A DNA stretch of 64,000 nucleotides from Flavobacterium sp. TR2 (GTDB taxonomy: Bacteria; Bacteroidota; Bacteroidia; Flavobacteriales; Flavobacteriaceae), in contig NZ_CP104307.1 of the NCBI RefSeq assembly GCF_025252405.1, forward strand, positions 310,001 to 374,000. The letters run 5' to 3'. A program made the translations under genes and the position numbers. Positions 1-64,000 of the stretch are shown in pieces. Positions within the stretch are counted from its first letter, which is position 1. Each line of letters opens with the position of its first letter. The notes beneath the pieces are model-generated. The model was not told where the DNA came from. It saw only the letters and a program-made list of their open reading frames with translations, and did not search any database.

Positions 1-954
1 TCCAAAACCTTTTGGTTTTTTGGACTCCAAATCACCAAAAGTCAAAATATGATTTTTAGGCAGATCTTTATTTACAGCCAATGATTTCTCAAAAATTTGT
101 TTTAACGAAGAAAAATTTTGATTATCGTTTTTATCAATAGGATTAGAAATTGCGCTCGCAATATTTCTTACTGCCGACACTAATTCTTTTGTTTCGGAAA
201 TAGTTAATGAAGATTTTGAATCTGGTCCAAAAATTGCCCTATCAAAAACGACATGAAATTCCAAAATACTTGCTCCTAAAGAAGTCGCAGCTATACATGT
301 TTCTATTTTTGCTGAATGATCAGAAAAACCAATGGGCACATTATAGCGTTTTTTCAATTCTTCAATTACGTTTAATCCGTATTGTTCAGGTTTGGTTGGA
401 TATGAAGTAGTACATTGGAGAATGGAAAACTCCACATTTCTTTCTTTTAAAAATTCAACAGTTTTGTCTAGTTCCCCAAATGAACTCATTCCTGATGATA
501 AAATTAGAGGTTTTCTTGTATGCGCAATTTTTTCTAAAATCAGAAAATTATTAACCTCTCCAGAACCTATTTTGTATTGTTCAACTCCAAGTTCTTCTAA
601 CCAATCAACTGCCAAATTACTAAAAGGAGAACAAATAAATTTTAAACCTACCTCATCACAATGTTTTTTTATGCCTCTCCATTGTTCTAAGGAAAACCCC
701 ATTCGTTTCCAATAATCGAATCTTGATTGATCCTCCAATGAAAATTTTACCCGAAAAGGTTCATGCTCACTACTTTCAGCTTCAGCAATATGCATCTGAA
801 ATTTCACAGCATCAATACCTGTTTGAGCCAAAGCATCTATATATGAATGTAGAATTCCAAGGCTACCTTCATGCGCCTGACCTATTTCGGCAATAATAAA
901 TGGTTGCAAATTTGATTTCACCTTATTGTTTTCTGTTTTTATGGATGGATTCAT
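1..954 (-). CDS. NeuB-family sialic acid synthase (N-acetylneuraminate/legionaminate synthase-like), 3' end cut by window edge
   Basis: The visible 318 residues start MNPSIKTENNK and reach the C-terminal SAF-like domain (SLAVNKDLPKNHILT, then KKPKGFG), so roughly 30 residues are missing beyond base 1. NeuB-family enzymes condense phosphoenolpyruvate with a 6-carbon amino sugar to give a nonulosonic acid. Visible family hallmarks are FIIAEIGQAHEG near residues 19-30, AVKFQ, FICSPF, YKIGSGE, LSSGM and GFSDHS. The substrate (ManNAc, a legionaminic or a pseudaminic precursor) cannot be told from sequence alone. The gene follows a run of glycosyltransferases and is separated from the previous one by 68 bp. 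No CMP-sugar synthetase is inside the window; it may lie beyond base 1. Family call is firm, substrate is open. Confidence 0.88.
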   Translation of the reverse strand, partial: MNPSIKTENNKVKSNLQPFIIAEIGQAHEGSLGILHSYIDALAQTGIDAVKFQMHIAEAESSEHEPFRVKFSLEDQSRFDYWKRMGFSLEQWRGIKKHCDEVGLKFICSPFSNLAVDWLEELGVEQYKIGSGEVNNFLILEKIAHTRKPLILSSGMSSFGELDKTVEFLKERNVEFSILQCTTSYPTKPEQYGLNVIEELKKRYNVPIGFSDHSAKIETCIAATSLGASILEFHVVFDRAIFGPDSKSSLTISETKELVSAVRNIASAISNPIDKNDNQNFSSLKQIFEKSLAVNKDLPKNHILTFGDLESKKPKGFG

Positions 955-1022
955 TCTTCCAATCTATTTTCATGTTTAAAATGACACCTTGACAATTGAT
1001 ATTGCCATTGATTGTCCAATAA

Positions 1023-2129
1023 TTATTTACTTGCTAATCTTAGTCTTGCTTTTTCAATGATTTCATTCATTCCAATATTCCATTTTTCCGAAGAATACAA
1101 ATCATTAGGGATTTCTGGAGTCACAAATTTTCCTGCTAAAAAATCATTTATTGCATCGACCCATTCCGAAACAAAATGTGGATTTTCTATTAATTTACCT
1201 AATTTCCCATATTGCAAAACTTCGGGTACCCCTCCCATTGCCGATGCTATACAATAATTACCACAGTGCAAGGCTTCAATTAAACTAAGCCCAAAACCTT
1301 CCTGACAAAGTGTTGAAAAAAGATAACAGTCTGATGCTTTAAGGTAATTTGATAATTCATCATTTGGCATTCTTCCTAAAAACTTGACGCCCTCAATTTC
1401 GTCCTTTCTCTCACATCCTATAACTAGCAGAACTATATTCTTTTGAGAATTATAGATATTTGCCCATGCTTCTAAAATAATGTGCAATCCTTTCTTCGGC
1501 CGATCTTGTGAGCACCAAATAAAGACTTTTTTATTCTCTACATGAATTTTTTTTCTTAGGTCTTCTCTTTCAACAATAGATGCTTTTTTAAACTTTGTAG
1601 TATCTATACCGTTATGAAGAACAGAAAAATGGCAGGGTAAAACATTTATTTTTTTTTTGTGTTCCTTATAACTATCATAAGTTAAAACGGTCAATTCATT
1701 TATAACATCATAAAAATTAATTCCTGAATTTGATTTAATGTATGGAGAAAATCCATGATAAAAAAAATGGATATAACAATTGGTTAAAACTTTTTTAGAA
1801 ACCAAATAATCATGAACAGGCTCCACCATTCCATAATTATCAATAATCTGAATTATGTATTTCTCATTTGGTTGAATAATCTTAGCTAAAGCCCTAAGAT
1901 ATTGCTGATTTTTACGCTTAAATACTCTTTGCTGCAATTTGTCCAGAAAAGTTTCCTGAACAAAATAATATTGTATAGAATTATTTTTTTTGCTTGTTTC
2001 AGGGCAAACAATATAATCTAATTTATGGTCATTTTCCAGATAATTGTTATACAATGCTGGCCAACTTCCTATTTTTGAATAAGGAAGAGCCACTTGAGAT
2101 ATTAGAATAACTTTTATTGACTCATTCAT
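1023..2129 (-). CDS. Glycosyltransferase, GT4-type (368 aa)
   Basis: This is a GT-B fold glycosyltransferase predicted to add a sugar to a lipid-linked glycan at the cytoplasmic face of the inner membrane. The C-terminal Rossmann half shows the GT4 pattern: VFIWCSQDRPKKGLHIILEAW in the nucleotide-sugar domain entry, LGRMPNDELSNYLKASDCYL, then FGLSLIEALHCGNYCIAS, which is the family's E-x7-E donor-binding region, followed by GGVPEVL. Length of 368 is normal. It begins 5 bp after the preceding glycosyltransferase gene and is followed by neuB after 68 bp, in which a short inverted repeat sits. Donor and acceptor are unknown. Confidence 0.85.
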   Translation of the reverse strand: MNESIKVILISQVALPYSKIGSWPALYNNYLENDHKLDYIVCPETSKKNNSIQYYFVQETFLDKLQQRVFKRKNQQYLRALAKIIQPNEKYIIQIIDNYGMVEPVHDYLVSKKVLTNCYIHFFYHGFSPYIKSNSGINFYDVINELTVLTYDSYKEHKKKINVLPCHFSVLHNGIDTTKFKKASIVEREDLRKKIHVENKKVFIWCSQDRPKKGLHIILEAWANIYNSQKNIVLLVIGCERKDEIEGVKFLGRMPNDELSNYLKASDCYLFSTLCQEGFGLSLIEALHCGNYCIASAMGGVPEVLQYGKLGKLIENPHFVSEWVDAINDFLAGKFVTPEIPNDLYSSEKWNIGMNEIIEKARLRLASK

Positions 2130-2134
2130 TTTTA

Positions 2135-3154
2135 TTAATATTTTGCAGCTTCCTTGCTTGAAAGTCCTTTATATTTTATACAATACCTCCAAATCTTCTT
2201 TTGTGCAATGATCCTTGAAAATATTGTGTTTTTTATAAAAAATTCAAATTTTGAGGTTCTAATATTTTTCAAAATAATTGGTTTCTCATCAACATAATTA
2301 TTTGATTTTAAAGCACCTAAAACTTCTTTCATCCATTGTTCTTCTACATTTCCTAAATGATATGCAAAATTATCTTCTGTAGAAAGTCTCCACATTCCTT
2401 TTCTAATGACTGGTAAATCTAACAATTTCTTTTCGCTTTCTCCTCCAAGGACGAAATCTGAATATTTCAAATTATTTTTTTCAAAAGCTTCTTTTCTATA
2501 AGTCGTAACAAAGTGTCCTGCTCCAACTACTGCTCTACTATTTTTATTAGAAACCGTAAGGTATTTTTCGAGATGTGCCTCATTATAAAATCTAGAATTC
2601 CCAACACTTTCAGCAAACGCTTTTAAGGCCTTTGGGTTTTTAACTTTTGAAAAATAAAGCGATTTTGAAAAAAATAACTCGAACCAAATATTAGATGTAT
2701 AATTTTTGAGAGAACGTGAAGAAGGAGTTGGACAAACCGCTCCGGTTTTAGGAAAATTTTCAAAAACCTTATAGGTTTCTTCCTGCCAATCATTTAAAAA
2801 AAGAACATCACTATCAGACACCGTTATAAGAGAAAAATCATGACCCGAAATACCTTTTAAGACAGCATTAAGTTTTCCGATATTAGAAGTATGAATAATT
2901 TCATGTATCTTTCCAATTCGGTACAATTCATCTAGATAATCAACTACATCTCTGCAACTTCCATTATTAACTAAAGTTATAAATGTTCTAGAATGGGCTG
3001 TCTTCAATAAAGATTCCAAACAATATTTTAGAATCTGAAAACTTTCTCTAAAATATCCATTAAAATTTGGTATATAAATAGGGATAATTACCTGATGAAA
3101 AAAATAGTTCGGCTCTCGCTGTTTATCTTTATTTGGGTTAAAATCTATTCGCAT
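2135..3154 (-). CDS. Glycosyltransferase family 2 (339 aa)
   Basis: A GT-A fold transferase. The N-terminal domain has the strand VIIPIYIPN near residues 22-30, an LVNNGS segment (61-66) in place of the usual DDGS, and the metal-binding DSD at 114-116 (TVSDSDVLFL). An inverting GT2 role in glycan assembly follows from the family. The acid residue that normally follows the second strand is replaced by Asn here, as in several GT2 subfamilies. It shares one base with the upstream gene (stop/start overlap at 3154) and lies 5 bp before the next, so the genes are almost certainly cotranscribed. Substrate not predictable. Confidence 0.82.
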   Translation of the reverse strand: MRIDFNPNKDKQREPNYFFHQVIIPIYIPNFNGYFRESFQILKYCLESLLKTAHSRTFITLVNNGSCRDVVDYLDELYRIGKIHEIIHTSNIGKLNAVLKGISGHDFSLITVSDSDVLFLNDWQEETYKVFENFPKTGAVCPTPSSRSLKNYTSNIWFELFFSKSLYFSKVKNPKALKAFAESVGNSRFYNEAHLEKYLTVSNKNSRAVVGAGHFVTTYRKEAFEKNNLKYSDFVLGGESEKKLLDLPVIRKGMWRLSTEDNFAYHLGNVEEQWMKEVLGALKSNNYVDEKPIILKNIRTSKFEFFIKNTIFSRIIAQKKIWRYCIKYKGLSSKEAAKY

Positions 3155-4158
3155 CAGTTCTCGATTAACTCTCTACAATTAACCTTAAAGTAAATTAATT
3201 GATATCCTTTTCCAAAAAATGAAACCAGTAAAAAACCAACTAGAATTTTAATTTTATGAAAAATAGAAATACGACTTTTTTTTAAAAGAAAAAACAATTG
3301 GCTAAAATCATGGCAACATTCAATTATAGATCTTTTATTTATTTTTTGAATTTCATAAAATAAATTAAGCTGTCGAGATAATAAATAATCATAAATTAGA
3401 TTTTCATCTTTTATCTTAATTTTTTTTATTTCTAATTCCACTTTTTTAAAGAATCTTACTTTTGAATATAAAGTAGGAAGAAGATTTTTTTTGTCTTGAG
3501 TTATACTCATATTACCTCTTCTAACTTTATAAAGAATATCATCTGAATAATAATATTTTGGTCTTAAAATTATAACTCTAAAATGAAAATCTGACTCATC
3601 ACTATTTGACAGCTCTTCATCAAATAATAAATTATTGCACCTTAAAAATTCCTTTCTCCATAAAGGCGCCGCAGTTAAAAAAAAATGATTTTTGAAAAGA
3701 TACGAGCTAATAGGATTATCAGAAGCATTTCTATTTGCTTTATTAATATATGTTTTATCAGTTCCCTCTATAAAAGTCTCAGATAAACAAACACAAAAAT
3801 CTAGGTTTTTATTTTGCTCTAAATAATTGCATTGCTTTTGTAAGAAATCAGGAAGCATAATATCATCACTATCGAACCATTTTATGAATTCTCCACTACT
3901 CATTTCAAAACCGTAATTTCTGCACGAATTAGCTCCTTTTTTCTTTTCAGGTGGTCTATTATAAAATTTAAATCTTGAATCTTTTAAATAAGGAATTAAA
4001 ACCTCAGAAATATTATCTTCACTACCATCATCAACTATGATACATTCCCAATTTTTATAGGTTTGTCCTAATACACTATTTAGAGTTTCTACTAGTACAT
4101 CTACTCGATTATAAGTAGGAATTATTATTGAAATTTTATTATGACTGTTTAACTGCAT
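3154..4158 (-). CDS. Glycosyltransferase family 2 (334 aa)
   Basis: A classic GT2: ISIIIPTYNR at residues 9-18, VDDGSEDN at 42-49 and the metal-binding WFDSDD at 94-99. A C-terminal hydrophobic stretch near residue 300 (ILVGFLLVSFF) may associate with the membrane. The start at 4158 is an ATG lying 20 bp inside the end of the FkbM methyltransferase gene. The overlap suggests translational coupling. It probably transfers one sugar onto the ABC-exported glycan. Donor unknown. Confidence 0.87.
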   Translation of the reverse strand: MQLNSHNKISIIIPTYNRVDVLVETLNSVLGQTYKNWECIIVDDGSEDNISEVLIPYLKDSRFKFYNRPPEKKKGANSCRNYGFEMSSGEFIKWFDSDDIMLPDFLQKQCNYLEQNKNLDFCVCLSETFIEGTDKTYINKANRNASDNPISSYLFKNHFFLTAAPLWRKEFLRCNNLLFDEELSNSDESDFHFRVIILRPKYYYSDDILYKVRRGNMSITQDKKNLLPTLYSKVRFFKKVELEIKKIKIKDENLIYDYLLSRQLNLFYEIQKINKRSIIECCHDFSQLFFLLKKSRISIFHKIKILVGFLLVSFFGKGYQLIYFKVNCRELIEN

Positions 4159-5017
4159 AAATCATTCCAGATACTGGGGTTAAATAATTATTAAAAACCG
4201 TAAAGTTATTTCTAATCAAAATCGAATTAATTTCATCTGCTCCTTTATCATGCCATTCAATCATAAATATACTTATATGGTTTAATATTTCACCCTTCAT
4301 CATATTTTCAAAAATTTCATATTCTGCACCTTCACAATCCATTTTAACAACAAAACTCACATCATGATTCGATTTTATAATTGGCATTAAAATTTTTGAA
4401 ACATCTTTTAAGACAACTTTCGTCAGTACCTTATTTGCTAAATCATTTTGGCCTTGACGCAAACCACTTCTACCTTTTCTTTCATTATCAAATACAAAAA
4501 CCACCTCTTTATCTTCTCCCGCTAATCCAAAGTTGTATGAAGTAATTTTATTGCTCTGCAATGGATTAAGCTGAAAATTCTTTTTGGCTTGGACATAAGT
4601 TTCTTCAACAGGTTCAAATGAATAAATTTGCTTAATATATTCTTTTTTAGAGAAAAAGAGTGTTGATAAACCAACATTTGCTCCTATATCAAACAAAATC
4701 ACATCTTTATGTGTAAAAAATTCATAATCCAAAGAAATATACACTTCATTTAAAATAAAAAATTCTTCTCGCGTATGAATTATAAACTTCTGATTATCAA
4801 AAAAAACCAAAAAACCATCATTTATTCTTTCTATTTTAAATTCTGGAAATTTAATTTTTAAGTTCTTTATAGAGTCATATGAATCTACAAGTAATTCATA
4901 ATTGACAACTAAATTACAAAAAGAACTTAAATGCTTTATTCTTCTTTTTCTTTCTCTGTTTTTATTTTGAATTTTGAAGCCTAGTTTATTAGCTAGCCCA
5001 TAAATCGATTTTCTCAT
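4139..5017 (-). CDS. FkbM-family methyltransferase (292 aa)
   Basis: A SAM-dependent methyltransferase of the FkbM family, which O-methylates sugars or polyketides. The SAM-binding core is visible: LFDIGANVGLSTLFFSKK, the acidic end of strand 2 in YSFEPVEETY, and the family hallmark VVKMDCEGAEYEIFENM, then MIEWHDKG. In glycan loci such enzymes methylate an individual residue or cap a chain end, which for ABC-exported O-antigens can set chain length. That latter role is inference here. It overlaps the downstream GT2 by 20 bp and follows another GT2 after 20 bp. Confidence 0.87.
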   Translation of the reverse strand: MRKSIYGLANKLGFKIQNKNRERKRRIKHLSSFCNLVVNYELLVDSYDSIKNLKIKFPEFKIERINDGFLVFFDNQKFIIHTREEFFILNEVYISLDYEFFTHKDVILFDIGANVGLSTLFFSKKEYIKQIYSFEPVEETYVQAKKNFQLNPLQSNKITSYNFGLAGEDKEVVFVFDNERKGRSGLRQGQNDLANKVLTKVVLKDVSKILMPIIKSNHDVSFVVKMDCEGAEYEIFENMMKGEILNHISIFMIEWHDKGADEINSILIRNNFTVFNNYLTPVSGMIYAVKQS

Positions 5018-5037
5018 AGTAATTCAAATAGCATTAT

Positions 5038-5934
5038 TTATTTTTTAATTTTGTTAAAAAAAACAACGATTATTAGGCTTTTAAAATTAGTCCATCTTAA
5101 AAACCAAAAAGTATCAAGTTCAAAAAGGATTTTAAGTGATAAAAAACAATGCTGTTTAATATGATTTATTTGCTTAATACATATTTTACTTAAAAGTTTC
5201 TTATAGATAGTATTCGAAATTTTATTCTTCTTTTTTTGCTTTAATAAAATTTCTTTTAAATAAAGATCTAGTTTGTAATATTTCTTCTTATCAGATGATA
5301 TGTTTTTAGAATGAACCCTATATTTTACTAGTGGCTCATCTATATAATAAAATTTAGTTTCAAAAGAACATCTAGTCCAATATTCAGTATCTTCTCCTGC
5401 AGGTGGCATCTTTTCATTAAAATATCCAACCTTCTCAATAATGCTTCTTTTAATTAGTGGTGTAGATGACATTATAGTCCAATTACCTATCATTTTCATT
5501 CGAACGTCACCATGCTTTATGTCAATTGATCCTGGTCTCCCTATAATTTTATCTTGTACAATACCATACTCGTTTATTACCTGACAATAAGAATGAACTA
5601 ATCCAAAATCTGGATTAGTTTCTAATATTTTAACTTGTATTCCTAGTTTTTGAGGAAGCCATAAGTCATCATCATCAACAAAGGCAATATATTTTCCAGA
5701 AGCCTTTTGAATACCTGTATTTCTTGGAGCAGCTGGTCCTCCAGTATTTTTTATTTTATAATAACGTACTTTATCAAATTTTGAACAAATAATTTCATTT
5801 TCGTTGTTTGGTGTACCATCATCTACAACAATTATTTCAAAGTCCTGATAAGTTTGTCTTACAATACTTTCCAATGTTAAAGCCAAATATTTAGCTCTGT
5901 TATATGTTGGAATAATTACCGATACAGTTGGCAT
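5038..5934 (-). CDS. Glycosyltransferase family 2 (298 aa)
   Basis: GT2 fold: VSVIIPTYNR at residues 4-13, VVDDGTPNN at 37-44, a GGPAAPRNTGI segment typical of the family and the acidic metal-binding FVDDDDLW at 86-92. The C-terminal third is Lys- and Ile-rich with a basic hydrophobic tail. It overlaps the upstream GT2 by 19 bp, indicating coupled translation. A single sugar transfer in the ABC-exported glycan is the likely role; donor unknown. Confidence 0.88.
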   Translation of the reverse strand: MPTVSVIIPTYNRAKYLALTLESIVRQTYQDFEIIVVDDGTPNNENEIICSKFDKVRYYKIKNTGGPAAPRNTGIQKASGKYIAFVDDDDLWLPQKLGIQVKILETNPDFGLVHSYCQVINEYGIVQDKIIGRPGSIDIKHGDVRMKMIGNWTIMSSTPLIKRSIIEKVGYFNEKMPPAGEDTEYWTRCSFETKFYYIDEPLVKYRVHSKNISSDKKKYYKLDLYLKEILLKQKKKNKISNTIYKKLLSKICIKQINHIKQHCFLSLKILFELDTFWFLRWTNFKSLIIVVFFNKIKK

Positions 5935-6848
5935 AAAGATTTTATTATTTTTTTTATGAAAATTTTACAGCTTGAATTCACATAATAATAAGTAATCTCT
6001 CGCTGATTAAAACCTTCTATTTTTTTTAATGCATTCATTGAAAATGTAGAATTTTGGACAAAATAATAAATTACAGCTTTTAACTTTTCTTTTGAAACCC
6101 TAAAATAATTACTATAAAAAATAATCTCATCAAATAATACCTGTTTATAAAGTAATTGATTTTTTGTAGTAGTTGATCCTTCGTGTCTTCTAAAAAAATT
6201 TAATTTTTTGTTTAAAAAACTAAAATCTTTATTTTTTACTAAATAAGACCATAAAAAAAGATCTGACAATTGTTTTTGCTGAAATATTTCAATCGGAATT
6301 TCAGTTAAAGGTTTTCTAAAAACAACACTACTTCCATTTGTTATTAATGGATTTAGAGGCATTGAATTTAATAAAATTTTATTGTTAAAGATTCCAAATT
6401 CTTCTATAGCTACTTTTAAAACTGATGTTCTTTTGGAGCTATCATATAGATATTCTTTGTTTTTATCAACATAATTAGAATCACAAAATGCTAAAGCAAT
6501 CTGCGGATTATTTTCTAAAACATTTATCATTTTATCCAGAAAATTAATACTCGAATAATCATCCGTTTCTGCTATCCAAATATATTCGGTATCAGCCAAT
6601 TCAATTCCCTTCTGCCAGGAGAAATAACCACTTCCTGAATTTTTCTCATTAACAATAAAGTATTTTACCTTAAAATCGGTATTTTGCCCAAGAAAACTTG
6701 AAATTATCGGAACACTATCATCCGTAGATTGATCATCAATTATAATTGCTTCCCAATTTTTGTAAGTTTGATTATGTATGCTTTTTAATCTTTCTAGCAA
6801 AAATTCACTATGATTATAACTTGGTAATATTATCGAAACTTTAACCAT
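5916..6848 (-). CDS. Glycosyltransferase family 2 (310 aa)
   Basis: GT2 fold: VSIILPSYNH at residues 4-13, IIDDQSTDDS at 36-45, and a metal-binding ETDD at 94-97 (IWIAETDDYS). The last domain is unusually rich in Lys, Phe and Tyr, in keeping with membrane association. The start codon at 6848 lies 8 bp within the end of the upstream gene. Function in detail is unknown; context places it in the same glycan pathway as its neighbours. Confidence 0.86.
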   Translation of the reverse strand: MVKVSIILPSYNHSEFLLERLKSIHNQTYKNWEAIIIDDQSTDDSVPIISSFLGQNTDFKVKYFIVNEKNSGSGYFSWQKGIELADTEYIWIAETDDYSSINFLDKMINVLENNPQIALAFCDSNYVDKNKEYLYDSSKRTSVLKVAIEEFGIFNNKILLNSMPLNPLITNGSSVVFRKPLTEIPIEIFQQKQLSDLFLWSYLVKNKDFSFLNKKLNFFRRHEGSTTTKNQLLYKQVLFDEIIFYSNYFRVSKEKLKAVIYYFVQNSTFSMNALKKIEGFNQREITYYYVNSSCKIFIKKIIKSLCQLYR

Positions 6849-7701
6849 TAACTTTAAATTTCATTTTTAATGTATCGATTTTTAATTTCAATATTTGATA
6901 ATTTAATTTATCAAAAGGGCTATAAGCAATGTTGAATATCCATAAATTAGAAGGTACCATTTTATTATCTAGACACAATTCTAAAAATTTTTTTAATGCC
7001 AAGGATGCTAAGTTCTTATTTTTATGATCAATACTTTTTGGCAGTTTTTTTTTATACAAATCATGAAATTTAATAACTCCATTTATAAAATCTAGATTTG
7101 TATTTCCAATGGAAAAATGTTCTATTAAAATCTGATCGGTTACTACAATATGATGCCCTACATCTAAAACGTCAATGCTAATACCTAAATCGTAACAATG
7201 AAAACCTATAATTTCTTCATTAAAATGAACTCCTATACTTTTTTTAAGAGCTATAAAAACTCCGTCAATTGCTACAACTTTTTCGACATGATTTTCATTA
7301 AAACCTAGTTTAAAATGACTCGTTGGTTTATGTGGATAATGCTGAATCAAATTAATATTTAAAAAATCTTCTTTCGTATGCCAAAATGCGCTCGGGTATT
7401 TGCTTTTATACTTTGTTCCAGCAACTCCCATCAATCCAATTTTTGGGTTTAAATTAAATATATTCACAAGAATTTTTCCCCAATTTATAGTGTGAAAAAG
7501 GACATCTTCATGAACAAAAACCAAATATTCATATTTTGACTTATTAATTCCTATATTATAAGCTTTAGTTATTGATAAGTTCTTTATAGAATTATCGATT
7601 CTTATAATTTCATAAGCAATTACTCCTATTGTTTCTTTAATACTTTTTTGTATTTGAGAAAACAGATTAAGATCTTTGGAACATATAATTATTGAAATCA
7701 T
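6841..7701 (-). CDS. GT2-like glycosyltransferase with HEDV motif (286 aa)
   Basis: A divergent GT-A protein. ISIIICSKD at residues 2-10, IIRIDNS at 32-38, then AYNIGINKSKYEYLVFVHEDVLF with the acidic metal site in HEDV at 64-67. This pattern (start SIIICS, HEDV instead of DDD) matches the 'glycosyltransferase like family' Pfam group Glyco_tranf_2_5 as I recall it. Upstream is a 138-bp gap, one of the larger spacings in this block, where I could not find a clear promoter. It overlaps the next gene by 8 bp. Donor unknown. Confidence 0.78.
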   Translation of the reverse strand: MISIIICSKDLNLFSQIQKSIKETIGVIAYEIIRIDNSIKNLSITKAYNIGINKSKYEYLVFVHEDVLFHTINWGKILVNIFNLNPKIGLMGVAGTKYKSKYPSAFWHTKEDFLNINLIQHYPHKPTSHFKLGFNENHVEKVVAIDGVFIALKKSIGVHFNEEIIGFHCYDLGISIDVLDVGHHIVVTDQILIEHFSIGNTNLDFINGVIKFHDLYKKKLPKSIDHKNKNLASLALKKFLELCLDNKMVPSNLWIFNIAYSPFDKLNYQILKLKIDTLKMKFKVNG

Positions 7702-7839
7702 ATTCTTTTTAATAGAAATAATTACAGATTAGGAGTTTTCATTTTTTGAATATACCGAAACTTATTATATTAATCATAAGCTGATATTCTCTTAAACGAT
7801 TCAAAATTTTGACTTCAAATGTTACCCAAAAAGCTTTAA

Positions 7840-8976
7840 TTAAACAAGCTGTGATTCATATGTTTCTAGGAAATCAAATATCTCAGGGCACATTTTATCT
7901 GGAGTAAAATTTGAAAAATTTTGTTGATTTATAAGACCATCTTGATATTTCATCTCCGGATTGTTTAGATAATACTCAACTTTGTTCGCCATTTTTTCAA
8001 CTTCAAGATAAGGAACTACAAAACCTCCTCCATTTTTTATAATTTCTGCTATGCCGGTGGCTTTATCAAAACAGATTATTGGTTTATTTAGCATTGCAAC
8101 CTCTATACATACTAAAGGAAAAGGATCTTCTCTAGACGGCATTAAAAATACATCACACTTCTTTAAATAATCATGAGGATTAGGTACTTCTCCAATAAAA
8201 TCTACAAAATCTTCTAATCCCATTTTTTTTATATCAGCCTCAATAACTAATCTATCTGCCAAACTTAATTTACCAATCCAGATAAATTTTATCGTTCTGT
8301 TGTGTTTTTTCGAATGGATAAGTCTTGCAACCTGTAAAAATAAATCTGTGCCTTTCCTCCAATCTACATATCCGCATCCGCATACAATGAATTCTTCGGA
8401 ATTATTTTTTTTTATCGGAATAGCATTTACAATTTTTGAAAACTCATATACTCTTTTTATTTTCTGAGTTTCAACATCCCATTTTTCAGACAACTCATTT
8501 TTTACTAAATCTGAAACTGCAATGAATTTATCTACATTATCTTTTAATTTCTTAAAGTTGGGCAATATCTGCTTTATAACTGTACTTAATTCATGAATAT
8601 GCAGTACCAATTCTGAATTCGAATTTTCTTTTAATTTAGATGCTATTCCTAACGCACCAACAGTGTTAGCATAGATTATATCGTAATCTTCTTTTTTAAT
8701 CTTTTTTAAAAGCATTTTATTCAAATGCTTATCAACTCTCACTTTCATAAATAGCGGAAGCTGATTTTGAAAAATCAATTTGCTGTTTAAATCGTTGATA
8801 CTGTAATATTTTTTTACAAGACTTTTAAAATCGACTGACAGTTTCCCTTCATTTAACACTAGTAAATCAATTTGATAATCCTCATGATTTCGTTTTAGCC
8901 ATTGCATGAAATATAATAAAACTAATGGAGCTCCTGATAATGAATTCTGGTGTGAAATAAATAATATCTTTTTCAT
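7840..8976 (-). CDS. Glycosyltransferase, GT4-type (378 aa)
   Basis: GT-B fold transferase. The N-terminus KKILFISHQNSLSGAPLVLL is the acceptor-domain entry with the SGAP-type loop. The C-terminal half has FIVCGCGYVDWRKGTDLFL, the conserved IGEVPNPHDYLKKCDVFLMP and SREDPFPLVCIEVAMLN carrying the E-x7-E type donor site, then GIAEIIKNGG. Length is normal. It shares one base with the upstream GT2 gene (8976). Role: sugar addition in the ABC-exported glycan, by context. Confidence 0.86.
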   Translation of the reverse strand: MKKILFISHQNSLSGAPLVLLYFMQWLKRNHEDYQIDLLVLNEGKLSVDFKSLVKKYYSINDLNSKLIFQNQLPLFMKVRVDKHLNKMLLKKIKKEDYDIIYANTVGALGIASKLKENSNSELVLHIHELSTVIKQILPNFKKLKDNVDKFIAVSDLVKNELSEKWDVETQKIKRVYEFSKIVNAIPIKKNNSEEFIVCGCGYVDWRKGTDLFLQVARLIHSKKHNRTIKFIWIGKLSLADRLVIEADIKKMGLEDFVDFIGEVPNPHDYLKKCDVFLMPSREDPFPLVCIEVAMLNKPIICFDKATGIAEIIKNGGGFVVPYLEVEKMANKVEYYLNNPEMKYQDGLINQQNFSNFTPDKMCPEIFDFLETYESQLV

Positions 8977-9842
8977 TATCTAAGTTTCTTTTTTAATCTA
9001 ACAAGGATTCTTTTTAAAAGACTCTTATTATTATTTCTTAATTGTTTTAATTCTTGAATTTCTGGCAAATGGCATCTCATCTCATAAATAATAGCGTTTT
9101 TAATTTCTTCATCAAATTTTAGCTTTGTGTAAAAATTGAAAGATTGATAGATATATACCATGCCAATAACTTTAGAATATTCTCTATGTGTATTTGAGAC
9201 TCCTCCTTGATGAAGCCTGTATACAGACATTACTTCATCTATATATTTTATGTTCCCTCTAAGTGATAGTAACAACAATAATGGAATATCTCCACTTTGA
9301 CAATTTACAAACCAATCAGGAAAAACAAAATCAGAATAATTTCTAAAAACAATCGAAGCAGTAGGAATAAACCATTGATGCAGAATATCTTTGGTATCAA
9401 ACTCTAATTTGCCTAATTCTTCTAACATTACCCTCTCATTGTTTTCACTCTTAATGATACTATTATGAAAACATAAACTAAAGTGAGGATTGGAAGACAA
9501 AAAACTAATTTGCTTTTGCAGTTTTAAAGGATCAACCCAATAATCATCGCCTTCACAAAGGGCAATATAATCCCCTTTACAAGCTTTGAGTGCCTGTAAA
9601 AAGTTAACCATCATGCCTACATTTTGATCATGTTTTATATATTTAATCCATGAGCCTCTTTCGTGGTTTTTAATTATATCTTGAATTATTTTATCTGTAT
9701 TATCAGGAGAGCAATCATTAAATAATATTATTTCAATTTCAAAATCAGAGTTTTGCATCAATACCCCTTCTATTGCTTCACGAATATATTTTTCGTGGCC
9801 ATAAGTAATCATACAAACGCTTATAATAGAAGATTTATTCAT
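8976..9842 (-). CDS. Glycosyltransferase family 2 (288 aa), paralogue of the gene just upstream
   Basis: I place the start at 9842, not at the longer frame opening at 9899, because MNKSSIISVC aligns with the start of its neighbour and the ATG forms an ATGA overlap with that gene's stop. GT2 signatures: ISVCMITYGHEKYI, NDCSPDNTD at 42-50 and CEGDDYW at 96-102. The first 102 residues are colinear with the upstream gene without a gap, so the two arose by tandem duplication. The C-terminal acceptor-recognition half has diverged. It probably adds a related sugar to a different acceptor. Confidence 0.87.
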   Translation of the reverse strand: MNKSSIISVCMITYGHEKYIREAIEGVLMQNSDFEIEIILFNDCSPDNTDKIIQDIIKNHERGSWIKYIKHDQNVGMMVNFLQALKACKGDYIALCEGDDYWVDPLKLQKQISFLSSNPHFSLCFHNSIIKSENNERVMLEELGKLEFDTKDILHQWFIPTASIVFRNYSDFVFPDWFVNCQSGDIPLLLLLSLRGNIKYIDEVMSVYRLHQGGVSNTHREYSKVIGMVYIYQSFNFYTKLKFDEEIKNAIIYEMRCHLPEIQELKQLRNNNKSLLKRILVRLKKKLR

Positions 9843-10825
9843 TTTAGTTTCTGTCTTAAAACACCTATACCAATTAGTGATAGGACAAACTTTATCCAAA
9901 TACTTAAATTCATTTTTTTCTTAAAGACGTTCCATTTACAATATTTAAAAGTATCTAAAATTAAAATATTTTTTAATAGATGAATAGTATCTAGGCAGCT
10001 ATTAACAACGAAAGCCTTGTTAATTAATATCCTATTTGTATTACAAATTGAATCAGATAACCAAGCTCTATTTAAATTATTTCTTTGAACAAAACTTTTT
10101 CTACAGAAATAGGAATCTTGTAAAGTAAAAATAAATTTATCAATGGTCATGGGATGGCTCGCACTCCCATCTAAAATTCTATAAACACAAGAAACTTCAT
10201 TCAAATAATATAATTTTGAGATATAAATTGTTTCTAATAGTATTCTTGTATCTCCTATTACTTTCCCTTTTAATTCTTCTCTTAACGTCTCTAATACTGT
10301 ATCTAATATTTTTTTTCTAAAAACTGTAGAAGCAAATTCAATAAATTTACTTTTTAACATTTCAGGAATTATCTGATTTGGATTTTTTATATCCTTATAA
10401 GGAAATTCTAAGTATTCTCCAGTTTTCTCGATGTAGTGTTTAGCATTTGAATAAACTAAACCTCCATCTTCATTATTTTCTAAAATGTCGACTTGCTTTT
10501 GTAATTTATCTTTTGTTATCCAATAATCATCCCCTTCGCACATAGCAACATATTTTCCTGTACATTGCTCTAAAGAAAAAAATAAATTAGGCATTATTCC
10601 TAGATTAATTTCATGTTTAAAATATTTTATTCTTGATTTTTTAGGATAATTTTTTACGATATCTTGAACCACCTCGTCAGTCATATCCGGAGAACAATCA
10701 TTAGAAATAATTAGCTCAACCTCAAAATCACACTCTTGCATTAATACTCCTTCTATAGCCTGACGAATATATTTTTCATGACCATAAGTGATCATACAAA
10801 CACTAACTTTAAAATCAGAATGCAT
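9839..10825 (-). CDS. Glycosyltransferase family 2 (328 aa), tandem paralogue
   Basis: GT2 signatures sit at the same residue numbers as in the next gene: VSVCMITYGHEKYI, NDCSPDMTD at 42-50 and CEGDDYW at 96-102. The C-terminus is about 40 residues longer and ends in a hydrophobic helix (WIKFVLSLIGIGVL), suggesting peripheral membrane attachment. The start lies 3 bp downstream of the acyltransferase gene. Likely role is one transfer step in the ABC-exported glycan; donor unknown. Confidence 0.87.
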   Translation of the reverse strand: MHSDFKVSVCMITYGHEKYIRQAIEGVLMQECDFEVELIISNDCSPDMTDEVVQDIVKNYPKKSRIKYFKHEINLGIMPNLFFSLEQCTGKYVAMCEGDDYWITKDKLQKQVDILENNEDGGLVYSNAKHYIEKTGEYLEFPYKDIKNPNQIIPEMLKSKFIEFASTVFRKKILDTVLETLREELKGKVIGDTRILLETIYISKLYYLNEVSCVYRILDGSASHPMTIDKFIFTLQDSYFCRKSFVQRNNLNRAWLSDSICNTNRILINKAFVVNSCLDTIHLLKNILILDTFKYCKWNVFKKKMNLSIWIKFVLSLIGIGVLRQKLK

Positions 10826-10828
10826 AAT

Positions 10829-11476
10829 TTAAAAATTAAGGGAGGGCAATTCTTTAATAATTTTACCTGGAATCCCAACCACTATACTATTATCTGGAAT
10901 ATCTTTTGTAACGACCGCTCCAGCTCCTACAATAACATTTGTGCCGATATTGAGATCTGGAAGTATTGTAGAATTTGCTCCTACCTGACAATAATCTGAA
11001 ATTTTAGAGCGTCCTAAAATTGTAGCACCAGGTGATATTTCGACAAAGTCTCCAATAATACAATCATGAGTTACAACTGAATTATAGTATAATATAACTC
11101 CCATTCCTATTGTAACACTATTTGAAATAGTCGATCCTGCTAAAATATTAGATCCTACTCCAACATTTATATCATAATTTCCAATATTTGATTTAGTGCT
11201 AATAGTAGAAGTAAAAACCCCTCCTAAATCCTTAAAAACTTGATAAAGTTTTTTTCTTAACAATGGATTTCCAATACCTAAAGTAAATCTATTATCAATT
11301 TTTTTTAAATAATTCGAGGCCTCTTCACGATTCCTTAAAATTGGAAATCTATTAAACAAAATATTATCTACAGACTCGCTGATATCATCATAAAATACTA
11401 AATTATCAATTTCATCTGATTCATTTACGACTTCCAAAACTTCTTTCGCAAAACCTTTTGCTCCAATAATTAACAT
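10829..11476 (-). CDS. NeuD/PglD/VioB-like sugar O- or N-acyltransferase (215 aa)
   Basis: The start is set at 11476 (MLIIGAKGFAKEV), because that peptide begins the Rossmann-like N-terminal sugar-binding domain of the NeuD/PglD family. A longer frame from 11548 would prepend unrelated basic residues. The C-terminal part is a left-handed beta helix built of hexapeptide repeats (IGDFVEISPGATILGRSKI and following). His in VVTHDCIIGD is the expected catalytic base. It overlaps the aminotransferase gene by 7 bp. That pairing resembles VioA/VioB or PglE/PglD, so acetylation of a 4-amino-sugar nucleotide is the best guess. A NeuD-like role with the distal neuB is the alternative. Confidence 0.84.
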   Translation of the reverse strand: MLIIGAKGFAKEVLEVVNESDEIDNLVFYDDISESVDNILFNRFPILRNREEASNYLKKIDNRFTLGIGNPLLRKKLYQVFKDLGGVFTSTISTKSNIGNYDINVGVGSNILAGSTISNSVTIGMGVILYYNSVVTHDCIIGDFVEISPGATILGRSKISDYCQVGANSTILPDLNIGTNVIVGAGAVVTKDIPDNSIVVGIPGKIIKELPSLNF

Positions 11477-12546
11477 AAATGAGTATTTATTAGTAAAACA
11501 ATTTTTTCTAATTCTTCTACTTTTAGACCTACATAAAGTGGCAAACACATAATTCGTGAGGCGACACTTTCAGAAATAGGCATTTCAGCACCCTTTGTAT
11601 ATTGAATTGTGTTCAATGATGGATAGAAATATCTTCGGGGAAAAATATTGCGATTATTAAATTCTTTTTGAAGATCAAGTAAATCTTGTTCTGTTTCAAA
11701 AATAATTGGGTAATAACTATAATTCCATTCTGTATTTTTCCTAATTTTCAAAGATGAGACTTTGGAGAAATTAATGTTTAAATTATAAAATTCAACTATT
11801 TTTTTCCTTTCATCAATTATATTATTCATATAGGGGAAAACCGCAAGTCCCATAGCCGCCTGAAGTTCTGATATTTTTCCGTTAATTCCTAAACCGTGAA
11901 AAGCTAATGGCCCATTATGTCCAAAATTATGCGAATAATATAATTTATGTCTCAACTCGATATCATTTGCAAACATTGCTCCCCCTTCTCCTGTATGAAA
12001 TAATTTTGTAGCGTGAAAACTACAGGTACTTACATCTCCAAATTCAAAAATAGATCTATCATTGTATTTTACTCCAAAACAATGCGCTGCATCATAAATA
12101 ACCCATAAATTGTATTTTTTAGCAATGGCCTCTATAGCCTCAATATTGCAAGGATTTCCAAAAACATGAGTTGCTACTATCGCGGTTGTTCTTGTGGTAA
12201 TTGCTTCTTCTATTTTAGTTTCGTCAATTGTAAAATACTCTGGATGTATGTCTACAAAAACAGGTTTACAATTTTCCCACACAATTGATGATGTAGTAGC
12301 AACATAACTAAATGGTGTGGTAATTATTTCTCCTTTTTGGCCTAATAGTTTTATTGCAATTTGCAATGGAATTGTACCATTATTTGTAATAATAATATTT
12401 GAAACCTCTAAACTTTTTTTTAATTTTTCTTCAAGTTCTAATACTAATTCGCCTCTATTGGTTAGCCATTCATTATCCCAAACACGTTGTATTATTCTAT
12501 TATAATCTTCTAGAGGTGGAAGAAAAGTTTTTGTTACATTTATCAT
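11470..12546 (-). CDS. DegT/DnrJ/EryC1/StrS sugar aminotransferase, VioA-like (358 aa)
   Basis: A PLP-dependent transaminase acting on a nucleotide 4-keto (or 3-keto) 6-deoxy sugar. Visible features are the N-terminal VTKTFLPPLEDY, NEWLTNRGE, the phosphate-binding NNGTIPLQIA, the cofactor aspartate in YDAAH (D152) and the Schiff-base lysine in SFHATKLFHTGEGG (K181). The opening peptide is the kind seen in VioA-like dTDP-4-amino-4,6-dideoxyglucose transaminases. The gene is immediately followed by an overlapping acyltransferase. With RmlA and RmlB encoded in the same window, dTDP-Qui4N and then dTDP-Qui4NAc is a plausible product. Product identity is inference. Confidence 0.87.
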   Translation of the reverse strand: MINVTKTFLPPLEDYNRIIQRVWDNEWLTNRGELVLELEEKLKKSLEVSNIIITNNGTIPLQIAIKLLGQKGEIITTPFSYVATTSSIVWENCKPVFVDIHPEYFTIDETKIEEAITTRTTAIVATHVFGNPCNIEAIEAIAKKYNLWVIYDAAHCFGVKYNDRSIFEFGDVSTCSFHATKLFHTGEGGAMFANDIELRHKLYYSHNFGHNGPLAFHGLGINGKISELQAAMGLAVFPYMNNIIDERKKIVEFYNLNINFSKVSSLKIRKNTEWNYSYYPIIFETEQDLLDLQKEFNNRNIFPRRYFYPSLNTIQYTKGAEMPISESVASRIMCLPLYVGLKVEELEKIVLLINTHLC

Positions 12547-13778
12547 TTTTTAGCTATCTCGCTCTTTATTAAGGTAATTCTTGGGCTCATTTGAATTTCA
12601 TTAGAATAAATCTCTCGAAATTTTTGCCTCCCCTTTTGGGAAATGCCATACAATTTCTGGGGATTTTCAATCAATTCTACAATATGTTTCATAATAGATT
12701 CGGAGGTACTATCTATTATGATTAAATCTTCATTCTGAATAAAAAGACTGTTTTGTTTAAGTTCATCGGCAATCAGAACCACAACCCCATTTAAAGCTGC
12801 TTCAACAACAGTACCTAACGGAAACCCATCAAAACCACCTTTGCCTAACTTAAATGCCTTGTTTGGCGATACTAAAACATCCATTGTTTGGTAAATTCCT
12901 CCTAAAGCTTCAAAATTTTGATATCCATAAAATTTTGTCTTATTTTCTATATCAGAAACATCAATATCACTTTCGCTAAAACCCCCAATTATATGAAATT
13001 TAACAAAATCATACCTTAGGGCAATCATTTTCGCAAATTCAATAAATACATCGTAACCTTTATCTTTACCTGTGGGAGTATATTTGGCTGCACAAAAACA
13101 AATGTCGAATGTTTTTTTATTTATTAAATAACTTTTTTTGTTTACTAAATCTTTGATCATTGAAATCTGAGGCACAACACATCCAAAAATAAATTTTATA
13201 CTTTCTGCCTTACATATATTCTTTTTTAGTAAATAATCATAAGTTATTTGCTGCGTCACAATAACTTTACGAAACATTGGTGATTCACAAACTTTTTTTA
13301 ATTCATTATCACTTTTGCTTTCTTCTAATTCGAATCCTCCACCAGGATACAAAGTAAATATAAAAGGTATTTTGTGTTTTTCTAACCATGATAGATTTCT
13401 TGATATGTTATGAAGAAACACACAATAAAAAACTTTTGCATTAATATTTAAAAATCCCTTTCTAAGTTTTACTTTATTCTTTAGCTTAAATTGAGACTCG
13501 AATTCTTTTATATGTTTTTTATGCTCTACAACTGGTGTATTTATAAACCTATATGCAGTTGGTAAAACAACAATCTTAGATTTCTTTAAACAATTTAATA
13601 AAAAAGTAAATTCTTCAAGTCTAAAACCAGAAATGGGATGCGGAAAAATATCATCAAAGATTAATAAATCATTTTTTTTTAGCCCTTTATAGAGAACAAA
13701 ATAGTCTTTATAAAAAAAGATTTTAATTATATTAAAAAGATCTTTTAATTTATGCTCGGCAATTTTTTTGAGATTCAT
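12543..13778 (-). CDS. Glycosyltransferase, divergent GT-B/GT4-like (411 aa)
   Basis: A GT-B-like protein with weaker family match than its neighbours. The C-terminal half has FDICFCAAKYTPTGKDKGYD (donor domain entry), FYGYQNFEALGGIYQTMDVLVSP and the donor site GFDGFPLGTVVEAALNG, consistent with GT4. The N-terminal half is Lys/Phe-rich and not recognised. The gene overlaps the aminotransferase start by 4 bp and begins 1 bp after the wzt stop. A location right beside the exporter suggests an early or adaptor step, but this is speculation. Confidence 0.75.
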   Translation of the reverse strand: MNLKKIAEHKLKDLFNIIKIFFYKDYFVLYKGLKKNDLLIFDDIFPHPISGFRLEEFTFLLNCLKKSKIVVLPTAYRFINTPVVEHKKHIKEFESQFKLKNKVKLRKGFLNINAKVFYCVFLHNISRNLSWLEKHKIPFIFTLYPGGGFELEESKSDNELKKVCESPMFRKVIVTQQITYDYLLKKNICKAESIKFIFGCVVPQISMIKDLVNKKSYLINKKTFDICFCAAKYTPTGKDKGYDVFIEFAKMIALRYDFVKFHIIGGFSESDIDVSDIENKTKFYGYQNFEALGGIYQTMDVLVSPNKAFKLGKGGFDGFPLGTVVEAALNGVVVLIADELKQNSLFIQNEDLIIIDSTSESIMKHIVELIENPQKLYGISQKGRQKFREIYSNEIQMSPRITLIKSEIAKK

Positions 13779-13779
13779 T

Positions 13780-15045
13780 TTAGAAATCGATTTGCTTGTT
13801 TTCCCATTTTAAATATGGTCTTACTATACCACTCCAGTGACCAAAATAATCTTTTCTATAAAGACCTTGTTCATCAATATCAATTGAAACGATTTTATCT
13901 AATTGTGAAATGATCTCAAAATTATTTCCTACTAAAATTACTGAGAAGAAGTATTTCCCTTTATTTAGGAAATTTGCAGGAATTACACATACACTTTTAT
14001 AAGTGCCTTTCTCTAAAGGAATTCTTTCTAAATTTGGAGATGCTAAAATATAAGTATCATTATCATCGAAAATTGAAATAGAACAATTAACAATATAATT
14101 ATCAAAAATATTAACAAACTCTATTTCAACATTTATTTTGTTTTCTATATAAAAAAAATGACTATCTGATGTAAGTTTTACGCTTTTAATCCTTGCATTT
14201 GAATTACCCGGAGCTTCCTCAATATCCCAACTCACTTCCCTCACTAAATCAATTATATCGGAATTATATACAATTAAAGCATCATCAATATTTCCTTCAA
14301 ATTTTATACTTCCATGTTCTAAAACTATCCCTCTAGTACATAAACTTTTAACCGCAGCCATATTATGACTGACAAACAAAACCGTTCTCCCTTCACCTCT
14401 CGAAATATCCTGCATCTTACCAATTGCCTTTTTTTGAAATTCAGCATCTCCGACTGCTAGAACCTCATCTACAACTAAAATTTCAGGTTCTAAAAAAGCA
14501 GCTACCGCAAATGCTAAACGAACTGTCATTCCAGAGCTATATCTTTTTACAGGAGTCTCTATATAACGCTCACAGCCAGAAAACTCAATAATTTCATCAA
14601 GTTTGGATGTAATTTCTTTTTTGGTCATTCCTAAAATGGCTCCATTTAGAAAAATATTTTCTCTTCCGGTCATTTCACCATTAAACCCTGTCCCCACTTC
14701 TAATAATGAAGCTATGCGTCCACGAGATTTTATACTACCCGTTGTAGGAGCGGTTACTTTCGAAAGAATTTTTAAAAGTGTAGATTTTCCCGCACCATTT
14801 TTACCGATAATACCTAAAACTTCTCCACGCTCTACTTCAAAATTAATATCCTGCAAGGCCCATACATAATCTGAATCTCCTTTTTTAGAACGATCGTTTA
14901 CATCACCAATCTTTAAATATGGATTTTCTTTCCCACGAATTTTGTACCACCATCTATTTAAATCATGTTTCAAAGTTCCTGTGCCAACCTCTCCTAGACG
15001 ATATTGCTTTGAAATGTTTTCGGCTTTTAATATTATATCCTTCAT
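13780..15045 (-). CDS. wzt: ABC transporter ATP-binding protein of polysaccharide export (Wzt-like, 421 aa)
   Basis: ATPase of an O-antigen/teichoic-type polysaccharide exporter. The nucleotide-binding domain spans about residues 5-255: Walker A GKNGAGKST at 81-89, signature YSSGM at 169-173, Walker B ILVVDE at 189-194 and the H-loop SH at 226-227. Residues about 260-421 form a beta-rich C-terminal domain of the Wzt_C type, which in characterised systems binds the capped non-reducing end of the glycan. It abuts wzm and is cotranscribed. Presence of the C-terminal domain argues for a chain-terminal modification, possibly made by the FkbM enzyme downstream. Confidence 0.92.
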   Translation of the reverse strand: MKDIILKAENISKQYRLGEVGTGTLKHDLNRWWYKIRGKENPYLKIGDVNDRSKKGDSDYVWALQDINFEVERGEVLGIIGKNGAGKSTLLKILSKVTAPTTGSIKSRGRIASLLEVGTGFNGEMTGRENIFLNGAILGMTKKEITSKLDEIIEFSGCERYIETPVKRYSSGMTVRLAFAVAAFLEPEILVVDEVLAVGDAEFQKKAIGKMQDISRGEGRTVLFVSHNMAAVKSLCTRGIVLEHGSIKFEGNIDDALIVYNSDIIDLVREVSWDIEEAPGNSNARIKSVKLTSDSHFFYIENKINVEIEFVNIFDNYIVNCSISIFDDNDTYILASPNLERIPLEKGTYKSVCVIPANFLNKGKYFFSVILVGNNFEIISQLDKIVSIDIDEQGLYRKDYFGHWSGIVRPYLKWENKQIDF

Positions 15046-15909
15046 TTATACAGTATCTATAAAGCTTTTTTCTGTTCTATTAAAAACCAATAATCCACCA
15101 AAGAAAACAATCAATGTAACTATTGCTGTATATAATAAACCTAATAATGATATGCTGCCAATATTCAAAAGCATATAACGAGAAGTTTCTATTACATAAG
15201 CTAAGGGATTATATTGGACAATCCAACCAAATTTTGGAAGCTTCTCTTTTATCAATTCCATCGGATACATTACAGCAGAAATATACATTAATAGCTGTAC
15301 TCCAAATCCAACTAAATTATTTAAATCTCTATATTTTGTAACCATTGAAGAAATCATCATCCCCAAACCTAACCCCAAAATTCCCATAAATGCAATTAAG
15401 ACAGGAAAAAAAAGCAATGATACATTTAAACTTAAATCTGCTCCTTGCCAAAAAAAGAAAATGTAGAAAACAACAAATATGCAAAATTGAATTCCAAATT
15501 TAATCAAGTTTGAAATCACTATAGATAAAGGTGTGATAATTCTAGGAAAGTACACTTTTCCAAATATTCCAGCATTAGATTTAAATGTATCGGAAGTTCC
15601 ATTTAGACAAGCAGTAAAATAATTCCAAACCATAATTCCTGCAAGATTAAATAAAAATGGCGGAATAAGGCCAGTCTTAATTCCTGCAACATTGTTAAAT
15701 ATTATAGTAAAGGTTATAGAAGTAAACAAAGGCTGAATTAGGTACCAAAGTGGCCCTAAAACTGTCTGCTTATATACCGTAATTATGTCTCTTTTTACAA
15801 AGAGCATCAATAAATCTCTATACTGCCAAATCTCTTTAAAATTCAGGGAGAAAAATTTATTCTTGGGTGTTATTTCAAACAGCCAGTCATTTGTGTTTTT
15901 AGAATCCAT
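15046..15909 (-). CDS. wzm: ABC transporter permease of polysaccharide export (Wzm-like, 287 aa)
   Basis: Membrane subunit of the same exporter, ABC-2 type. The N-terminus is cytoplasmic and contains the coupling region EIWQYRDLLMLFVKRDI, followed by YKQTVLGPLWYLIQP, the hallmark of Wzm/TagG permeases. Six hydrophobic helices follow, for example FTIIFNNVAGI, IMVWNYFTACL, FGIQFCIFVVFYIFFFW, IAFMGILGLGLGMMIS and LGLLYTAIVTLIVFFGGLLVF. It moves undecaprenyl-linked glycan across the inner membrane. It opens the second transcription block, just below a terminator at 15983-16010; no convincing promoter is visible in the 70 bp ahead of it. Confidence 0.93.
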   Translation of the reverse strand: MDSKNTNDWLFEITPKNKFFSLNFKEIWQYRDLLMLFVKRDIITVYKQTVLGPLWYLIQPLFTSITFTIIFNNVAGIKTGLIPPFLFNLAGIMVWNYFTACLNGTSDTFKSNAGIFGKVYFPRIITPLSIVISNLIKFGIQFCIFVVFYIFFFWQGADLSLNVSLLFFPVLIAFMGILGLGLGMMISSMVTKYRDLNNLVGFGVQLLMYISAVMYPMELIKEKLPKFGWIVQYNPLAYVIETSRYMLLNIGSISLLGLLYTAIVTLIVFFGGLLVFNRTEKSFIDTV

Positions 15910-15982
15910 TGAAACGAACTTAAAAATCGTTTGTTAAAAAATTAACAAGATTTTTAACATTTTGTAATTTGTTTAAAAATGC

Positions 15983-16010
15983 CAAAAGGCGTTTAAAAAA
16001 ACACCTTTTG
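15983..16010 (-). terminator. Rho-independent terminator after wbpM
   Basis: Inverted repeat with 12-nt arms (15983-15994 and 15999-16010) and a 4-nt loop. On the minus strand the single non-Watson-Crick position becomes a G-U wobble pair, whereas on the plus strand it would be a C-A mismatch, so the hairpin is built for minus-strand transcripts. A short T-run follows in the minus direction. Confidence 0.6.
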
Positions 16011-16042
16011 ATTATATTTGAATTTATATTTTTATCTCTATA

Positions 16043-18010
16043 CTATTTGTCTAAAATCTCGAAAGTAGAATTCATGCTCTTAAATTCTGGAACAATTTTT
16101 TTCATCTTAGCGACGATATCGTCATTTTCATAAAAATCAGCAATGCCAATTAATTCGTCAACATCATTATGAAGGGTTTCATACTCATCCTGAATTTCTT
16201 GAGCAATCATAATCTTATTATGATATGTTGGAAGAGTTTTAGAAGTATCATTTAGTAATTCTTCATAAAGCTTTTCACCTGGTCTCAGACCAACGATTTT
16301 TATCTTAATTTCTTTATCTGGAATAAAACCTGCAAGTTTTATCATTTTTCGAGCCAAATCAATAATTCTAACGGGTTTACCCATATCAAAAATATAAATC
16401 TCGCCACCATTACCCATTGCACCTGCTTCTAATACAAGCTGACAAGCCTCTGGAATAGTCATAAAGTAACGAATTATATCTTGATGTGTAATGGTTACTG
16501 GTCCACCTTCTGCAATTTGCTTAGTAAACAACGGAACAACTGAACCATTTGAGCCTAAAACGTTTCCAAAGCGAGTAGTGATAAATTTTGTTCCTCCTTC
16601 TACGTTTTCTCTTTGATTTTTCAAGAATAAAGATTGCACATATTTTTCAGCGATTCGCTTACTTGCTCCCATTACATTGCTTGGATTCACAGCTTTATCC
16701 GTAGAAACCATTACAAATTTCTTTACATGATATTTGCAAGCTAAATCAGCAAGGTTCTTGGTTCCTTTTATATTGGTTTGGATTGCCTGAGCAGGATTTT
16801 CTTCCATCAGAGGCACGTGTTTATATGCCGCTGCATGGAAAACAACATGCGGATTATAGCTTTTAAAAACTTTATCCAATGCTTTTTTACTTCTCACATC
16901 TGCAATTACAGCTACAATCTTTGTACTGAAATTCATTGATTGAGTTTCTAAGCATAAATTGTGCAAAGGTGTCTCTGCATGATCTAAAACAATAACATTT
17001 TTAGGATTAAAATTTAGAACCTGCCTTACAATCTCACTTCCGATTGAACCGGCTGCACCAGTAATTAAAATTGTTTTATCTTTTAATTGCTTAGAAATTG
17101 ATTTACTATCTAGAACTATAGGTTTTCTTTCAAGTAAATCTTCAATTTGTATGTTTTTTACTTTCTGAGAAATCTCTTTTTGGTTTTCCCAATCGGAAAT
17201 CAAGGGAACTGTATATACCCGATAATTAAATTCTAAACACTGATCAACAATAATAAGCTGTTCATCCTTAGTCAAGCTTTTATCTGCAATAATTACTCCC
17301 TCTGCAGCAACAGATCTCATTAGCGCAGGAAGTTTTTTTCTTAAAATTAAAATCGGAAGATCCAGCATACGCTTTGATGCATTCTGATTATTCTTATCAA
17401 CAAATCCTACAATTTTAAATCTGGAAGGCGTTTCAAATTTTAAAGCATTTGCAACAGAAATTGCATTTGCATCTGTACCGTAAATAACTGTTCTTACAAG
17501 CTTAGTAGTCGCTTTTTCTGAAAAGTACATCTCGAATGTCTGTTTTACAATAACGCGATATAAAAACAGCCCACAAAAAGACAAAACTAAGTTGATAAAA
17601 AGAGCTGTATTTAAAAATGCTTTATGCCCGGTATAAAGTTCAAAGATTAAATTTATAAATAGAAAGAAGACCAAAACCGACATTTGAGAAAAAAGCAGTT
17701 TTATAGCATCAATATAAGATGAATGTCTGATAATTCCGGAATAGGTTCTAAAGAGCCAAAAGAAAAAAACATTGACAGTTATTAAACTAGCTACAAAATA
17801 AAAATCATGAGATGTTATAATATATCCTATCGCTGTACCGTCAAAAAGCAAATACGTAAAAGAAAATGAAAAAAACAAGACCATTACATCAATAGCAATA
17901 ATAATCCATCTTGGCAGATAGCTTAAATTATTGATGTTTGCTCTAAGATTTCTTGGAGAAAAGGTCTTATATAACAAAGAGGTTATGTTATTTGGTTTTT
18001 CTGTATTCAA
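16043..18010 (-). CDS. wbpM: WbpM/CapD-type UDP-N-acetylglucosamine 4,6-dehydratase, membrane-anchored (655 aa)
   Basis: An inner-membrane enzyme converting UDP-GlcNAc to the 4-keto-6-deoxy sugar used for QuiNAc, FucNAc and their 4-amino derivatives. Four transmembrane helices lie at roughly 35-57, 70-87, 110-126 and 132-151. A CoA-binding-like domain follows (about 170-280), then the SDR domain with TGAAGSIG at 317-324 and STDKAVNPSNVMGASK, in which Met replaces the usual catalytic Tyr, as in WbpM. The start is a TTG at 18010; the only nearby upstream ATG is out of frame and soon stops. A TAnnTTTG box lies 39 bp upstream. Confidence 0.93.
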   Translation of the reverse strand: MNTEKPNNITSLLYKTFSPRNLRANINNLSYLPRWIIIAIDVMVLFFSFSFTYLLFDGTAIGYIITSHDFYFVASLITVNVFFFWLFRTYSGIIRHSSYIDAIKLLFSQMSVLVFFLFINLIFELYTGHKAFLNTALFINLVLSFCGLFLYRVIVKQTFEMYFSEKATTKLVRTVIYGTDANAISVANALKFETPSRFKIVGFVDKNNQNASKRMLDLPILILRKKLPALMRSVAAEGVIIADKSLTKDEQLIIVDQCLEFNYRVYTVPLISDWENQKEISQKVKNIQIEDLLERKPIVLDSKSISKQLKDKTILITGAAGSIGSEIVRQVLNFNPKNVIVLDHAETPLHNLCLETQSMNFSTKIVAVIADVRSKKALDKVFKSYNPHVVFHAAAYKHVPLMEENPAQAIQTNIKGTKNLADLACKYHVKKFVMVSTDKAVNPSNVMGASKRIAEKYVQSLFLKNQRENVEGGTKFITTRFGNVLGSNGSVVPLFTKQIAEGGPVTITHQDIIRYFMTIPEACQLVLEAGAMGNGGEIYIFDMGKPVRIIDLARKMIKLAGFIPDKEIKIKIVGLRPGEKLYEELLNDTSKTLPTYHNKIMIAQEIQDEYETLHNDVDELIGIADFYENDDIVAKMKKIVPEFKSMNSTFEILDK

Positions 18011-18048
18011 TTTAGCATTTTTTAAGTCAGTAAAATTTGAACTTTATA

Positions 18049-18056
18049 CAAAAATA
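18049..18056 (-). promoter_or_regulatory. Candidate -7 element upstream of wbpM
   Basis: On the minus strand the bases read TATTTTTG, an exact match to the Bacteroidota TAnnTTTG box, 39 bp from the TTG start. The upstream TTG element is poor, so the promoter is only a candidate. Confidence 0.35.
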
Positions 18057-18094
18057 CAAATTAAAGGTTTTAAATAATTACTTAGTGGTGCAAA

Positions 18095-18979
18095 TTAAAT
18101 TTTAACACCTTTTTTCTTTTGCTTCAAAAACTCTAATAAATAGGTTCCGTACCCTGATTTAAGCAATGGCTGAGCCAATTCCTCCAGTCTTGCATCATCA
18201 ATAAAGCCTTGTCTCCAAGCAATTTCTTCAATACAACCCACTTTTAAACCTTGTCTCTCCTCTAAAACTTGTACAAATTGCCCTGCCTGTATTAAACTAT
18301 TGAATGTTCCTGTGTCTAGCCAAGCAGTACCTCTACTTAATATCCCTACTTTTAATTTTCCTTTCTCAAGATAGACTTTATTAACATCTGTGATTTCGTA
18401 TTCGCCACGTGCACTAGGTTTTATATTTTTTGCTATTTCTACAACAGAATTATCATAAAAATATAGGCCTGGGACCGCATAATTTGATTTAGGCTCTAAA
18501 GGTTTTTCCTCAATTGAAATAGCATTTTTATTTTCATCAAATTCTACCACTCCATATCTTTCTGGATCCGCAACATGGTATGCAAAGACAACCCCCCCTT
18601 CTGGATTAGCATTATCTTTTAATAGCTGTTGCATATTTGTTCCGAAAAAAATATTGTCGCCCAAAACTAAAGCTACTTTATCAGTGCCAATAAATTCCTC
18701 ACCTATCACAAAAGCTTGAGCAAGTCCATTAGGATTTAGCTGTTCAGCATAGCTAAATTTACAACCTATTGAGCTTCCATCTCCCAAAAGCTTCTTAAAG
18801 TGCGGTAAATCATGAGGAGTAGATATAATCAAAATTTCATTGATTCCAGCCATCATTAAAGTTGATAACGGATAATAAATCATGGGTTTATCATAAACAG
18901 GCATTAATTGTTTACTTACAGCTAATGTTAATGGATGCAATCTTGTGCCAGAACCTCCAGCTAATATAATTCCTTTCAT
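18095..18979 (-). CDS. rmlA: Glucose-1-phosphate thymidylyltransferase (294 aa)
   Basis: First enzyme of dTDP-L-rhamnose synthesis: glucose-1-phosphate plus dTTP gives dTDP-glucose. The N-terminal signature [16 protein letters not shown] with the later [17 protein letters not shown] is diagnostic, as are LGDNIFFG and YEITDVN. Length 294 is typical of RmlA. It lies downstream of rmlD with a 63-bp gap that contains a hairpin, and rmlB lies 19 kb away in the same locus. Confidence 0.96.
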
Positions 18980-19022
18980 AAATCCTAATTTTTGATTTTA
19001 GATTTCAGACATCTGATTTTTC

Positions 19023-19043
19023 AAATCTCTAAATCAGAGATTT
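19023..19043 (-). other. Perfect inverted repeat beside the rmlD stop
   Basis: Arms of 8 nt (19023-19030 and 19036-19043) with a 5-nt loop directly against the rmlD stop. No proper T-run follows on the minus strand, so it may slow polymerase or stabilise the RNA instead of terminating. Confidence 0.35.
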
Positions 19044-19888
19044 TAAACAAACATTTTTTTTAAACTTCCCTTATAATTTGGAATATTCATATTATAAACT
19101 GTCTCTATTTTTTCCTTGCTTAATAATGAAAAGCTAGGCCTCTTTGCAGGAGTTGGGTACGATGACGAGGGAATCCCTCCTACTTTACAATTATAATTTC
19201 CAAATTCTTTAATACTTAATGCAAATTCGTACCAGCTAATTTCGCCTTCATTTGAATAATTATAAATTCCAGGTATCCATTTGGATGATTCAATTATATC
19301 AATCATTGCCTGTGCTAAATCAGCTGCATAAGTTGGAGAACCAATCTGGTCATTCACCACATTGATTTCATCTCTTTCCTGCATTAATCTCTGCATGGTT
19401 TTTACAAAATTACTTCCATACTTGCTGTAAACCCAAGAAGTCCTAATTATAATAGATTCTGGATTTTCTTTCAAACAAGCAATTTCACCAGCCAATTTAC
19501 TTTCTCCATAAATATTTATAGGATTAGTTTCAGCTTCTTCATTTAAAGCAATTGATGAAGATCCATCAAAAACATAATCTGTTGAGATATGAATTAATTT
19601 TGCATTATTTTCTGCAGAGTATTTTGCAATTAATTCTACCGCTAAGTGATTCACTTTAAAAGCCAAATCTTTTTCTGATTCAGCTCTATCAACAGCCGTA
19701 TAAGCTCCACAATTAAATATAATATCTGGATTAATCTTATCTAATTGAGATTGAAGCAATTCTAAATTATCTAATGTTGCCTGCGTTCGATCAGCAAACA
19801 CCCATTCATAATGAGAATATGAAGGCGCTAAAACTGAAAGTTCAGATCCTAATTGCCCTGTTGCACCAGTTACTAGAATTTTTTTCAT
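19043..19888 (-). CDS. rmlD: dTDP-4-dehydrorhamnose reductase (281 aa)
   Basis: Last step of dTDP-L-rhamnose synthesis: NAD(P)H reduction of the 4-keto group. An SDR with the cofactor-binding TGATGQLGSE at 7-16, STDYVFDG at 102-109 and the catalytic pair Y127/K131 in YGESK. The substrate-binding region TSWVYSKYGSNFVKTM and PTYAADLA are RmlD hallmarks. It shares one base with the rmlC stop. A perfect 8-bp inverted repeat abuts its stop codon. Confidence 0.96.
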   Translation of the reverse strand: MKKILVTGATGQLGSELSVLAPSYSHYEWVFADRTQATLDNLELLQSQLDKINPDIIFNCGAYTAVDRAESEKDLAFKVNHLAVELIAKYSAENNAKLIHISTDYVFDGSSSIALNEEAETNPINIYGESKLAGEIACLKENPESIIIRTSWVYSKYGSNFVKTMQRLMQERDEINVVNDQIGSPTYAADLAQAMIDIIESSKWIPGIYNYSNEGEISWYEFALSIKEFGNYNCKVGGIPSSSYPTPAKRPSFSLLSKEKIETVYNMNIPNYKGSLKKMFV

Positions 19889-20436
19889 TAAAATAAGCTA
19901 TTACAATTTTCGATAAAAGGCAGGATTTGATCTTTTTCGGAAACGATTGCCTCATTTAAGTTCATCCCCCAATCAATATTTAGAGATGGATCATCGTATT
20001 TAATCCCTCCTTCTGAGGCTTTATTATAAAATTGATCACATTTATACATTACCGAAGCCGTTTCACTAATAACTGAAAATCCATGCGCAAATCCTTGAGG
20101 AACTAACAATTGTTTTTTATTTTCTGCTGATAATAAAATACTAAATGACTTTCCATAAGTAGGGGAATCTTTTCTTAAATCTACAGCAACATCAATAATT
20201 TCTCCTTCTAAAACACGAACTAACTTTGTTTGAGCGAAAGGAGGATTTTGATAATGCAACCCTCTTAAAGTCCCTTTTTTTGAAAAAGACTGGTTATCTT
20301 GAACAAATTCAATATTAATTCCTAAATCTTCCAATTTGATTTTACTATAAGACTCAAAAAAATATCCTCTTTCGTCTCCAAAAACTGTTGGCTCAACAAT
20401 TACCAGGTCTTTTATAAATGTTTCTTCAATTTTCAT
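19888..20436 (-). CDS. rmlC: dTDP-4-dehydrorhamnose 3,5-epimerase (182 aa)
   Basis: Cupin-fold epimerase of the rhamnose pathway. Visible signatures: DERGYFFESY, the active-site LRGLHYQNPP with His61, the phosphate-contacting K71 and R74, VPQGFAHGF and MYKCDQFY. Length is typical. It lies between the aminotransferase (15-bp gap) and rmlD (1-base overlap). Confidence 0.96.
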   Translation of the reverse strand: MKIEETFIKDLVIVEPTVFGDERGYFFESYSKIKLEDLGINIEFVQDNQSFSKKGTLRGLHYQNPPFAQTKLVRVLEGEIIDVAVDLRKDSPTYGKSFSILLSAENKKQLLVPQGFAHGFSVISETASVMYKCDQFYNKASEGGIKYDDPSLNIDWGMNLNEAIVSEKDQILPFIENCNSLF

Positions 20437-20451
20437 ATTCTATTTTTATAT

Positions 20452-21579
20452 TCATTTAAAGAAATTGACAATAACTTCTTTAATTCTCTCTTTATCTTGA
20501 CCTGTTAAATTTGATCCTGATGGCAAACATAATCCTTTTTCAAATAATTCTTCAGCAATTATACCGCCATAATATGGATATTTTTTAAAAACTGGCTGTA
20601 GATGCATTGGCTTCCATAACGGCCTACTCTCTATATTTGCTTCGTTAAAAGCGAGTCTTAAACTTTCTTTTTCTTCTTTTGTGTTTAAAAGTACTGTATT
20701 AAGCCAATAGTTAGAAATGGAGTCATTGTCCAGATTATCAAAAAGTTTTGCGTTTTTGACTTCTTTAAAAATCTCCTTATAGAATAAATGATTTGCTTGT
20801 CTTAATCTAATATTTTTTTCTAAGATTTTCATTTGCCCCAAACCTATTCCTGCGCAAATATTACTCATTCTATAATTGTAGCCTATTTCACTATGCTGAT
20901 AATGTACCTCTGCATCTTTTGATTGAGTAGCATAAAAAATTGCTTTTTTCTTTTGTTCTTTATGTCTAGCGATTAATGCGCCGCCGCTAGAAGTCGTAAT
21001 AATTTTATTTCCATTGAAAGATAAAATACCAAAGAATCCGAAACTACCACATTTTTTCCCTTTATAACTGCTACCAAGCGCTTCAGCGCTATCTTCAATA
21101 ATTGGTATCTCATATTTATCAGCAATTGAATGTATTTCATCTACCTTATATGGCATACCGTATAAATGAACCGCTATAATCGCTTTGGGTTTTTTTCCTT
21201 TTTTTATTCGATCATTTATGGCTATTTCAAGTTTTTCGGGGCAAATATTCCAAGTATCTGCTTCACTATCTACAAATAATGGAGATGCATTCTGATATAA
21301 AATTGGATTTGCAGAAGCTGAAAAAGTCATACTTTGGCAAATTACCTCATCGCCGGCTTTAACACCTAATAAGATTAAAGCTAAATGTATAGCGGATGTT
21401 CCAGAATTTGTAGTGGCAACAAAGTTTTCATTTCCAAAATAACCCTGAAGTATATTTTCAAACTCCTCTACATTTGGTCCTCCAGAAGTAATCCAATTTG
21501 ACTTTAAAGCATTCTGAATGTAATCTTGCTCAAATCCGCTTTCTTGAGATAATGATAAATAAATCCTTTTATTTTCCAT
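20452..21579 (-). CDS. DegT/DnrJ/EryC1/StrS aminotransferase, PglE-like (375 aa)
   Basis: I choose the ATG at 21579 (MENKRIYLSLSQESG), as the longer frame from 21630 would run further into the preceding gene. PLP-enzyme features: SNWITSGGPNVEEFE, NSGTSAIHLAL (phosphate loop), D163 in IEDSAEALGS and the Schiff-base K192 in LSFNGNKIITTSSGG. This arrangement resembles PglE and GDP-perosamine synthases, which aminate C4 of a nucleotide 4-keto-6-deoxy sugar. The likely substrate is the product of WbpM, giving UDP-QuiNAc4N. No dedicated N-acyltransferase is adjacent. It overlaps the cupin gene by 11 bp. Confidence 0.88.
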   Translation of the reverse strand: MENKRIYLSLSQESGFEQDYIQNALKSNWITSGGPNVEEFENILQGYFGNENFVATTNSGTSAIHLALILLGVKAGDEVICQSMTFSASANPILYQNASPLFVDSEADTWNICPEKLEIAINDRIKKGKKPKAIIAVHLYGMPYKVDEIHSIADKYEIPIIEDSAEALGSSYKGKKCGSFGFFGILSFNGNKIITTSSGGALIARHKEQKKKAIFYATQSKDAEVHYQHSEIGYNYRMSNICAGIGLGQMKILEKNIRLRQANHLFYKEIFKEVKNAKLFDNLDNDSISNYWLNTVLLNTKEEKESLRLAFNEANIESRPLWKPMHLQPVFKKYPYYGGIIAEELFEKGLCLPSGSNLTGQDKERIKEVIVNFFK

Positions 21580-22000
21580 TATTAATACGCCAATAATCCG
21601 ACGGATAAAGAACATCGTCATCGCTAACATTACTCAATGGCAATGTAGAAAAAGATATTAATTTTGAATTTTCTTCCAGAGATTCTATTGCATTTGCGTA
21701 ACCAGCAGGTATGTGAACTATTTTACTGTCAGATTCAGAAACATAAACAGTCTCAATCGTTAAATCCTTTGAAGGATTTTCCCAATTATCAATTTTTAGA
21801 AAATAGATATTAAAAGCCCCTGAAAGACAATAGAAGTTTTTAGCATCTAATTTATGTCCTTGCCAAGCTCGAACTGGATTTTCCTTCGAATTAGTTATAA
21901 TGTAAAACCTTTCAATATCAGTAAAGTTAAAATCATTTACATACGATATACTTCCTCGTTGATCTGAAAATTTTCCTCCCTGAATTATTTTAGGCTCCAT
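21569..22000 (-). CDS. WxcM-like sugar cupin (143 aa)
   Basis: A small cupin of the WxcM/FdtA-like sugar isomerase-epimerase group. Visible: SDQRGSISYVNDF, RAWQGHKLDAKNFYCLSG, KIDNWENPS and the second cupin strand VHIPAGYANAIESLE. Family members move keto groups or epimerise 4-keto-6-deoxy sugar nucleotides. Only one of the two histidines of the ketoisomerase HxH site is present (QGH), so classical FdtA chemistry is doubtful. A clear paralogue lies at 27363-27779. It overlaps the initiating transferase stop region by 11 bp and the aminotransferase by 11 bp. Confidence 0.75.
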   Translation of the reverse strand: MEPKIIQGGKFSDQRGSISYVNDFNFTDIERFYIITNSKENPVRAWQGHKLDAKNFYCLSGAFNIYFLKIDNWENPSKDLTIETVYVSESDSKIVHIPAGYANAIESLEENSKLISFSTLPLSNVSDDDVLYPSDYWRINNGK

Positions 22001-22961
22001 GATTCAATCGTAAATTATTTTTGTTTAACAAATAAAATTTTGAAGAATAAAGCAACAATAAAGGTAAAATTACAATTAAGAAAATAAGCAAATCTTGAAC
22101 TTTTTGATAAAAAAGAATTACTAGTAAAGAAATTCCAGCTTGAGCTAAGGCATAAAGAAGAGACACTAATCTATGTTGCATTTTATATTCATTACTTAAT
22201 ATTTGATACAAATGCAATCTATGCGCCTCAAAAATATTCTGTTTCAGATAAAGTCTATGCAAAATTGTACAAACCGCATCAACCCCATATACAGCTAAAA
22301 ACAACAGCCAAATAAGTGATTCTGTTACAAGAATTAGTTTTACAACCAAATAAATTATCCAAAAAGCTATTGCAATACTTCCAACATCCCCGGCAAAGCA
22401 TTTTGCTTTTTTTCTGTAATTGAAGAATAGAAAAACTAGACTAGCAATTATTGCATATTTAATAAACATTCCATCAATGAAAAGCTGGATTTTTGTATTG
22501 ACATACAATAATGATCCCATTACAACTAAAGTATAAAGGCCAGTAATTCCATTAATTCCATCCATAAAATTATAGGCATTTATTAGTCCGATGGCCAGTA
22601 CATAAGAAACTACAACTCCCCAAACAGGCATTAAATGGAATAAATTTAAATCATGAAAAATCAAAGTAATTGAAAGAAAATGAACTGCAATTCTAATTTT
22701 GTTTGATAGGCTTTGAATATCATCCCAAAAACTAACTAAACTGACTAAGGTTATACCTGTAAAGAAAAAGTAATTGCTTTGAATATTCTGTAAAAAATAA
22801 ATTAAAGCCGAAAACCAGAAAATTATTCCTCCTCCCCGTAATGTTATTTCTTTATGAGAGCTTCTTTCGTTCGGCTTATCAATTATATTAAAATGATCTG
22901 CTATTTTGAAATAAAGCAGCATAATGATCATTAAAATTATTCCGAGTATGGTATATTCCAT
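21990..22961 (-). CDS. Initiating undecaprenyl-phosphate sugar-1-phosphate transferase, WecA/WbpL/MraY superfamily (323 aa)
   Basis: Integral membrane enzyme that starts the repeat unit by moving a HexNAc-1-phosphate onto undecaprenyl phosphate. About ten hydrophobic segments are visible. Family motifs: RGGG at 42-45, the DD pair at 80-81 (FWDDIQSL), NAYNFMDGINGITG at 128-141 and the Mg-site FAGDVGS at 189-195, plus the cytoplasmic HRLHLYQ loop. It forms a pair with the SDR gene upstream (3-bp gap), as WbpV and WbpL do in Pseudomonas. QuiNAc-1-P, QuiNAc4N-1-P or FucNAc-1-P is the likely donor; this is inference. Confidence 0.9.
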   Translation of the reverse strand: MEYTILGIILMIIMLLYFKIADHFNIIDKPNERSSHKEITLRGGGIIFWFSALIYFLQNIQSNYFFFTGITLVSLVSFWDDIQSLSNKIRIAVHFLSITLIFHDLNLFHLMPVWGVVVSYVLAIGLINAYNFMDGINGITGLYTLVVMGSLLYVNTKIQLFIDGMFIKYAIIASLVFLFFNYRKKAKCFAGDVGSIAIAFWIIYLVVKLILVTESLIWLLFLAVYGVDAVCTILHRLYLKQNIFEAHRLHLYQILSNEYKMQHRLVSLLYALAQAGISLLVILFYQKVQDLLIFLIVILPLLLLYSSKFYLLNKNNLRLNHGA

Positions 22962-22964
22962 TAT

Positions 22965-23864
22965 TTATTCTGTAAAACTTTTAATTGTTATTTCTAATCC
23001 TTTCTGTGCACTATATGGGAGTTTATCAATTCCGATTGCTTTCTTTATTTTTTGGTTAGAAACTTTATAATTTTCCGTTAGCTTTTGAAGAGTTTCACTG
23101 TTCAAAGGAAATCTTAACAAATCTCCAATTTTACTAAAACTTCCAATTACGAACTTAGGTATCGCAATAGAAATATTTCTTTTATTTGTAACTGAAGATA
23201 TTATATGAATTAATTCATTTGTCGATATAAATTCGTCATCAGCAATATTATAAATTCCAGAATCAACATTTTTATTTTCAATAATTGTTTTGATTATGAA
23301 ACATAAATTTTCAATACTTAAAAATGATCTTTCATTTTTATATGAAGCCAAAGGCCATGGTACACCTTTTGAAACCAATTTATATAGTAAGTTCAGATTT
23401 CCCTTATTCTCTGGCCCATGAATCATACATGGTCTTAATATATAAACTCGTTTAGTTTCTGGTAATTTTTGTTGTAAAATATATTCTTCAGCTTTATATT
23501 TTGCAATTCCATAATGTGTTTTGGGGTCAGCAATTACATCTTCAGTTAAAATTCCATCAACCTTGTCAGCTACTGCTTTTACTGTACTCATAAAAATAAA
23601 TACTGAAGCATCTGACAACAAGAATGAATCAAACAATTGCTTTGTTAACTCAAAATTTGATTCATAATAATCTTTCGGTTTTGAAACTTTTTTAAGATCA
23701 TGTGCTTTTCCAGCAAGATGAATTAATACATCTGTCTCCAGATTAAATTTTTGATTTGGAACATATCTAACACTAAGTGATTCAACATTACACGTATCAT
23801 ATAAATAACTTTGAAGATTGGTTCCTACAAAACCTGTAGATCCCGTTATTGCAACTTTTATCAT
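22965..23864 (-). CDS. NAD-dependent epimerase/reductase, WbpV-like SDR (299 aa)
   Basis: Extended SDR with TGSTGFVGTNL at 7-17, FMSTVKA at 91-97 and the catalytic Y118/K122 in YGIAK. PCMIHGPENKGNLNLL and NERSFLSIENL match the subfamily that reduces or epimerises UDP-HexNAc derivatives beside WecA-like transferases. With WbpM encoded nearby, 4-reduction of the keto intermediate to UDP-D-QuiNAc (or FucNAc) is the best-supported role. UDP-GlcNAc 4-epimerase activity is the alternative. It shares one base with the upstream glycosyltransferase gene. Confidence 0.82.
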   Translation of the reverse strand: MIKVAITGSTGFVGTNLQSYLYDTCNVESLSVRYVPNQKFNLETDVLIHLAGKAHDLKKVSKPKDYYESNFELTKQLFDSFLLSDASVFIFMSTVKAVADKVDGILTEDVIADPKTHYGIAKYKAEEYILQQKLPETKRVYILRPCMIHGPENKGNLNLLYKLVSKGVPWPLASYKNERSFLSIENLCFIIKTIIENKNVDSGIYNIADDEFISTNELIHIISSVTNKRNISIAIPKFVIGSFSKIGDLLRFPLNSETLQKLTENYKVSNQKIKKAIGIDKLPYSAQKGLEITIKSFTE

Positions 23865-25069
23865 TATTTTTTTAATATGGACTCTAAATTATTTATACAT
23901 TTTGCCATTGTAAAATTCTCCTCGAAATATTTAAATCCATTTTGTCCAAGAAGATCTCGCTCTTTTTTATCCATTTCAGATAATTTAATTATTTCTTTGG
24001 CTAATGCTTCATGATCTCCTGCATTTACTGAAAATCCACAATTTGCTTCTTTAATAATCGAAGCACCTTCTCCATTTAGCATTCCTAAAATTGGCTTTTG
24101 TGTGCATAGATAAGCTTGTAACTTTGCAGGTACTGTTAAATTAAAAATTAATTCATCTTTTAGTGAAACTAACAAAACATCCGATTTTGTAAAAAAAGTT
24201 TTCATTGCCTCTATAGGAAATCTTCCTAAAAAATGAACCGTATTACTCAATTCATTTTCAGATACAAAATCTTCCAGTTGTTTTTTACTTCTACCATCTC
24301 CAACAAAAATAAAATGTATATCTAGGTTTTCTTTAAGAACTAATGCTGATTTAATTATCGAATCGACATCTTGTGCAACTCCAATATTTCCAGCAAATAA
24401 AACTATAAATCCACTTGGCAATTTAGGAATTACATAATCCGAATCACCATTTAAAATAGAATCTTCTGCCCAATTAGGAAAATAAACAAGTCTCTCTTCA
24501 TAATCCCCTTTTGTTAAAATTGATTCCTTGAATCCCTTTGAGCTAATTAAAATTTTATCTGAACTATTGTAAATGTACTTCACCATTTTAGTAAAAAAAG
24601 ATAGTACTATTTTATTATTAATTCCACCAGCAGAAGTTAGACTTTCTGGCCACAAATCCAAAACCCAAAAATATAAGGGAATTCGCTGAATTTTTTTAAC
24701 CACAATTGCAGGGAATCCTTGTGTAATGGGAGAGGGCTCATGTACTAAGATAGCATCAAATTTATCTCTAAAAGCTAAAGAAAGAGCCCTAATAGAGGCA
24801 AAAAATGCCCAACTGAAATAATTTAGAAAAAGTCTAACCCCTCCTCCTTTTCCTCTCGGAATTAACAAAGTTCTTATAACCTTTACACCGTTAATGATTT
24901 CGTTACGTTTTTTAAAAAAACCATAATCAGGATGTATTTTACCTTCTGGGTAATTTGGCAGACCTGTTAATACTGTAACTTCGTGCCCTTTTTTAACGAG
25001 TTCGAAAGCAATATCATTGCTTTTAAAATTTTCTGGAAAAAAGTATTGTGTAACTAATAGAATTTTCAT
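23864..25069 (-). CDS. wbuB: GT4 glycosyltransferase, WbuB-like L-FucNAc transferase (401 aa)
   Basis: The start at 25069 gives the typical opening MKILLVTQYFFPENF and lies 1 bp after the wecB-like stop. The N-terminal domain with LTGLPNYPEGKIHPDYG and FWVLDLWPESL is characteristic of WcaI/WbuB proteins. The donor domain has FVGDGRSKKQLE, FLGRFPIEAM and LQAYLCTQKPILGMLNGEG, where the usual E-x7-E region is altered. WbuB proteins transfer L-FucNAc to the lipid-linked first sugar. The position right after fnlA-fnlC supports this acceptor and donor pair. Symbol given by similarity and context. Confidence 0.84.
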   Translation of the reverse strand: MKILLVTQYFFPENFKSNDIAFELVKKGHEVTVLTGLPNYPEGKIHPDYGFFKKRNEIINGVKVIRTLLIPRGKGGGVRLFLNYFSWAFFASIRALSLAFRDKFDAILVHEPSPITQGFPAIVVKKIQRIPLYFWVLDLWPESLTSAGGINNKIVLSFFTKMVKYIYNSSDKILISSKGFKESILTKGDYEERLVYFPNWAEDSILNGDSDYVIPKLPSGFIVLFAGNIGVAQDVDSIIKSALVLKENLDIHFIFVGDGRSKKQLEDFVSENELSNTVHFLGRFPIEAMKTFFTKSDVLLVSLKDELIFNLTVPAKLQAYLCTQKPILGMLNGEGASIIKEANCGFSVNAGDHEALAKEIIKLSEMDKKERDLLGQNGFKYFEENFTMAKCINNLESILKK

Positions 25070-25070
25070 T

Positions 25071-26210
25071 TTACAACTCTCTCCAAACCACACGTTTCAC
25101 ATAATCCGTATAACTTAAAATAATACGAACCATTTTTTCAGAAACATTTGGCATTGAATAATCAGCAACTGGTCTAAAATTTCTTTCTTTTCCTGTTTTT
25201 TGGTATTGAAGCTGCACTAATCCTTGCAAAATTCTTTCAGGATTTAAACCTACCATCATTACTGAAGTCTCCTCCATTGCCTCTGGTCTTTCATGTGCAT
25301 CTCTAATATTAAGAGCTCTAAAATTCAATACTGAAGATTCTTCTGAAATTGTTCCTGAATCTGATAAAACAGCAAAAGATTTCATTTGCAAAGCGTTATA
25401 ATCATTAAATCCAAGCGGTTTTAAGAATTGAACATTTGCATGCATTTGAATATTTTTCTTTTCAATCATATTTCTTGTTCGAGGGTGCGTACTAACAATG
25501 ATTGGGTAATCATATTTTTCAGCAATAAGATTTAAGCTATCCATCAAACCTTTAAAATTTGCTTCGCTATTAATATTCTCCTCTCTATGAGATGATACAA
25601 CAAAAAACTTTCCTTCTTCCAATCCTAATCTTTCTAATACATCGGAAGATTCAATAGATGGTAAGTAATGATTTAAAACCTCAAACATTGGAGAACCCGT
25701 TTTGATAATTCTATCTGCAGGCAGACCCTCTCTCAACAAGTATTCTCTCGCGATATCACTGTAAGTTAGATTAATATCAGAAGTATGATCTACAATTTTT
25801 CTATTGGTTTCCTCAGGAACACGTTGATCAAAACAGCGATTTCCAGCTTCCATATGGAAAATTGGAATGTGTCTTTTTTTTGCTGGTATTGCGCACAAAC
25901 AACTGTTAGTATCTCCTAAAACTAAAAAAGCATCTGGTTTTTCTGATTCTAATAAAGGATCTATTTTAATTAAGATTTGACCTACAGTTGCTGTTGCTGT
26001 TGCTCCAGCAGCATTTAAGAAAAAATCGGGCTTACGAATTCCTAAATCATCAAAGAAAATTTGATTTAATTCATAATCATAATTTTGTCCAGTATGTACA
26101 ATTACATGCTCGATTGCATCTGAATTATCTAGAGCTGCCATTACTCTTGAAAGACGAATAATTTCTGGTCTTGTCCCAACGACAGTCATTACTTTTAATT
26201 GTGATTTCAT
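25071..26210 (-). CDS. fnlC: Non-hydrolysing UDP-HexNAc 2-epimerase, FnlC/CapG-like (379 aa)
   Basis: WecB-superfamily C2 epimerase. Signatures: VVGTRPEIIRLSRVM, VHTGQNYDYELNQIFF, VLGDTNSCL, FHMEAGNRCFDQRVPEETNR, VSSHREENIN and SDSGTISEESSVL. The MEAGNRCFDQRVPEE form is that of FnlC/CapG enzymes, which convert the FnlB product to UDP-L-FucNAc. It completes the fnlA, fnlB, fnlC order on this strand. Length is typical (about 376). Confidence 0.92.
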   Translation of the reverse strand: MKSQLKVMTVVGTRPEIIRLSRVMAALDNSDAIEHVIVHTGQNYDYELNQIFFDDLGIRKPDFFLNAAGATATATVGQILIKIDPLLESEKPDAFLVLGDTNSCLCAIPAKKRHIPIFHMEAGNRCFDQRVPEETNRKIVDHTSDINLTYSDIAREYLLREGLPADRIIKTGSPMFEVLNHYLPSIESSDVLERLGLEEGKFFVVSSHREENINSEANFKGLMDSLNLIAEKYDYPIIVSTHPRTRNMIEKKNIQMHANVQFLKPLGFNDYNALQMKSFAVLSDSGTISEESSVLNFRALNIRDAHERPEAMEETSVMMVGLNPERILQGLVQLQYQKTGKERNFRPVADYSMPNVSEKMVRIILSYTDYVKRVVWREL

Positions 26211-26235
26211 TATATATAAAGAAATTGATTATTTT

Positions 26236-27354
26236 TTAAACGTTTTCAAAATAGGTATCGGGATCATTTGGATCGTAAAATTCATTTATCCAAAAATTAG
26301 TGTACAATACTTCCTCGCCGATATTTTTAATATTATGGGTATACCAAATTGGCATATCTACATATGCTGGTTCATTTCCATCTAGAATAAAATCCAAAAC
26401 CTCATCAGTACCGATACGACGAAGTTGAATTAAAGCTTTTCCTTTAATAACTGCAAAACGCTCAATTTTTCTAGTATGGTAATGATTTCCTCTAGTAATA
26501 CCTGGCACAGTAGTCGAAAAAGAAACTTGTCCTCCGACTCCTAATCGAATAATTTCGACAAAAGAACCACGCGGATCAGTATGTTCGATAAATTTTACAG
26601 GAAAGTGATTTTTTATATCCATGTAACAACGAAATGTATTGAATAAATTCAATTCAAAAGTGTTGTTTATATTTGGGATTATGCCTTTATCTTGGTATTC
26701 TGTTTTGTAAATTTCTAACAAACGTAAAATTTGTGAGACTTTAGATTCTGATGTATGTGGTATCAGAATTTCAGATTTCCCTTTTTTACTTCTAATTTCT
26801 GTCAGAATACAATCTACTAATTCTCCAACATAAATTAATTTTAGATCACCATCAACATCGATTGTAGGGGTTTCATTATGTGATAATTTATGACAAAAAG
26901 TAGCAATAACAGAATTGTAATTCGGATGACCAAAAGGACCAAACACGTTAGGTATTATCATTCCTGTAAATTGCCCTCCTGAATTATTTGACCAATCGAT
27001 CATTAATTCTCTACCAGTCCTTTTTGATTTCCCGTACAAATTATCTCTTTCTTCTTGAGTTGAAGAAGAAAAAAGTACATGTGCTTTACTATTTGTTATT
27101 TTAAGAGAATTTATCAATTTTTGAACTAAATTCACATTTGTATCATAAATAACCTGAGGATCATTATGGCGATTCATCGCGGCTAAATGAACAATTACGT
27201 CACATTGTGATACAAAAGCATTTAATGCTTCTTCATTTTCAAAGTATTCTTTTCGAAAATGAATTCTTTCAAATTCGTCTGTAAATAAGCCGATCGTATT
27301 ATATAAATGCTTTCCAACAAAACCTGCTTGACCTGTAATACCTACTTTTAACAT
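26236..27354 (-). CDS. fnlB: Bifunctional C3-epimerase/C4-reductase of UDP-L-FucNAc synthesis (CapF/FnlB-like, 372 aa)
   Basis: Two domains in one chain. The N-terminal SDR (about 1-245) has ITGQAGFVGKHL and NVFGPFGHPNYNSV. The C-terminal cupin (about 250-372) has DPRGSFVEI, GGQVSFSTTVPGITRGNHYHTRKIERF and VDMPIWYTHNI. In CapF the cupin epimerises C3 and the SDR reduces C4 of the FnlA product. Length matches CapF (369). It follows the WxcM-like gene after 8 bp, an insertion relative to the usual contiguous capE-capF order. Confidence 0.95.
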   Translation of the reverse strand: MLKVGITGQAGFVGKHLYNTIGLFTDEFERIHFRKEYFENEEALNAFVSQCDVIVHLAAMNRHNDPQVIYDTNVNLVQKLINSLKITNSKAHVLFSSSTQEERDNLYGKSKRTGRELMIDWSNNSGGQFTGMIIPNVFGPFGHPNYNSVIATFCHKLSHNETPTIDVDGDLKLIYVGELVDCILTEIRSKKGKSEILIPHTSESKVSQILRLLEIYKTEYQDKGIIPNINNTFELNLFNTFRCYMDIKNHFPVKFIEHTDPRGSFVEIIRLGVGGQVSFSTTVPGITRGNHYHTRKIERFAVIKGKALIQLRRIGTDEVLDFILDGNEPAYVDMPIWYTHNIKNIGEEVLYTNFWINEFYDPNDPDTYFENV

Positions 27355-27362
27355 TAGCTTAC

Positions 27363-27779
27363 TTAAATTTTAAAATATTCAATATTGTACCTATATTCAT
27401 CTTTAGTCTCTCCTAACAAATAATCAGCCATAACTAGTAATTTAGAATTTAATTCCAGAGACTGAATACTACTAGCATATCCTTTAGGGACATGCAATAC
27501 ATTCAATTTATTAGAATCAATGAAGTATGTAAAAACTTCTAAATTAACGGATGGTTCTTCCCAATTATCAATTTTAACCAATTGAATTTTAAATTTTCCA
27601 CTTACTGCAGAAAACCACCTTTGTTCTATTTGATGACCTTGCCAACCACGCTTAAATTCAAGATCAGCATTTTCTATAACATAAATTCTTTTAATTACTG
27701 AAGCATCAAAATCATTATTATATAATAAAATTCCTCGCTGATCAGAATGACAATTTCCTGCAATTAATTTGGGATCCAT
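27363..27779 (-). CDS. WxcM-like sugar cupin within the FucNAc genes (138 aa)
   Basis: Paralogue of the cupin at 21569-22000: shared SDQRG, GWQGHQIEQRWFSAVSG, VKIDNWEEPS and the second-strand VLHVPKGYASSIQSLE. Family members act as sugar-nucleotide isomerases or epimerases. The HxH pair is again reduced to a single His. It sits between fnlA and fnlB (7- and 8-bp gaps), suggesting that it assists the same pathway or modifies the intermediate passed between them. Exact reaction unknown. Confidence 0.76.
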   Translation of the reverse strand: MDPKLIAGNCHSDQRGILLYNNDFDASVIKRIYVIENADLEFKRGWQGHQIEQRWFSAVSGKFKIQLVKIDNWEEPSVNLEVFTYFIDSNKLNVLHVPKGYASSIQSLELNSKLLVMADYLLGETKDEYRYNIEYFKI

Positions 27780-27786
27780 AAATTAA

Positions 27787-28821
27787 TTAGCTTGGCATTT
27801 GAGCGACATCTTCTCCAAAAACTTCTTTTCGAATAAGTGGAAGCGTTGACAAAAGCTTTTTCATTCCTTCTACTCCCTGTTGCTCTGTATTATGAGAATG
27901 ATAATCTTCAATTAACGAAACATCTTCTTCTCCTTCAGAAAAATATTGTGCATAATTCAAATCACGGTTATCTGCTGGAATACGATAAAATTCTCCCATA
28001 TCTTCAGCTTTCACCATTTCTTCTCTCGTGCATAAAGTTTCATATAACTTCTCACCGTGACGAGTTCCTATAATTTTAATTTCATTATCTGCATTACACA
28101 TTTCTTTTAGGGCCTGTGCTAAATCTCCAATAGTTCCCGCAGGAGCTTTATTTACAAACAAATCTCCAGGATTACCATTTTCAAACGCAAATAAAACTAA
28201 TTCAACAGCCTCATCCAATGACATTAAGAATCTTGTCATATTAGGATCTGTAATAGTAATTGGACTGTTTTCCTTAATTTGCTTTAAAAACAATGGAATA
28301 ACAGAACCTCTAGAAGCCATAACGTTACCGTATCTTGTAAGACAAACAGTTGTATCAGTTAAATTTCTAGAAGCTGCGACTGCGACTTTTTCCATTAACG
28401 CCTTAGATATCCCCATAGCATTAATTGGATAAGCCGCTTTATCTGTACTTAAACAAATAACTTTTTTTACTTTGTTTATTCCTGCGGCATCAATTACGTT
28501 TTGTGTTCCAAAAACATTAGTTTTAGTTGCTTCAAGTGGAAAAAACTCACATGACGGTACTTGTTTTAATGCTGCTGCATGAAATACATAGTCAACACCT
28601 CTCATTGCACGTTCAATACTATTATAATCTCTAACATCACCAATGTAAAACTTAAGTTTGTCATTTTTTAACTGATTACGCATATCATCTTGTTTTTTCT
28701 CATCACGAGAAAAAATCCTGATTTCTTTAAAATGATCAGTATGTAAAAAACGTTTTAATACTGCATGCCCAAACGAGCCTGTTCCTCCAGTTATTAGAAG
28801 AATTTTATTTTGTATTTTCAT
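27787..28821 (-). CDS. fnlA: UDP-GlcNAc 4,6-dehydratase/5-epimerase, FnlA/CapE-like (344 aa)
   Basis: Soluble SDR that begins UDP-L-FucNAc synthesis. Cofactor loop TGGTGSFGHAVL at 8-19, FHAAALKQVPSCEFFP and ICLSTDKAAYPINAMGISKALME. The catalytic Tyr is replaced by Met with Lys retained (MGISK), as in CapE/FnlA. TRYGNVMASRGSVIPLF and RHGEKLYETL are further hallmarks. Length equals CapE. It shares one base with the upstream GT2 stop, so it is cotranscribed with glycosyltransferases and wzy. Confidence 0.95.
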   Translation of the reverse strand: MKIQNKILLITGGTGSFGHAVLKRFLHTDHFKEIRIFSRDEKKQDDMRNQLKNDKLKFYIGDVRDYNSIERAMRGVDYVFHAAALKQVPSCEFFPLEATKTNVFGTQNVIDAAGINKVKKVICLSTDKAAYPINAMGISKALMEKVAVAASRNLTDTTVCLTRYGNVMASRGSVIPLFLKQIKENSPITITDPNMTRFLMSLDEAVELVLFAFENGNPGDLFVNKAPAGTIGDLAQALKEMCNADNEIKIIGTRHGEKLYETLCTREEMVKAEDMGEFYRIPADNRDLNYAQYFSEGEEDVSLIEDYHSHNTEQQGVEGMKKLLSTLPLIRKEVFGEDVAQMPS

Positions 28822-29729
28822 TACTTATTTTTGTAAATGATTAGTATTGTTTTTAAATATAAATATGGTAATAGATATAAAATCTTTGAAAAAAATTCTT
28901 GACTTTTAGCACCTAATGAAAATGCCTTAGATATCTTTTTTAAGAAAGAATAAAAACAGTAGCACATAAAATATCCAAATTTCATTAACGTAAAATAAGT
29001 TTTACTTTTAAAAAATTTTGAACTATTTTTTACAAAAAAATACGCATCTGCTTTAGATTTTAATTGTAAAAGTGCTTGGTATGCAGCATTATTATTTCTA
29101 ATTCTTACTAAAGTCAAATATTCATCTAAAAATCCTAATGGAAAACCTTCTGCTATTTTAAACCAAAAATAAGAATCTTCTCCTACTCTAGTTTTTTCAG
29201 AAAATCTCATTTCAGAGTTTTTGAGTAAAATTTGACGTCTAATAATTATACATGGTGTTGCAATAGGACAACTAATTAAAATATCTGGGATTATCTGTCC
29301 ATGAAAATCGGTTCTAACCTTTTTTATTATTTCATTTTTATTACGAAATTGAATATAACTTGTGTGGCTCCATGCAAATTCATTCTCTTTCATAAATTGA
29401 ATTTGGGACTCTAGTTTTGTTGGTTTCCAAAGGTCATCCGAATCCAAGAATGCAATATAATTACCTACTGCTTTTTCAATCCCAATATTTCTTGCTACTC
29501 CAGGGCCAGAATTTGAAATTTTATAAAAATTAAAATCTTTATAATTAGATTCCAAATCTGAAATATCTTCCGTAGAGCCATCATTAATTATAATTACTTC
29601 GTAGCGCTTTAGAGTTTGCTTCTTTACGCTTTCTAAAGCCTCAATCAACCAATCTTTATTACTGAAAAAAGGAATAATAACACTAACTTCAATGTTATTA
29701 ATGTTAGCTTCTAAATTTAAACTATCCAT
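28821..29729 (-). CDS. Glycosyltransferase family 2 (302 aa)
   Basis: GT2 fold: VSVIIPFFSNKDW, VIIINDGSTEDISD and the metal-binding AFLDSDDLW, with GPGVARNIGI between them. The C-terminal third contains hydrophobic segments (YFMCYCFYSFL, ILYLLPYLYLKTILII) that suggest membrane association. It overlaps the upstream GT4 gene by 8 bp. Likely one of the transferases that build the Wzx/Wzy-dependent repeat unit; a rhamnosyl or uronosyl donor is possible but not shown. Confidence 0.87.
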   Translation of the reverse strand: MDSLNLEANINNIEVSVIIPFFSNKDWLIEALESVKKQTLKRYEVIIINDGSTEDISDLESNYKDFNFYKISNSGPGVARNIGIEKAVGNYIAFLDSDDLWKPTKLESQIQFMKENEFAWSHTSYIQFRNKNEIIKKVRTDFHGQIIPDILISCPIATPCIIIRRQILLKNSEMRFSEKTRVGEDSYFWFKIAEGFPLGFLDEYLTLVRIRNNNAAYQALLQLKSKADAYFFVKNSSKFFKSKTYFTLMKFGYFMCYCFYSFLKKISKAFSLGAKSQEFFSKILYLLPYLYLKTILIIYKNK

Positions 29730-31026
29730 TATCTTGTTTTAGCAATTTAAAATATTTTTGTTCCACTTCAGAAATTAAATACTTCTTTAATCTCATTTGA
29801 ACATCATCATTAGATAAAATACTACGAGTGCCAGATAATAAAAATGTTCTAAATTCCCCCAATCTTATTTTACATGTAACCTCATCTTCTTCAACATTAA
29901 AGAACATTGGATAGGTTTCAAGCATTTCTTTTGCTGTATCATTTTTTATCGTACAAATATTCAAAATAGGTTTCTTTAGATATACGTATTCTAAAATTTT
30001 TGATGGCTCTTGGTATTCATTATTATTACCAACATTTATTAGTACATCCGCTTCGCTTAAAATATTTGGAATTGTTTCTCTAGGCATAAATCCTTTTACA
30101 AATATTTTTTTTTCCAAAAGATCACTATACTCATTAAATATCAAACTGCATTGCTTTACATTTCCATAAAAATACAATTCTAATTTATCTTGAAGGTCTT
30201 TGTATTTTAAAAGCGCAGCAAAAAAATCTAATATTTTTTTTGGGGATCTAGTAATTGGTGTTAAAGTCCCAACAAAAACTAATTTAATTTTATCGCTATC
30301 TTTATTTTTATCAATAAAATTGATATTGTAAGGAATAAAAATATTATGATTAACTACTATCTTTTTAGCGATAGCCGGGTATAGAGAGGCATATTTATTC
30401 TTCAGTTTTTCAGTAAGGACTGTTACAACATCTGCACTTTCTAAAATTTTCTTTTCGTATTTATAATTTAATGAATTGTATAGAAAATTATTGTTTACCG
30501 CCTTACTTAGATAAAAAGGATCTATTGTATCTGCTATCCAAAAGATATCGTTGTTTTTCTTTAGTTTTGATCCTACGACGTGTCCCGAAAATGGCCACGA
30601 TACTGTTATAACATTTTCAATATCATTCTCTTTTATAAGCTTTTGAGCTTCCTTATAAGCTGATTTTTGCCATAAAAAAGCAAAATCGGGAAAATATATT
30701 TTCTTCCAAGTCAAATTATAAATTTTCCTCAAAAGACTTTCCTTATATACTTTATTGCCTACTGCCGATGGAACATTCTCTTTTGTATTACTTACACGAA
30801 GTAATTTTCCTTTAATTTTATTAAACCAAGAATCACCTGTTCTAAAAATTCTAATACCGTGAATCTCTTCATAGTCCAAGAAACCATCTTGTTTAGATGC
30901 TACAACATATATTTCAATATCTCTATTTCTTTTCCACTCTTTTAAAACATTTAACCATCTGTACGTATTTGGCGAGTTGTCTGGAAAAAAATCATGAGTG
31001 ATAAGTAATACTTTATTTTTTGTCAT
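29722..31026 (-). CDS. Glycosyltransferase, GT4-type (434 aa)
   Basis: GT-B fold. N-terminal VLLITHDFFPDNSPNTYRW is the typical opening of a GT4 acceptor domain (fluffing HDFxPD loop). The donor domain shows KLVFVGTLTPITRSPKKILDF, FVKGFMPRETIPNILSEADVLI and SKILEYVYLKKPILNI, an E-containing site in the right place. Length is somewhat longer than average. It starts 30 bp after the putative wzy gene. Specific sugar unknown. Confidence 0.84.
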   Translation of the reverse strand: MTKNKVLLITHDFFPDNSPNTYRWLNVLKEWKRNRDIEIYVVASKQDGFLDYEEIHGIRIFRTGDSWFNKIKGKLLRVSNTKENVPSAVGNKVYKESLLRKIYNLTWKKIYFPDFAFLWQKSAYKEAQKLIKENDIENVITVSWPFSGHVVGSKLKKNNDIFWIADTIDPFYLSKAVNNNFLYNSLNYKYEKKILESADVVTVLTEKLKNKYASLYPAIAKKIVVNHNIFIPYNINFIDKNKDSDKIKLVFVGTLTPITRSPKKILDFFAALLKYKDLQDKLELYFYGNVKQCSLIFNEYSDLLEKKIFVKGFMPRETIPNILSEADVLINVGNNNEYQEPSKILEYVYLKKPILNICTIKNDTAKEMLETYPMFFNVEEDEVTCKIRLGEFRTFLLSGTRSILSNDDVQMRLKKYLISEVEQKYFKLLKQDNG

Positions 31027-31056
31027 TCGTTATAATATTATTTAATCAAATCAGCA

Positions 31057-32280
31057 TTACGCTACAAAAAGACTATTTATATGATTTATACCTTTTCTAT
31101 ATTCAAAAATTAGATAACAATACATTAGCATAATTAGCCTAAAATTGGCGTTAACAGAGATGAAGAGCCCTTTTACATTTCCTATCACGATCGTAAATAG
31201 AAGCATTAAAACAAACCATCTATGGTTTCTATTCAAAAATTTCAGTCTTAAAATTAAATGGCTTATTAAAAGAACTATTAAAAATAAATAAATAACTCCT
31301 CCATAATTAAGTTGGATTATGTATCCAACATCTGAATTACCGGTTTTGAAAAGAAAAACATTATCTCCAGATCCTATCAGCCATTCTGTCAAATTTTGTG
31401 GAAGAACAACCATGTCACCAAACAAAGTTGAAAATGTATTTACATCTGCATTATCTGCTTTACCAGTAAAAAAATCAGATGTTTGTACGAAAAAATCAAA
31501 TGCCCATTCAAGTGTCTGCGCGTATTCTTTGAAAAAAGGAGTTTGAAATAAAATCAAGTAAAATAAAAAACCAATAAGAAAAGAAACCCCAATAAATTTA
31601 AAATTGAACTTTAAGATTACAAAATAGACTAGGATAAAAACAACCGGAATAAGCCCTGAACGAGCATTAAAAAAAATGGAGAGTAGTAAAAACGGAAGTA
31701 AAATTAAGTATTTTGACTTTGTCCTAGAAAAATAGAATGCAAATGCGAAAACCAATCCTTGCACAACACCAAATGCAAAAGTTAATCCTTCAGACAATCC
31801 GAAGGAACGAAATGCTATAAATTCAGAAAACTCATTTTGTTGCAACAGAACATTTTTAACAAATAAATTTAAAGGTGGTACAAATATTAAAAAAAATGTA
31901 ATAAAAGCTGCTATTCCACCTACAAATACAATTTCTTTAAATAAATTTCCGCCATTTTTTAGCTTAGAATAAAAAATAAGCAATGCACTTGGAATAACAA
32001 TAGATTCAAGAAACAGTAACACATTTGCTTTAAAAAACACACTCTCTGACCTTTCAAAGTCTCTTAAATAACTAAAAAAAATAATAAGAAAAAAAAGAAA
32101 TGTTTCGACCTTAAATATTTTTATAGTTGAGTACCATTTCCAAGATATTATAATATAAAGTACCGCCGGTATAATCATAATTTCAACAGGGCTCACAGGT
32201 AGCCCTTGAAACGGTGGATTATAAACGAACAAGTATAGTAGAACAATAAATACTATATACTTGAAAGAGGTAAAATTCAT
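31057..32280 (-). CDS. wzy: O-antigen/capsule polymerase, Wzy-like (407 aa)
   Basis: A polytopic membrane protein with about ten to eleven hydrophobic helices, among them YIVFIVLLYLFVY, VEIMIIPAVLYIIISW, IFKVETFLFFLIIFFSYL, SKYLILLPFLLLSIFFNA, FIGVSFLIGFLFYLIL and GVIYLFLIVLLISHLIL. The sequence itself is poorly conserved, as is normal for Wzy. A large polar loop between about 235 and 300 carries the NxxLIGSGD-like stretch (TEWLIGSGDNVF) seen in O-antigen ligase/polymerase proteins. Context beside wzx and glycosyltransferases supports the call. WaaL-type ligase is the alternative. Confidence 0.78.
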   Translation of the reverse strand: MNFTSFKYIVFIVLLYLFVYNPPFQGLPVSPVEIMIIPAVLYIIISWKWYSTIKIFKVETFLFFLIIFFSYLRDFERSESVFFKANVLLFLESIVIPSALLIFYSKLKNGGNLFKEIVFVGGIAAFITFFLIFVPPLNLFVKNVLLQQNEFSEFIAFRSFGLSEGLTFAFGVVQGLVFAFAFYFSRTKSKYLILLPFLLLSIFFNARSGLIPVVFILVYFVILKFNFKFIGVSFLIGFLFYLILFQTPFFKEYAQTLEWAFDFFVQTSDFFTGKADNADVNTFSTLFGDMVVLPQNLTEWLIGSGDNVFLFKTGNSDVGYIIQLNYGGVIYLFLIVLLISHLILRLKFLNRNHRWFVLMLLFTIVIGNVKGLFISVNANFRLIMLMYCYLIFEYRKGINHINSLFVA

Positions 32281-32318
32281 CTGATATAATTTCTTCCGTA
32301 ATTTTCTATCAAAAATTA

Positions 32319-33287
32319 CTATCGAGTTTTATTTTTAATTTTAGAGATCCAACAATAAAAAGAAGGTAAATATTGAAATATTAAGCTATTTTTTCTATTA
32401 AAATATGGATTCTTATTCATTTGATTAAGGTATTGTCTATGTTGACTTCTTAATTTGTCTAGAATATCTTTTGAGGAATTTAATTCAAAAGCACTGCAAT
32501 ACATTGCTATAGAACTGCCTAGGGCGTATGCCTCAAATCTATTAGCACTATCTTCCATCCCTAAAGATCTTAGATTAGAAATAAAATCGTCAAATTCTTT
32601 AAAGACAGATAATTTATTCTCTTTGAAATGACTATTTGTATTCCCTGCACGTACTTTTAGATAATTATGCATAGGTTTATCAAAATAAACCAAGCGATTC
32701 ATCTTTAAGAAAATGTTTCTGTCAAAATAAACATCTTCGAATATTTGTTTGTCGATAAACCTTACATCACCAATAATGTCTCTTGTAAAGACTTTATTCC
32801 AGACTTCAAATCTAACATTCAAATTACTCTCAAACAAAGAATTAACCGCACTAGTTTTGTCATAAATAGTTATGGATTCTGTCTGAGAATTAGCAATAGT
32901 TTCATTTTCATAAACTTCTTTAAATCCACAAACTGCTATTTCAGCTCCTTCACTTTCTATTAAATTAATTAATGTTTCATACATTTCAACATCAATCCAG
33001 TCATCGCTGTCTAGAAAAGCAATGTAATCTCCCGTAGCTTTGTCTAAACCAATATTTCTGGCAGAAGACAATCCTCCATTTTGTTTATGAACAACTTTAA
33101 TTCTGTAATCGCCTGCTCCATACGAATCACATATAGAACCACAACTATCTGTTGAACCATCATTAACTAAGATTATTTCCAAGTCTTTGTAAGTTTGATT
33201 CGTTACAGATTCTATGCACTTAGGGAGATATTTCTCTACGTTATATATAGGAATTATTACCGATAATTTTTTTTGATCATTTGCCAT
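32319..33287 (-). CDS. Glycosyltransferase family 2 (322 aa)
   Basis: Well-conserved GT2: LSVIIPIYNVEKYLPKCIES, IILVNDGSTDSCGSICD, GLSSARNIGLDKATG and FLDSDDWID. The opening is of the type seen in CPS and O-antigen GalNAc, Gal or GlcNAc transferases, but that does not fix the donor. Length is normal. It lies 38 bp from wzy and 35 bp from wzx. A role in the Wzx/Wzy-dependent unit follows from position. Confidence 0.9.
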   Translation of the reverse strand: MANDQKKLSVIIPIYNVEKYLPKCIESVTNQTYKDLEIILVNDGSTDSCGSICDSYGAGDYRIKVVHKQNGGLSSARNIGLDKATGDYIAFLDSDDWIDVEMYETLINLIESEGAEIAVCGFKEVYENETIANSQTESITIYDKTSAVNSLFESNLNVRFEVWNKVFTRDIIGDVRFIDKQIFEDVYFDRNIFLKMNRLVYFDKPMHNYLKVRAGNTNSHFKENKLSVFKEFDDFISNLRSLGMEDSANRFEAYALGSSIAMYCSAFELNSSKDILDKLRSQHRQYLNQMNKNPYFNRKNSLIFQYLPSFYCWISKIKNKTR

Positions 33288-33322
33288 AAAGAATTTTCTT
33301 TAATGTAGTATCTTGTTTTAAA

Positions 33323-34579
33323 TTATAATAGTTTTTCTCTTTTAGTTAGATACCAACAATATGCTATTTCTGTTAATCCTGATAAAGCGATAGACAAAAC
33401 TAAAACATAAATGCTTTTGGTTATTAAAAAACCAATAAGGGAATATAACGCAAAACTTGATAAAGCTATTATTTGATTATTGGTAACATATTTATATTTG
33501 TTTTGAGGAATGAAAACAAATGAAATAAATGCTCCTACAACGAGCCAAACAAGAACAACAACACTTAAAATTACTGAAACAGGATAAGAATCCAACATTG
33601 TTTCGCCTCCCATTATTAATACTATCCATCTTCCAAATATTGCTATTAAAGCAATAACTGACAATCCAACTAAAGCTTCATAACGAATGATTTTTTTGAT
33701 TTGTTGTGGCTTGACATTTGCAACTATTTTTGGAAACAAAGCTAAATTCACATTTACTAATAACGTCCTCGGAATTAGTATAATTTTATTTGCCAAATCA
33801 TAGATTGCAACATCTCTCATTCCAAAAAAAGAACCTATTATAATTGTGATGCTTTGCTCTTTAACAATCCCAAGCGATGAACTCAGAAAGAATGGAAAAG
33901 CTTCTTTATACCAAATTTTAACCTCCTTAAATGAAACCCAATTTAGTTTTATTCCTTCATTAAACCTTACAATTAAAGCTGCTGTAATAGCTCCTAATAG
34001 ACTAACTAAAGTTGTAATTAATGCAAAAATCCATAGATCCTTTGGACTATGAATCATAATGAAAATAAATGGTAAAGACAAAATTTTAAAAAGCAATTGA
34101 ATGTAAGTAACAATCTTCATTCTTTGCACACCTTGAAAATACCATTGAGGAAAAAAAATACCCGATAAAGTTTGAAGAAAACAAATTACATATATTACAT
34201 AATTTTCTCTTAATGCAGGTATTGTCAATATAATTAATGTAAATACAATAGTAGATACAAATTGCAGATACATTTTTGCAGTAAATATACATGATAAAAC
34301 ATGTGATTTTTTTTCTAAATCATTCCCATTAGTTGCAATCGCTTTAACCCCAGGAAAATCAAAACCATTTCCTATAAACGTAATAAAATAAGTTACTACT
34401 GATGTTGCAAAAATGTATAAACCATAGCTTTCCGCACCTAAAGTACGTATAAGAAAAGGATAGATAAGAAAATAAAACAATGAACTTAATATTTGTAAAA
34501 TAGTCATGAAAAAATAATTTTCCATAACTTTTCTATTTTCAATAATCAATGTTTTTACATTTAGTAATTTCTCTTTCAT
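33323..34579 (-). CDS. wzx: Polysaccharide flippase, Wzx-like (418 aa)
   Basis: MATE/MVF-fold flippase that moves the undecaprenyl-linked unit across the inner membrane. About twelve hydrophobic helices are visible, starting with YFFMTILQILSSLFYFLIYPFLIRTLGAESYG, whose LGAESYGLY is the Wzx signature. IYDLANKIILIPRTL and the paired helices near the C-terminus also fit. The ATG at 34579 is preferred to a TTG at 34588. A 14-codon open frame ends on this ATG (ATGA overlap). Upstream lies a 175-bp gap. Confidence 0.9.
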   Translation of the reverse strand: MKEKLLNVKTLIIENRKVMENYFFMTILQILSSLFYFLIYPFLIRTLGAESYGLYIFATSVVTYFITFIGNGFDFPGVKAIATNGNDLEKKSHVLSCIFTAKMYLQFVSTIVFTLIILTIPALRENYVIYVICFLQTLSGIFFPQWYFQGVQRMKIVTYIQLLFKILSLPFIFIMIHSPKDLWIFALITTLVSLLGAITAALIVRFNEGIKLNWVSFKEVKIWYKEAFPFFLSSSLGIVKEQSITIIIGSFFGMRDVAIYDLANKIILIPRTLLVNVNLALFPKIVANVKPQQIKKIIRYEALVGLSVIALIAIFGRWIVLIMGGETMLDSYPVSVILSVVVLVWLVVGAFISFVFIPQNKYKYVTNNQIIALSSFALYSLIGFLITKSIYVLVLSIALSGLTEIAYCWYLTKREKLL

Positions 34580-34754
34580 AACAAACAATAACTAACTGTA
34601 ATAACTAATCCCTCTTCCATCTCCAATATTTTGTTTTATAATTTTATATATTATTAATTGTTCCAAAGTTTCTAACGATTATTTTGAATTCAATTTAAGA
34701 ACCAACTAAAACAATCAAAAACTTAAATTTTAGACGTCACAAAAACAATTAAAA

Positions 34755-35831
34755 TTAATTTTCGCTATTAGCTTCATTAAACTTGCGTTTTAAAATTAAA
34801 AACAAAATAGTTAATACAGTAAAGAGAAAACCTCCAAAAACTATTCCTTTCACCTTACTTGTTTTCTCTTTTGGCAATGGTAAAATAGGTCTATCGATTA
34901 CTTGAATCAAAGGTGTTTCTTTTCGCAACGTAACTTTTGCTAATTCGCTTTGTTTCACCAGCTCAGATAGAATAGCTGTATTTGCCTGTACATCAACTTG
35001 TCTTCTAGCGGAAGGAGCCCTACGAATGTTGAGAGCCGGATTAAGATTAAAAGCATTATCATTTGCAATTGCAACCCCAGTAATTGCACTATTTAATTCA
35101 GCTCTTACAGAATCTACCTGACGTTCCAAAATTTCCATGTTTTTACGTGCTTTTTTGCTTTTCGTCTCTACATAAAATTCCCCTACTTGTCTTGCAAGTG
35201 CTTCACAAAAGTAAAGTGAAAATAGTTCATCATTTGAAGAAACATCCATTGAAATGATAGAAATTTTTTTATCTTTTTGGACTACTGATAAAGAATTTTT
35301 ATACAAATTTTGATAAATCATTCCTAAAATACTGTCATGAACTCGAGTAAACTTACTTTCATCTTGGTTTACAAACTGAATATTCTTTAATTTAGGACTA
35401 TCTTCCCATTTCTCACGCCACTTTTTATCTTGTATGTACATTTCTGCCAAAGAAATTACTTTGCCATTCACATTAACAGGCACTAGTAAAGTCTTCTCTA
35501 CCATTCGGCGTGATTTAAATAATTCAGTTAAATTTAAACCGGTAAACATGCTTCCTCCGCCACCGCCACCGATATCAATTCCAAACGTACTAGCTAGACC
35601 AAGTGCTCCGCCTAATCCACCCCCTGTTTTTTCATCTTCCAACGCAAATGTCAATGTTGCCGTATAAATAGGTTTTTTAAAGTATGAATATACAAATCCT
35701 AAAACACCTCCAATTAATCCCATTAAGACAAGTATTCTCCATTTGGATAGTAAATACCCTTTCCATTCATTTACTATCTGAATTAATTCTTTTAACGATA
35801 TTTCGCTGTTTTCAACAGACTGATTTTCCAT
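34755..35831 (-). CDS. Polysaccharide chain-length determinant, Wzz-like (358 aa)
   Basis: Inner-membrane polysaccharide co-polymerase. Topology is the Wzz type: short N-terminus, first transmembrane helix at about 32-52 (WRILVLMGLIGGVLGFVYSYF), a long periplasmic domain with coiled-coil character, and a second helix at about 328-347 (IVFGGFLFTVLTILFLIL). PLPKEKTSKVKG just before the second helix is the conserved Pro-rich segment. There is no kinase domain. A glycine-rich loop (GGGLGGALGLASTFGIDIGGGGGG region, about 70-94) is unusual. It is separated from the export protein gene by 5 bp. Confidence 0.88.
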   Translation of the reverse strand: MENQSVENSEISLKELIQIVNEWKGYLLSKWRILVLMGLIGGVLGFVYSYFKKPIYTATLTFALEDEKTGGGLGGALGLASTFGIDIGGGGGGSMFTGLNLTELFKSRRMVEKTLLVPVNVNGKVISLAEMYIQDKKWREKWEDSPKLKNIQFVNQDESKFTRVHDSILGMIYQNLYKNSLSVVQKDKKISIISMDVSSNDELFSLYFCEALARQVGEFYVETKSKKARKNMEILERQVDSVRAELNSAITGVAIANDNAFNLNPALNIRRAPSARRQVDVQANTAILSELVKQSELAKVTLRKETPLIQVIDRPILPLPKEKTSKVKGIVFGGFLFTVLTILFLILKRKFNEANSEN

Positions 35832-35836
35832 AAAAT

Positions 35837-38341
35837 TTATTTAAAAGCTGTAACTATTAATAAAGCTAAACTAGAAATTACACTTCCTATACCTACCCAT
35901 TCTCCAGCAGTCATTTTCTTCTTTTCAGGCTTTTCAGGAACGACAATTTGCGAATCTGGCTCTACTTTAGGATAAGATCTAAAGAATAAAAACGAACTTG
36001 TAACAGCTGCCTTTCCATTAGGATATATTATATATGATTTTCTTTTCCATCCTTTACTATCGATACCTCCAACAGAATTAATATAATATTTAAACCCTTT
36101 ACCATTTCTATAAGGAATTTCAGAAGTTAAAAGTACATTTCCTGTAACTTTAACTCCTTCATTATATACCGCAACCTCAATTTCATCTCCAGGAAATAAG
36201 GTAACATTAGAATAGTGATTTTTATCTTTCACGATCTTTTCCCAATTCACAGGAATAGTTGTGTATTTTAACTCGTCTCTTAATTTTTTTGATAACTTAG
36301 ATTTAAGTGTATCTTTAGTTTTCAAATTTAATTCCTCTGGAGCTCCTTCTTTTTTCTCTAACGTTTCTTTCTTTTCAAGGTTAAGATTTATGGTTTCTAG
36401 CTGCTCAATCTGCTCTTCTTTGATTGGTCGTTTGATTTTCATACCATCTAAATTAGCAATAGATGTTAGTCCTCCAGCTCTCATTACTACATTGTAAACT
36501 CTCTCCTTTTTATTTGCTAGAACATATTTCCCTGGATAGGTAACGGCACCGCTTACTTTAACCATTTCTGGTTTCTCATAGACAGCCATTCGACGGATAT
36601 TAATAACATCAAAGGGTTTTAAAACAAAATTCTTAATTTGTTCATTATTGTCTGCCGTTATCTCTAATTCAACTAATTCTATTCGCTTCGGATCTGCATC
36701 ATCAATAGCATCAGATTTAATCATTCTCGCAATTTCAACTCTTTTTGAAGCTGAGCCAGTTAATCCTCCAACTTGGACAACTAAATCATTTAAAGTAAGA
36801 TTCTCGAAATATTCATACTCGCCAGGATTTTTTACTTCTCCATCTATAGTCACTTTATATTCCTCTCTAAAATCTAAAATAGAATATACTGTAACTATAT
36901 CTTCTCTTTTTAATTCAATGTCTGCATTTAAGTCTCCTGACAATGCAGCACCTAAATCTACATTAACAATTTCAGTAGTCAAATCTGTTTTCAGACGAAT
37001 AATTCTTGCTCGCTTACTATAAGCGTCTTCTTTTAATCCTTCTGCTCTTGTAACAAGATCTGAAATTCTCATTCCTTCTGTAAATGAGTAATAATCTGGT
37101 CTAAAAACGGCTCCTTCAATCTTAATACGGTTTTCAAATCGATTTAAAATCTTAGTAATCCTAAAAACATCTCCCGATTGAGGTTGATAAGAATTATATT
37201 CGCTTTCATTTATATCATGTACCTTAAATTCTTTTCCTGTCTTTTGCAATACATTCACTGATGCTGTATAAGCAAATTCATTAAATCCAGATGCAAAATT
37301 CAATAGATCAGAAAACTTTTCTCCTTTTTTCATTTCGAAAATACCTGGGCGTTTTACTTCTCCTTCTACTACAACTCTTTGAGTATAAGCAGGGATTCTA
37401 ATGACATCATTATCTCTTAAGCTTACATTATCGGATTGATCTCCTTTTACTAAAAACTTATAGATGTCAACATTTTTATAAATCTTATTATTTCTAATTA
37501 ATTCTATATTTCTGTAACTACCGTTTTTTCCAGGTCCACCTGCCAAATGCAATGCATTATAAACGGATGCTAAAGATGATATTGAATAATTTCCTGGCTG
37601 TTTACCTCCAACAATTGTTACTTTTATAGTTCTTATATCACTTAAACTAACACTAACCTGAGATTGCCCAGATCTAACTGTACTATATACTCTAGCAATT
37701 GCAGCTCTAATTTTTTGTGTAGCTGCTTCAATAGACATTCCTGCCACAGAAATTTGTCCAACATTAGTTATCGAAATTTTACCTTCAAAATTTACAGGAA
37801 CAGTATCTTCAAATTGCTGAACACCATATATACTAACTTCTAATTTATCTCCTGGCCCTAGAACATAGTTAACTGGTGTAGCCATTTTCAGATCTGGTTC
37901 AAAATTTAAAGTAGGATTATCAAATAATTCTGAACCAAAAACTAAAGCATTTAAAGAATCTTTAATTTTCTCATTTTTTATTTTTTCCTGTTTTCTACCA
38001 AACTCTGAGTCCTTATCTATTTTTTTAAGTTTGTCCTGATCCTTTTTATTTTTGTCTTTATCCTTATCTGAAGTATTCTTTTTTTCGTATTCTGTAATAC
38101 GAGTTCTTAACTTATCAAATTCCGTTTGACTCATCCCTTTGGACAAAGCCATAGATTCAACATCATTAATAGTTGCATTATTACTTTTTAATTGCGCAAT
38201 AATTTTTGCAATTTCATCATCTGACAAATAATCTACTTTTACAGTACTAAGGTCTTTAGATTTTACAATATCTTGGGCATTTGCATTTAAGGATATTAAT
38301 AACGTAAAAAATAGAGCAAGAACGTATGTTATTTTTTTCAT
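35837..38341 (-). CDS. Large SLBB-domain polysaccharide export protein, OPX family (834 aa)
   Basis: Outer-membrane export protein of the Wza superfamily, in the long form common in Bacteroidota. A signal peptide is visible (MKKITYVLALFFTLLISLNA, cleavage around residue 22). A strongly charged Lys/Asp-rich linker follows at about 95-130. The Poly_export motif is PVNYVLGPGDKLEVSIYG, followed by about six SLBB repeats, each with a pattern like VxGEVxxPGxY (for example VTIVGGKQPGNYSI, VVVEGEVKRPGIF, VTIDGEVKNPGEY and VKVSGAVTYPGKY). The C-terminus ends in one hydrophobic helix (WVGIGSVISSLALLIVTAF). There is no lipobox cysteine. Confidence 0.9.
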   Translation of the reverse strand: MKKITYVLALFFTLLISLNANAQDIVKSKDLSTVKVDYLSDDEIAKIIAQLKSNNATINDVESMALSKGMSQTEFDKLRTRITEYEKKNTSDKDKDKNKKDQDKLKKIDKDSEFGRKQEKIKNEKIKDSLNALVFGSELFDNPTLNFEPDLKMATPVNYVLGPGDKLEVSIYGVQQFEDTVPVNFEGKISITNVGQISVAGMSIEAATQKIRAAIARVYSTVRSGQSQVSVSLSDIRTIKVTIVGGKQPGNYSISSLASVYNALHLAGGPGKNGSYRNIELIRNNKIYKNVDIYKFLVKGDQSDNVSLRDNDVIRIPAYTQRVVVEGEVKRPGIFEMKKGEKFSDLLNFASGFNEFAYTASVNVLQKTGKEFKVHDINESEYNSYQPQSGDVFRITKILNRFENRIKIEGAVFRPDYYSFTEGMRISDLVTRAEGLKEDAYSKRARIIRLKTDLTTEIVNVDLGAALSGDLNADIELKREDIVTVYSILDFREEYKVTIDGEVKNPGEYEYFENLTLNDLVVQVGGLTGSASKRVEIARMIKSDAIDDADPKRIELVELEITADNNEQIKNFVLKPFDVINIRRMAVYEKPEMVKVSGAVTYPGKYVLANKKERVYNVVMRAGGLTSIANLDGMKIKRPIKEEQIEQLETINLNLEKKETLEKKEGAPEELNLKTKDTLKSKLSKKLRDELKYTTIPVNWEKIVKDKNHYSNVTLFPGDEIEVAVYNEGVKVTGNVLLTSEIPYRNGKGFKYYINSVGGIDSKGWKRKSYIIYPNGKAAVTSSFLFFRSYPKVEPDSQIVVPEKPEKKKMTAGEWVGIGSVISSLALLIVTAFK

Positions 38342-38388
38342 ATTTACGAGAAAATTATTTCAAAGATATTTATTTACTAAAATCTTCT

Positions 38389-39435
38389 TTATGAGTATTG
38401 TTTTTGATAATAATCTTTATAAGCCCCTGAAGTAACATTCTGGAGCCATTCTTGGTTATCTAGGCACCAATTTATAGTCTTTTCTAATCCTTCTTCAAAA
38501 GTAACAGAAGGTTTCCAACCTAATTCTTTATTAATTTTTGAGGCATCTATAGCATAACGCAAATCGTGGCCTGGTCTGTCTTTTACGTATGTTATTAATT
38601 TTTCAGAAGCACCTTCCGCCCTTCCTAATTTCCTATCCATTATTTTACATAGCAACTTAACGAGATCTATATTTTTCCATTCATTAAATCCGCCAATATT
38701 ATAAGTTTCATGATTTTTTCCTTCATGAAAAACTAAATCTATTGCAATTGCATGATCCTCTACAAATAGCCAATCACGCGTATAATTTCCATCTCCGTAA
38801 ACAGGTAGTGACTTATTATTTATAATATTATTAATAAAAAGAGGAATAAGTTTCTCAGGAAAATGATATGATCCATAATTATTTGAACAATTAGTTAAAA
38901 CATATGGAAGACCATAAGTTTCTCCATAAGCTCTAACAAAATGATCAGAACTTGCTTTTGAAGCAGAATATGGAGAATTAGGGTCATACGGTGTTTGTTC
39001 AGTAAACAGCCCAGTAGAACCTAAGGAACCGTAAACTTCATCTGTACTAATGTGATAAAATCTTTTCCCTTGAGAATTATCTTTCCATTGATTCTTAGCT
39101 GCATTCAATAAATTCATTGTTCCGATAACATTTGTTTTCACAAATGCTAATGGATCTTCAATTGAACGATCAACATGAGATTCTGCTGCTAAATGTAAAA
39201 CACCATCGAAGTTATGAAGTTTAAAAAGTTCATTAATAAAATTTTCATCAACAATATCTCCTTTTACAAACGTGTAATTTGGTTTATTTTCAATATCTTT
39301 TATATTTTCAAGGTTTCCCGCATAAGTCAATGCGTCTAAATTGAAAATTTGATATTCTGGATATTTATTCACAAAACGTCTAACTACATGAGAACCAATA
39401 AAACCAGCTCCACCAGTTATTAGAATTTTTTTCAT
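38389..39435 (-). CDS. rmlB: dTDP-glucose 4,6-dehydratase (348 aa)
   Basis: Second enzyme of dTDP-L-rhamnose synthesis and also source of the 4-keto-6-deoxy sugar for dTDP-amino sugars. SDR signatures: TGGAGFIGSH at 7-16, NLDALTYAGN, HLAAESHVDRS, the STDEVYG catalytic triad region (T131, D132, E133) and Y156/K160 in YSASK. NNYGSYHFPEKLIPL and RDWLFVEDHA are RmlB-specific. It is split from rmlC, rmlD and rmlA by about 18 kb. Confidence 0.97.
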   Translation of the reverse strand: MKKILITGGAGFIGSHVVRRFVNKYPEYQIFNLDALTYAGNLENIKDIENKPNYTFVKGDIVDENFINELFKLHNFDGVLHLAAESHVDRSIEDPLAFVKTNVIGTMNLLNAAKNQWKDNSQGKRFYHISTDEVYGSLGSTGLFTEQTPYDPNSPYSASKASSDHFVRAYGETYGLPYVLTNCSNNYGSYHFPEKLIPLFINNIINNKSLPVYGDGNYTRDWLFVEDHAIAIDLVFHEGKNHETYNIGGFNEWKNIDLVKLLCKIMDRKLGRAEGASEKLITYVKDRPGHDLRYAIDASKINKELGWKPSVTFEEGLEKTINWCLDNQEWLQNVTSGAYKDYYQKQYS

Positions 39436-39451
39436 TTTAAAATGCTTTTAT

Positions 39452-40459
39452 TTAATTTAATAAATCTGAATTTTGTTTTTCCAGTTCGTTATATATATCC
39501 TTTACATCTTGCGAATTTTCTTTTTGCAAAATCAAATTTGCAGTGTCAGTATGTACAAAAATAGTATTTCTTAAGCCTAAAAAAACAGTATGGCTATCAC
39601 AACCGATTACCATATTCCCATTAGAATCTACAGGATGCCCTTTTGAAACTAAATATTCGTATACTGATTCAAAAGAACCAAGATCAGACCAAGAAAAAGA
39701 TGCAGGAACTACTTTAATTTTTTTACTCCTTTCCATCACAGCATAATCAATACTTATAGATGGAATTTGCATTGATAATTCTAAATCTAAAAACCCTTCT
39801 TGAGAAGCTTCCCAAACTGCTTTAGATTTTTCATAAACATCTGGTTGAAATTGTTTTAATTCGTCCAATAAAACTCCTGCCTTAAAACAGAACATACCAC
39901 TATTCCAGAGAAAATTTCCTCTAGAAATAAACTCTTTAGCTGTAGTTTCATTAGGTTTTTCTCGAAACGATAAAACTTTATCTCCTTTAGATTCTATATA
40001 GCCATAACCGGTTTCTGGTTTTGTTGGGATAATTCCAAAAGTAACTATATATCCATCTTCTGCTTTAGAAATTGCCTCTTGGATCGCATTATTGTAATCC
40101 GATATCTTATCAATTATATGATCAGAAGGAGTTACAATTAATATATCTTCTGGTTTTGAAGCAAAAGCAGCAAAGGCAATAGCTGCTGCAGTATTTCTAG
40201 GTGTAGCTTCCACAATATTTACATAAGCAGTATTGGTTTTGTTCATAACGACACCACTCAAATGATGATTATCAACATTCCCAACAACCATCACTCTATC
40301 AGCCAAATGACTATTACGCTCTACCGTCATTTCGAATAATGATTTCCCTTCAAATATCTCTAAATATTGTTTTGGTCTGCTTTTACGAGAAAGAGGCCAT
40401 AATCTACTGCCTACTCCACCGGTCAAAACAACATGTATTATTGTATTTTTTGTTTCCAT
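39452..40459 (-). CDS. manC: Mannose-1-phosphate guanylyltransferase (335 aa)
   Basis: Makes GDP-mannose from mannose-1-phosphate and GTP. Visible motifs: VVLTGGVGSRLWPLSRKSRPKQ, EATPRNTAAAIAFA, VTPSDHII, FREKPN and NSGMFCFKAG. The protein ends after the nucleotidyltransferase domain plus a short beta-helix part; the C-terminal phosphomannose isomerase domain of the bifunctional type is absent. No gmd or fcl gene is in the window, so GDP-mannose itself or a product made elsewhere is used. Confidence 0.93.
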   Translation of the reverse strand: METKNTIIHVVLTGGVGSRLWPLSRKSRPKQYLEIFEGKSLFEMTVERNSHLADRVMVVGNVDNHHLSGVVMNKTNTAYVNIVEATPRNTAAAIAFAAFASKPEDILIVTPSDHIIDKISDYNNAIQEAISKAEDGYIVTFGIIPTKPETGYGYIESKGDKVLSFREKPNETTAKEFISRGNFLWNSGMFCFKAGVLLDELKQFQPDVYEKSKAVWEASQEGFLDLELSMQIPSISIDYAVMERSKKIKVVPASFSWSDLGSFESVYEYLVSKGHPVDSNGNMVIGCDSHTVFLGLRNTIFVHTDTANLILQKENSQDVKDIYNELEKQNSDLLN

Positions 40460-40489
40460 TTTCTCTAAAATAAAAAAAGACTTTTAGCA

Positions 40490-41779
40490 CTATAGCCTAT
40501 TATCAGCTATAGTACCTAAAACTCCTTTTACATCATATAATAAACTATTTGATTTTTGCAATGCAGCAAAATCTAATTCTAAAAATTCAGCATGTGAAAC
40601 TCCTAGAACTATGGCATCAAATTTATTGTTTGGAATAGAGTCTAATGTTATTAAATTATATTCTTTTGTTACATCCTCTGCATTTGCAAGGGGGTCAAAT
40701 ATGGTCACTAAAATTCCATATTCTTTTAAAGCTTTTACTACATCTACGATTTTAGTATTTCTTACGTCTGGGCAATTCTCTTTAAAAGTAATCCCAAGCA
40801 TTAATAATTCAGCGCCATTAACAGAAATACCTTTTTTGATCATTAACTTCACTATTTGCGAAGCTACATATTCGCCCATACTATCATTCAGACGTCTTCC
40901 TGCTAATATAATTTCAGGATGATAGCCAAATTCTTGTGCCCTTTGAGCTAAATAATAAGGATCAACTCCGATACAATGTCCTCCAACAAGACCTGGTTTA
41001 AAAGGCAAGAAATTCCATTTTGTCGCTGCTGCCGTCAATACTTCTTGCGTATCAATATTCATTAAATTGAATATTTTAGCAAGTTCGTTTACAAAGGCAA
41101 TATTGATATCCCGCTGTGAATTTTCAATCACTTTTGCTGCTTCTGCAACTTTTATAGTAGGCGCTAAATGTGTTCCCGCTGTAATTACAGACTTATACAA
41201 AGCATCAACTTTTAATCCAATTTCAGGGGTTGAACCAGAAGTCACTTTTAAGATTTTTTCAACAGTGTGTTCTTTATCTCCTGGATTAATTCTTTCTGGC
41301 GAATATCCTGCAAAAAAGTCTTCATTAAACCTTAATCCAGAAACTCGCTCTAAAACAGGCACACATTGCTCTTCCGTCACACCAGGATAAACAGTCGATT
41401 CATAAATAACAATATCTCCTTTTTTTAGAACTTTACCAACGGTTTCGCTAGATTTATAAAGAGGTGTTAAATCTGGTCTATTGTTTTTATCTACAGGGGT
41501 AGGAACTGTAACTATATAATAATTACACTCAGCTATATCATTTAAAGATGTAGTGCAATATAATCCTTTTTTTTCAGTTGGTTTATCTACTAAAACATTT
41601 TGTAAAACATCATCTTCAACCTCAAAAGTTGTATCTGTTCCCGATTTTAAAGAATTAACTCTAGATTCATTTATATCAAAACCAATAACAGGATATTTTG
41701 TTGCAAATAATCTAGCTAATGGCAGTCCAACATACCCTAAACCAATAACCGCAATTTTAACTTTTTTTTCTACTTCCAT
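40490..41779 (-). CDS. UDP-HexNAc 6-dehydrogenase, TviB/WbpA/WbpO-like (429 aa)
   Basis: Four-electron NAD-dependent oxidation of UDP-GlcNAc or UDP-GalNAc to the uronic acid. Three domains: NAD-binding GLGYVGLPLA at 13-22, the central helical domain with KVAEAAKVIENSQRDINIAF (K216), and the UDP-binding C-terminal domain. The catalytic Cys269 is in GGHCIGVDPYY. The latter form marks the TviB/WbpA group rather than Ugd. It heads the Wzx/Wzy block, 85 bp behind a good promoter. With the WbpP-like epimerase nearby, UDP-GalNAcA is a plausible product. Confidence 0.92.
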   Translation of the reverse strand: MEVEKKVKIAVIGLGYVGLPLARLFATKYPVIGFDINESRVNSLKSGTDTTFEVEDDVLQNVLVDKPTEKKGLYCTTSLNDIAECNYYIVTVPTPVDKNNRPDLTPLYKSSETVGKVLKKGDIVIYESTVYPGVTEEQCVPVLERVSGLRFNEDFFAGYSPERINPGDKEHTVEKILKVTSGSTPEIGLKVDALYKSVITAGTHLAPTIKVAEAAKVIENSQRDINIAFVNELAKIFNLMNIDTQEVLTAAATKWNFLPFKPGLVGGHCIGVDPYYLAQRAQEFGYHPEIILAGRRLNDSMGEYVASQIVKLMIKKGISVNGAELLMLGITFKENCPDVRNTKIVDVVKALKEYGILVTIFDPLANAEDVTKEYNLITLDSIPNNKFDAIVLGVSHAEFLELDFAALQKSNSLLYDVKGVLGTIADNRL

Positions 41780-41871
41780 TTTCTTAATTCCTTTAGGCTT
41801 TCAAAAATTCACGGCTTCGCCATTCCAAGTCACAAAATCTGACTCAGATACCTAAATTAATCATTTTCGCG

Positions 41872-41902
41872 CAAATATAGTATAATAAGTCTAGTTATTC
41901 AA
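41872..41902 (-). promoter_or_regulatory. Promoter of the Wzx/Wzy block
   Basis: The minus strand carries TTG (41900-41902), a 20-nt spacer and TATATTTG (41872-41879), an excellent match to the Bacteroidota TTG-N~20-TAnnTTTG promoter. It lies 92 bp ahead of the TviB-like gene, leaving a leader of roughly 85 nt. It is located between the UpxY terminator and the first gene of the block. Confidence 0.65.
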
Positions 41903-41994
41903 TACGGTTTCACGTAATACTCAAAAACAAATTGTTAATTAAAATACGCTTAACTACAATACGTTATTAATCAGACTGTAAATAATTCCCTTAT

Positions 41995-42035
41995 AAAAAA
42001 AAAAGAAGAAAAAATCTAAAAAAAGACTTCTCTTC
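41995..42035 (-). terminator. Terminator downstream of the UpxY-like gene
   Basis: On the minus strand an 8-bp stem (42028-42035 with 42005-42012, one G-U pair) is followed by a run of ten T (42004-41995). The loop is about 15 nt and itself T-rich, so strength is uncertain. A second short hairpin overlaps the UpxY stop at about 42052-42066. Confidence 0.5.
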
Positions 42036-42061
42036 CGTTTAATTTTTATTGGATAACGCTG

Positions 42062-42526
42062 TTATCTATATTTTATTTTTAAAACACACCCTAAAGTTTC
42101 CAAAACTAGTATATAATAATTATTAGAAACTTCCTGAACAATTGCATTCTGATTAATAAATGCTCCTGATTCTAATTTGATTTTGTCTCCAACCTGAAGA
42201 GCAGAAACACTTACTTCACTAATATTTGTTGATTTTAAACCAGTTTTTATAGCTTCAATTTCTTGATCTTTTACAATTGCTGGTTTTCCAAGCCAAAATA
42301 AATACCTTATCGCTCCAGCAGCCTGAAAAACCAAATTCCTTTCTGAATCTTCCAGTTGAACAAAAACATAGGAACTGAAAAGCGGAGTTTCAATCTTTTT
42401 CTTTCTATCTGACCATTGCTTAACTTGAGTAATAAGAGGACAATAACACTCAATTCCTAATTGATCGAGTTTATCAGCAACTTTTTTTTCCCATTTAGGC
42501 TTTGTATAAACTACGTACCAGTTCAT
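42062..42526 (-). CDS. NusG-like transcription antiterminator, UpxY family (154 aa)
   Basis: A specialised NusG paralogue. The NGN domain begins NWYVVYTKPKWEKKVADKL and includes QWSDRKKKIETPLFSSYVFV, the usual UpxY/RfaH-type segment; a C-terminal KOW domain follows (LQVGDKIKLESGAF to the end). In Bacteroides, UpxY proteins let polymerase read through early termination in capsule operons. Here it sits between the upstream export genes and the Wzx/Wzy block, ahead of a terminator and a promoter. Its likely job is processivity through the long AT-rich glycan operon. The housekeeping nusG is not in this window. Confidence 0.9.
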   Translation of the reverse strand: MNWYVVYTKPKWEKKVADKLDQLGIECYCPLITQVKQWSDRKKKIETPLFSSYVFVQLEDSERNLVFQAAGAIRYLFWLGKPAIVKDQEIEAIKTGLKSTNISEVSVSALQVGDKIKLESGAFINQNAIVQEVSNNYYILVLETLGCVLKIKYR

Positions 42527-42600
42527 CTTTTTATTTATAACGAAGTAAACCTTACTACTTCACATTTTCACATCCTTTTTTACTTCTTCACAAGATGATC

Positions 42601-43992
42601 TTAAGAACCTATACCTCTGTAAACAAAACCGATTGACTCTAATTCTTTAGCATTCAAAATGTTTCTTCCGTCAAAAATAAAAGCTGGTTTATGCATCGAA
42701 TCGTAGATCTTTTTCCAATCATAAGTTGTGAATTCATCCCATTCTGTTAAGATTGCAATTGCATGAGCATCCTTACAAGCTTCATAAGCATTATCCAAAA
42801 CCTTTAGGGCTTTACTATTTTCTTCCCTTGATCTTGTTTCTAAATAGTTCAGATCACTTAACATCTTATTTTCAGAAACTTTAGGATCATAAACAGAAAT
42901 TTTGGCTTGCTCATTTATCAAATCATCAGCTACGTAAATGGCCGCAGATTCTCTTGTATCGTTTGTGTCTTTTTTGAATGCCCAGCCCAAAAAAGTAATT
43001 TTTTTATCCGCTACGGTATTATATAATGTTTGTACAATTTTATTAGAGAATCTTCTTTTTTGATGGTCGTTCATAATAATGACTTGTTCCCAATAATCTG
43101 CAACTTCGTTCAAACCGTATGATTTTGCGATATAGACCAAATTCAGAATATCTTTTTGAAAACAAGACCCCCCGAATCCGACAGAAGATTTTAAGAATTT
43201 AGGTCCAATTCTACTATCCATTCCAATTGCTCTTGCAACTTCATTCACATCTGCGCCGGTTTTCTCACAAAGTTCTGACATTGCATTGATTGACGATATG
43301 CGCTGCGCTAAAAATGCATTTGCAGTCAGTTTAGACAATTCTGATGACCAAACATTGGTTGTCAAAATCAAATCTTTGCTAACCCAGTTTGCATAAACAT
43401 CTACAAGAGACTTTATTGCTTCTTCTCCTTCTGGCGTACTATCGCCTCCAATTAAAATTCGATCTGGATTTAACAAATCTGCAACCGCAGTACCTTCTGC
43501 TAAAAATTCTGGATTAGATAAAATTTGAAATTGAACACCATTTCCTGTATTATCCAAGATACTTTTAATGGCCTCAGCAGTTCTAACTGGCAAAGTAGAT
43601 TTCTCTACAACTATTTTATTTTGTTTGGCTACTCTTGCGATTTGTCTAGCGCATAACTCTATATATTTCAAATCAGCTGCCATCCCTTTTCCTTTTCCAT
43701 ACGTCTTGGTTGGCGTATTTACCGAAATAAATATCATTTGAGCTTCATCTATTGCTCTATCCACATCTGTAGAAAAGAATAAATTTCTCCCTCTTGCTTC
43801 CGCCACAATTTCAGAAAGACCAGGTTCATATATAGGAATATTTTCAGGGTTTGGATCGTTCCAATCTGCGATTCTTTGTTCATTCAAATCAACAACTGTA
43901 ACCTGAATGTGCGGGCATTTTTGTGCTATAACTGCCATCGTTGGCCCACCAACATATCCTGCGCCAATGCAGCAAATTTTTGTAATTTTCAT
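42601..43992 (-). CDS. ugd: UDP-glucose 6-dehydrogenase, animal-like form (463 aa)
   Basis: Oxidises UDP-glucose to UDP-glucuronate. NAD-binding [13 protein letters not shown] at 6-18, [11 protein letters not shown] at 89-99, the central [15 protein letters not shown] and the catalytic Cys277 in [10 protein letters not shown]. The C-terminal UDP-binding domain contains [16 protein letters not shown]. At 463 residues it is longer than the usual bacterial Ugd (about 390-440), and several segments recall animal UGDH closely. It sits in the front part of the polysaccharide region, between the WbpP-like epimerase and the antiterminator. Confidence 0.93.
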
Positions 43993-44016
43993 TTGATCTA
44001 TTTTATTTTGATCTAT

Positions 44017-45000
44017 TTATTTTAAATTATTCCAATACCATCCTACAGCCTCTTTCAATCCATCTTGCAACGAATATTTTGGATTATACCCTAGCATTTT
44101 TTTTGCTTTTTCAATACTTGCCAAAGAATGTGGAATATCTCCTGCTCTGTTTTCTCCATAAATAACTGGAACCTTTTTTATTTCTGGATCAAACTCTGAC
44201 AAATATTCTTTTAAATATTTCACCAAGTCATTTAATGTGTTTCTATCTCCAAATGCTGTATTGTAAACGGTATTAACTGCTTCTAGATTTTGAGAAGTCA
44301 TAGCCAACTCATTCATTTGAATAACATTGTCAATGTATGTGAAATCGCGAGAATAATTTCCATCCCCATTAACTATTGGGCTTTCATGATTCATAAATTG
44401 CTTTACAAACTTCGGAATTACAGCAGCATACGCTCCGTTTGGATCTTGTTTCCTTCCAAAAACATTAAAGTAACGAAGACCGATTGTTTCTACGCCATAC
44501 GTTTTGCTAAAGATTTCTGCATATAACTCATTTACATATTTAGTAATTGCATAGGGCGACAATGGCTTTCCGATGACATCCTCAACTTTTGGCAATCCTT
44601 GAGAATCTCCATAAGTCGAAGAACTGGCTGCATATACAAATCGTTTAACCTTTGCATCTCGGGCTGCTGTTAGCATATTTAAAAATCCAGAAACATTTAC
44701 ATCATTGGTTGTAATTGGATCTTTTATTGATCTAGGAACAGATCCTAAAGCTGCCTGATGCAAAACATAGTCTGCCCCTTCAACCGCCAAATTACAATCA
44801 GATAAATTTCGAATATCGCCTTCAATTAGTTTAAAATCTGGATTATCTAAAAAATCCTTTAAATTATGACGGTGACCTGTGGAAAAATTATCCAAACAAA
44901 CAATCTTATAACCTAAGCTTAAAAAATACTCGGTCAAATTCGAACCTATAAATCCAGCTCCTCCTGTAATTAAAATTGTATATTTTGCTTTATTTTCCAT
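44017..45000 (-). CDS. wbpP: UDP-GlcNAc 4-epimerase, WbpP/TviC-like (327 aa)
   Basis: Extended SDR interconverting UDP-GlcNAc and UDP-GalNAc (or the uronic acids). TGGAGFIGSNL at 13-23, DNFSTGHRHNL, HQAALGSVPRSIKDP (a WbpP-type segment), AASSSTYGD and the catalytic YAITK. RYFNVFGRKQDPNGAYAAVIPKF is highly typical of WbpP. Length is close to WbpP (341). It lies 16 bp above ugd and 10 bp below wzc. Together with the TviB-like dehydrogenase it would supply UDP-GalNAcA. Confidence 0.93.
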   Translation of the reverse strand: MENKAKYTILITGGAGFIGSNLTEYFLSLGYKIVCLDNFSTGHRHNLKDFLDNPDFKLIEGDIRNLSDCNLAVEGADYVLHQAALGSVPRSIKDPITTNDVNVSGFLNMLTAARDAKVKRFVYAASSSTYGDSQGLPKVEDVIGKPLSPYAITKYVNELYAEIFSKTYGVETIGLRYFNVFGRKQDPNGAYAAVIPKFVKQFMNHESPIVNGDGNYSRDFTYIDNVIQMNELAMTSQNLEAVNTVYNTAFGDRNTLNDLVKYLKEYLSEFDPEIKKVPVIYGENRAGDIPHSLASIEKAKKMLGYNPKYSLQDGLKEAVGWYWNNLK

Positions 45001-45010
45001 TTATCCAAGT

Positions 45011-47452
45011 TTAACTTTTTCTGATTCGATTTATGAATGCTTTCCAAAATCCAGCTTTAACTTCTTCTTCATGATAACCATTTGAATAAGCTCCGTAGCC
45101 GTAGCCATAACCGGTACCATATTTGGCTTTATTTTCATAACCATTCAATATAATGCTTACGTTGCTTAGCTCTCCACGTTTAAGTCTCGTATTTAACAAC
45201 GTTATCATATCTTTCTTAGTATAATTCTGCCTTACGATATACAATGTTACGTCTGCGAATTGAACCAATTCTAATGAATCTGCAACTAGACCAACTGGCG
45301 GAGTATCTAAAACTATATAATCATATTTCTTCTTTAATTCATCAATCAGCTCCTTCATTCCATCACTTAAAATTAATTCTGAAGGATTTGGAGGAATTGG
45401 CCCCGAAAGTATTACATCTAGATTTGGGATTAATGTCGAATTAGTGATTTCATCTAAGCTATTTTGCTTTATCAAATAATTAACCACTCCCAAAGGTGAT
45501 TTTATTTGAAATTCATCTGCCAATCTAGGTTTTCTTAAATCCAAACCAACGATTACCGTTTTCTTTTCGCTTAAAGCAAAAACAGTGGCAATATTTATTG
45601 AGCAGAACGTTTTTCCTTCACCACTTATTGAAGACGTAATCATTAATGTTTTTGCTCCGCTAACTTGCTGTTTTTTATACAAAAACTGAAGCGAAGAACG
45701 AATACCTCTAAAAGATTCTGAAAGAGCTGACTTTGGTTTCTCAAAAACTGCCAAATTAGTGGAATCATTATTAAGCCCAATAACTCCAAGCAAAGGAATT
45801 TGTGTTAACTTGCTAATATCCTCACTATTCTGAATTGAATTGCTAACAAAAAAGATTACCAGAACAAATAATAAAGGAATTAAAATCCCTAAAAACAAAG
45901 CCATGATATAATTCACAGAGGTCTTTGGCCCAATTAATCCTCCTCCAATATCCTTTGCAGGATCAATAAAATGAATATCCGACAGATTAGATGCTCTTAC
46001 AATTTCTGCTTCATTTCTTTTCTGAAGAAACTCTGTATAAATATTATCATTTAAATCATATTTCCTTTTGATTTTTAATAATTCTTGCTGTTCACCAGGA
46101 AGTCTTTTTACTGTGCTTTCCGCTTGACCAATTTTTGCGTTTACCAAAGATAAATCATACAATAAAGAAGCTTTTGCAGTGACAATATTCTCTTGAAGAA
46201 CATTTTTTACAGCAGCCATCTGATTATCAAAATCTTTAAATATTTTTTCGCTCTTTACAGCATAAGCCATTTCAGACCTTTGAGTTGAAAGCGCAATAAG
46301 TTTAGAAACGTTGGCAACAATATTTGGATCTTCAATTCCTGCAACAGAAGGAGCCGGCAATCTAGAATAATCAACGCTATTGTTTAAATACGATTTTAAC
46401 GAATTATAGTAAGCTATCTTTCTTGTTAACTGATCTTTTTCAACATCAAAATCCATTATTTTCTCTGAAACTTTAGAGCCGCCGTCTTCTATTTCATAAA
46501 TATTCTTATCCTTTTGGAAAGATTTTAATTCGTTGCCAGTCTGTTTGAGCTGAGACTCCATCGCGACTAGCGTACTATCGATAAATCTAATCGTATTGGT
46601 AGCAAACTGATTTTTGCCGTCAAGCTGAATTTTAATAAGCATTTTTACAGTCGAATTCAAATAATCAACCATTCTTGCTTTATTAGTTCCTTGCATTGAC
46701 AAGGTTAATATTGACCCGCCACTTTTTCCTGCATCTACATTTACTCCTTTATATTGAGAAACTGTTCCGTCAAAATCGTTAAATCTTACAAAATATTCTT
46801 TGCCTTTATAAAAGCCTGGATTATCATTTATTTGAAGTCTCCAATTTAAGAACGGCAGATTAACACTTTCTCCTACTTTATATTTTTTGGCAAAAATTAC
46901 AGGCTGTACCGAAGTATTGCTATAAGAGTTATTGCTATAAGTGATTAGCGAAACTGAATTACTTTCAAATGGAATCTGTATCTGATATTCATTTTCACTT
47001 AAAAATTTTATGCTAATTAATGTATTTGCAATCTGTCCTTTGGTTTTATCAATGTCAACATAAAATGGAACAGCTCCATAAGAGTCTATCAAATTATACT
47101 CCCCTTGCTCCAAATAATCGATATAAAATTGAAGTTTATCTATCACCAACTCATTATGAGATCTAGATTGGAGAATTGTGGAAATCCCATTTACCTGATC
47201 AGAAATTCCTCCCCAGTTAAAGACCAAACTGGTATTCGATGTAAAAAAAGGATTATTTTCTTCTTTAATAGAAACCAAAGTTTGCATTTCGTAAATCTTT
47301 TCTTTACGAATGTTTATCTGATAAGCAACTGTGAAAGTAATAATCAAACTTACAAGAAACCATTTCCAATAGCTTGCAATTTTAAGCAGAAACCCTTTAA
47401 AATCAAAATGAGATTGATTTTCAAAAATGGCCAAGTCTTTAATATCTAACAT
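45011..47452 (-). CDS. wzc: Polysaccharide co-polymerase with autokinase domain, Wzc-like (813 aa)
   Basis: Inner-membrane BY-kinase that controls capsule or exopolysaccharide polymerisation. First transmembrane helix near 32-45 (WFLVSLIITFTVAY), periplasmic Wzz and coiled-coil region to about 500, second helix near 515-540 (IMALFLGILIPLLFVLVIFF). The cytoplasmic kinase has Walker A SISGEGKT at 608-615, Walker A' VGLDLRKPRL and Walker B IVLDTPP near 713-719. A C-terminal tyrosine cluster spans 772-793 (Y772, 778, 782, 784, 786, 789, 793), the autophosphorylation tail. It pairs with the export lipoprotein just upstream. Confidence 0.93.
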   Translation of the reverse strand: MLDIKDLAIFENQSHFDFKGFLLKIASYWKWFLVSLIITFTVAYQINIRKEKIYEMQTLVSIKEENNPFFTSNTSLVFNWGGISDQVNGISTILQSRSHNELVIDKLQFYIDYLEQGEYNLIDSYGAVPFYVDIDKTKGQIANTLISIKFLSENEYQIQIPFESNSVSLITYSNNSYSNTSVQPVIFAKKYKVGESVNLPFLNWRLQINDNPGFYKGKEYFVRFNDFDGTVSQYKGVNVDAGKSGGSILTLSMQGTNKARMVDYLNSTVKMLIKIQLDGKNQFATNTIRFIDSTLVAMESQLKQTGNELKSFQKDKNIYEIEDGGSKVSEKIMDFDVEKDQLTRKIAYYNSLKSYLNNSVDYSRLPAPSVAGIEDPNIVANVSKLIALSTQRSEMAYAVKSEKIFKDFDNQMAAVKNVLQENIVTAKASLLYDLSLVNAKIGQAESTVKRLPGEQQELLKIKRKYDLNDNIYTEFLQKRNEAEIVRASNLSDIHFIDPAKDIGGGLIGPKTSVNYIMALFLGILIPLLFVLVIFFVSNSIQNSEDISKLTQIPLLGVIGLNNDSTNLAVFEKPKSALSESFRGIRSSLQFLYKKQQVSGAKTLMITSSISGEGKTFCSINIATVFALSEKKTVIVGLDLRKPRLADEFQIKSPLGVVNYLIKQNSLDEITNSTLIPNLDVILSGPIPPNPSELILSDGMKELIDELKKKYDYIVLDTPPVGLVADSLELVQFADVTLYIVRQNYTKKDMITLLNTRLKRGELSNVSIILNGYENKAKYGTGYGYGYGAYSNGYHEEEVKAGFWKAFINRIRKS

Positions 47453-47467
47453 TTTAAAATTCTCTTT

Positions 47468-48259
47468 TTACTTTATTATTAGATAAACCGTTGTAGCCAA
47501 AGATAACAATGTAATTATTGTTCCAATAGATTGTATTCCCGTCTGGCCAGTTCCCCAAGTTTTTTGTCTTAGCGGCTTTACATAAATATAATCATTTGGC
47601 TGTAAATAATAGTAAGGCGATTTCATTACATTCACATCAGTAAGGTCAATATCATGCATCTGCACACCTGTTGGAGTTTGTCGAATTACGGTCACTTCTT
47701 TCCTGTTTCCAACTGTAGTAATATCTCCTGCATTTGCAACAGCTTCCAAGATGGTCACATTATCTTTAAACAATGTTTTTGTTCCAGTGCTTCCAACCTC
47801 CCCATTAATGGTATATCTAAAACCTGCCAGCTTTACTGTAACAAAAACATTGGCCTCAGTCTTAAAATATTCTTCCAGTAATTTCTTTTCAATTTTTACG
47901 CGAACCTCTTCAAGAGTATAGCCAATTACATTAATCTCTCCTAGAATTGGCATTCTAATATTTCCGTGATCATCAACCGTAAATCCATCAAAATACAAAG
48001 CCGATTCACTTTTCCCCGCTTGTCCTCCTTGATCCTCAGTTGTATTAAAAATAGAAACTAATTTCGGATCGATTGCTTTTATATTGATTTTCAAAATGTC
48101 ATTTACCTGTAAGCGATATGGTTTTGCTTCTACTGCAGCAATTGCTTTTTGTTCGCCAGAATCATTTTTATCTTGAAGATAAACTAGATCTTTAATCGGA
48201 ATGCATGAGGTAAATAATGCTGAAATTAATAAGAATAGAAAAAAGCTTTTTTTTGTCAT
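47468..48259 (-). CDS. wza: Polysaccharide export outer-membrane lipoprotein, Wza-like (263 aa)
   Basis: OPX-family exporter. The signal peptide ends in a lipobox LFTSC with Cys19 as the acylation site. Poly_export motif YRLQVNDILKINIKAIDP, then GNIRMPILGEINVIGYT and one SLBB domain (YTINGEVGSTGT). The C-terminus ends with a hydrophobic helix (IGTIITLLSLATTVYLII). Length is short relative to E. coli Wza (379) but typical for Bacteroidota. It opens the polysaccharide region, 70 bp downstream of recR, with no evident promoter between them. Confidence 0.92.
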   Translation of the reverse strand: MTKKSFFLFLLISALFTSCIPIKDLVYLQDKNDSGEQKAIAAVEAKPYRLQVNDILKINIKAIDPKLVSIFNTTEDQGGQAGKSESALYFDGFTVDDHGNIRMPILGEINVIGYTLEEVRVKIEKKLLEEYFKTEANVFVTVKLAGFRYTINGEVGSTGTKTLFKDNVTILEAVANAGDITTVGNRKEVTVIRQTPTGVQMHDIDLTDVNVMKSPYYYLQPNDYIYVKPLRQKTWGTGQTGIQSIGTIITLLSLATTVYLIIK

Positions 48260-48329
48260 TCGTTAAATTTTATCTCACATAGCTTTTCCGTTATTTTCCA
48301 GAAAAAACTAGCTGTTATTTGGGGTTTAG

Positions 48330-48950
48330 TTAATTATTTTTAAATGTTTTTTCAAAAGGGATTCTGTGCAGAATACTTCTCCCTAATGTTATTTCATCTG
48401 CATATTCCAATTCATCTCCGACCGATATTCCTCTCGCTATTGTTGAAATAATAATCTTGGAGTCCGCGATTTGCTTATAGATATAAAAATTTGTTGTATC
48501 GCCCTCCATTGTTGAGCTTAAAGCAAAAATAATCTCCGATACTTTCCCAGATTTCACTTTCGCCACCAAACTAGAAATATTCAACTGGTTAGGACCAACT
48601 CCTTCGATGGGCGAAATTTTCCCGCCTAACACATGGTATATACCTTTAAATTGCCCGGTATTTTCTATGGCCATAACATCTCGAATATCTTCTACAATAC
48701 ATATTGTTTCATGATTTCTAATCGGATTAGCGCATATTTCACAAACTTTAGTATCCGAAATATTATGGCAACTTTCGCAAAATTTAATATCCTCACGCAT
48801 ATTCAATAATGCCTGAGATAAAAAGACAGTTTGTTCCTTCGGCTGTTTTAACAAATGAAGAACCAATCGAAGTGCTGTACGCTTACCTATACCAGGCAAT
48901 TGCGACATTTCGTTTACTGCTTTTTCAATTAATTTTGATGAAAATTCCAT
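48330..48950 (-). CDS. recR: Recombination mediator protein RecR (206 aa)
   Basis: DNA-repair protein that acts with RecO and RecF to load RecA on gaps. N-terminal helix-hairpin-helix [20 protein letters not shown], the zinc-finger [16 protein letters not shown] with four cysteines, and the Toprim domain [13 protein letters not shown] with [20 protein letters not shown]. Length is typical. It has no functional link with the adjoining polysaccharide genes. Confidence 0.97.
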
Positions 48951-49009
48951 GACGACAAAAGTAATACTTTTAATGGTTTAGCCTACATTACATCCATTAA
49001 ATTCAAGCG

Positions 49010-49086
49010 TTAGCGATATTGAAAAATTATTCCGAAACCCCTTTCTTTTTCTATCCGAAATAAATGTATTTAGCGACATTCAAAAA
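49010..49086. repeat. Two imperfect direct repeats in the recR upstream region
   Basis: Segments 49010-49026 and 49070-49086 share 15 of 17 bases (differences at two positions) and are 60 bp apart. The intervening and following bases include two copies of a short TCCGAAA motif. Purpose unknown. Confidence 0.4.
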
Positions 49087-49112
49087 CCATCTATTCAAAA
49101 AATGCTTTTAGC

Positions 49113-49478
49113 TTAATATTGACTAGTAGCTAGCAAAACTAATGTACAGGCTACTTCTACCTCAATACCATTAGATTCTAATAATTGATACAATTCTGGA
49201 TTTTCTGTTCCGGGATTAAAAATTACACGTTTAGGATGCGATTCGATAATATAGTTATAATAATCTCTTTGACGAGCAGGATTTAAATACAAAGTAATAG
49301 TATCGATATTTTTAACTGGCATTGCCTTGGTTTGAATTTTCACTCCAGCAACCTCACCTGCTTTTTGTCCAATTGCCAATACCGAATGGCCTTTCCCAAC
49401 CAACATATTGACTGCTCTAAACGAGTAGCGTTCTGGGTTTGTAGATGCGCCTATAACTAATGTTTTTTTACTTTTCAT
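49113..49478 (-). CDS. CoA-binding domain protein, YccU-like (121 aa)
   Basis: Small Rossmann-fold protein of the CoA-binding group. KTLVIGASTNPERYSFRAVNML is the nucleotide loop, followed by IDTITLYLNPARQRDY and VIFNPGTENPEL. It corresponds to the single-domain homologues of succinyl-CoA ligase alpha. The cellular role is unknown. A TACTTTTG box lies 18 bp upstream. Confidence 0.87.
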   Translation of the reverse strand: MKSKKTLVIGASTNPERYSFRAVNMLVGKGHSVLAIGQKAGEVAGVKIQTKAMPVKNIDTITLYLNPARQRDYYNYIIESHPKRVIFNPGTENPELYQLLESNGIEVEVACTLVLLATSQY

Positions 49479-49495
49479 GGTTTTTATTTAGATTG

Positions 49496-49503
49496 CAAAA
49501 GTA
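49496..49503 (-). promoter_or_regulatory. Candidate -7 element of the CoA-binding protein gene
   Basis: On the minus strand the sequence is TACTTTTG followed by C, matching TAnnTTTG, with the start codon 18 bp away. No TTG element at the usual distance. Confidence 0.35.
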
Positions 49504-49631
49504 ATCAAAAAAGAATGATTACGTCTTATATCTTTGATTCAGAATCGATAACAATAAAAAACATATTCATAACATAATTTCATACAAAAGCATCAAAAAA
49601 TAACTACATTTACTTTACTAACTAACATAAT

Positions 49632-50258
49632 ATGGAATTATTTATTTACTTATTTGCCGCTTTATTCTCGGTATTAAACCCAATCGGAACAGTGCCAATT
49701 TTTGTTGGATTGACACAACATGATTCGCAAAAAGAAAGATCTCGAATTTCTCTTTGGACTGCAATCAATGTTTTTATCATATTACTGGTCTCTTATTTCA
49801 TTGGTCAATATGTTCTAACTTTTTTTGGCATCAGTATTGACGCCTTAAGAATCGCTGGCGGAATCGTAATTGTAAATTCTGGATTTTCCTTGCTTTCTGG
49901 CAAATTCAACAAAAAACGAGGAATCAATAAAAAAATCGAAAATGAAGCGCAGCACAGAAACGATATCGCCCTTACTCCATTAGCAATACCAATGCTTGCT
50001 GGCCCTGGATCTATGTCTCTTTTAATTGCTTTTTACCAAGAACATCATGAAATAAATGAAATCATCATTTCTTCACTAGCGATTTTAGCAATTGCAGTAG
50101 CTATTTTTGCAATTCTAAAAAGCGCTCATTACTTAGCTCGAATATTAGGTGCTTCAGGAATTGTTGCGATTTCTAGAATTGTTGGCTTTATAGTTATTTC
50201 AATCGGCATTCAATATATTGTAAGCGCAATTGTGAATATTATTAAAGGAAATTTCTAA
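49632..50258 (+). CDS. MarC family integral membrane protein (208 aa)
   Basis: The only plus-strand gene in the window. UPF0056/MarC family: six hydrophobic helices, with LFIYLFAALFSVLNPIGTVPIFVGLT at the N-terminus (conserved NPIGTVPIF), AGGIVIVNSGFSLL, LTPLAIPMLAGPGSM (the family's second signature) and GFIVISIGIQYIVSAI. The name comes from an early link to antibiotic resistance that was later discounted for E. coli; function is unknown. It is divergent from the CoA-binding protein gene and convergent with ctlX, sharing a bidirectional terminator with it. Confidence 0.93.
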   Translation: MELFIYLFAALFSVLNPIGTVPIFVGLTQHDSQKERSRISLWTAINVFIILLVSYFIGQYVLTFFGISIDALRIAGGIVIVNSGFSLLSGKFNKKRGINKKIENEAQHRNDIALTPLAIPMLAGPGSMSLLIAFYQEHHEINEIIISSLAILAIAVAIFAILKSAHYLARILGASGIVAISRIVGFIVISIGIQYIVSAIVNIIKGNF

Positions 50259-50274
50259 GTTCAAATCATATTCT

Positions 50275-50323
50275 AAAAAAGAAAGGGATAAAATCGTGAT
50301 GACTTTATCCCTTTCTTTTTTTT
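50275..50323. terminator. Bidirectional terminator between marC and ctlX
   Basis: A 12-bp stem (50281-50292 with 50304-50315) and an 11-nt loop, flanked by A6 on the left and T8 on the right, so it works in both directions for the convergent genes. Confidence 0.85.
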
Positions 50324-50338
50324 ACTAAATATTTTTTT

Positions 50339-51274
50339 TTAACTTCTCGGTAAGAAAACTTCGGCCATCATACATCTGGCGCTTCCTCCTCCGCAAGCTT
50401 CAATTGTATCCAAACTTGAACTTAAAATTTCTGCATGATTTTCCAACTGCGCAATTTGTTTTGGAGTCAGGCTTTGATACGCAGAAGCACTCATCACGAT
50501 ATATCTCTTATCATCTTTTCCGCGAACTTCAAGCATATTTCCCGCAAAATTATTTACTTGAGCTTCTGTTATTAAAACAACTTCTTTTCCGTCTTGTTTA
50601 AGATTATCCAAAACCATTTTACGCTCTTTTTTATCATCAATAGAATCTGCACAAATCACAGCAAAAGTTTCGCCTAAACACATCATCACATTAGTATGAT
50701 AAATTAATTTACGTTCGCCATCAACAGTTTGAAAAGCTTCAAAAATTACAGGAGCATAATCAAAATCCTCACAAAACTCTATAAACAATTCTTCATCTGC
50801 ACGTGGCGACAATGCACAATATGCTTTTCCGTTTGCTCTATCCAACAATAAACTTCCTGTTCCTTCTAAGAAAATGCCATCTTCTTCTGCAGAAGTATAA
50901 TCCATAATATTAGAAATTTCAAATCCTTTTTCTTCCAAAGTATCCAAAATATCTTCGCGACGTTCTTGACGGCGATTTTCAGCAAACATTGGATAAAGTG
51001 CCACATCTCCATTTTCATGAAATGAAACCCAGTTATTTGGAAAAATACTATCCGGAGTATCAGTCTCCAAATTGTCATCAACAACAGTTACATCAACGCC
51101 AACTGCTCTTAGTTTTTCTACAAAAGCATCAAATTCTTGTTGTGCTTTAGCATTAACAGTACTCGGCAAAAGTCCGTCCAACACTTTTTGATAATAATTA
51201 TTGACAGCCGTCTGTTCATTCATTCTGAATGCAACTGGCCGAATCATCACAATAGCATTAGTAGTTTGTTTCAT
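50339..51274 (-). CDS. ctlX: CtlX-type citrulline utilisation hydrolase, amidinotransferase superfamily (311 aa)
   Basis: Guanidino-modifying superfamily enzyme (pentein fold). Features: NAIVMIRPVAFRMNEQTAVNNYYQ at the start, SIFPNNWVSFHENG (the conserved substrate-binding NNW), LEGTGSLLLDR, YHTNVMMCLG with the catalytic His, and GGGSARCM with the catalytic Cys near the C-terminus. These are the features I associate with CtlX, described as part of citrulline use in Bacteroidota. The arginine-deiminase-like alternative cannot be ruled out. The gene lies next to a second enzyme of the superfamily. Confidence 0.82.
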   Translation of the reverse strand: MKQTTNAIVMIRPVAFRMNEQTAVNNYYQKVLDGLLPSTVNAKAQQEFDAFVEKLRAVGVDVTVVDDNLETDTPDSIFPNNWVSFHENGDVALYPMFAENRRQERREDILDTLEEKGFEISNIMDYTSAEEDGIFLEGTGSLLLDRANGKAYCALSPRADEELFIEFCEDFDYAPVIFEAFQTVDGERKLIYHTNVMMCLGETFAVICADSIDDKKERKMVLDNLKQDGKEVVLITEAQVNNFAGNMLEVRGKDDKRYIVMSASAYQSLTPKQIAQLENHAEILSSSLDTIEACGGGSARCMMAEVFLPRS

Positions 51275-51355
51275 GATTTTATATTTTTTTGTTCAAGTTT
51301 TAGGTTTCAAGTTCACAACTGAAAAAGCGAAACATAAAATTTGAAACGATTTTTT

Positions 51356-52270
51356 TTAATCTCTAATTAATGGTAATGTTGAACATCTTAACAGACCTTC
51401 TTGTTTTGAAATTTCAGCATACGGAATCTCTTCAACCGTAAAACCATTTTCACGAAGCCAGTTATTCAATCTTGTAAAATTCTTTTCAGAAACCACCACA
51501 TTTTCATCAATTGAAAACACATTCGAAAACATATTATACATTTCATTTCTTTCAATATGAAATAAATTTTCTTTTCCGAACAGTTTTACTAAATAAAGGT
51601 AATCTGCCTCTTCGCGAAAGCCTCTTTTATAAATAATACCTTTATTTTTTCCAACAGGCTGAAAACAGCAATCTAAATGCAAAGCATTATCTCTCGCCTC
51701 TAATTTAGATTTTACCAGATCAAACTCTTTCACAATTTTATTCGGAAATAGCGACTTAATATAATTTACGCCATGCATATTGGTTCTTGCGGTAATGTAA
51801 TCTTTATAATCGCTTCCTTTATAAGTCCCTATAAAAATATGATCATTCCATAGCATGACATCTCCCCCTTCTATATGAACTTCTTCTGGAGGGCGAACCA
51901 CTTTTAATGGATCAATCTGATCTATTACATATTGAATAGCATCTAACTCACGTTCTCTGTCTGGCAGAATATTAGATTTTACAAAAACATCGTCAATCAC
52001 AAACCCAATATCACGAGCAAAAATCTGATTATAATTTTCGATCATTTCTGGGCGATAAACAGTTACATCGTATTTCTGAAAAACTGCATTAAAAGCATCC
52101 ATTTCAGCAACCATATCTTTTTCGACAGGATAAGTTCCTGCCTTAATATGTTCCAATGATTTAGGGTCATAAGCCTCTTCTATAGTTGGAGTTGGACCAT
52201 TATGAACAGCAGAACCCAAAACTACAGCACGAAGTCGAGACGTTTCGTTCTTTACATTTAATTGCAACAT
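51356..52270 (-). CDS. Dimethylarginine dimethylaminohydrolase/arginine deiminase-like amidinotransferase (304 aa)
   Basis: Pentein-fold enzyme. IFARDIGFVIDD (FARDxG), VHIEGGDVMLW with the catalytic acidic pair, LHLDCCFQPVG with the His, and the C-terminal GLLRCSTLPLIRD with the nucleophilic Cys. Family members hydrolyse or transfer amidino groups of arginine derivatives. The substrate here is unknown. It has its own candidate promoter at 52290-52297 and lies 81 bp before ctlX. Confidence 0.78.
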   Translation of the reverse strand: MLQLNVKNETSRLRAVVLGSAVHNGPTPTIEEAYDPKSLEHIKAGTYPVEKDMVAEMDAFNAVFQKYDVTVYRPEMIENYNQIFARDIGFVIDDVFVKSNILPDRERELDAIQYVIDQIDPLKVVRPPEEVHIEGGDVMLWNDHIFIGTYKGSDYKDYITARTNMHGVNYIKSLFPNKIVKEFDLVKSKLEARDNALHLDCCFQPVGKNKGIIYKRGFREEADYLYLVKLFGKENLFHIERNEMYNMFSNVFSIDENVVVSEKNFTRLNNWLRENGFTVEEIPYAEISKQEGLLRCSTLPLIRD

Positions 52271-52289
52271 AACTCTATTATATTTTGAG

Positions 52290-52297
52290 CAAATATA
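52290..52297 (-). promoter_or_regulatory. Candidate -7 element of the amidinotransferase-family gene
   Basis: TATATTTG then C on the minus strand, 19 bp ahead of the ATG at 52270; exact match to TAnnTTTG. It overlaps the edge of the gltA terminator, whose stem occupies the region where the upstream element would be, and no TTG is found there. Confidence 0.4.
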
Positions 52298-52326
52298 AAA
52301 AAAGCTTCACAGTAAAGTGAAGCTTT
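52295..52326 (-). terminator. gltA terminator
   Basis: Perfect 10-bp stem (52301-52310 with 52317-52326), 6-nt loop and a T-run in the minus direction, 7 bp below the gltA stop. Confidence 0.85.
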
Positions 52327-52332
52327 CGTTTT

Positions 52333-53610
52333 TTATTTATTAGACTTAAACTCTCGTAAAGGATGTCCTGTATAAATTTGTCTTGGTCTTCCAATTGGCT
52401 CTTTATTTTCACGCATTTCTTTCCATTGCGCAATCCAGCCTGGTAGTCTTCCAATAGCAAACATAACAGTAAACATATCAGTTGGAATTCCTAAAGCTCT
52501 ATAAATAATTCCAGAGTAGAAATCAACATTTGGATATAAGTTTCTTGATTTGAAGTACTCATCTTCAAGAGCCGCTTTTTCAAGTTTTCTTGCAATCTCT
52601 AAAATCGGATCTTCAACACCTAGAGTCTCTAAAACTTCTGTCGCCGCTTTCTTGATGATTTTAGCTCTTGGATCAAAGTTTTTATACACTCTGTGCCCGA
52701 ATCCCATTAAACGGAATGGATCGTTTTTGTCTTTTGCTTTTGCTAAGAACTTATCTGTATCTCCACCGTCTTTGTTAATTTCTTCAAGCATTTCAAGTAC
52801 CGCTTGGTTTGCACCTCCATGAAGAGGTCCCCAAAGCGCAGAAACTCCTGCAGAAACTGAAGCAAATAAACCGGCATGAGAAGAACCTACCATTCTAACC
52901 GTAGAAGTAGAACAGTTTTGCTCGTGATCAGCGTGAAGAATAAACAATTTATCTAACGCATTTACGATTACTGGATTTGCAGCATAAGGTCCTGTTGGCA
53001 ATTTAAACATTAATTGCATGAAACTTTCTACATAACCTTTTGTGTTATCATAGTAATTTAAAGGATAACCCATAGATTTTCTGTAAGTCCATGTAGCAAT
53101 CACTAAAAATTTTGCCATTGTTTTGCAAATAGCTTCATACATTTCTTTTTCGTTATCAACATTAACTGCTTTAGGATTAAAAGCTGTTAAAGCACTTGTT
53201 AAAGCAGATAACACTCCCATTGGGTGAGCTGTTTTAGGGAAACCGTCAATGATATTTTTCATTTCTTCGTTTACCAAAGAATGTTTTTTAATGCCATTTT
53301 CAAAATCTTCTAATTGTGCAGCCGTAGGCAATTCACCAAAAATCAAAAGAAATGAAACTTCTAAAAAACTAGCTTTTTCAGCAAGATCTTCGATTGAATA
53401 CCCTCTGTAACGCAAAATTCCTTCTTCTCCATCTAGGAAAGTGATTTCACTTGTACAAGATCCTGAATTCTTATAACCTGGATCAAGTGTAATATAACCT
53501 GTTAAATCACGTAATTTGTTGATATCGATAGCTGATTCGTTTTCGCTCCCTGTGATTACTGGAAGCTCAACCTTTTTACCATCTATTTCTAATGTAGCTA
53601 TTTTTGACAT
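52333..53610 (-). CDS. gltA: Citrate synthase (425 aa)
   Basis: Condenses oxaloacetate and acetyl-CoA. The start at 53610 (MSKIATLEIDGKKVELP) is typical of type II enzymes; the upstream extension to 53649 is unlikely. Motifs: ILRYRGYSIEDL, ADHEQNCSTSTVRMVGSSHAG with the first catalytic His, GPLHGGANQAVLEML with the second, and FGHRVYKNFDPRAKI with the His/Asp region. C-terminal PIGRPRQIYTGH. It is its own transcription unit between terminators of eno and of its own. Confidence 0.97.
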   Translation of the reverse strand: MSKIATLEIDGKKVELPVITGSENESAIDINKLRDLTGYITLDPGYKNSGSCTSEITFLDGEEGILRYRGYSIEDLAEKASFLEVSFLLIFGELPTAAQLEDFENGIKKHSLVNEEMKNIIDGFPKTAHPMGVLSALTSALTAFNPKAVNVDNEKEMYEAICKTMAKFLVIATWTYRKSMGYPLNYYDNTKGYVESFMQLMFKLPTGPYAANPVIVNALDKLFILHADHEQNCSTSTVRMVGSSHAGLFASVSAGVSALWGPLHGGANQAVLEMLEEINKDGGDTDKFLAKAKDKNDPFRLMGFGHRVYKNFDPRAKIIKKAATEVLETLGVEDPILEIARKLEKAALEDEYFKSRNLYPNVDFYSGIIYRALGIPTDMFTVMFAIGRLPGWIAQWKEMRENKEPIGRPRQIYTGHPLREFKSNK

Positions 53611-53646
53611 AATATACTGGAAATAATTCTTTAAATAATAATTTAT

Positions 53647-53654
53647 CAAATCTA
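53647..53654 (-). promoter_or_regulatory. Candidate -7 element of gltA
   Basis: TAGATTTG on the minus strand, an exact TAnnTTTG match 37 bp ahead of the ATG; a TTG upstream is lacking. Confidence 0.4.
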
Positions 53655-53711
53655 ATGAATTTAAGACTAATTAAAAAAAGAATACTGCTATGAATTTGTT
53701 AAAAGTCCAAA

Positions 53712-53743
53712 AAAAAACCATCCGCGACAACGGATGGTTTTTT
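53712..53743 (-). terminator. eno terminator
   Basis: Stem of 7 GC-rich pairs (53718-53724 with 53731-53737) extended by six A-T pairs, loop 6 nt. It follows the eno stop in the minus direction and has T-runs on both strands. Confidence 0.88.
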
Positions 53744-53763
53744 CCAATATATAATTTGTAGAA

Positions 53764-55068
<1,305 letters not shown>

Positions 55069-55120
55069 TTATTAATAAATTATATTTTTTTTTTCGAAAT
55101 TATAAAAATATTTAATACTA

Positions 55121-55150
55121 TAAACGAGGTTTAGTCATTAAACCCGTTTA
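55121..55150 (-). terminator. Possible terminator after carA
   Basis: Imperfect inverted repeat (55121-55133 with 55139-55150, one bulge) located just below the carA stop. The T-run is short (TATTTTTA), so efficiency is doubtful. Confidence 0.4.
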
Positions 55151-55168
55151 TTTATTAACTACATCGTT

Positions 55169-56278
55169 TTAGACTTTGCTACTTTTAATATTCTCTACAA
55201 ATTGGTCAAACAAATATGACGAATCATGTGGTCCAGGACTAGCCTCTGGGTGATATTGTACTGAAAAGCAATTTTTATTTTTCATACGCATTCCCGCAAC
55301 AGTACCATCATTCAAATGAACATGAGTAATTTCTAACTCTGGGTGATTCTCCAACTGCTCTCTCTTAACGGCAAAACCATGATTTTGAGAAGTTATTTCA
55401 CCTTTACCTGTAATCAGGTTTTTAACTGGGTGATTAATTCCTCGGTGTCCGTTAAACATTTTATAAGTTTCAACTCCATTTGCAAGACCAATTACTTGGT
55501 GTCCTAAACAGATTCCAAACAAAGGTTTATTATCAGCTAAAATTTCTTTTGCAACCTGAATCGCTCCGAATAAAGGATCTGGGTCTCCAGGGCCATTTGA
55601 TAAGAAATACCCATCAGGATTGAACTCAGACATATCTTTATAAGTTGAGTCGAAAGGGTAAACCTTAATATAACAATCTCTTTTAGCAAGATTTCTCAAG
55701 ATATTCATTTTGATACCAAGATCTAATGCCGAGATTTTGTAAGTAGCATTTTCATCTCCAAAGAAATATGGCTCTTTAGTAGAAACTTTTGACGCCAACT
55801 CCAACCCTTCCATATTTGGCACATTGGCCAATTCTTTTTTCAAGTCTTCAATAGAAGTTCCATCTGTACAAATAACAGCATTCATAGCACCGTTATCACG
55901 AATGTAACTTACAAGTGCACGAGTATCTACATCAGAAATACAGATTAAATTTTGTTTAGCAAAATAGTCTTCTAAACTTCCAGAAGCATTTTCTCTAGAA
56001 TAATTAAAACTGAAGTTTTTACAAACTAAACCGGCAATTTTAATACTATCAGATTCCACCTCAGAATCATTAACACCATAGTTTCCGATGTGTGTATTTG
56101 TAGCAACCATTATTTGCCCAAAATAAGAAGGATCAGTAAAAATTTCCTGATACCCAGTCATTCCAGTATTAAAACAAACTTCACCAAAAGTTTTACCGCT
56201 GATTCCGATAGATTTTCCGTGAAAGATTGTTCCGTCACTAAGTAATAAAATGGCGCTTTGTCGTGTTGTGTATTTCAT
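55169..56278 (-). CDS. carA: Carbamoyl-phosphate synthase small subunit (369 aa)
   Basis: Glutaminase subunit supplying ammonia to CarB for arginine and pyrimidine synthesis. N-terminal CarA domain with FGEVCFNTGMTGYQEIFTDP, then class I glutamine amidotransferase: SNGPGDPDPL, the nucleophile in FGICLGHQVIGLANG and the His/Glu pair in QYHPEASPGPHDS. carB is not adjacent. It lies 180 bp after the end of the ribosomal operon and has its own promoter. Confidence 0.97.
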   Translation of the reverse strand: MKYTTRQSAILLLSDGTIFHGKSIGISGKTFGEVCFNTGMTGYQEIFTDPSYFGQIMVATNTHIGNYGVNDSEVESDSIKIAGLVCKNFSFNYSRENASGSLEDYFAKQNLICISDVDTRALVSYIRDNGAMNAVICTDGTSIEDLKKELANVPNMEGLELASKVSTKEPYFFGDENATYKISALDLGIKMNILRNLAKRDCYIKVYPFDSTYKDMSEFNPDGYFLSNGPGDPDPLFGAIQVAKEILADNKPLFGICLGHQVIGLANGVETYKMFNGHRGINHPVKNLITGKGEITSQNHGFAVKREQLENHPELEITHVHLNDGTVAGMRMKNKNCFSVQYHPEASPGPHDSSYLFDQFVENIKSSKV

Positions 56279-56350
56279 TATTTAATTTGTATTGTTTTTT
56301 TAATCAAGTTATAAAACCCAATAAAGGTTTTAAGTGTAATTAGAATTTTG

Positions 56351-56381
56351 CAAATTTACTTCTTTAAAATAGCCCTTCCAA
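56351..56381 (-). promoter_or_regulatory. carA promoter
   Basis: Minus strand: TTG (56379-56381), 20-nt spacer, TAAATTTG (56351-56358) followed by C. Both elements and the spacing match the Bacteroidota consensus. It sits 73 bp ahead of the carA ATG and just below the ribosomal operon terminator. Confidence 0.65.
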
Positions 56382-56460
56382 GATTTTTTAAAACTTTCAC
56401 TCGTAAAAATAAAACCTATCATTTTAAAAAAGTTACATTTCTATAGTTTCAAAAAAATCA

Positions 56461-56493
56461 AAAAAAAAGGATAAACTAAAAATTAGTTTATCC
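56461..56493 (-). terminator. Terminator of the ribosomal protein operon
   Basis: Stem of 11 bp (56469-56479 with 56483-56493) with a very small loop, followed in the minus direction by a run of eight T. It lies 30 bp beyond the rplQ stop. Confidence 0.85.
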
Positions 56494-56523
56494 TTGATTT
56501 TTATAGAATGATTACTTTCATAA

Positions 56524-57015
56524 TTATTCAGAAGCTTCAGTAGTCGTTTCTGATTCAGCAGCAGGGGCTTCAGGAGCAGCAGTTTCAGCTTTTTTAGCTT
56601 TACCACCACGACGGCTTTTCGCTTTTTTAACTTCTTTTTTACCTCCGTTGTAAAGTTCATTGAAGTCAACAAGTTCGATCATCGCCATATCAGCGTTATC
56701 TCCCAAACGATTTCCAACTTTAATGATACGAGTGTATCCACCTGGACGGTCACCTACTTTAGCAGCAACATCTCTGAACAAATCAGTTACAGCGTATTTG
56801 TTACGTAAGTAAGCAAAAACAATACGACGATTATGAGTCGTATCCTCTTTTGATTTTGTAATTAAAGGCTCAACAAATTGTTTAAGCGCTTTAGCTTTAG
56901 CAACAGTAGTGTTAATACGTTTGTGCTCGATAAGAGAACAAGCCATATTAGCTAACATAGCTTTTCTATGTCCAGTCTGTCTGCTTAAGTGGTTGAATTT
57001 TTTTCCGTGTCTCAT
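56524..57015 (-). CDS. rplQ: 50S ribosomal protein L17 (163 aa)
   Basis: Begins [20 protein letters not shown], the L17 signature, and continues with the conserved [18 protein letters not shown] and GGYTRIIK. The C-terminal tail beyond residue 130 is rich in Lys then Ala, Glu and Thr, an extension typical of Bacteroidota. Last gene of the operon; the gap to rpoA (62 bp) carries a predicted hairpin. Confidence 0.97.
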
Positions 57016-57031
57016 GACGTGTTTTTTTTAT

Positions 57032-57073
57032 CTTCATCTTGCTACAATCCACCATGGAGAGCAAAATATGAAG
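57032..57073 (-). ncRNA. Predicted hairpin in the rpoA-rplQ gap
   Basis: On the minus strand outer arms of 6 nt (57068-57073 and 57032-57037) and inner arms of 5 nt (TTGCT and AGCAA) close a loop that contains a further TCCA/TGGA hairpin. The element fills the gap between rpoA and rplQ. It could be a ribosomal protein binding site or a processing site; role inferred from location only. Confidence 0.4.
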
Positions 57074-57077
57074 TAAA

Positions 57078-58070
57078 TTATTCTTTATCTAATTTGTATT
57101 TAGCTAAATCCATTCCGAAAGTTAAATTCTTCACTGCAACAAGTTCATCAAGCTCAGTTAAAGATTTTTTTCCAAAATTACGGAATTTCATTAGGTCATT
57201 TTTATTGAACGATACTAAATCACCAAGTGTATCAACTTCAGCCGCTTTCAAGCAATTTAATGCTCTCACAGATAAATCCATATCAACAAGCTTAGTTTTA
57301 AGCAATTGTCTCATATGCAATGACTCTTCATCATACGATTCTGTTTGTGCAATTTCGTCAGCCTCAAGTGTAATTCTTTCGTCAGAGAATAACATGAAAT
57401 GGTGAATTAAAACTTTAGCAGCTTCAGTAAGAGCATCTTTTGGATTGATAGATCCATCTGTTTTGATTTCAAAAACTAATTTTTCGTAATCTGTTTTTTG
57501 CTCTACACGGAAATTTTCGATTGCATATTTTACATTTTTTACCGGAGTAAAAATAGAATCTGTAAAAATTGTTCCAATTGCAGCATTCTGTTTTTTGTTC
57601 TCTTCAGCAGGAACGTATCCTCTACCTTTTTCGATAGTTAAATCGAAGTTCAATTTGATTTTAGAATCTAAATTACAGATCACAAGGTCTGGGTTCAGAA
57701 CTTGAAAACCTGAGATAAATTTTTGAAAATCACCTGCTGTTAATTGATCTTTACCAGAAACAGAAATAGTAACTGATTCATTATCGATATCTTCAATCTG
57801 ACGTTTGAAACGTACTTGTTTTAGATTAAGGATAATTTCTGTAACATCCTCAACAACACCTGAAATAGTAGAAAACTCATGATCTACACCTTCGATACGA
57901 ACAGATGTAATTGCATAACCTTCTAACGCTGAAAGCAAAACTCTTCTAAGTGCATTACCAACTGTCAATCCGTAACCAGGTTCTAAAGGTCTAAATTCAA
58001 ATTTACCTTCAAAATCGGTTGAATCGATCATGATAACTTTATCGGGCTTTTGAAAATTAAATATTGCCAT
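57078..58070 (-). CDS. rpoA: RNA polymerase alpha subunit (330 aa)
   Basis: N-terminal dimerisation domain with [26 protein letters not shown], and the C-terminal domain with [23 protein letters not shown], the DNA- and activator-binding helix-hairpin-helix. The linker is acidic and short. It is located between rpsD and rplQ as usual. Confidence 0.98.
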
Positions 58071-58091
58071 AAATTTCGACTAAGTCAATTA

Positions 58092-58697
58092 TTATTTGTT
58101 GTACAACTCTACGATTAATTGTTCTTTAATGTTTTCTGGAATTTGAAGTCTTGCAGGTACAGAAACGAAAGTTCCCTCTTTAAGATCATTGTTCCAAGTA
58201 ATCCATTCATAAACATGACTTGAATTTGATAAAGAACGTTCGATAGCTTCTAAAGATTTAGATTTTTCACGAACTGCAACTTTATCACCAGGCTTAAGGT
58301 GGTAAGAAGGAATATTAACAACCTCTCCATTTACAGTAATGTGTCTGTGAGAAACGATTTGACGCGCACCTCTTCTAGATGGAGCAATTCCCATTCTAAA
58401 AACAACATTATCTAATCTTGCTTCGCATAATTGTAATAGAACTTCACCAGTTACTCCTTTAGTCGCTGATGCTTTTTCGAATAAATTTCTGAATTGTTTT
58501 TCTAAAATTCCATAAGAATATTTAGCTTTTTGCTTTTCCATTAACTGAACAGCGTACTCAGATTTTTTTCCTCTTTTTTTAGCCATCCCGTGTTGTCCAG
58601 GTGGGTAATTTCTTTTTTCGAAAGATTTATCATCTCCGAAGATTGCCTCGCCAAATTTACGAGCGATTTTGGTTTTAGGACCAGTATATCTTGCCAT
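58092..58697 (-). CDS. rpsD: 30S ribosomal protein S4 (201 aa)
   Basis: [17 protein letters not shown] and the S4 RNA-binding domain [31 protein letters not shown]. No cysteine zinc ligands are seen in the N-terminal region, so this is the zinc-free form. A structured leader fills the gap to rpsK. S4 is a known autoregulator of alpha operons. Confidence 0.98.
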
Positions 58698-58712
58698 TTT
58701 AAAAAAAATTTT

Positions 58713-58766
58713 AAGGTAGAAATTATGAATTCAGGTCTAATCCTTCGATAATCTATGTTCTACCTT
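58713..58766 (-). ncRNA. Predicted structured leader upstream of rpsD
   Basis: Perfect 9-bp closing stem on the minus strand (58758-58766 with 58713-58721), then an asymmetric internal loop, a 5-bp ATTAT/ATAAT helix and a small apical AGG/CCT hairpin. It begins about 16 bp ahead of the rpsD ATG. Leaders upstream of rpsD have been reported in Bacteroidota, as I recall, but I could not compare this with a model. Confidence 0.5.
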
Positions 58767-58789
58767 GTTTATACTATAAAAATAAAAAA

Positions 58790-59173
58790 TTAAACTCTAC
58801 GTCTTTTTGGAGGACGACATCCGTTGTGTGGCATTGGAGTAACATCAATAATTTCAGTAACTTCAATTCCACCGTTATGAATAGAACGGATAGCAGACTC
58901 ACGTCCGTTACCTGGTCCTTTTACATAAACTTTCACTTTTTTAAGTCCTGCCTCAAGTGCTACTTTAGTGCAATCTTCTGCTGCCATTTGAGCTGCATAA
59001 GGAGTGTTCTTTTTAGAACCTCTGAAACCCATTTTACCAGCTGAAGACCAAGAGATAACTTCACCTTTCTTATTAGTCAAAGAAATAATAATGTTATTAA
59101 AAGTGGCAGAAATATGAGCCTCACCCGTTGATTCAACGATAACTTTACGTTTTTTTGCAGTTGCTTTAGCCAT
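58790..59173 (-). CDS. rpsK: 30S ribosomal protein S11 (127 aa)
   Basis: Conserved [57 protein letters not shown] and the C-terminal [18 protein letters not shown]. Length is typical. Followed by a 92-bp gap with the rpsD leader. Confidence 0.98.
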
Positions 59174-59181
59174 ATTACTTA

Positions 59182-59556
59182 TTATTTAGTTGCTTTTTTC
59201 TTGTTAGCAACAGTTTTTCTTTTACCTTTTCTTGTTCTTGAGTTGTTTTTAGTTCTTTGTCCTCTTAATGGAAGACCAGATCTGTGACGAATACCTCTGT
59301 AACATCCAATATCCATTAAACGTTTAATATTTAAAGAAATTTCAGAACGTAATTCTCCTTCAATTTTGTAAAATGAAACAGCTTCACGAATTGCTCCGAT
59401 TTCATCGTCATTCCAATCTTGAACTTTTTTATCTTGGCTTACTTGAGCTTTTTCCAAAATCTCAATAGCTCTACTTTTTCCTAATCCGAAAATATAGGTA
59501 AGTGCAATAACACCTCTTTTGTTTTTTGGGATATCTACCCCTGCTATTCTTGCCAT
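59182..59556 (-). CDS. rpsM: 30S ribosomal protein S13 (124 aa)
   Basis: [26 protein letters not shown] and the C-terminal [20 protein letters not shown] are S13 signatures. It begins 2 bp after the rpmJ stop. Confidence 0.98.
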
Positions 59557-59558
59557 AA

Positions 59559-59675
59559 TTATCCTTGTCTTTGTTTAAATCTAGGATTCTTTTTGTTTAT
59601 TACGTACAGTCTCCCTTTTCTACGCACGATAATGCACTCGGCACTTCTCTTTTTTACTGATGCTCTAACTTTCAT
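59559..59675 (-). CDS. rpmJ: 50S ribosomal protein L36, zinc-free form (38 aa)
   Basis: Only 38 codons, read directly from the sequence: [20 protein letters not shown], then [18 protein letters not shown]. Usual L36 binds zinc through CxxC, C and H. Here only Cys14 remains; the other positions are Ser11, Asn27 and Phe at the His site, so zinc binding should be lost. Canonical location between infA and rpsM. Confidence 0.97.
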
Positions 59676-59687
59676 AGTGAATATCCT

Positions 59688-59903
59688 TTAATATCGATAA
59701 GTAATTCTTGCTTTTGACAAATCGTAAGGACTCATTTCTAGTTTCACTTTATCACCAGGTAATAATTTGATGTAATGCATTCGCATTTTACCAGAAATAT
59801 GAGCAATTACAATATGTCCATTTTCTAACTCTACACGGAACATTGCATTTGATAATGCTTCTATAATTGATCCGTCTTGTTCTATTGCTGATTGTTTTGC
59901 CAT
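59688..59903 (-). CDS. infA: Translation initiation factor IF-1 (71 aa)
   Basis: OB-fold protein: [28 protein letters not shown], then [36 protein letters not shown]. Length is normal. It follows secY by 7 bp; no adk or map gene intervenes. Confidence 0.98.
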
Positions 59904-59910
59904 AAATATA

Positions 59911-61257
59911 TTAAGCTACCGCTTTTCTATTTTTACCAGTCTTCATTAAACCATCATAATGTTTATTTAACAAGTATGAATTGATCTGTTGAATAGTATC
60001 TATTGCAACACCAACCATAATTATTAATGAGGTACCTCCAAAAAACATTGCCCAAGATTGTTGTACATCCATAATACTTACAACAATAGCTGGGAACACA
60101 GCAATCAAAGCAAGGAATAAAGATCCTGGGAAAGTTATTAAAGACATCACTTTATCAAGGAAATCAGAAGTTTCTGCTCCTGGACGAACGCCTGGAATAA
60201 AACCACCGCTTCTTTTTAAATCATCAGCCATTTTGTTAGTAGGAACGGTGATTGCAGTATAAAAAAATGTAAATACAATAATTAAAGTTGCAAAAACAAA
60301 ATTATACCAGAAACCAAACATATTACTAAATGCACCAACAATAGATTGTGATGTATCTGATTTAGACAATCCAGCCACAGCTGCAGGGATAAACATAATT
60401 GCCTGAGCAAAAATGATTGGCATAACTCCAGAAGCATTAAGCTTTAGAGGAATCCATTGTCTATTACCTCCTGCCAAATCTTGTTCGTAATCTCCAGTTG
60501 TCGTACGACGAGCATACTGTACTGGGATTTTACGTACTGCCATTGTAAGCAATACACAAGAAATGATAACTAACAGCCACACAATAATTTCAATAACTAA
60601 TAACATTGGACCTCCATTGTTATTGGTAACACGAGTTGTAAACTCTTGGATAAAAGCTTGTGGTAAACGAGCTAAAATACCAACCATAATTAACAATGAA
60701 ATACCATTTCCAATACCTTTATCTGTAATTTTCTCACCAAGCCACATAGCAAAAATTGTACCAGTAACTAAAATGATAACTGACGAGAACAAAAATTCAG
60801 GTGAATTAAAGCCTAGCAAAAATGCATTACTAGGCAATGTTCTGTATAAATTATAGATATAAGTTGGACCTTGAACCAATGTGATAGCGATTGTCAACCA
60901 ACGAGTGATTTGATTAATCTTTTTTCTACCACTTTCCCCATCATTTTGAAGTTTTTGTAAATATGGAATCGCAATCCCCATCAACTGAACAACAATAGAC
61001 GCAGAAATATAAGGCATGATACCTAAGGCAAAAACTGAAGCCTTAGAGAAAGCACCCCCGGTGAACATATCTAGGATAGATCCTAGACCATTTTTAGTTT
61101 GTCCCGCTAAACCAGTCAATTGCGTTGCGTCAATTCCAGGAAGCGTAACGTGTGCTCCAAAACGATATACTAAAAGTAATCCTAAAGTAATTAAGATTCT
61201 ATTTTTTAGTTCTTCGATTTTCCAAACATTACTTATTGATTCAATAAATTTCTTCAT
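59911..61257 (-). CDS. secY: Preprotein translocase subunit SecY (448 aa)
   Basis: Ten-helix channel subunit of the Sec translocon. Starts [19 protein letters not shown]; conserved [27 protein letters not shown] (plug and helix 2), [14 protein letters not shown], the cytoplasmic [25 protein letters not shown] and [29 protein letters not shown]. Placed after rplO as usual. Confidence 0.98.
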
Positions 61258-61270
61258 CTTAATAGATAAG

Positions 61271-61723
61271 TTATATAGTTACAGCCTCTCCACCAGCAGC
61301 TTCAATAGCAGCTTTTGCAGTAGCAGTAAATTTGTGGGCAGTTACTTTTAATTTTGCTTTCAATTCTCCTCTACCTAAAATCTTAACGATTTCATTTTTA
61401 GAAGCCAAACGATTTGCTACGAAATCTGCCATAGAAACAGAATCAGTAATTGCACCATTGTCAACTAATAATTGAAGAGTATCTAAATTAACACCTTCGT
61501 ATTCTTTACGATTGATGTTTTTGAAACCAAACTTAGGAACACGTCTTTGAAGTGGCATTTGCCCTCCTTCGAAACCAATCTTTTTAGAATATCCAGAACG
61601 AGATTTAGCTCCTTTGTGTCCACGTGCAGCAGTACCACCTTTTCCAGAGCCTTCTCCTCTACCTAATCTTTTATTTTGATTGTGTGTAGATCCTTCAGCA
61701 GGTTGTAAGTTACTTAAATTCAT
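61271..61723 (-). CDS. rplO: 50S ribosomal protein L15 (150 aa)
   Basis: MNLSNLQPAEGSTHNQNKRLGRGEGSGKGGTA region with the Gly/Lys-rich RNA-binding stretch, then FEGGQMPLQRRVPKFGF. Length typical. Confidence 0.98.
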   Translation of the reverse strand: MNLSNLQPAEGSTHNQNKRLGRGEGSGKGGTAARGHKGAKSRSGYSKKIGFEGGQMPLQRRVPKFGFKNINRKEYEGVNLDTLQLLVDNGAITDSVSMADFVANRLASKNEIVKILGRGELKAKLKVTAHKFTATAKAAIEAAGGEAVTI

Positions 61724-61734
61724 AACAGTATTTG

Positions 61735-61917
61735 TTATTTAGCTTCTTCAACAGAAACTAAGTGTTTAACTTTGTTTATCATCCCAAGGATAGCAGGATT
61801 TGACTCATGCTCCACAACTTGTCCAATTTTACGTAGACCTAAAGCTTCCAACCCTCTTTTTTGAGAAAGAGGACAGTTGATTTTGCTTCTTACTTGTTTT
61901 ACTAATAATTTAGCCAT
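61735..61917 (-). CDS. rpmD: 50S ribosomal protein L30 (60 aa)
   Basis: Short form of L30: [19 protein letters not shown], then [20 protein letters not shown] and [14 protein letters not shown]. It lies 11 bp from both neighbours, in the canonical rpsE-rpmD-rplO order. Confidence 0.97.
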
Positions 61918-61928
61918 AATTTCCTGAA

Positions 61929-62450
61929 TTAACCTTTAAAAACTTTCTCTAAAGAAACACCTCTTTGTTTTGCAACAGTGTGAGCGCTTCTCATTTGCAA
62001 TAAAGCATCAAAAGTTGCTTTTACTACGTTATGCGGATTTGATGATCCTTGAGATTTAGACAATACATCGTGAATACCTACTGACTCAAGAACTGAACGA
62101 ACAGCTCCACCAGCAATAACTCCAGTACCATGAGACGCTGGAATTAAGAATACGCGTGCACCACCAAATTTACCTTTTTGTTCGTGAGGAACAGATTGTC
62201 CATTCAAAGGAATTCTTACTAAGTTTTTCTTAGCATCTTCTACTGCTTTCGCAATTGCTTCAGAAACGTCTTTAGATTTTCCTAATCCGTGACCAACTAC
62301 TCCATTTTCATCACCTACAACTACAATAGCAGAAAAACCGAAAGCTCTACCACCTTTTGTAACTTTAGTAACACGATTAACACTAACTAGACGATCTTTT
62401 AATTCAAGACCACTAGGTTTTACCAATTCTACATTTTTGTATTTAGACAT
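61929..62450 (-). CDS. rpsE: 30S ribosomal protein S5 (173 aa)
   Basis: Two-domain protein: [27 protein letters not shown] is the S5 N-terminal domain and [29 protein letters not shown] the C-terminal part. Order and length are canonical. Confidence 0.98.
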
Positions 62451-62456
62451 AATATA

Positions 62457-62807
62457 TTAGAATTTAAGTCCAGCGGCTCTTGCGCCTTCTGCTAATGATT
62501 TAATACGACCGTGATATAAATATCCACCTCTGTCAAAAGTGATGGTATCAATCCCAGCTTTTAACGCTTTCTCTGCAACTAGTTTTCCAACAGCAGCAGC
62601 TACTTCAACGTTAGTACCTTTTCCTATTTCTTTTTCTCTAGAAGATGCAGCTAAGATAGTAACTCCATTTACATCATCAATGATTTGAGCGTAAATTTCT
62701 TTATTACTTCTAAAAACAGAAAGTCTAGGTCTTGCAGCAGTACCACTAACCGATTTTCTAATTCTGAATTTAATTCTCTGTCTTCTTTCAGATTTTGTTA
62801 ATGACAT
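62457..62807 (-). CDS. rplR: 50S ribosomal protein L18 (116 aa)
   Basis: [38 protein letters not shown] and the C-terminal [20 protein letters not shown] are diagnostic for L18, which binds 5S rRNA. Confidence 0.98.
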
Positions 62808-62818
62808 AATCTTATATT

Positions 62819-63361
62819 TTAAGCTGATTTACCTGCTTTTCTTCTTAATACTTCACCCACAAATTTAACACCTTTTCCTTTGTATGGCTCTGGCTTACGG
62901 AAACCTCTGATTTTCGCAGCAACTTGTCCTAAAAGTTGTTTATCAAATGATGTTAATTTTACGATTGGGTTCTTACCTTTTTCAGATATTGTTTCTAAAG
63001 ATACTTCTGGAGCAATTTCTAAAACAATATTGTGAGAATATCCAAGAGCTAAATCTAACTTTTGACCTTGGTTTGAAGCTCTATAACCAACTCCAACTAA
63101 TTCAAGTTCTTTTGTAAAACCTTCAGATACACCAACAATCATATTACTGATTAATGCTCTGTATAATCCGTGTTTTGCTCTTTGGTCTTTATAATCAGAC
63201 GATCTTTCTACTACGATTTGATCACCTTCAACTTTTACAGTTACGTCCGAAAACTCCTGAGTTAGTTGACCTTTTTTTCCTTTTACTGTAACACTACCGT
63301 CTTTAACTTCAACAGTCACACCAGCAGGAATTACAATTGGGCTTTTACCTATTCTTGACAT
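62819..63361 (-). CDS. rplF: 50S ribosomal protein L6 (180 aa)
   Basis: [19 protein letters not shown], and the second-domain signature [22 protein letters not shown]. Length typical. Confidence 0.98.
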
Positions 63362-63379
63362 CTTATCTAGTGTTTAAAA

Positions 63380-63778
63380 TTAGTATACGTAACAAATTAC
63401 TTCACCACCAACATTTAACTGCTTCGCTTGTTTTCCAGTCATCAAGCCTTTTGATGTAGAAACGATAGCAATTCCTAATCCGTTAAGGATTCTTGGTAAT
63501 TTGGCAGCACCTGCGTACTTACGTAAACCAGGTTTACTAATTCTTTGAATATCTTTAATTACAGGCTCTTTAGTATCTTTATCATACTTCAAAGCAATTT
63601 TGATAGAACCTTGAACTGTGTTCTGCTCAAATTTGTAACTTAAGATGTAACCTTGATCAAATAAGATCTTAGTTATTTCTTTTTTTAGATTAGATGCTGG
63701 AATCTCAACAACTTTGTGGTTTGCAGCCACAGCGTTACGAACTCTAGTCAAATAATCTGCAATAGGATCTGTATACAT
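63380..63778 (-). CDS. rpsH: 30S ribosomal protein S8 (132 aa)
   Basis: The start is the ATG at 63778 (MYTDPIADYLTRVRNA), which is where S8 proteins begin; a frame opening at 63838 would add 20 residues absent from the family. C-terminal ISKPGLRKYAGAAKLPRILNGLGIAIVSTSKG fits S8. Confidence 0.97.
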   Translation of the reverse strand: MYTDPIADYLTRVRNAVAANHKVVEIPASNLKKEITKILFDQGYILSYKFEQNTVQGSIKIALKYDKDTKEPVIKDIQRISKPGLRKYAGAAKLPRILNGLGIAIVSTSKGLMTGKQAKQLNVGGEVICYVY

Positions 63779-63856
63779 ATGTATTTGATTGCGATTATGG
63801 TTTTCAGGAAGCACCCTGCCTCCTGAACCTTTAATCAATTTATAAACTTTTTTAAA

Positions 63857-64000
63857 TTACCAGCTGGCTTTTTTCACACCAGGAATTAATCCATTGTTAG
63901 CCATTTCACGGAAAGTTACACGTGAAATACCGAATTGACGGATATAACCTCTAGGTCTACCTGTTAACTTACAACGATTGTGTAAACGAACTGGTGAAGC
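63857..64000 (-). CDS. rpsN: 30S ribosomal protein S14, 5' end beyond the window
   Basis: The last 47 codons are visible: [20 protein letters not shown], then [20 protein letters not shown] and stop. This is the conserved S14 C-terminus. Whether the missing N-terminal part has the zinc motif cannot be told. The gene is in the expected position before rpsH. Confidence 0.96.

Follow-up and report, generated by a model that had tools for sequence, protein, structure and literature searches.

The block of genes at positions 16043-39435 of the window, the 64,000-nucleotide stretch of Flavobacterium sp. TR2 DNA analyzed here, likely encodes a Wzx/Wzy-type repeat unit in which WbpL places D-QuiNAc on the lipid and L-FucNAc follows, not a unit that starts with acylated QuiNAc4N. 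From the gene evidence we give this reading a probability of about 0.57. The newness lies in the alternative WbpL-type module, not in the sugar list. In the ORF listing (16043-39435) every named gene is a long open frame of the - strand, and the block consists of consecutive intact genes that share one strand of the Flavobacterium chromosome. Its product is predicted to be a Wzx/Wzy-type surface polysaccharide, either an O-antigen or a capsule. The features of the block and its flanks are listed with scores in bits, each followed by the cut-off where two values are given.

42062..42526, - strand, UpxY-family transcription antiterminator at the head of the gene run (NF033644, 137.9 against 100; PF02357)
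40490..41779, - strand, TviB-like UDP-HexNAc 6-dehydrogenase, predicted to supply HexNAc-uronic acid (NF011729, 553.5 against 592; best solved structure 4r16)
39452..40459, - strand, mannose-1-phosphate guanylyltransferase-like, manC (TIGR01479, 281.9 against 372.95; PF00483, 153.4)
38389..39435, - strand, rmlB, dTDP-glucose 4,6-dehydratase (TIGR01181, 476.6 against 365.1)
35837..38341, - strand, Wza-type export protein with SLBB repeats (PF02563, 64.8; PF10531, 143.4)
34755..35831, - strand, Wzz-type chain-length protein without a kinase-domain match (PF02706, 28.8 against 25.5; two TM-like segments)
33323..34588, - strand, wzx flippase (PF01943, 122.1 against 28.2)
32319..33287, - strand, GT2-type glycosyltransferase (PF00535, 143.7)
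31057..32280, - strand, putative wzy polymerase (10 TM-like segments and position)
29722..31026, - strand, GT4-like glycosyltransferase, weak (PF00534, 25.0 against 26.4)
28821..29729, - strand, GT2-type glycosyltransferase (PF00535, 101.8)
27787..28821, - strand, fnlA (TIGR04130, 539.6 against 730)
27363..27779, - strand, Cup1, FdtA-like cupin between fnlA and fnlB (PF05523, 28.7 against 23)
26236..27354, - strand, fnlB reductase that carries a cupin domain at its C-terminus (NF047837, 248.9 against 500; PF14667, 162.1 against 28.7)
25071..26210, - strand, fnlC, UDP-HexNAc 2-epimerase of the WecB type (TIGR00236, 241.4 against 210.15)
23864..25093, - strand, wbuB-like GT4, predicted L-FucNAc transferase (NF007640, 134.7 against 276; context comparison)
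22965..23864, - strand, SDRq, an SDR that would convert the WbpM 4-keto sugar to QuiNAc by reduction (PF01370, 73.1)
21990..22961, - strand, WecA/WbpL-family initiating transferase (PF00953, 75.2 against 27; TIGR02380, 74.7 against 326)
21569..22000, - strand, Cup2, FdtA-like cupin (PF05523, 24.0 against 23)
20452..21579, - strand, PglE-like 4-aminotransferase (PF01041, 318.5; TIGR04181, 368.4 against 420; 1o61 and 4ztc, 288.6 and 286.2)
19888..20436, - strand, rmlC (TIGR01221, 229.4 against 155.75)
19043..19888, - strand, rmlD (TIGR01214, 308.4 against 224.05)
18095..18979, - strand, rmlA (TIGR01207, 481.9 against 360.65)
16043..18010, - strand, wbpM/pglF-type UDP-GlcNAc 4,6-dehydratase (PF02719, 401.3 against 20.2; four N-terminal TM-like segments)
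13780..15909, - strand, Wzm/Wzt ABC exporter, start of the neighboring cluster (PF01061, 70.1; PF00005, 81.7)
10829..12546, - strand, second aminotransferase (DesI-like) and NeuD/PglB/VioB acyltransferase of the ABC cluster (TIGR04427, 222.4 against 650; TIGR03570, 180.9 against 160.8)

Curated NCBIfam cut-offs were exceeded by rmlA, rmlB, rmlC, rmlD, and fnlC. The fnlA and fnlB products fell below the equivalog cut-off but are clear family members (NCBIfam), as is WbpM by Pfam. Wzx, Wzz, and the starter were identified by Pfam and Wzy by topology only; the putative Wzy (31057-32280) had no Pfam or NCBIfam match. Four glycosyltransferases accompany the starter. The first-pass annotation had named the rml, fnl, and wbpM genes, a PglE-like aminotransferase, a WecA/WbpL-like starter, a WbuB-like transferase, wzx, and wzy. 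These assignments hold, with wzx borne out by its family match and wzy left to its TM-like segments and position. Cup1, Cup2, SDRq, the TviB-like and UpxY genes, and the downstream Wzm/Wzt cluster with its second aminotransferase and PglD-like gene had not been listed.

The gene families make L-Rha and L-FucNAc well supported as predicted sugars of the locus. QuiNAc4N is a plausible third residue, and D-QuiNAc and HexNAcA are also indicated. ManNAcA was rejected; the TviB score of the gene at 40490 (553.5) exceeds those of the ManNAc dehydrogenases (212.9 and 194.0). The L-QuiNAc pathway uses an RmlD-like reductase. Because the reductase in the block is of the FnlB type, L-QuiNAc in place of L-FucNAc is not favored.

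The PF02397 (PglC) family has two matches only in the whole genome, frames of 477 and 468 residues that both lie outside the window. There is no short PglC-type starter in the genome, and no PF02397 match was found among the 40 window ORFs scanned. In the block, where the PglC-type starter is missing, the gene order is wbuB-reductase-wbpL, which we read as a probable D-QuiNAc primer receiving L-FucNAc. WbpM and WbpL are assigned to their families by Pfam; for SDRq, Pfam and position indicate an SDR and nothing more specific. SDRq had no equivalog match and its best solved matches were generic SDRs (best E 2.5e-07); WbpL had no match to solved structures up to an E of 1.

Related neighborhoods were collected as 131 loci from a PglE search (best 80 of 591), a Cup2 search, and a genus-wide PglE search, a non-random sample. 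Removing three duplicates and one locus without PglE (L100) left 127 to be counted. PglE occurs in 216 genomes of the genus, and neighborhoods came from the 41 best after the window, about three that came next (L168-L170), and some reached through the other searches. Gene labels in the relatives are best phmmer matches to window proteins, not curated calls. The PglE loci occupy two neighborhoods, PglC-type (60/127) and WbpL-type (54/127, mostly with Cup2 and all selected for having PglE); the other 13 were unclassified (8 'edge', 5 'other').

SDRq matches of at least 50 bits lie upstream of PglE in 48 of 54 WbpL-type loci compared to 1 of 60 PglC-type loci, with median upstream coverage of 6.0 kb (range 3.5-10 kb) and 10.0 kb (range 2-10 kb), respectively. 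The match was only 50-300 bits in 13 of the 54, and six had none of at least 50 bits in the 5.9-10 kb covered. L100, L176, and L182 are WbpL-Cup2 loci without PglE beside WbpL, and they keep SDRq (378, 71, and 57 bits). A close PglE is absent from the whole L100 genome (best identity 37%). The glycosyltransferase after fnlC scores at least 380 bits to window WbuB in 8 of 29 fnlC loci, all of them WbpL- or SDRq-linked, and 0-77 bits in 12 PglC-linked loci of the same set. Scores were also low in three loci of WbpL context (L009, L127, and L129). Window WbuB is predicted to transfer L-FucNAc and represents a subtype that occurs in WbpL/SDRq contexts.

In the proposed pathway, WbpM would form a UDP-4-keto sugar, SDRq would reduce it to UDP-QuiNAc, and WbpL would move QuiNAc onto undecaprenyl phosphate. 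WbuB would then attach L-FucNAc supplied by FnlA, FnlB, and FnlC. L-Rha, and probably HexNAc-uronic acid and/or the PglE product, would come from the remaining three glycosyltransferases, and completion would fall to Wzx, the putative Wzy, and Wzz/Wza. PglE likely makes, as a side branch, a 4-amino-6-deoxy-HexNAc (QuiNAc4N) that has no acyltransferase dedicated to it.

The PglE ORF (20452-21630) has its first start codon at 21630 and its likely start at 21579. The best solved structures are 1o61 and 4ztc, which we take to be C. jejuni PglE. The catalytic Lys is kept (K192, which in the alignment matches the residue that is changed in 4ztc), and a Tyr aligns, by count, with PglE Tyr219. G190, K192, and Y227 are present in at least 98% of 128 PglE rows and align with 1o61/4ztc; PMC8040287 gives roles for the Gly and Tyr219 in PglE. 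Residues 31-33 are T, S, and G in 53, 51, and 52 of 53 clade members, and the equivalent residues are A, P, and L in 57, 58, and 58 of 60 PglC-type rows and APL in 1o61. By this alignment, window PglE departs from PglE at the conserved APL loop. It falls within a Flavobacterium clade with the WbpL-type neighborhood (54 rows, SH-aLRT 89). L169, one of the 13 unclassified loci, joins this clade; its SDRq/WbpL matches are fragments only. PglD-like matches of at least 60 bits upstream of PglE were found in 0/54 WbpL-type versus 34/60 PglC-type loci, and matches above 35 bits within seven genes of PglE in 1/54 versus 37/60. A Pfam scan of 16043-38341 detected no PglD-type acyltransferase. The genome has 16 matches to the NeuD/PglD family (TIGR03570), and the one above cut-off (10829-11548) is beside another aminotransferase.

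The block could still make an F. psychrophilum-like trisaccharide of L-Rha, L-FucNAc, and (acylated) QuiNAc4N, with the latter as first sugar. The rmlABCD, fnlABC, wbpM, and PglE-like genes are all present, and PglE retains K192 and the Tyr219-aligned Tyr. WbpL lies no more than three genes upstream of PglE in 41/41 clade members of the genus sample, so its position also fits a QuiNAc4N primer. We consider this reading improbable, because the genome lacks the short PglC-type starter, PglE has no PglD beside it, and the block has four glycosyltransferases besides the starter, not two. The genes for the R1 group (ACP, ketosynthases, reductase) had no Pfam matches among the 20 ORFs of 16043-38341, whereas the same library detected them in the control locus L019. 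Some F. psychrophilum strains lack these genes too.

Cup1 and Cup2 are paralogues with 41% identity, and the predicted structure of Cup2 (pLDDT 90) has the RmlC/FdtA cupin fold. FdtA/QdtA 3,4-ketoisomerases have His49 first in the HxH motif, whereas alignment of FdtA RGFHAH to RAWQGH in the window puts Gln at this position in both Cup1 and Cup2. His occupies it in none of 27 Cup1-type rows and in 10/10 rows of a third type; the second His is invariant (54/54 cupin rows). An ordinary FdtA ketoisomerase role for Cup2 was rejected: the fold fits, but 16 of 17 Cup2-type rows have Gln in place of the first catalytic His. Cup2 may yet be an enzyme of another kind. L100, the sole Cup2-type row with the first His (1/17), is also without PglE. 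Cup2 as an obligate PglE partner was likewise rejected. PglE follows WbpL without Cup2 in L009, L010, L053, L065, L146, L178, and L181, and Cup2 follows WbpL without PglE in L100, L176, and L182. Each is dispensable to the other because loci carry either one alone. In L030 the two decayed together. Cup2 orthologues of at least 245 bits were confined to the genus in a 345-genome sample of the phylum, and the Cup1 position in the fnlA/fnlB gap is the same in 17 of 27 Bacteroidota cupin loci outside the Cup2 group. We found no published description of the chemistry of this cupin family, for which a UDP-4-keto sugar is the likely substrate.

PglE, with Cup2, might alternatively make a 4-amino sugar that is itself the WbpL primer, its amine left free, with the recurring tail making a constant first sugar. 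The WbpL-Cup2-PglE-RmlCDA-WbpM tail recurs under varying upstream genes without a conserved N-acyltransferase, and six WbpL-PglE loci, from a set of 54 that were all PglE-selected, have no SDRq in the DNA covered. This is doubtful given the strong SDRq-WbpL correlation and the loci that carry WbpL without adjoining PglE (L100, L176, L182, and L183). A speculative extension, to which we assign low odds, is that large-genome Flavobacterium swapped PglC-PglD-PglE for WbpL-Cup2-PglE. The WbpM 4-keto sugar would be the substrate of Cup2, as a new cupin class, and of a re-tooled PglE; a WecA-family enzyme would lipid-link a free-amine 4-amino (or cupin-altered) HexNAc. If true, WbpL-Cup2-PglE would give a first sugar that stays constant and forms a zwitterion under serotype genes that vary. 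A unit like that of F. columnare would combine HexNAc-uronic acid (TviB), L-FucNAc, and a D-sugar made through WbpM (4-keto or QuiNAc), to which Rha and the PglE product would be added. The TviB-like gene at 40490 suggests such a unit, but we consider it quite unlikely; tviB stands beside manC at the head of the run, where it could contribute to a different glycan.

The D-QuiNAc start remains our preferred reading. A sugar list from gene names alone would assign an F. psychrophilum O-antigen to the block. PglE genes lie in two starter neighborhoods within one genus, and serotype prediction in Flavobacterium should therefore check the initiating enzyme. The comparison also brings out a cupin family that other Bacteroidota carry in the fnlA/fnlB gap as well.

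The F. psychrophilum O-polysaccharide is chemically established as L-Rha, L-FucNAc, and D-Qui2NAc4NR (PMC6519341), in agreement with the composition given in the first-pass annotation. It begins with acylated Qui2NAc4N, which a PglC homologue (WfpB) places and a PglD homologue (WfpG) acylates (PMC6519341). The F. psychrophilum locus (Fp CSF259-93, 950106-1/1; PMC6519341) and the block share rml, fnlABC, wbpM/pglF, pglE, a WbuB-type transferase, and Wzx/Wzy (Wzy being putative in the block). The former has WfpB, WfpG, and acyl-carrier/ketosynthase genes, whereas WbpL, SDRq, Cup2, and a PglE from a different clade are present in the block. The F. psychrophilum model calls for two glycosyltransferases besides the starter compared to four in the block, and the QuiNAc-type reductase and uronic-acid gene are superfluous to the analogy. 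The window order is PglE-RmlCDA-WbpM-Wzm-Wzt versus PglE-WbpM-Wza-Wzc in L050. This MAG, which carries the label F. psychrophilum and has PglE at the start of its contig, was the sole genome used for the order comparison. Wza was not accepted as proving a capsule, since Wza/Wzc adjoin WbpM in L050 too. The earlier match to F. psychrophilum stands for the L-Rha/L-FucNAc genes, WbpM, and PglE and fails for the starter, PglD, and the R1 group. With these three features missing, an order unlike that of L050, and a PglE outside the clade of L050, the proposal of an O-antigen of that kind was not sustained.

The capsule/LOS O-antigen locus of Capnocytophaga canimorsus 5 (Bacteroidetes), a precedent for the preferred reading, is likened to the block by gene names, sharing fnlABC, wbuB, a wbpM homologue (wbtA), rmlACD, and Wzx/Wzy in the accessible portion of PMC5156936. 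There wbtB serves QuiNAc alongside wbtA, and QuiN and FucN were found by GC-MS; the same portion does not name PglE, and its other sugars differ (a GalA gene, Glc, Gal, and GalN). The O-polysaccharide of F. columnare ATCC 43622 resembles the predicted unit by sugar chemistry only, with an L-FucN derivative, a WbpM-type 6-deoxy-D-sugar, and HexNAcA, but it contains the 4-keto sugar itself and FucNAm and no Rha (PMC3210612).

The genes named in the first-pass annotation of the minus-strand polysaccharide block at 16043–39435 were found in their places, the putative Wzy by topology alone. The Flavobacterium genome comprises two contigs (5,106,313 bases), and every ORF annotated here, from 1023 to 48259, lies on the minus strand. 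The first-pass list did not include the predicted QuiNAc-forming reductase (SDRq), the FdtA-like cupin beside the WecA/WbpL-family starter (Cup2), its paralogue (Cup1), or the Wzm/Wzt cluster 3' of wbpM. The features used below are as follows.

20452–21579, minus strand, PglE-like 4-aminotransferase (PglE)
21569–22000, minus strand, Cup2, 143-aa cupin between wbuB and pglE
21990–22961, minus strand, WbpL, starter between wbuB and pglE
22965–23864, minus strand, SDRq, between wbuB and pglE
27363–27779, minus strand, Cup1, second cupin, between fnlA and fnlB
42062–42526, minus strand, UpxY antiterminator (family profile match)
45011–47452, minus strand, Wzc-type kinase just upstream of the run
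47468–48259, minus strand, Poly_export protein (PF02563, 56.4 versus 28) just upstream of the run

UpxY-family antiterminators are familiar from Bacteroides capsule loci, and the position of this one means that the gene run extends beyond 16043–39435 to take in manC-like and tviB-like genes. Genes predicted to supply uronic acid, also absent from the first-pass list, lie within 40490–45000: TviB-like (40490), UDP-glucose dehydrogenase-like (42601), and TviC-like (44017; NF011728, 387.6 against a cut-off of 760).

Relatives' loci were classed by the starter gene near PglE. The 131 loci were collected by PglE similarity (80), Cup2 (11), and a genus search (40), and the 127 non-redundant loci with PglE divide into 60 PglC-type, 54 WbpL-type, and 13 unclassified. 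Cup2 occurs in 49/54 WbpL-type loci compared to 0/60 PglC-type loci. Upstream of PglE, an SDRq match of at least 50 bits is present in 48/54 WbpL-type loci versus 1/60 PglC-type loci, and a PglD-like match of at least 60 bits in 0/54 versus 34/60. A PglE tree of 128 rows places 53 of 55 WbpL-type rows, counting the window's own, in a single clade (SH-aLRT 97), with L053 and L065 outside it. The starter label changes 3 times on this tree compared to 41.6 in shuffles, a control inflated by near-copies. The first 13 named PglE relatives are all Flavobacterium (among the best 80 of 591 matches), and the window's genome has a single close PglE, the next best having 29% identity.

A PglE of at least 562 bits occurs in 42 of 249 genus-sample genomes, window included; WbpL lies at most three genes upstream in 41/41 other neighbourhoods, and Cup2 is present in 40/41. 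A WbpL match with an E-value of at most 1e-100 is found in 51/249 genomes. Nine of these have no PglE of at least 562 bits; six carry a PglE-like match after WbpL, some partial, and six carry Cup2. In F. hydatis (L030:15450–16745), the Cup2 and PglE genes that follow WbpL have both decayed, and an intact, separate PglC-PglD-PglE set lies upstream. In L184, an SDRq-matching frame of 646 aa, possibly a fusion, immediately precedes WbpL.

Nine positions separate the window clade from PglC-type PglE (at least 90% on both sides), including the run 31–33, which is TSG in the window clade and APL in the PglC type. The structure 1o61, which we take to be C. jejuni PglE, has APL. Window-clade PglE keeps Lys192, Gly190, and Tyr227. 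By our count on the alignment, Tyr227 is the counterpart of PglE Tyr219, and ligand binding in PglE-type enzymes is linked to the Gly and Tyr219 (PMC8040287).

The Cup2 model (mean pLDDT 90, pTM 0.85; 26-sequence alignment) resembles FdtA, QdtA, WlaRB, and RmlC structures, and among the best 120 of 952 matches its relatives carry the source names WxcM-like, QdtA-like, or dTDP-4-dehydrorhamnose 3,5-epimerase. Eleven residues are invariant in 54/54 cupins (Cup2 numbering: D13, R15, G16, N22, R31, Y33, R44, W46, H49, G61, and G100). At the position aligned with FdtA His49, 16/17 Cup2-type cupins have Gln. The sole Cup2-type cupin with His is from L100, whose locus and genome lack a close PglE. 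The 27 Cup1-type rows have Gln, Arg, Thr, Ala, or Lys there. Among the loci L104–L130 (27 in all), 17 have a Cup1-type gene between fnlA and fnlB, and the remaining 10 carry a third type (L104–L108, L110–L112, L118, and L119) with a full HxH motif and His at the FdtA position in 10/10 rows. Third-type cupins have an FnlC-like (2-epimerase-like) gene upstream in 9/10 loci (174–201 bits) and an RmlD-like gene downstream in 9/10.

The 4-keto sugar from WbpM would have two takers, SDRq and PglE. We favour D-QuiNAc as the predicted primer and L-FucNAc as the second sugar because of the gene arrangement wbuB-SDRq-wbpL, the association between SDRq and WbpL, the loci that retain WbpL without PglE, and a subtype of WbuB, the predicted L-FucNAc transferase, that tracks WbpL/SDRq contexts. 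This subtype (at least 380 bits) is present in 8/29 fnlC loci, all in WbpL or SDRq contexts, and the match in 12 PglC-linked fnlC loci is 0–77 bits. Exceptions in a WbpL context are L009, L127, and L129; six more fnlC loci have no clear context. A dehydratase and reductase pair makes QuiNAc in Bacillus, as described in PMC4514872. The starter together with four glycosyltransferases would be consistent with a repeat of at most five sugars.

Downstream of wbpM, a Wzm/Wzt cluster with many glycosyltransferases (1023–15909) is predicted to direct a second, ABC-exported glycan. Besides an FkbM/RfbT-like methyltransferase (4139–5017) and a DesI-like aminotransferase, it encodes a NeuD/PglB/VioB acyltransferase, which is the genome's only NeuD/PglD-family gene to score over the model's cut-off; the same model gives 15 more matches, all below cut-off, that by our reading are hexapeptide proteins.

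The first-pass annotation assigned the block to an O-antigen, and sequence alone does not decide between O-antigen and capsule. The block holds Wza- and Wzz-type genes (Pfam), with the Poly_export protein and the Wzc-type kinase close by, and three genes of the Wzy_C/ligase family are found in other parts of the genome. A single locus serves both capsule and O-antigen in C. canimorsus, according to PMC5156936.

The first-pass annotation also proposed a match to the F. psychrophilum O-polysaccharide. The named families are present, and the F. psychrophilum list in PMC5601056 gives rmlA, rmlB, wbpM, fnlABC, wbuA, and wbuB with wcgN as the starter, but the match does not extend to PglC, PglD, and acyl-carrier genes, none of which the Pfam library detected in the block. 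In the positive control from F. yafengii (L019), the library detected PglC, ACP, two ketosynthases, a reductase, and PglD before PglE. In strain 950106-1/1, the reducing-end sugar is described as acylated Qui2NAc4N; WfpB, a PglC homologue, places this sugar, and WfpG, a PglD homologue, acylates it with an acyl-carrier protein as donor (PMC6519341). In the openly licensed literature, we found no paper on WbpL priming in Flavobacterium or on Flavobacterium WxcM with an aminotransferase, QuiNAc, and undecaprenyl; a search combining WxcM, FnlA, Bacteroides, and QuiNAc returned only the C. canimorsus paper. The fnlABC/wbuB/wbtAB locus of C. canimorsus is reported there to yield QuiN and FucN (PMC5156936), a product that agrees with the predicted D-QuiNAc/L-FucNAc reading of the window.
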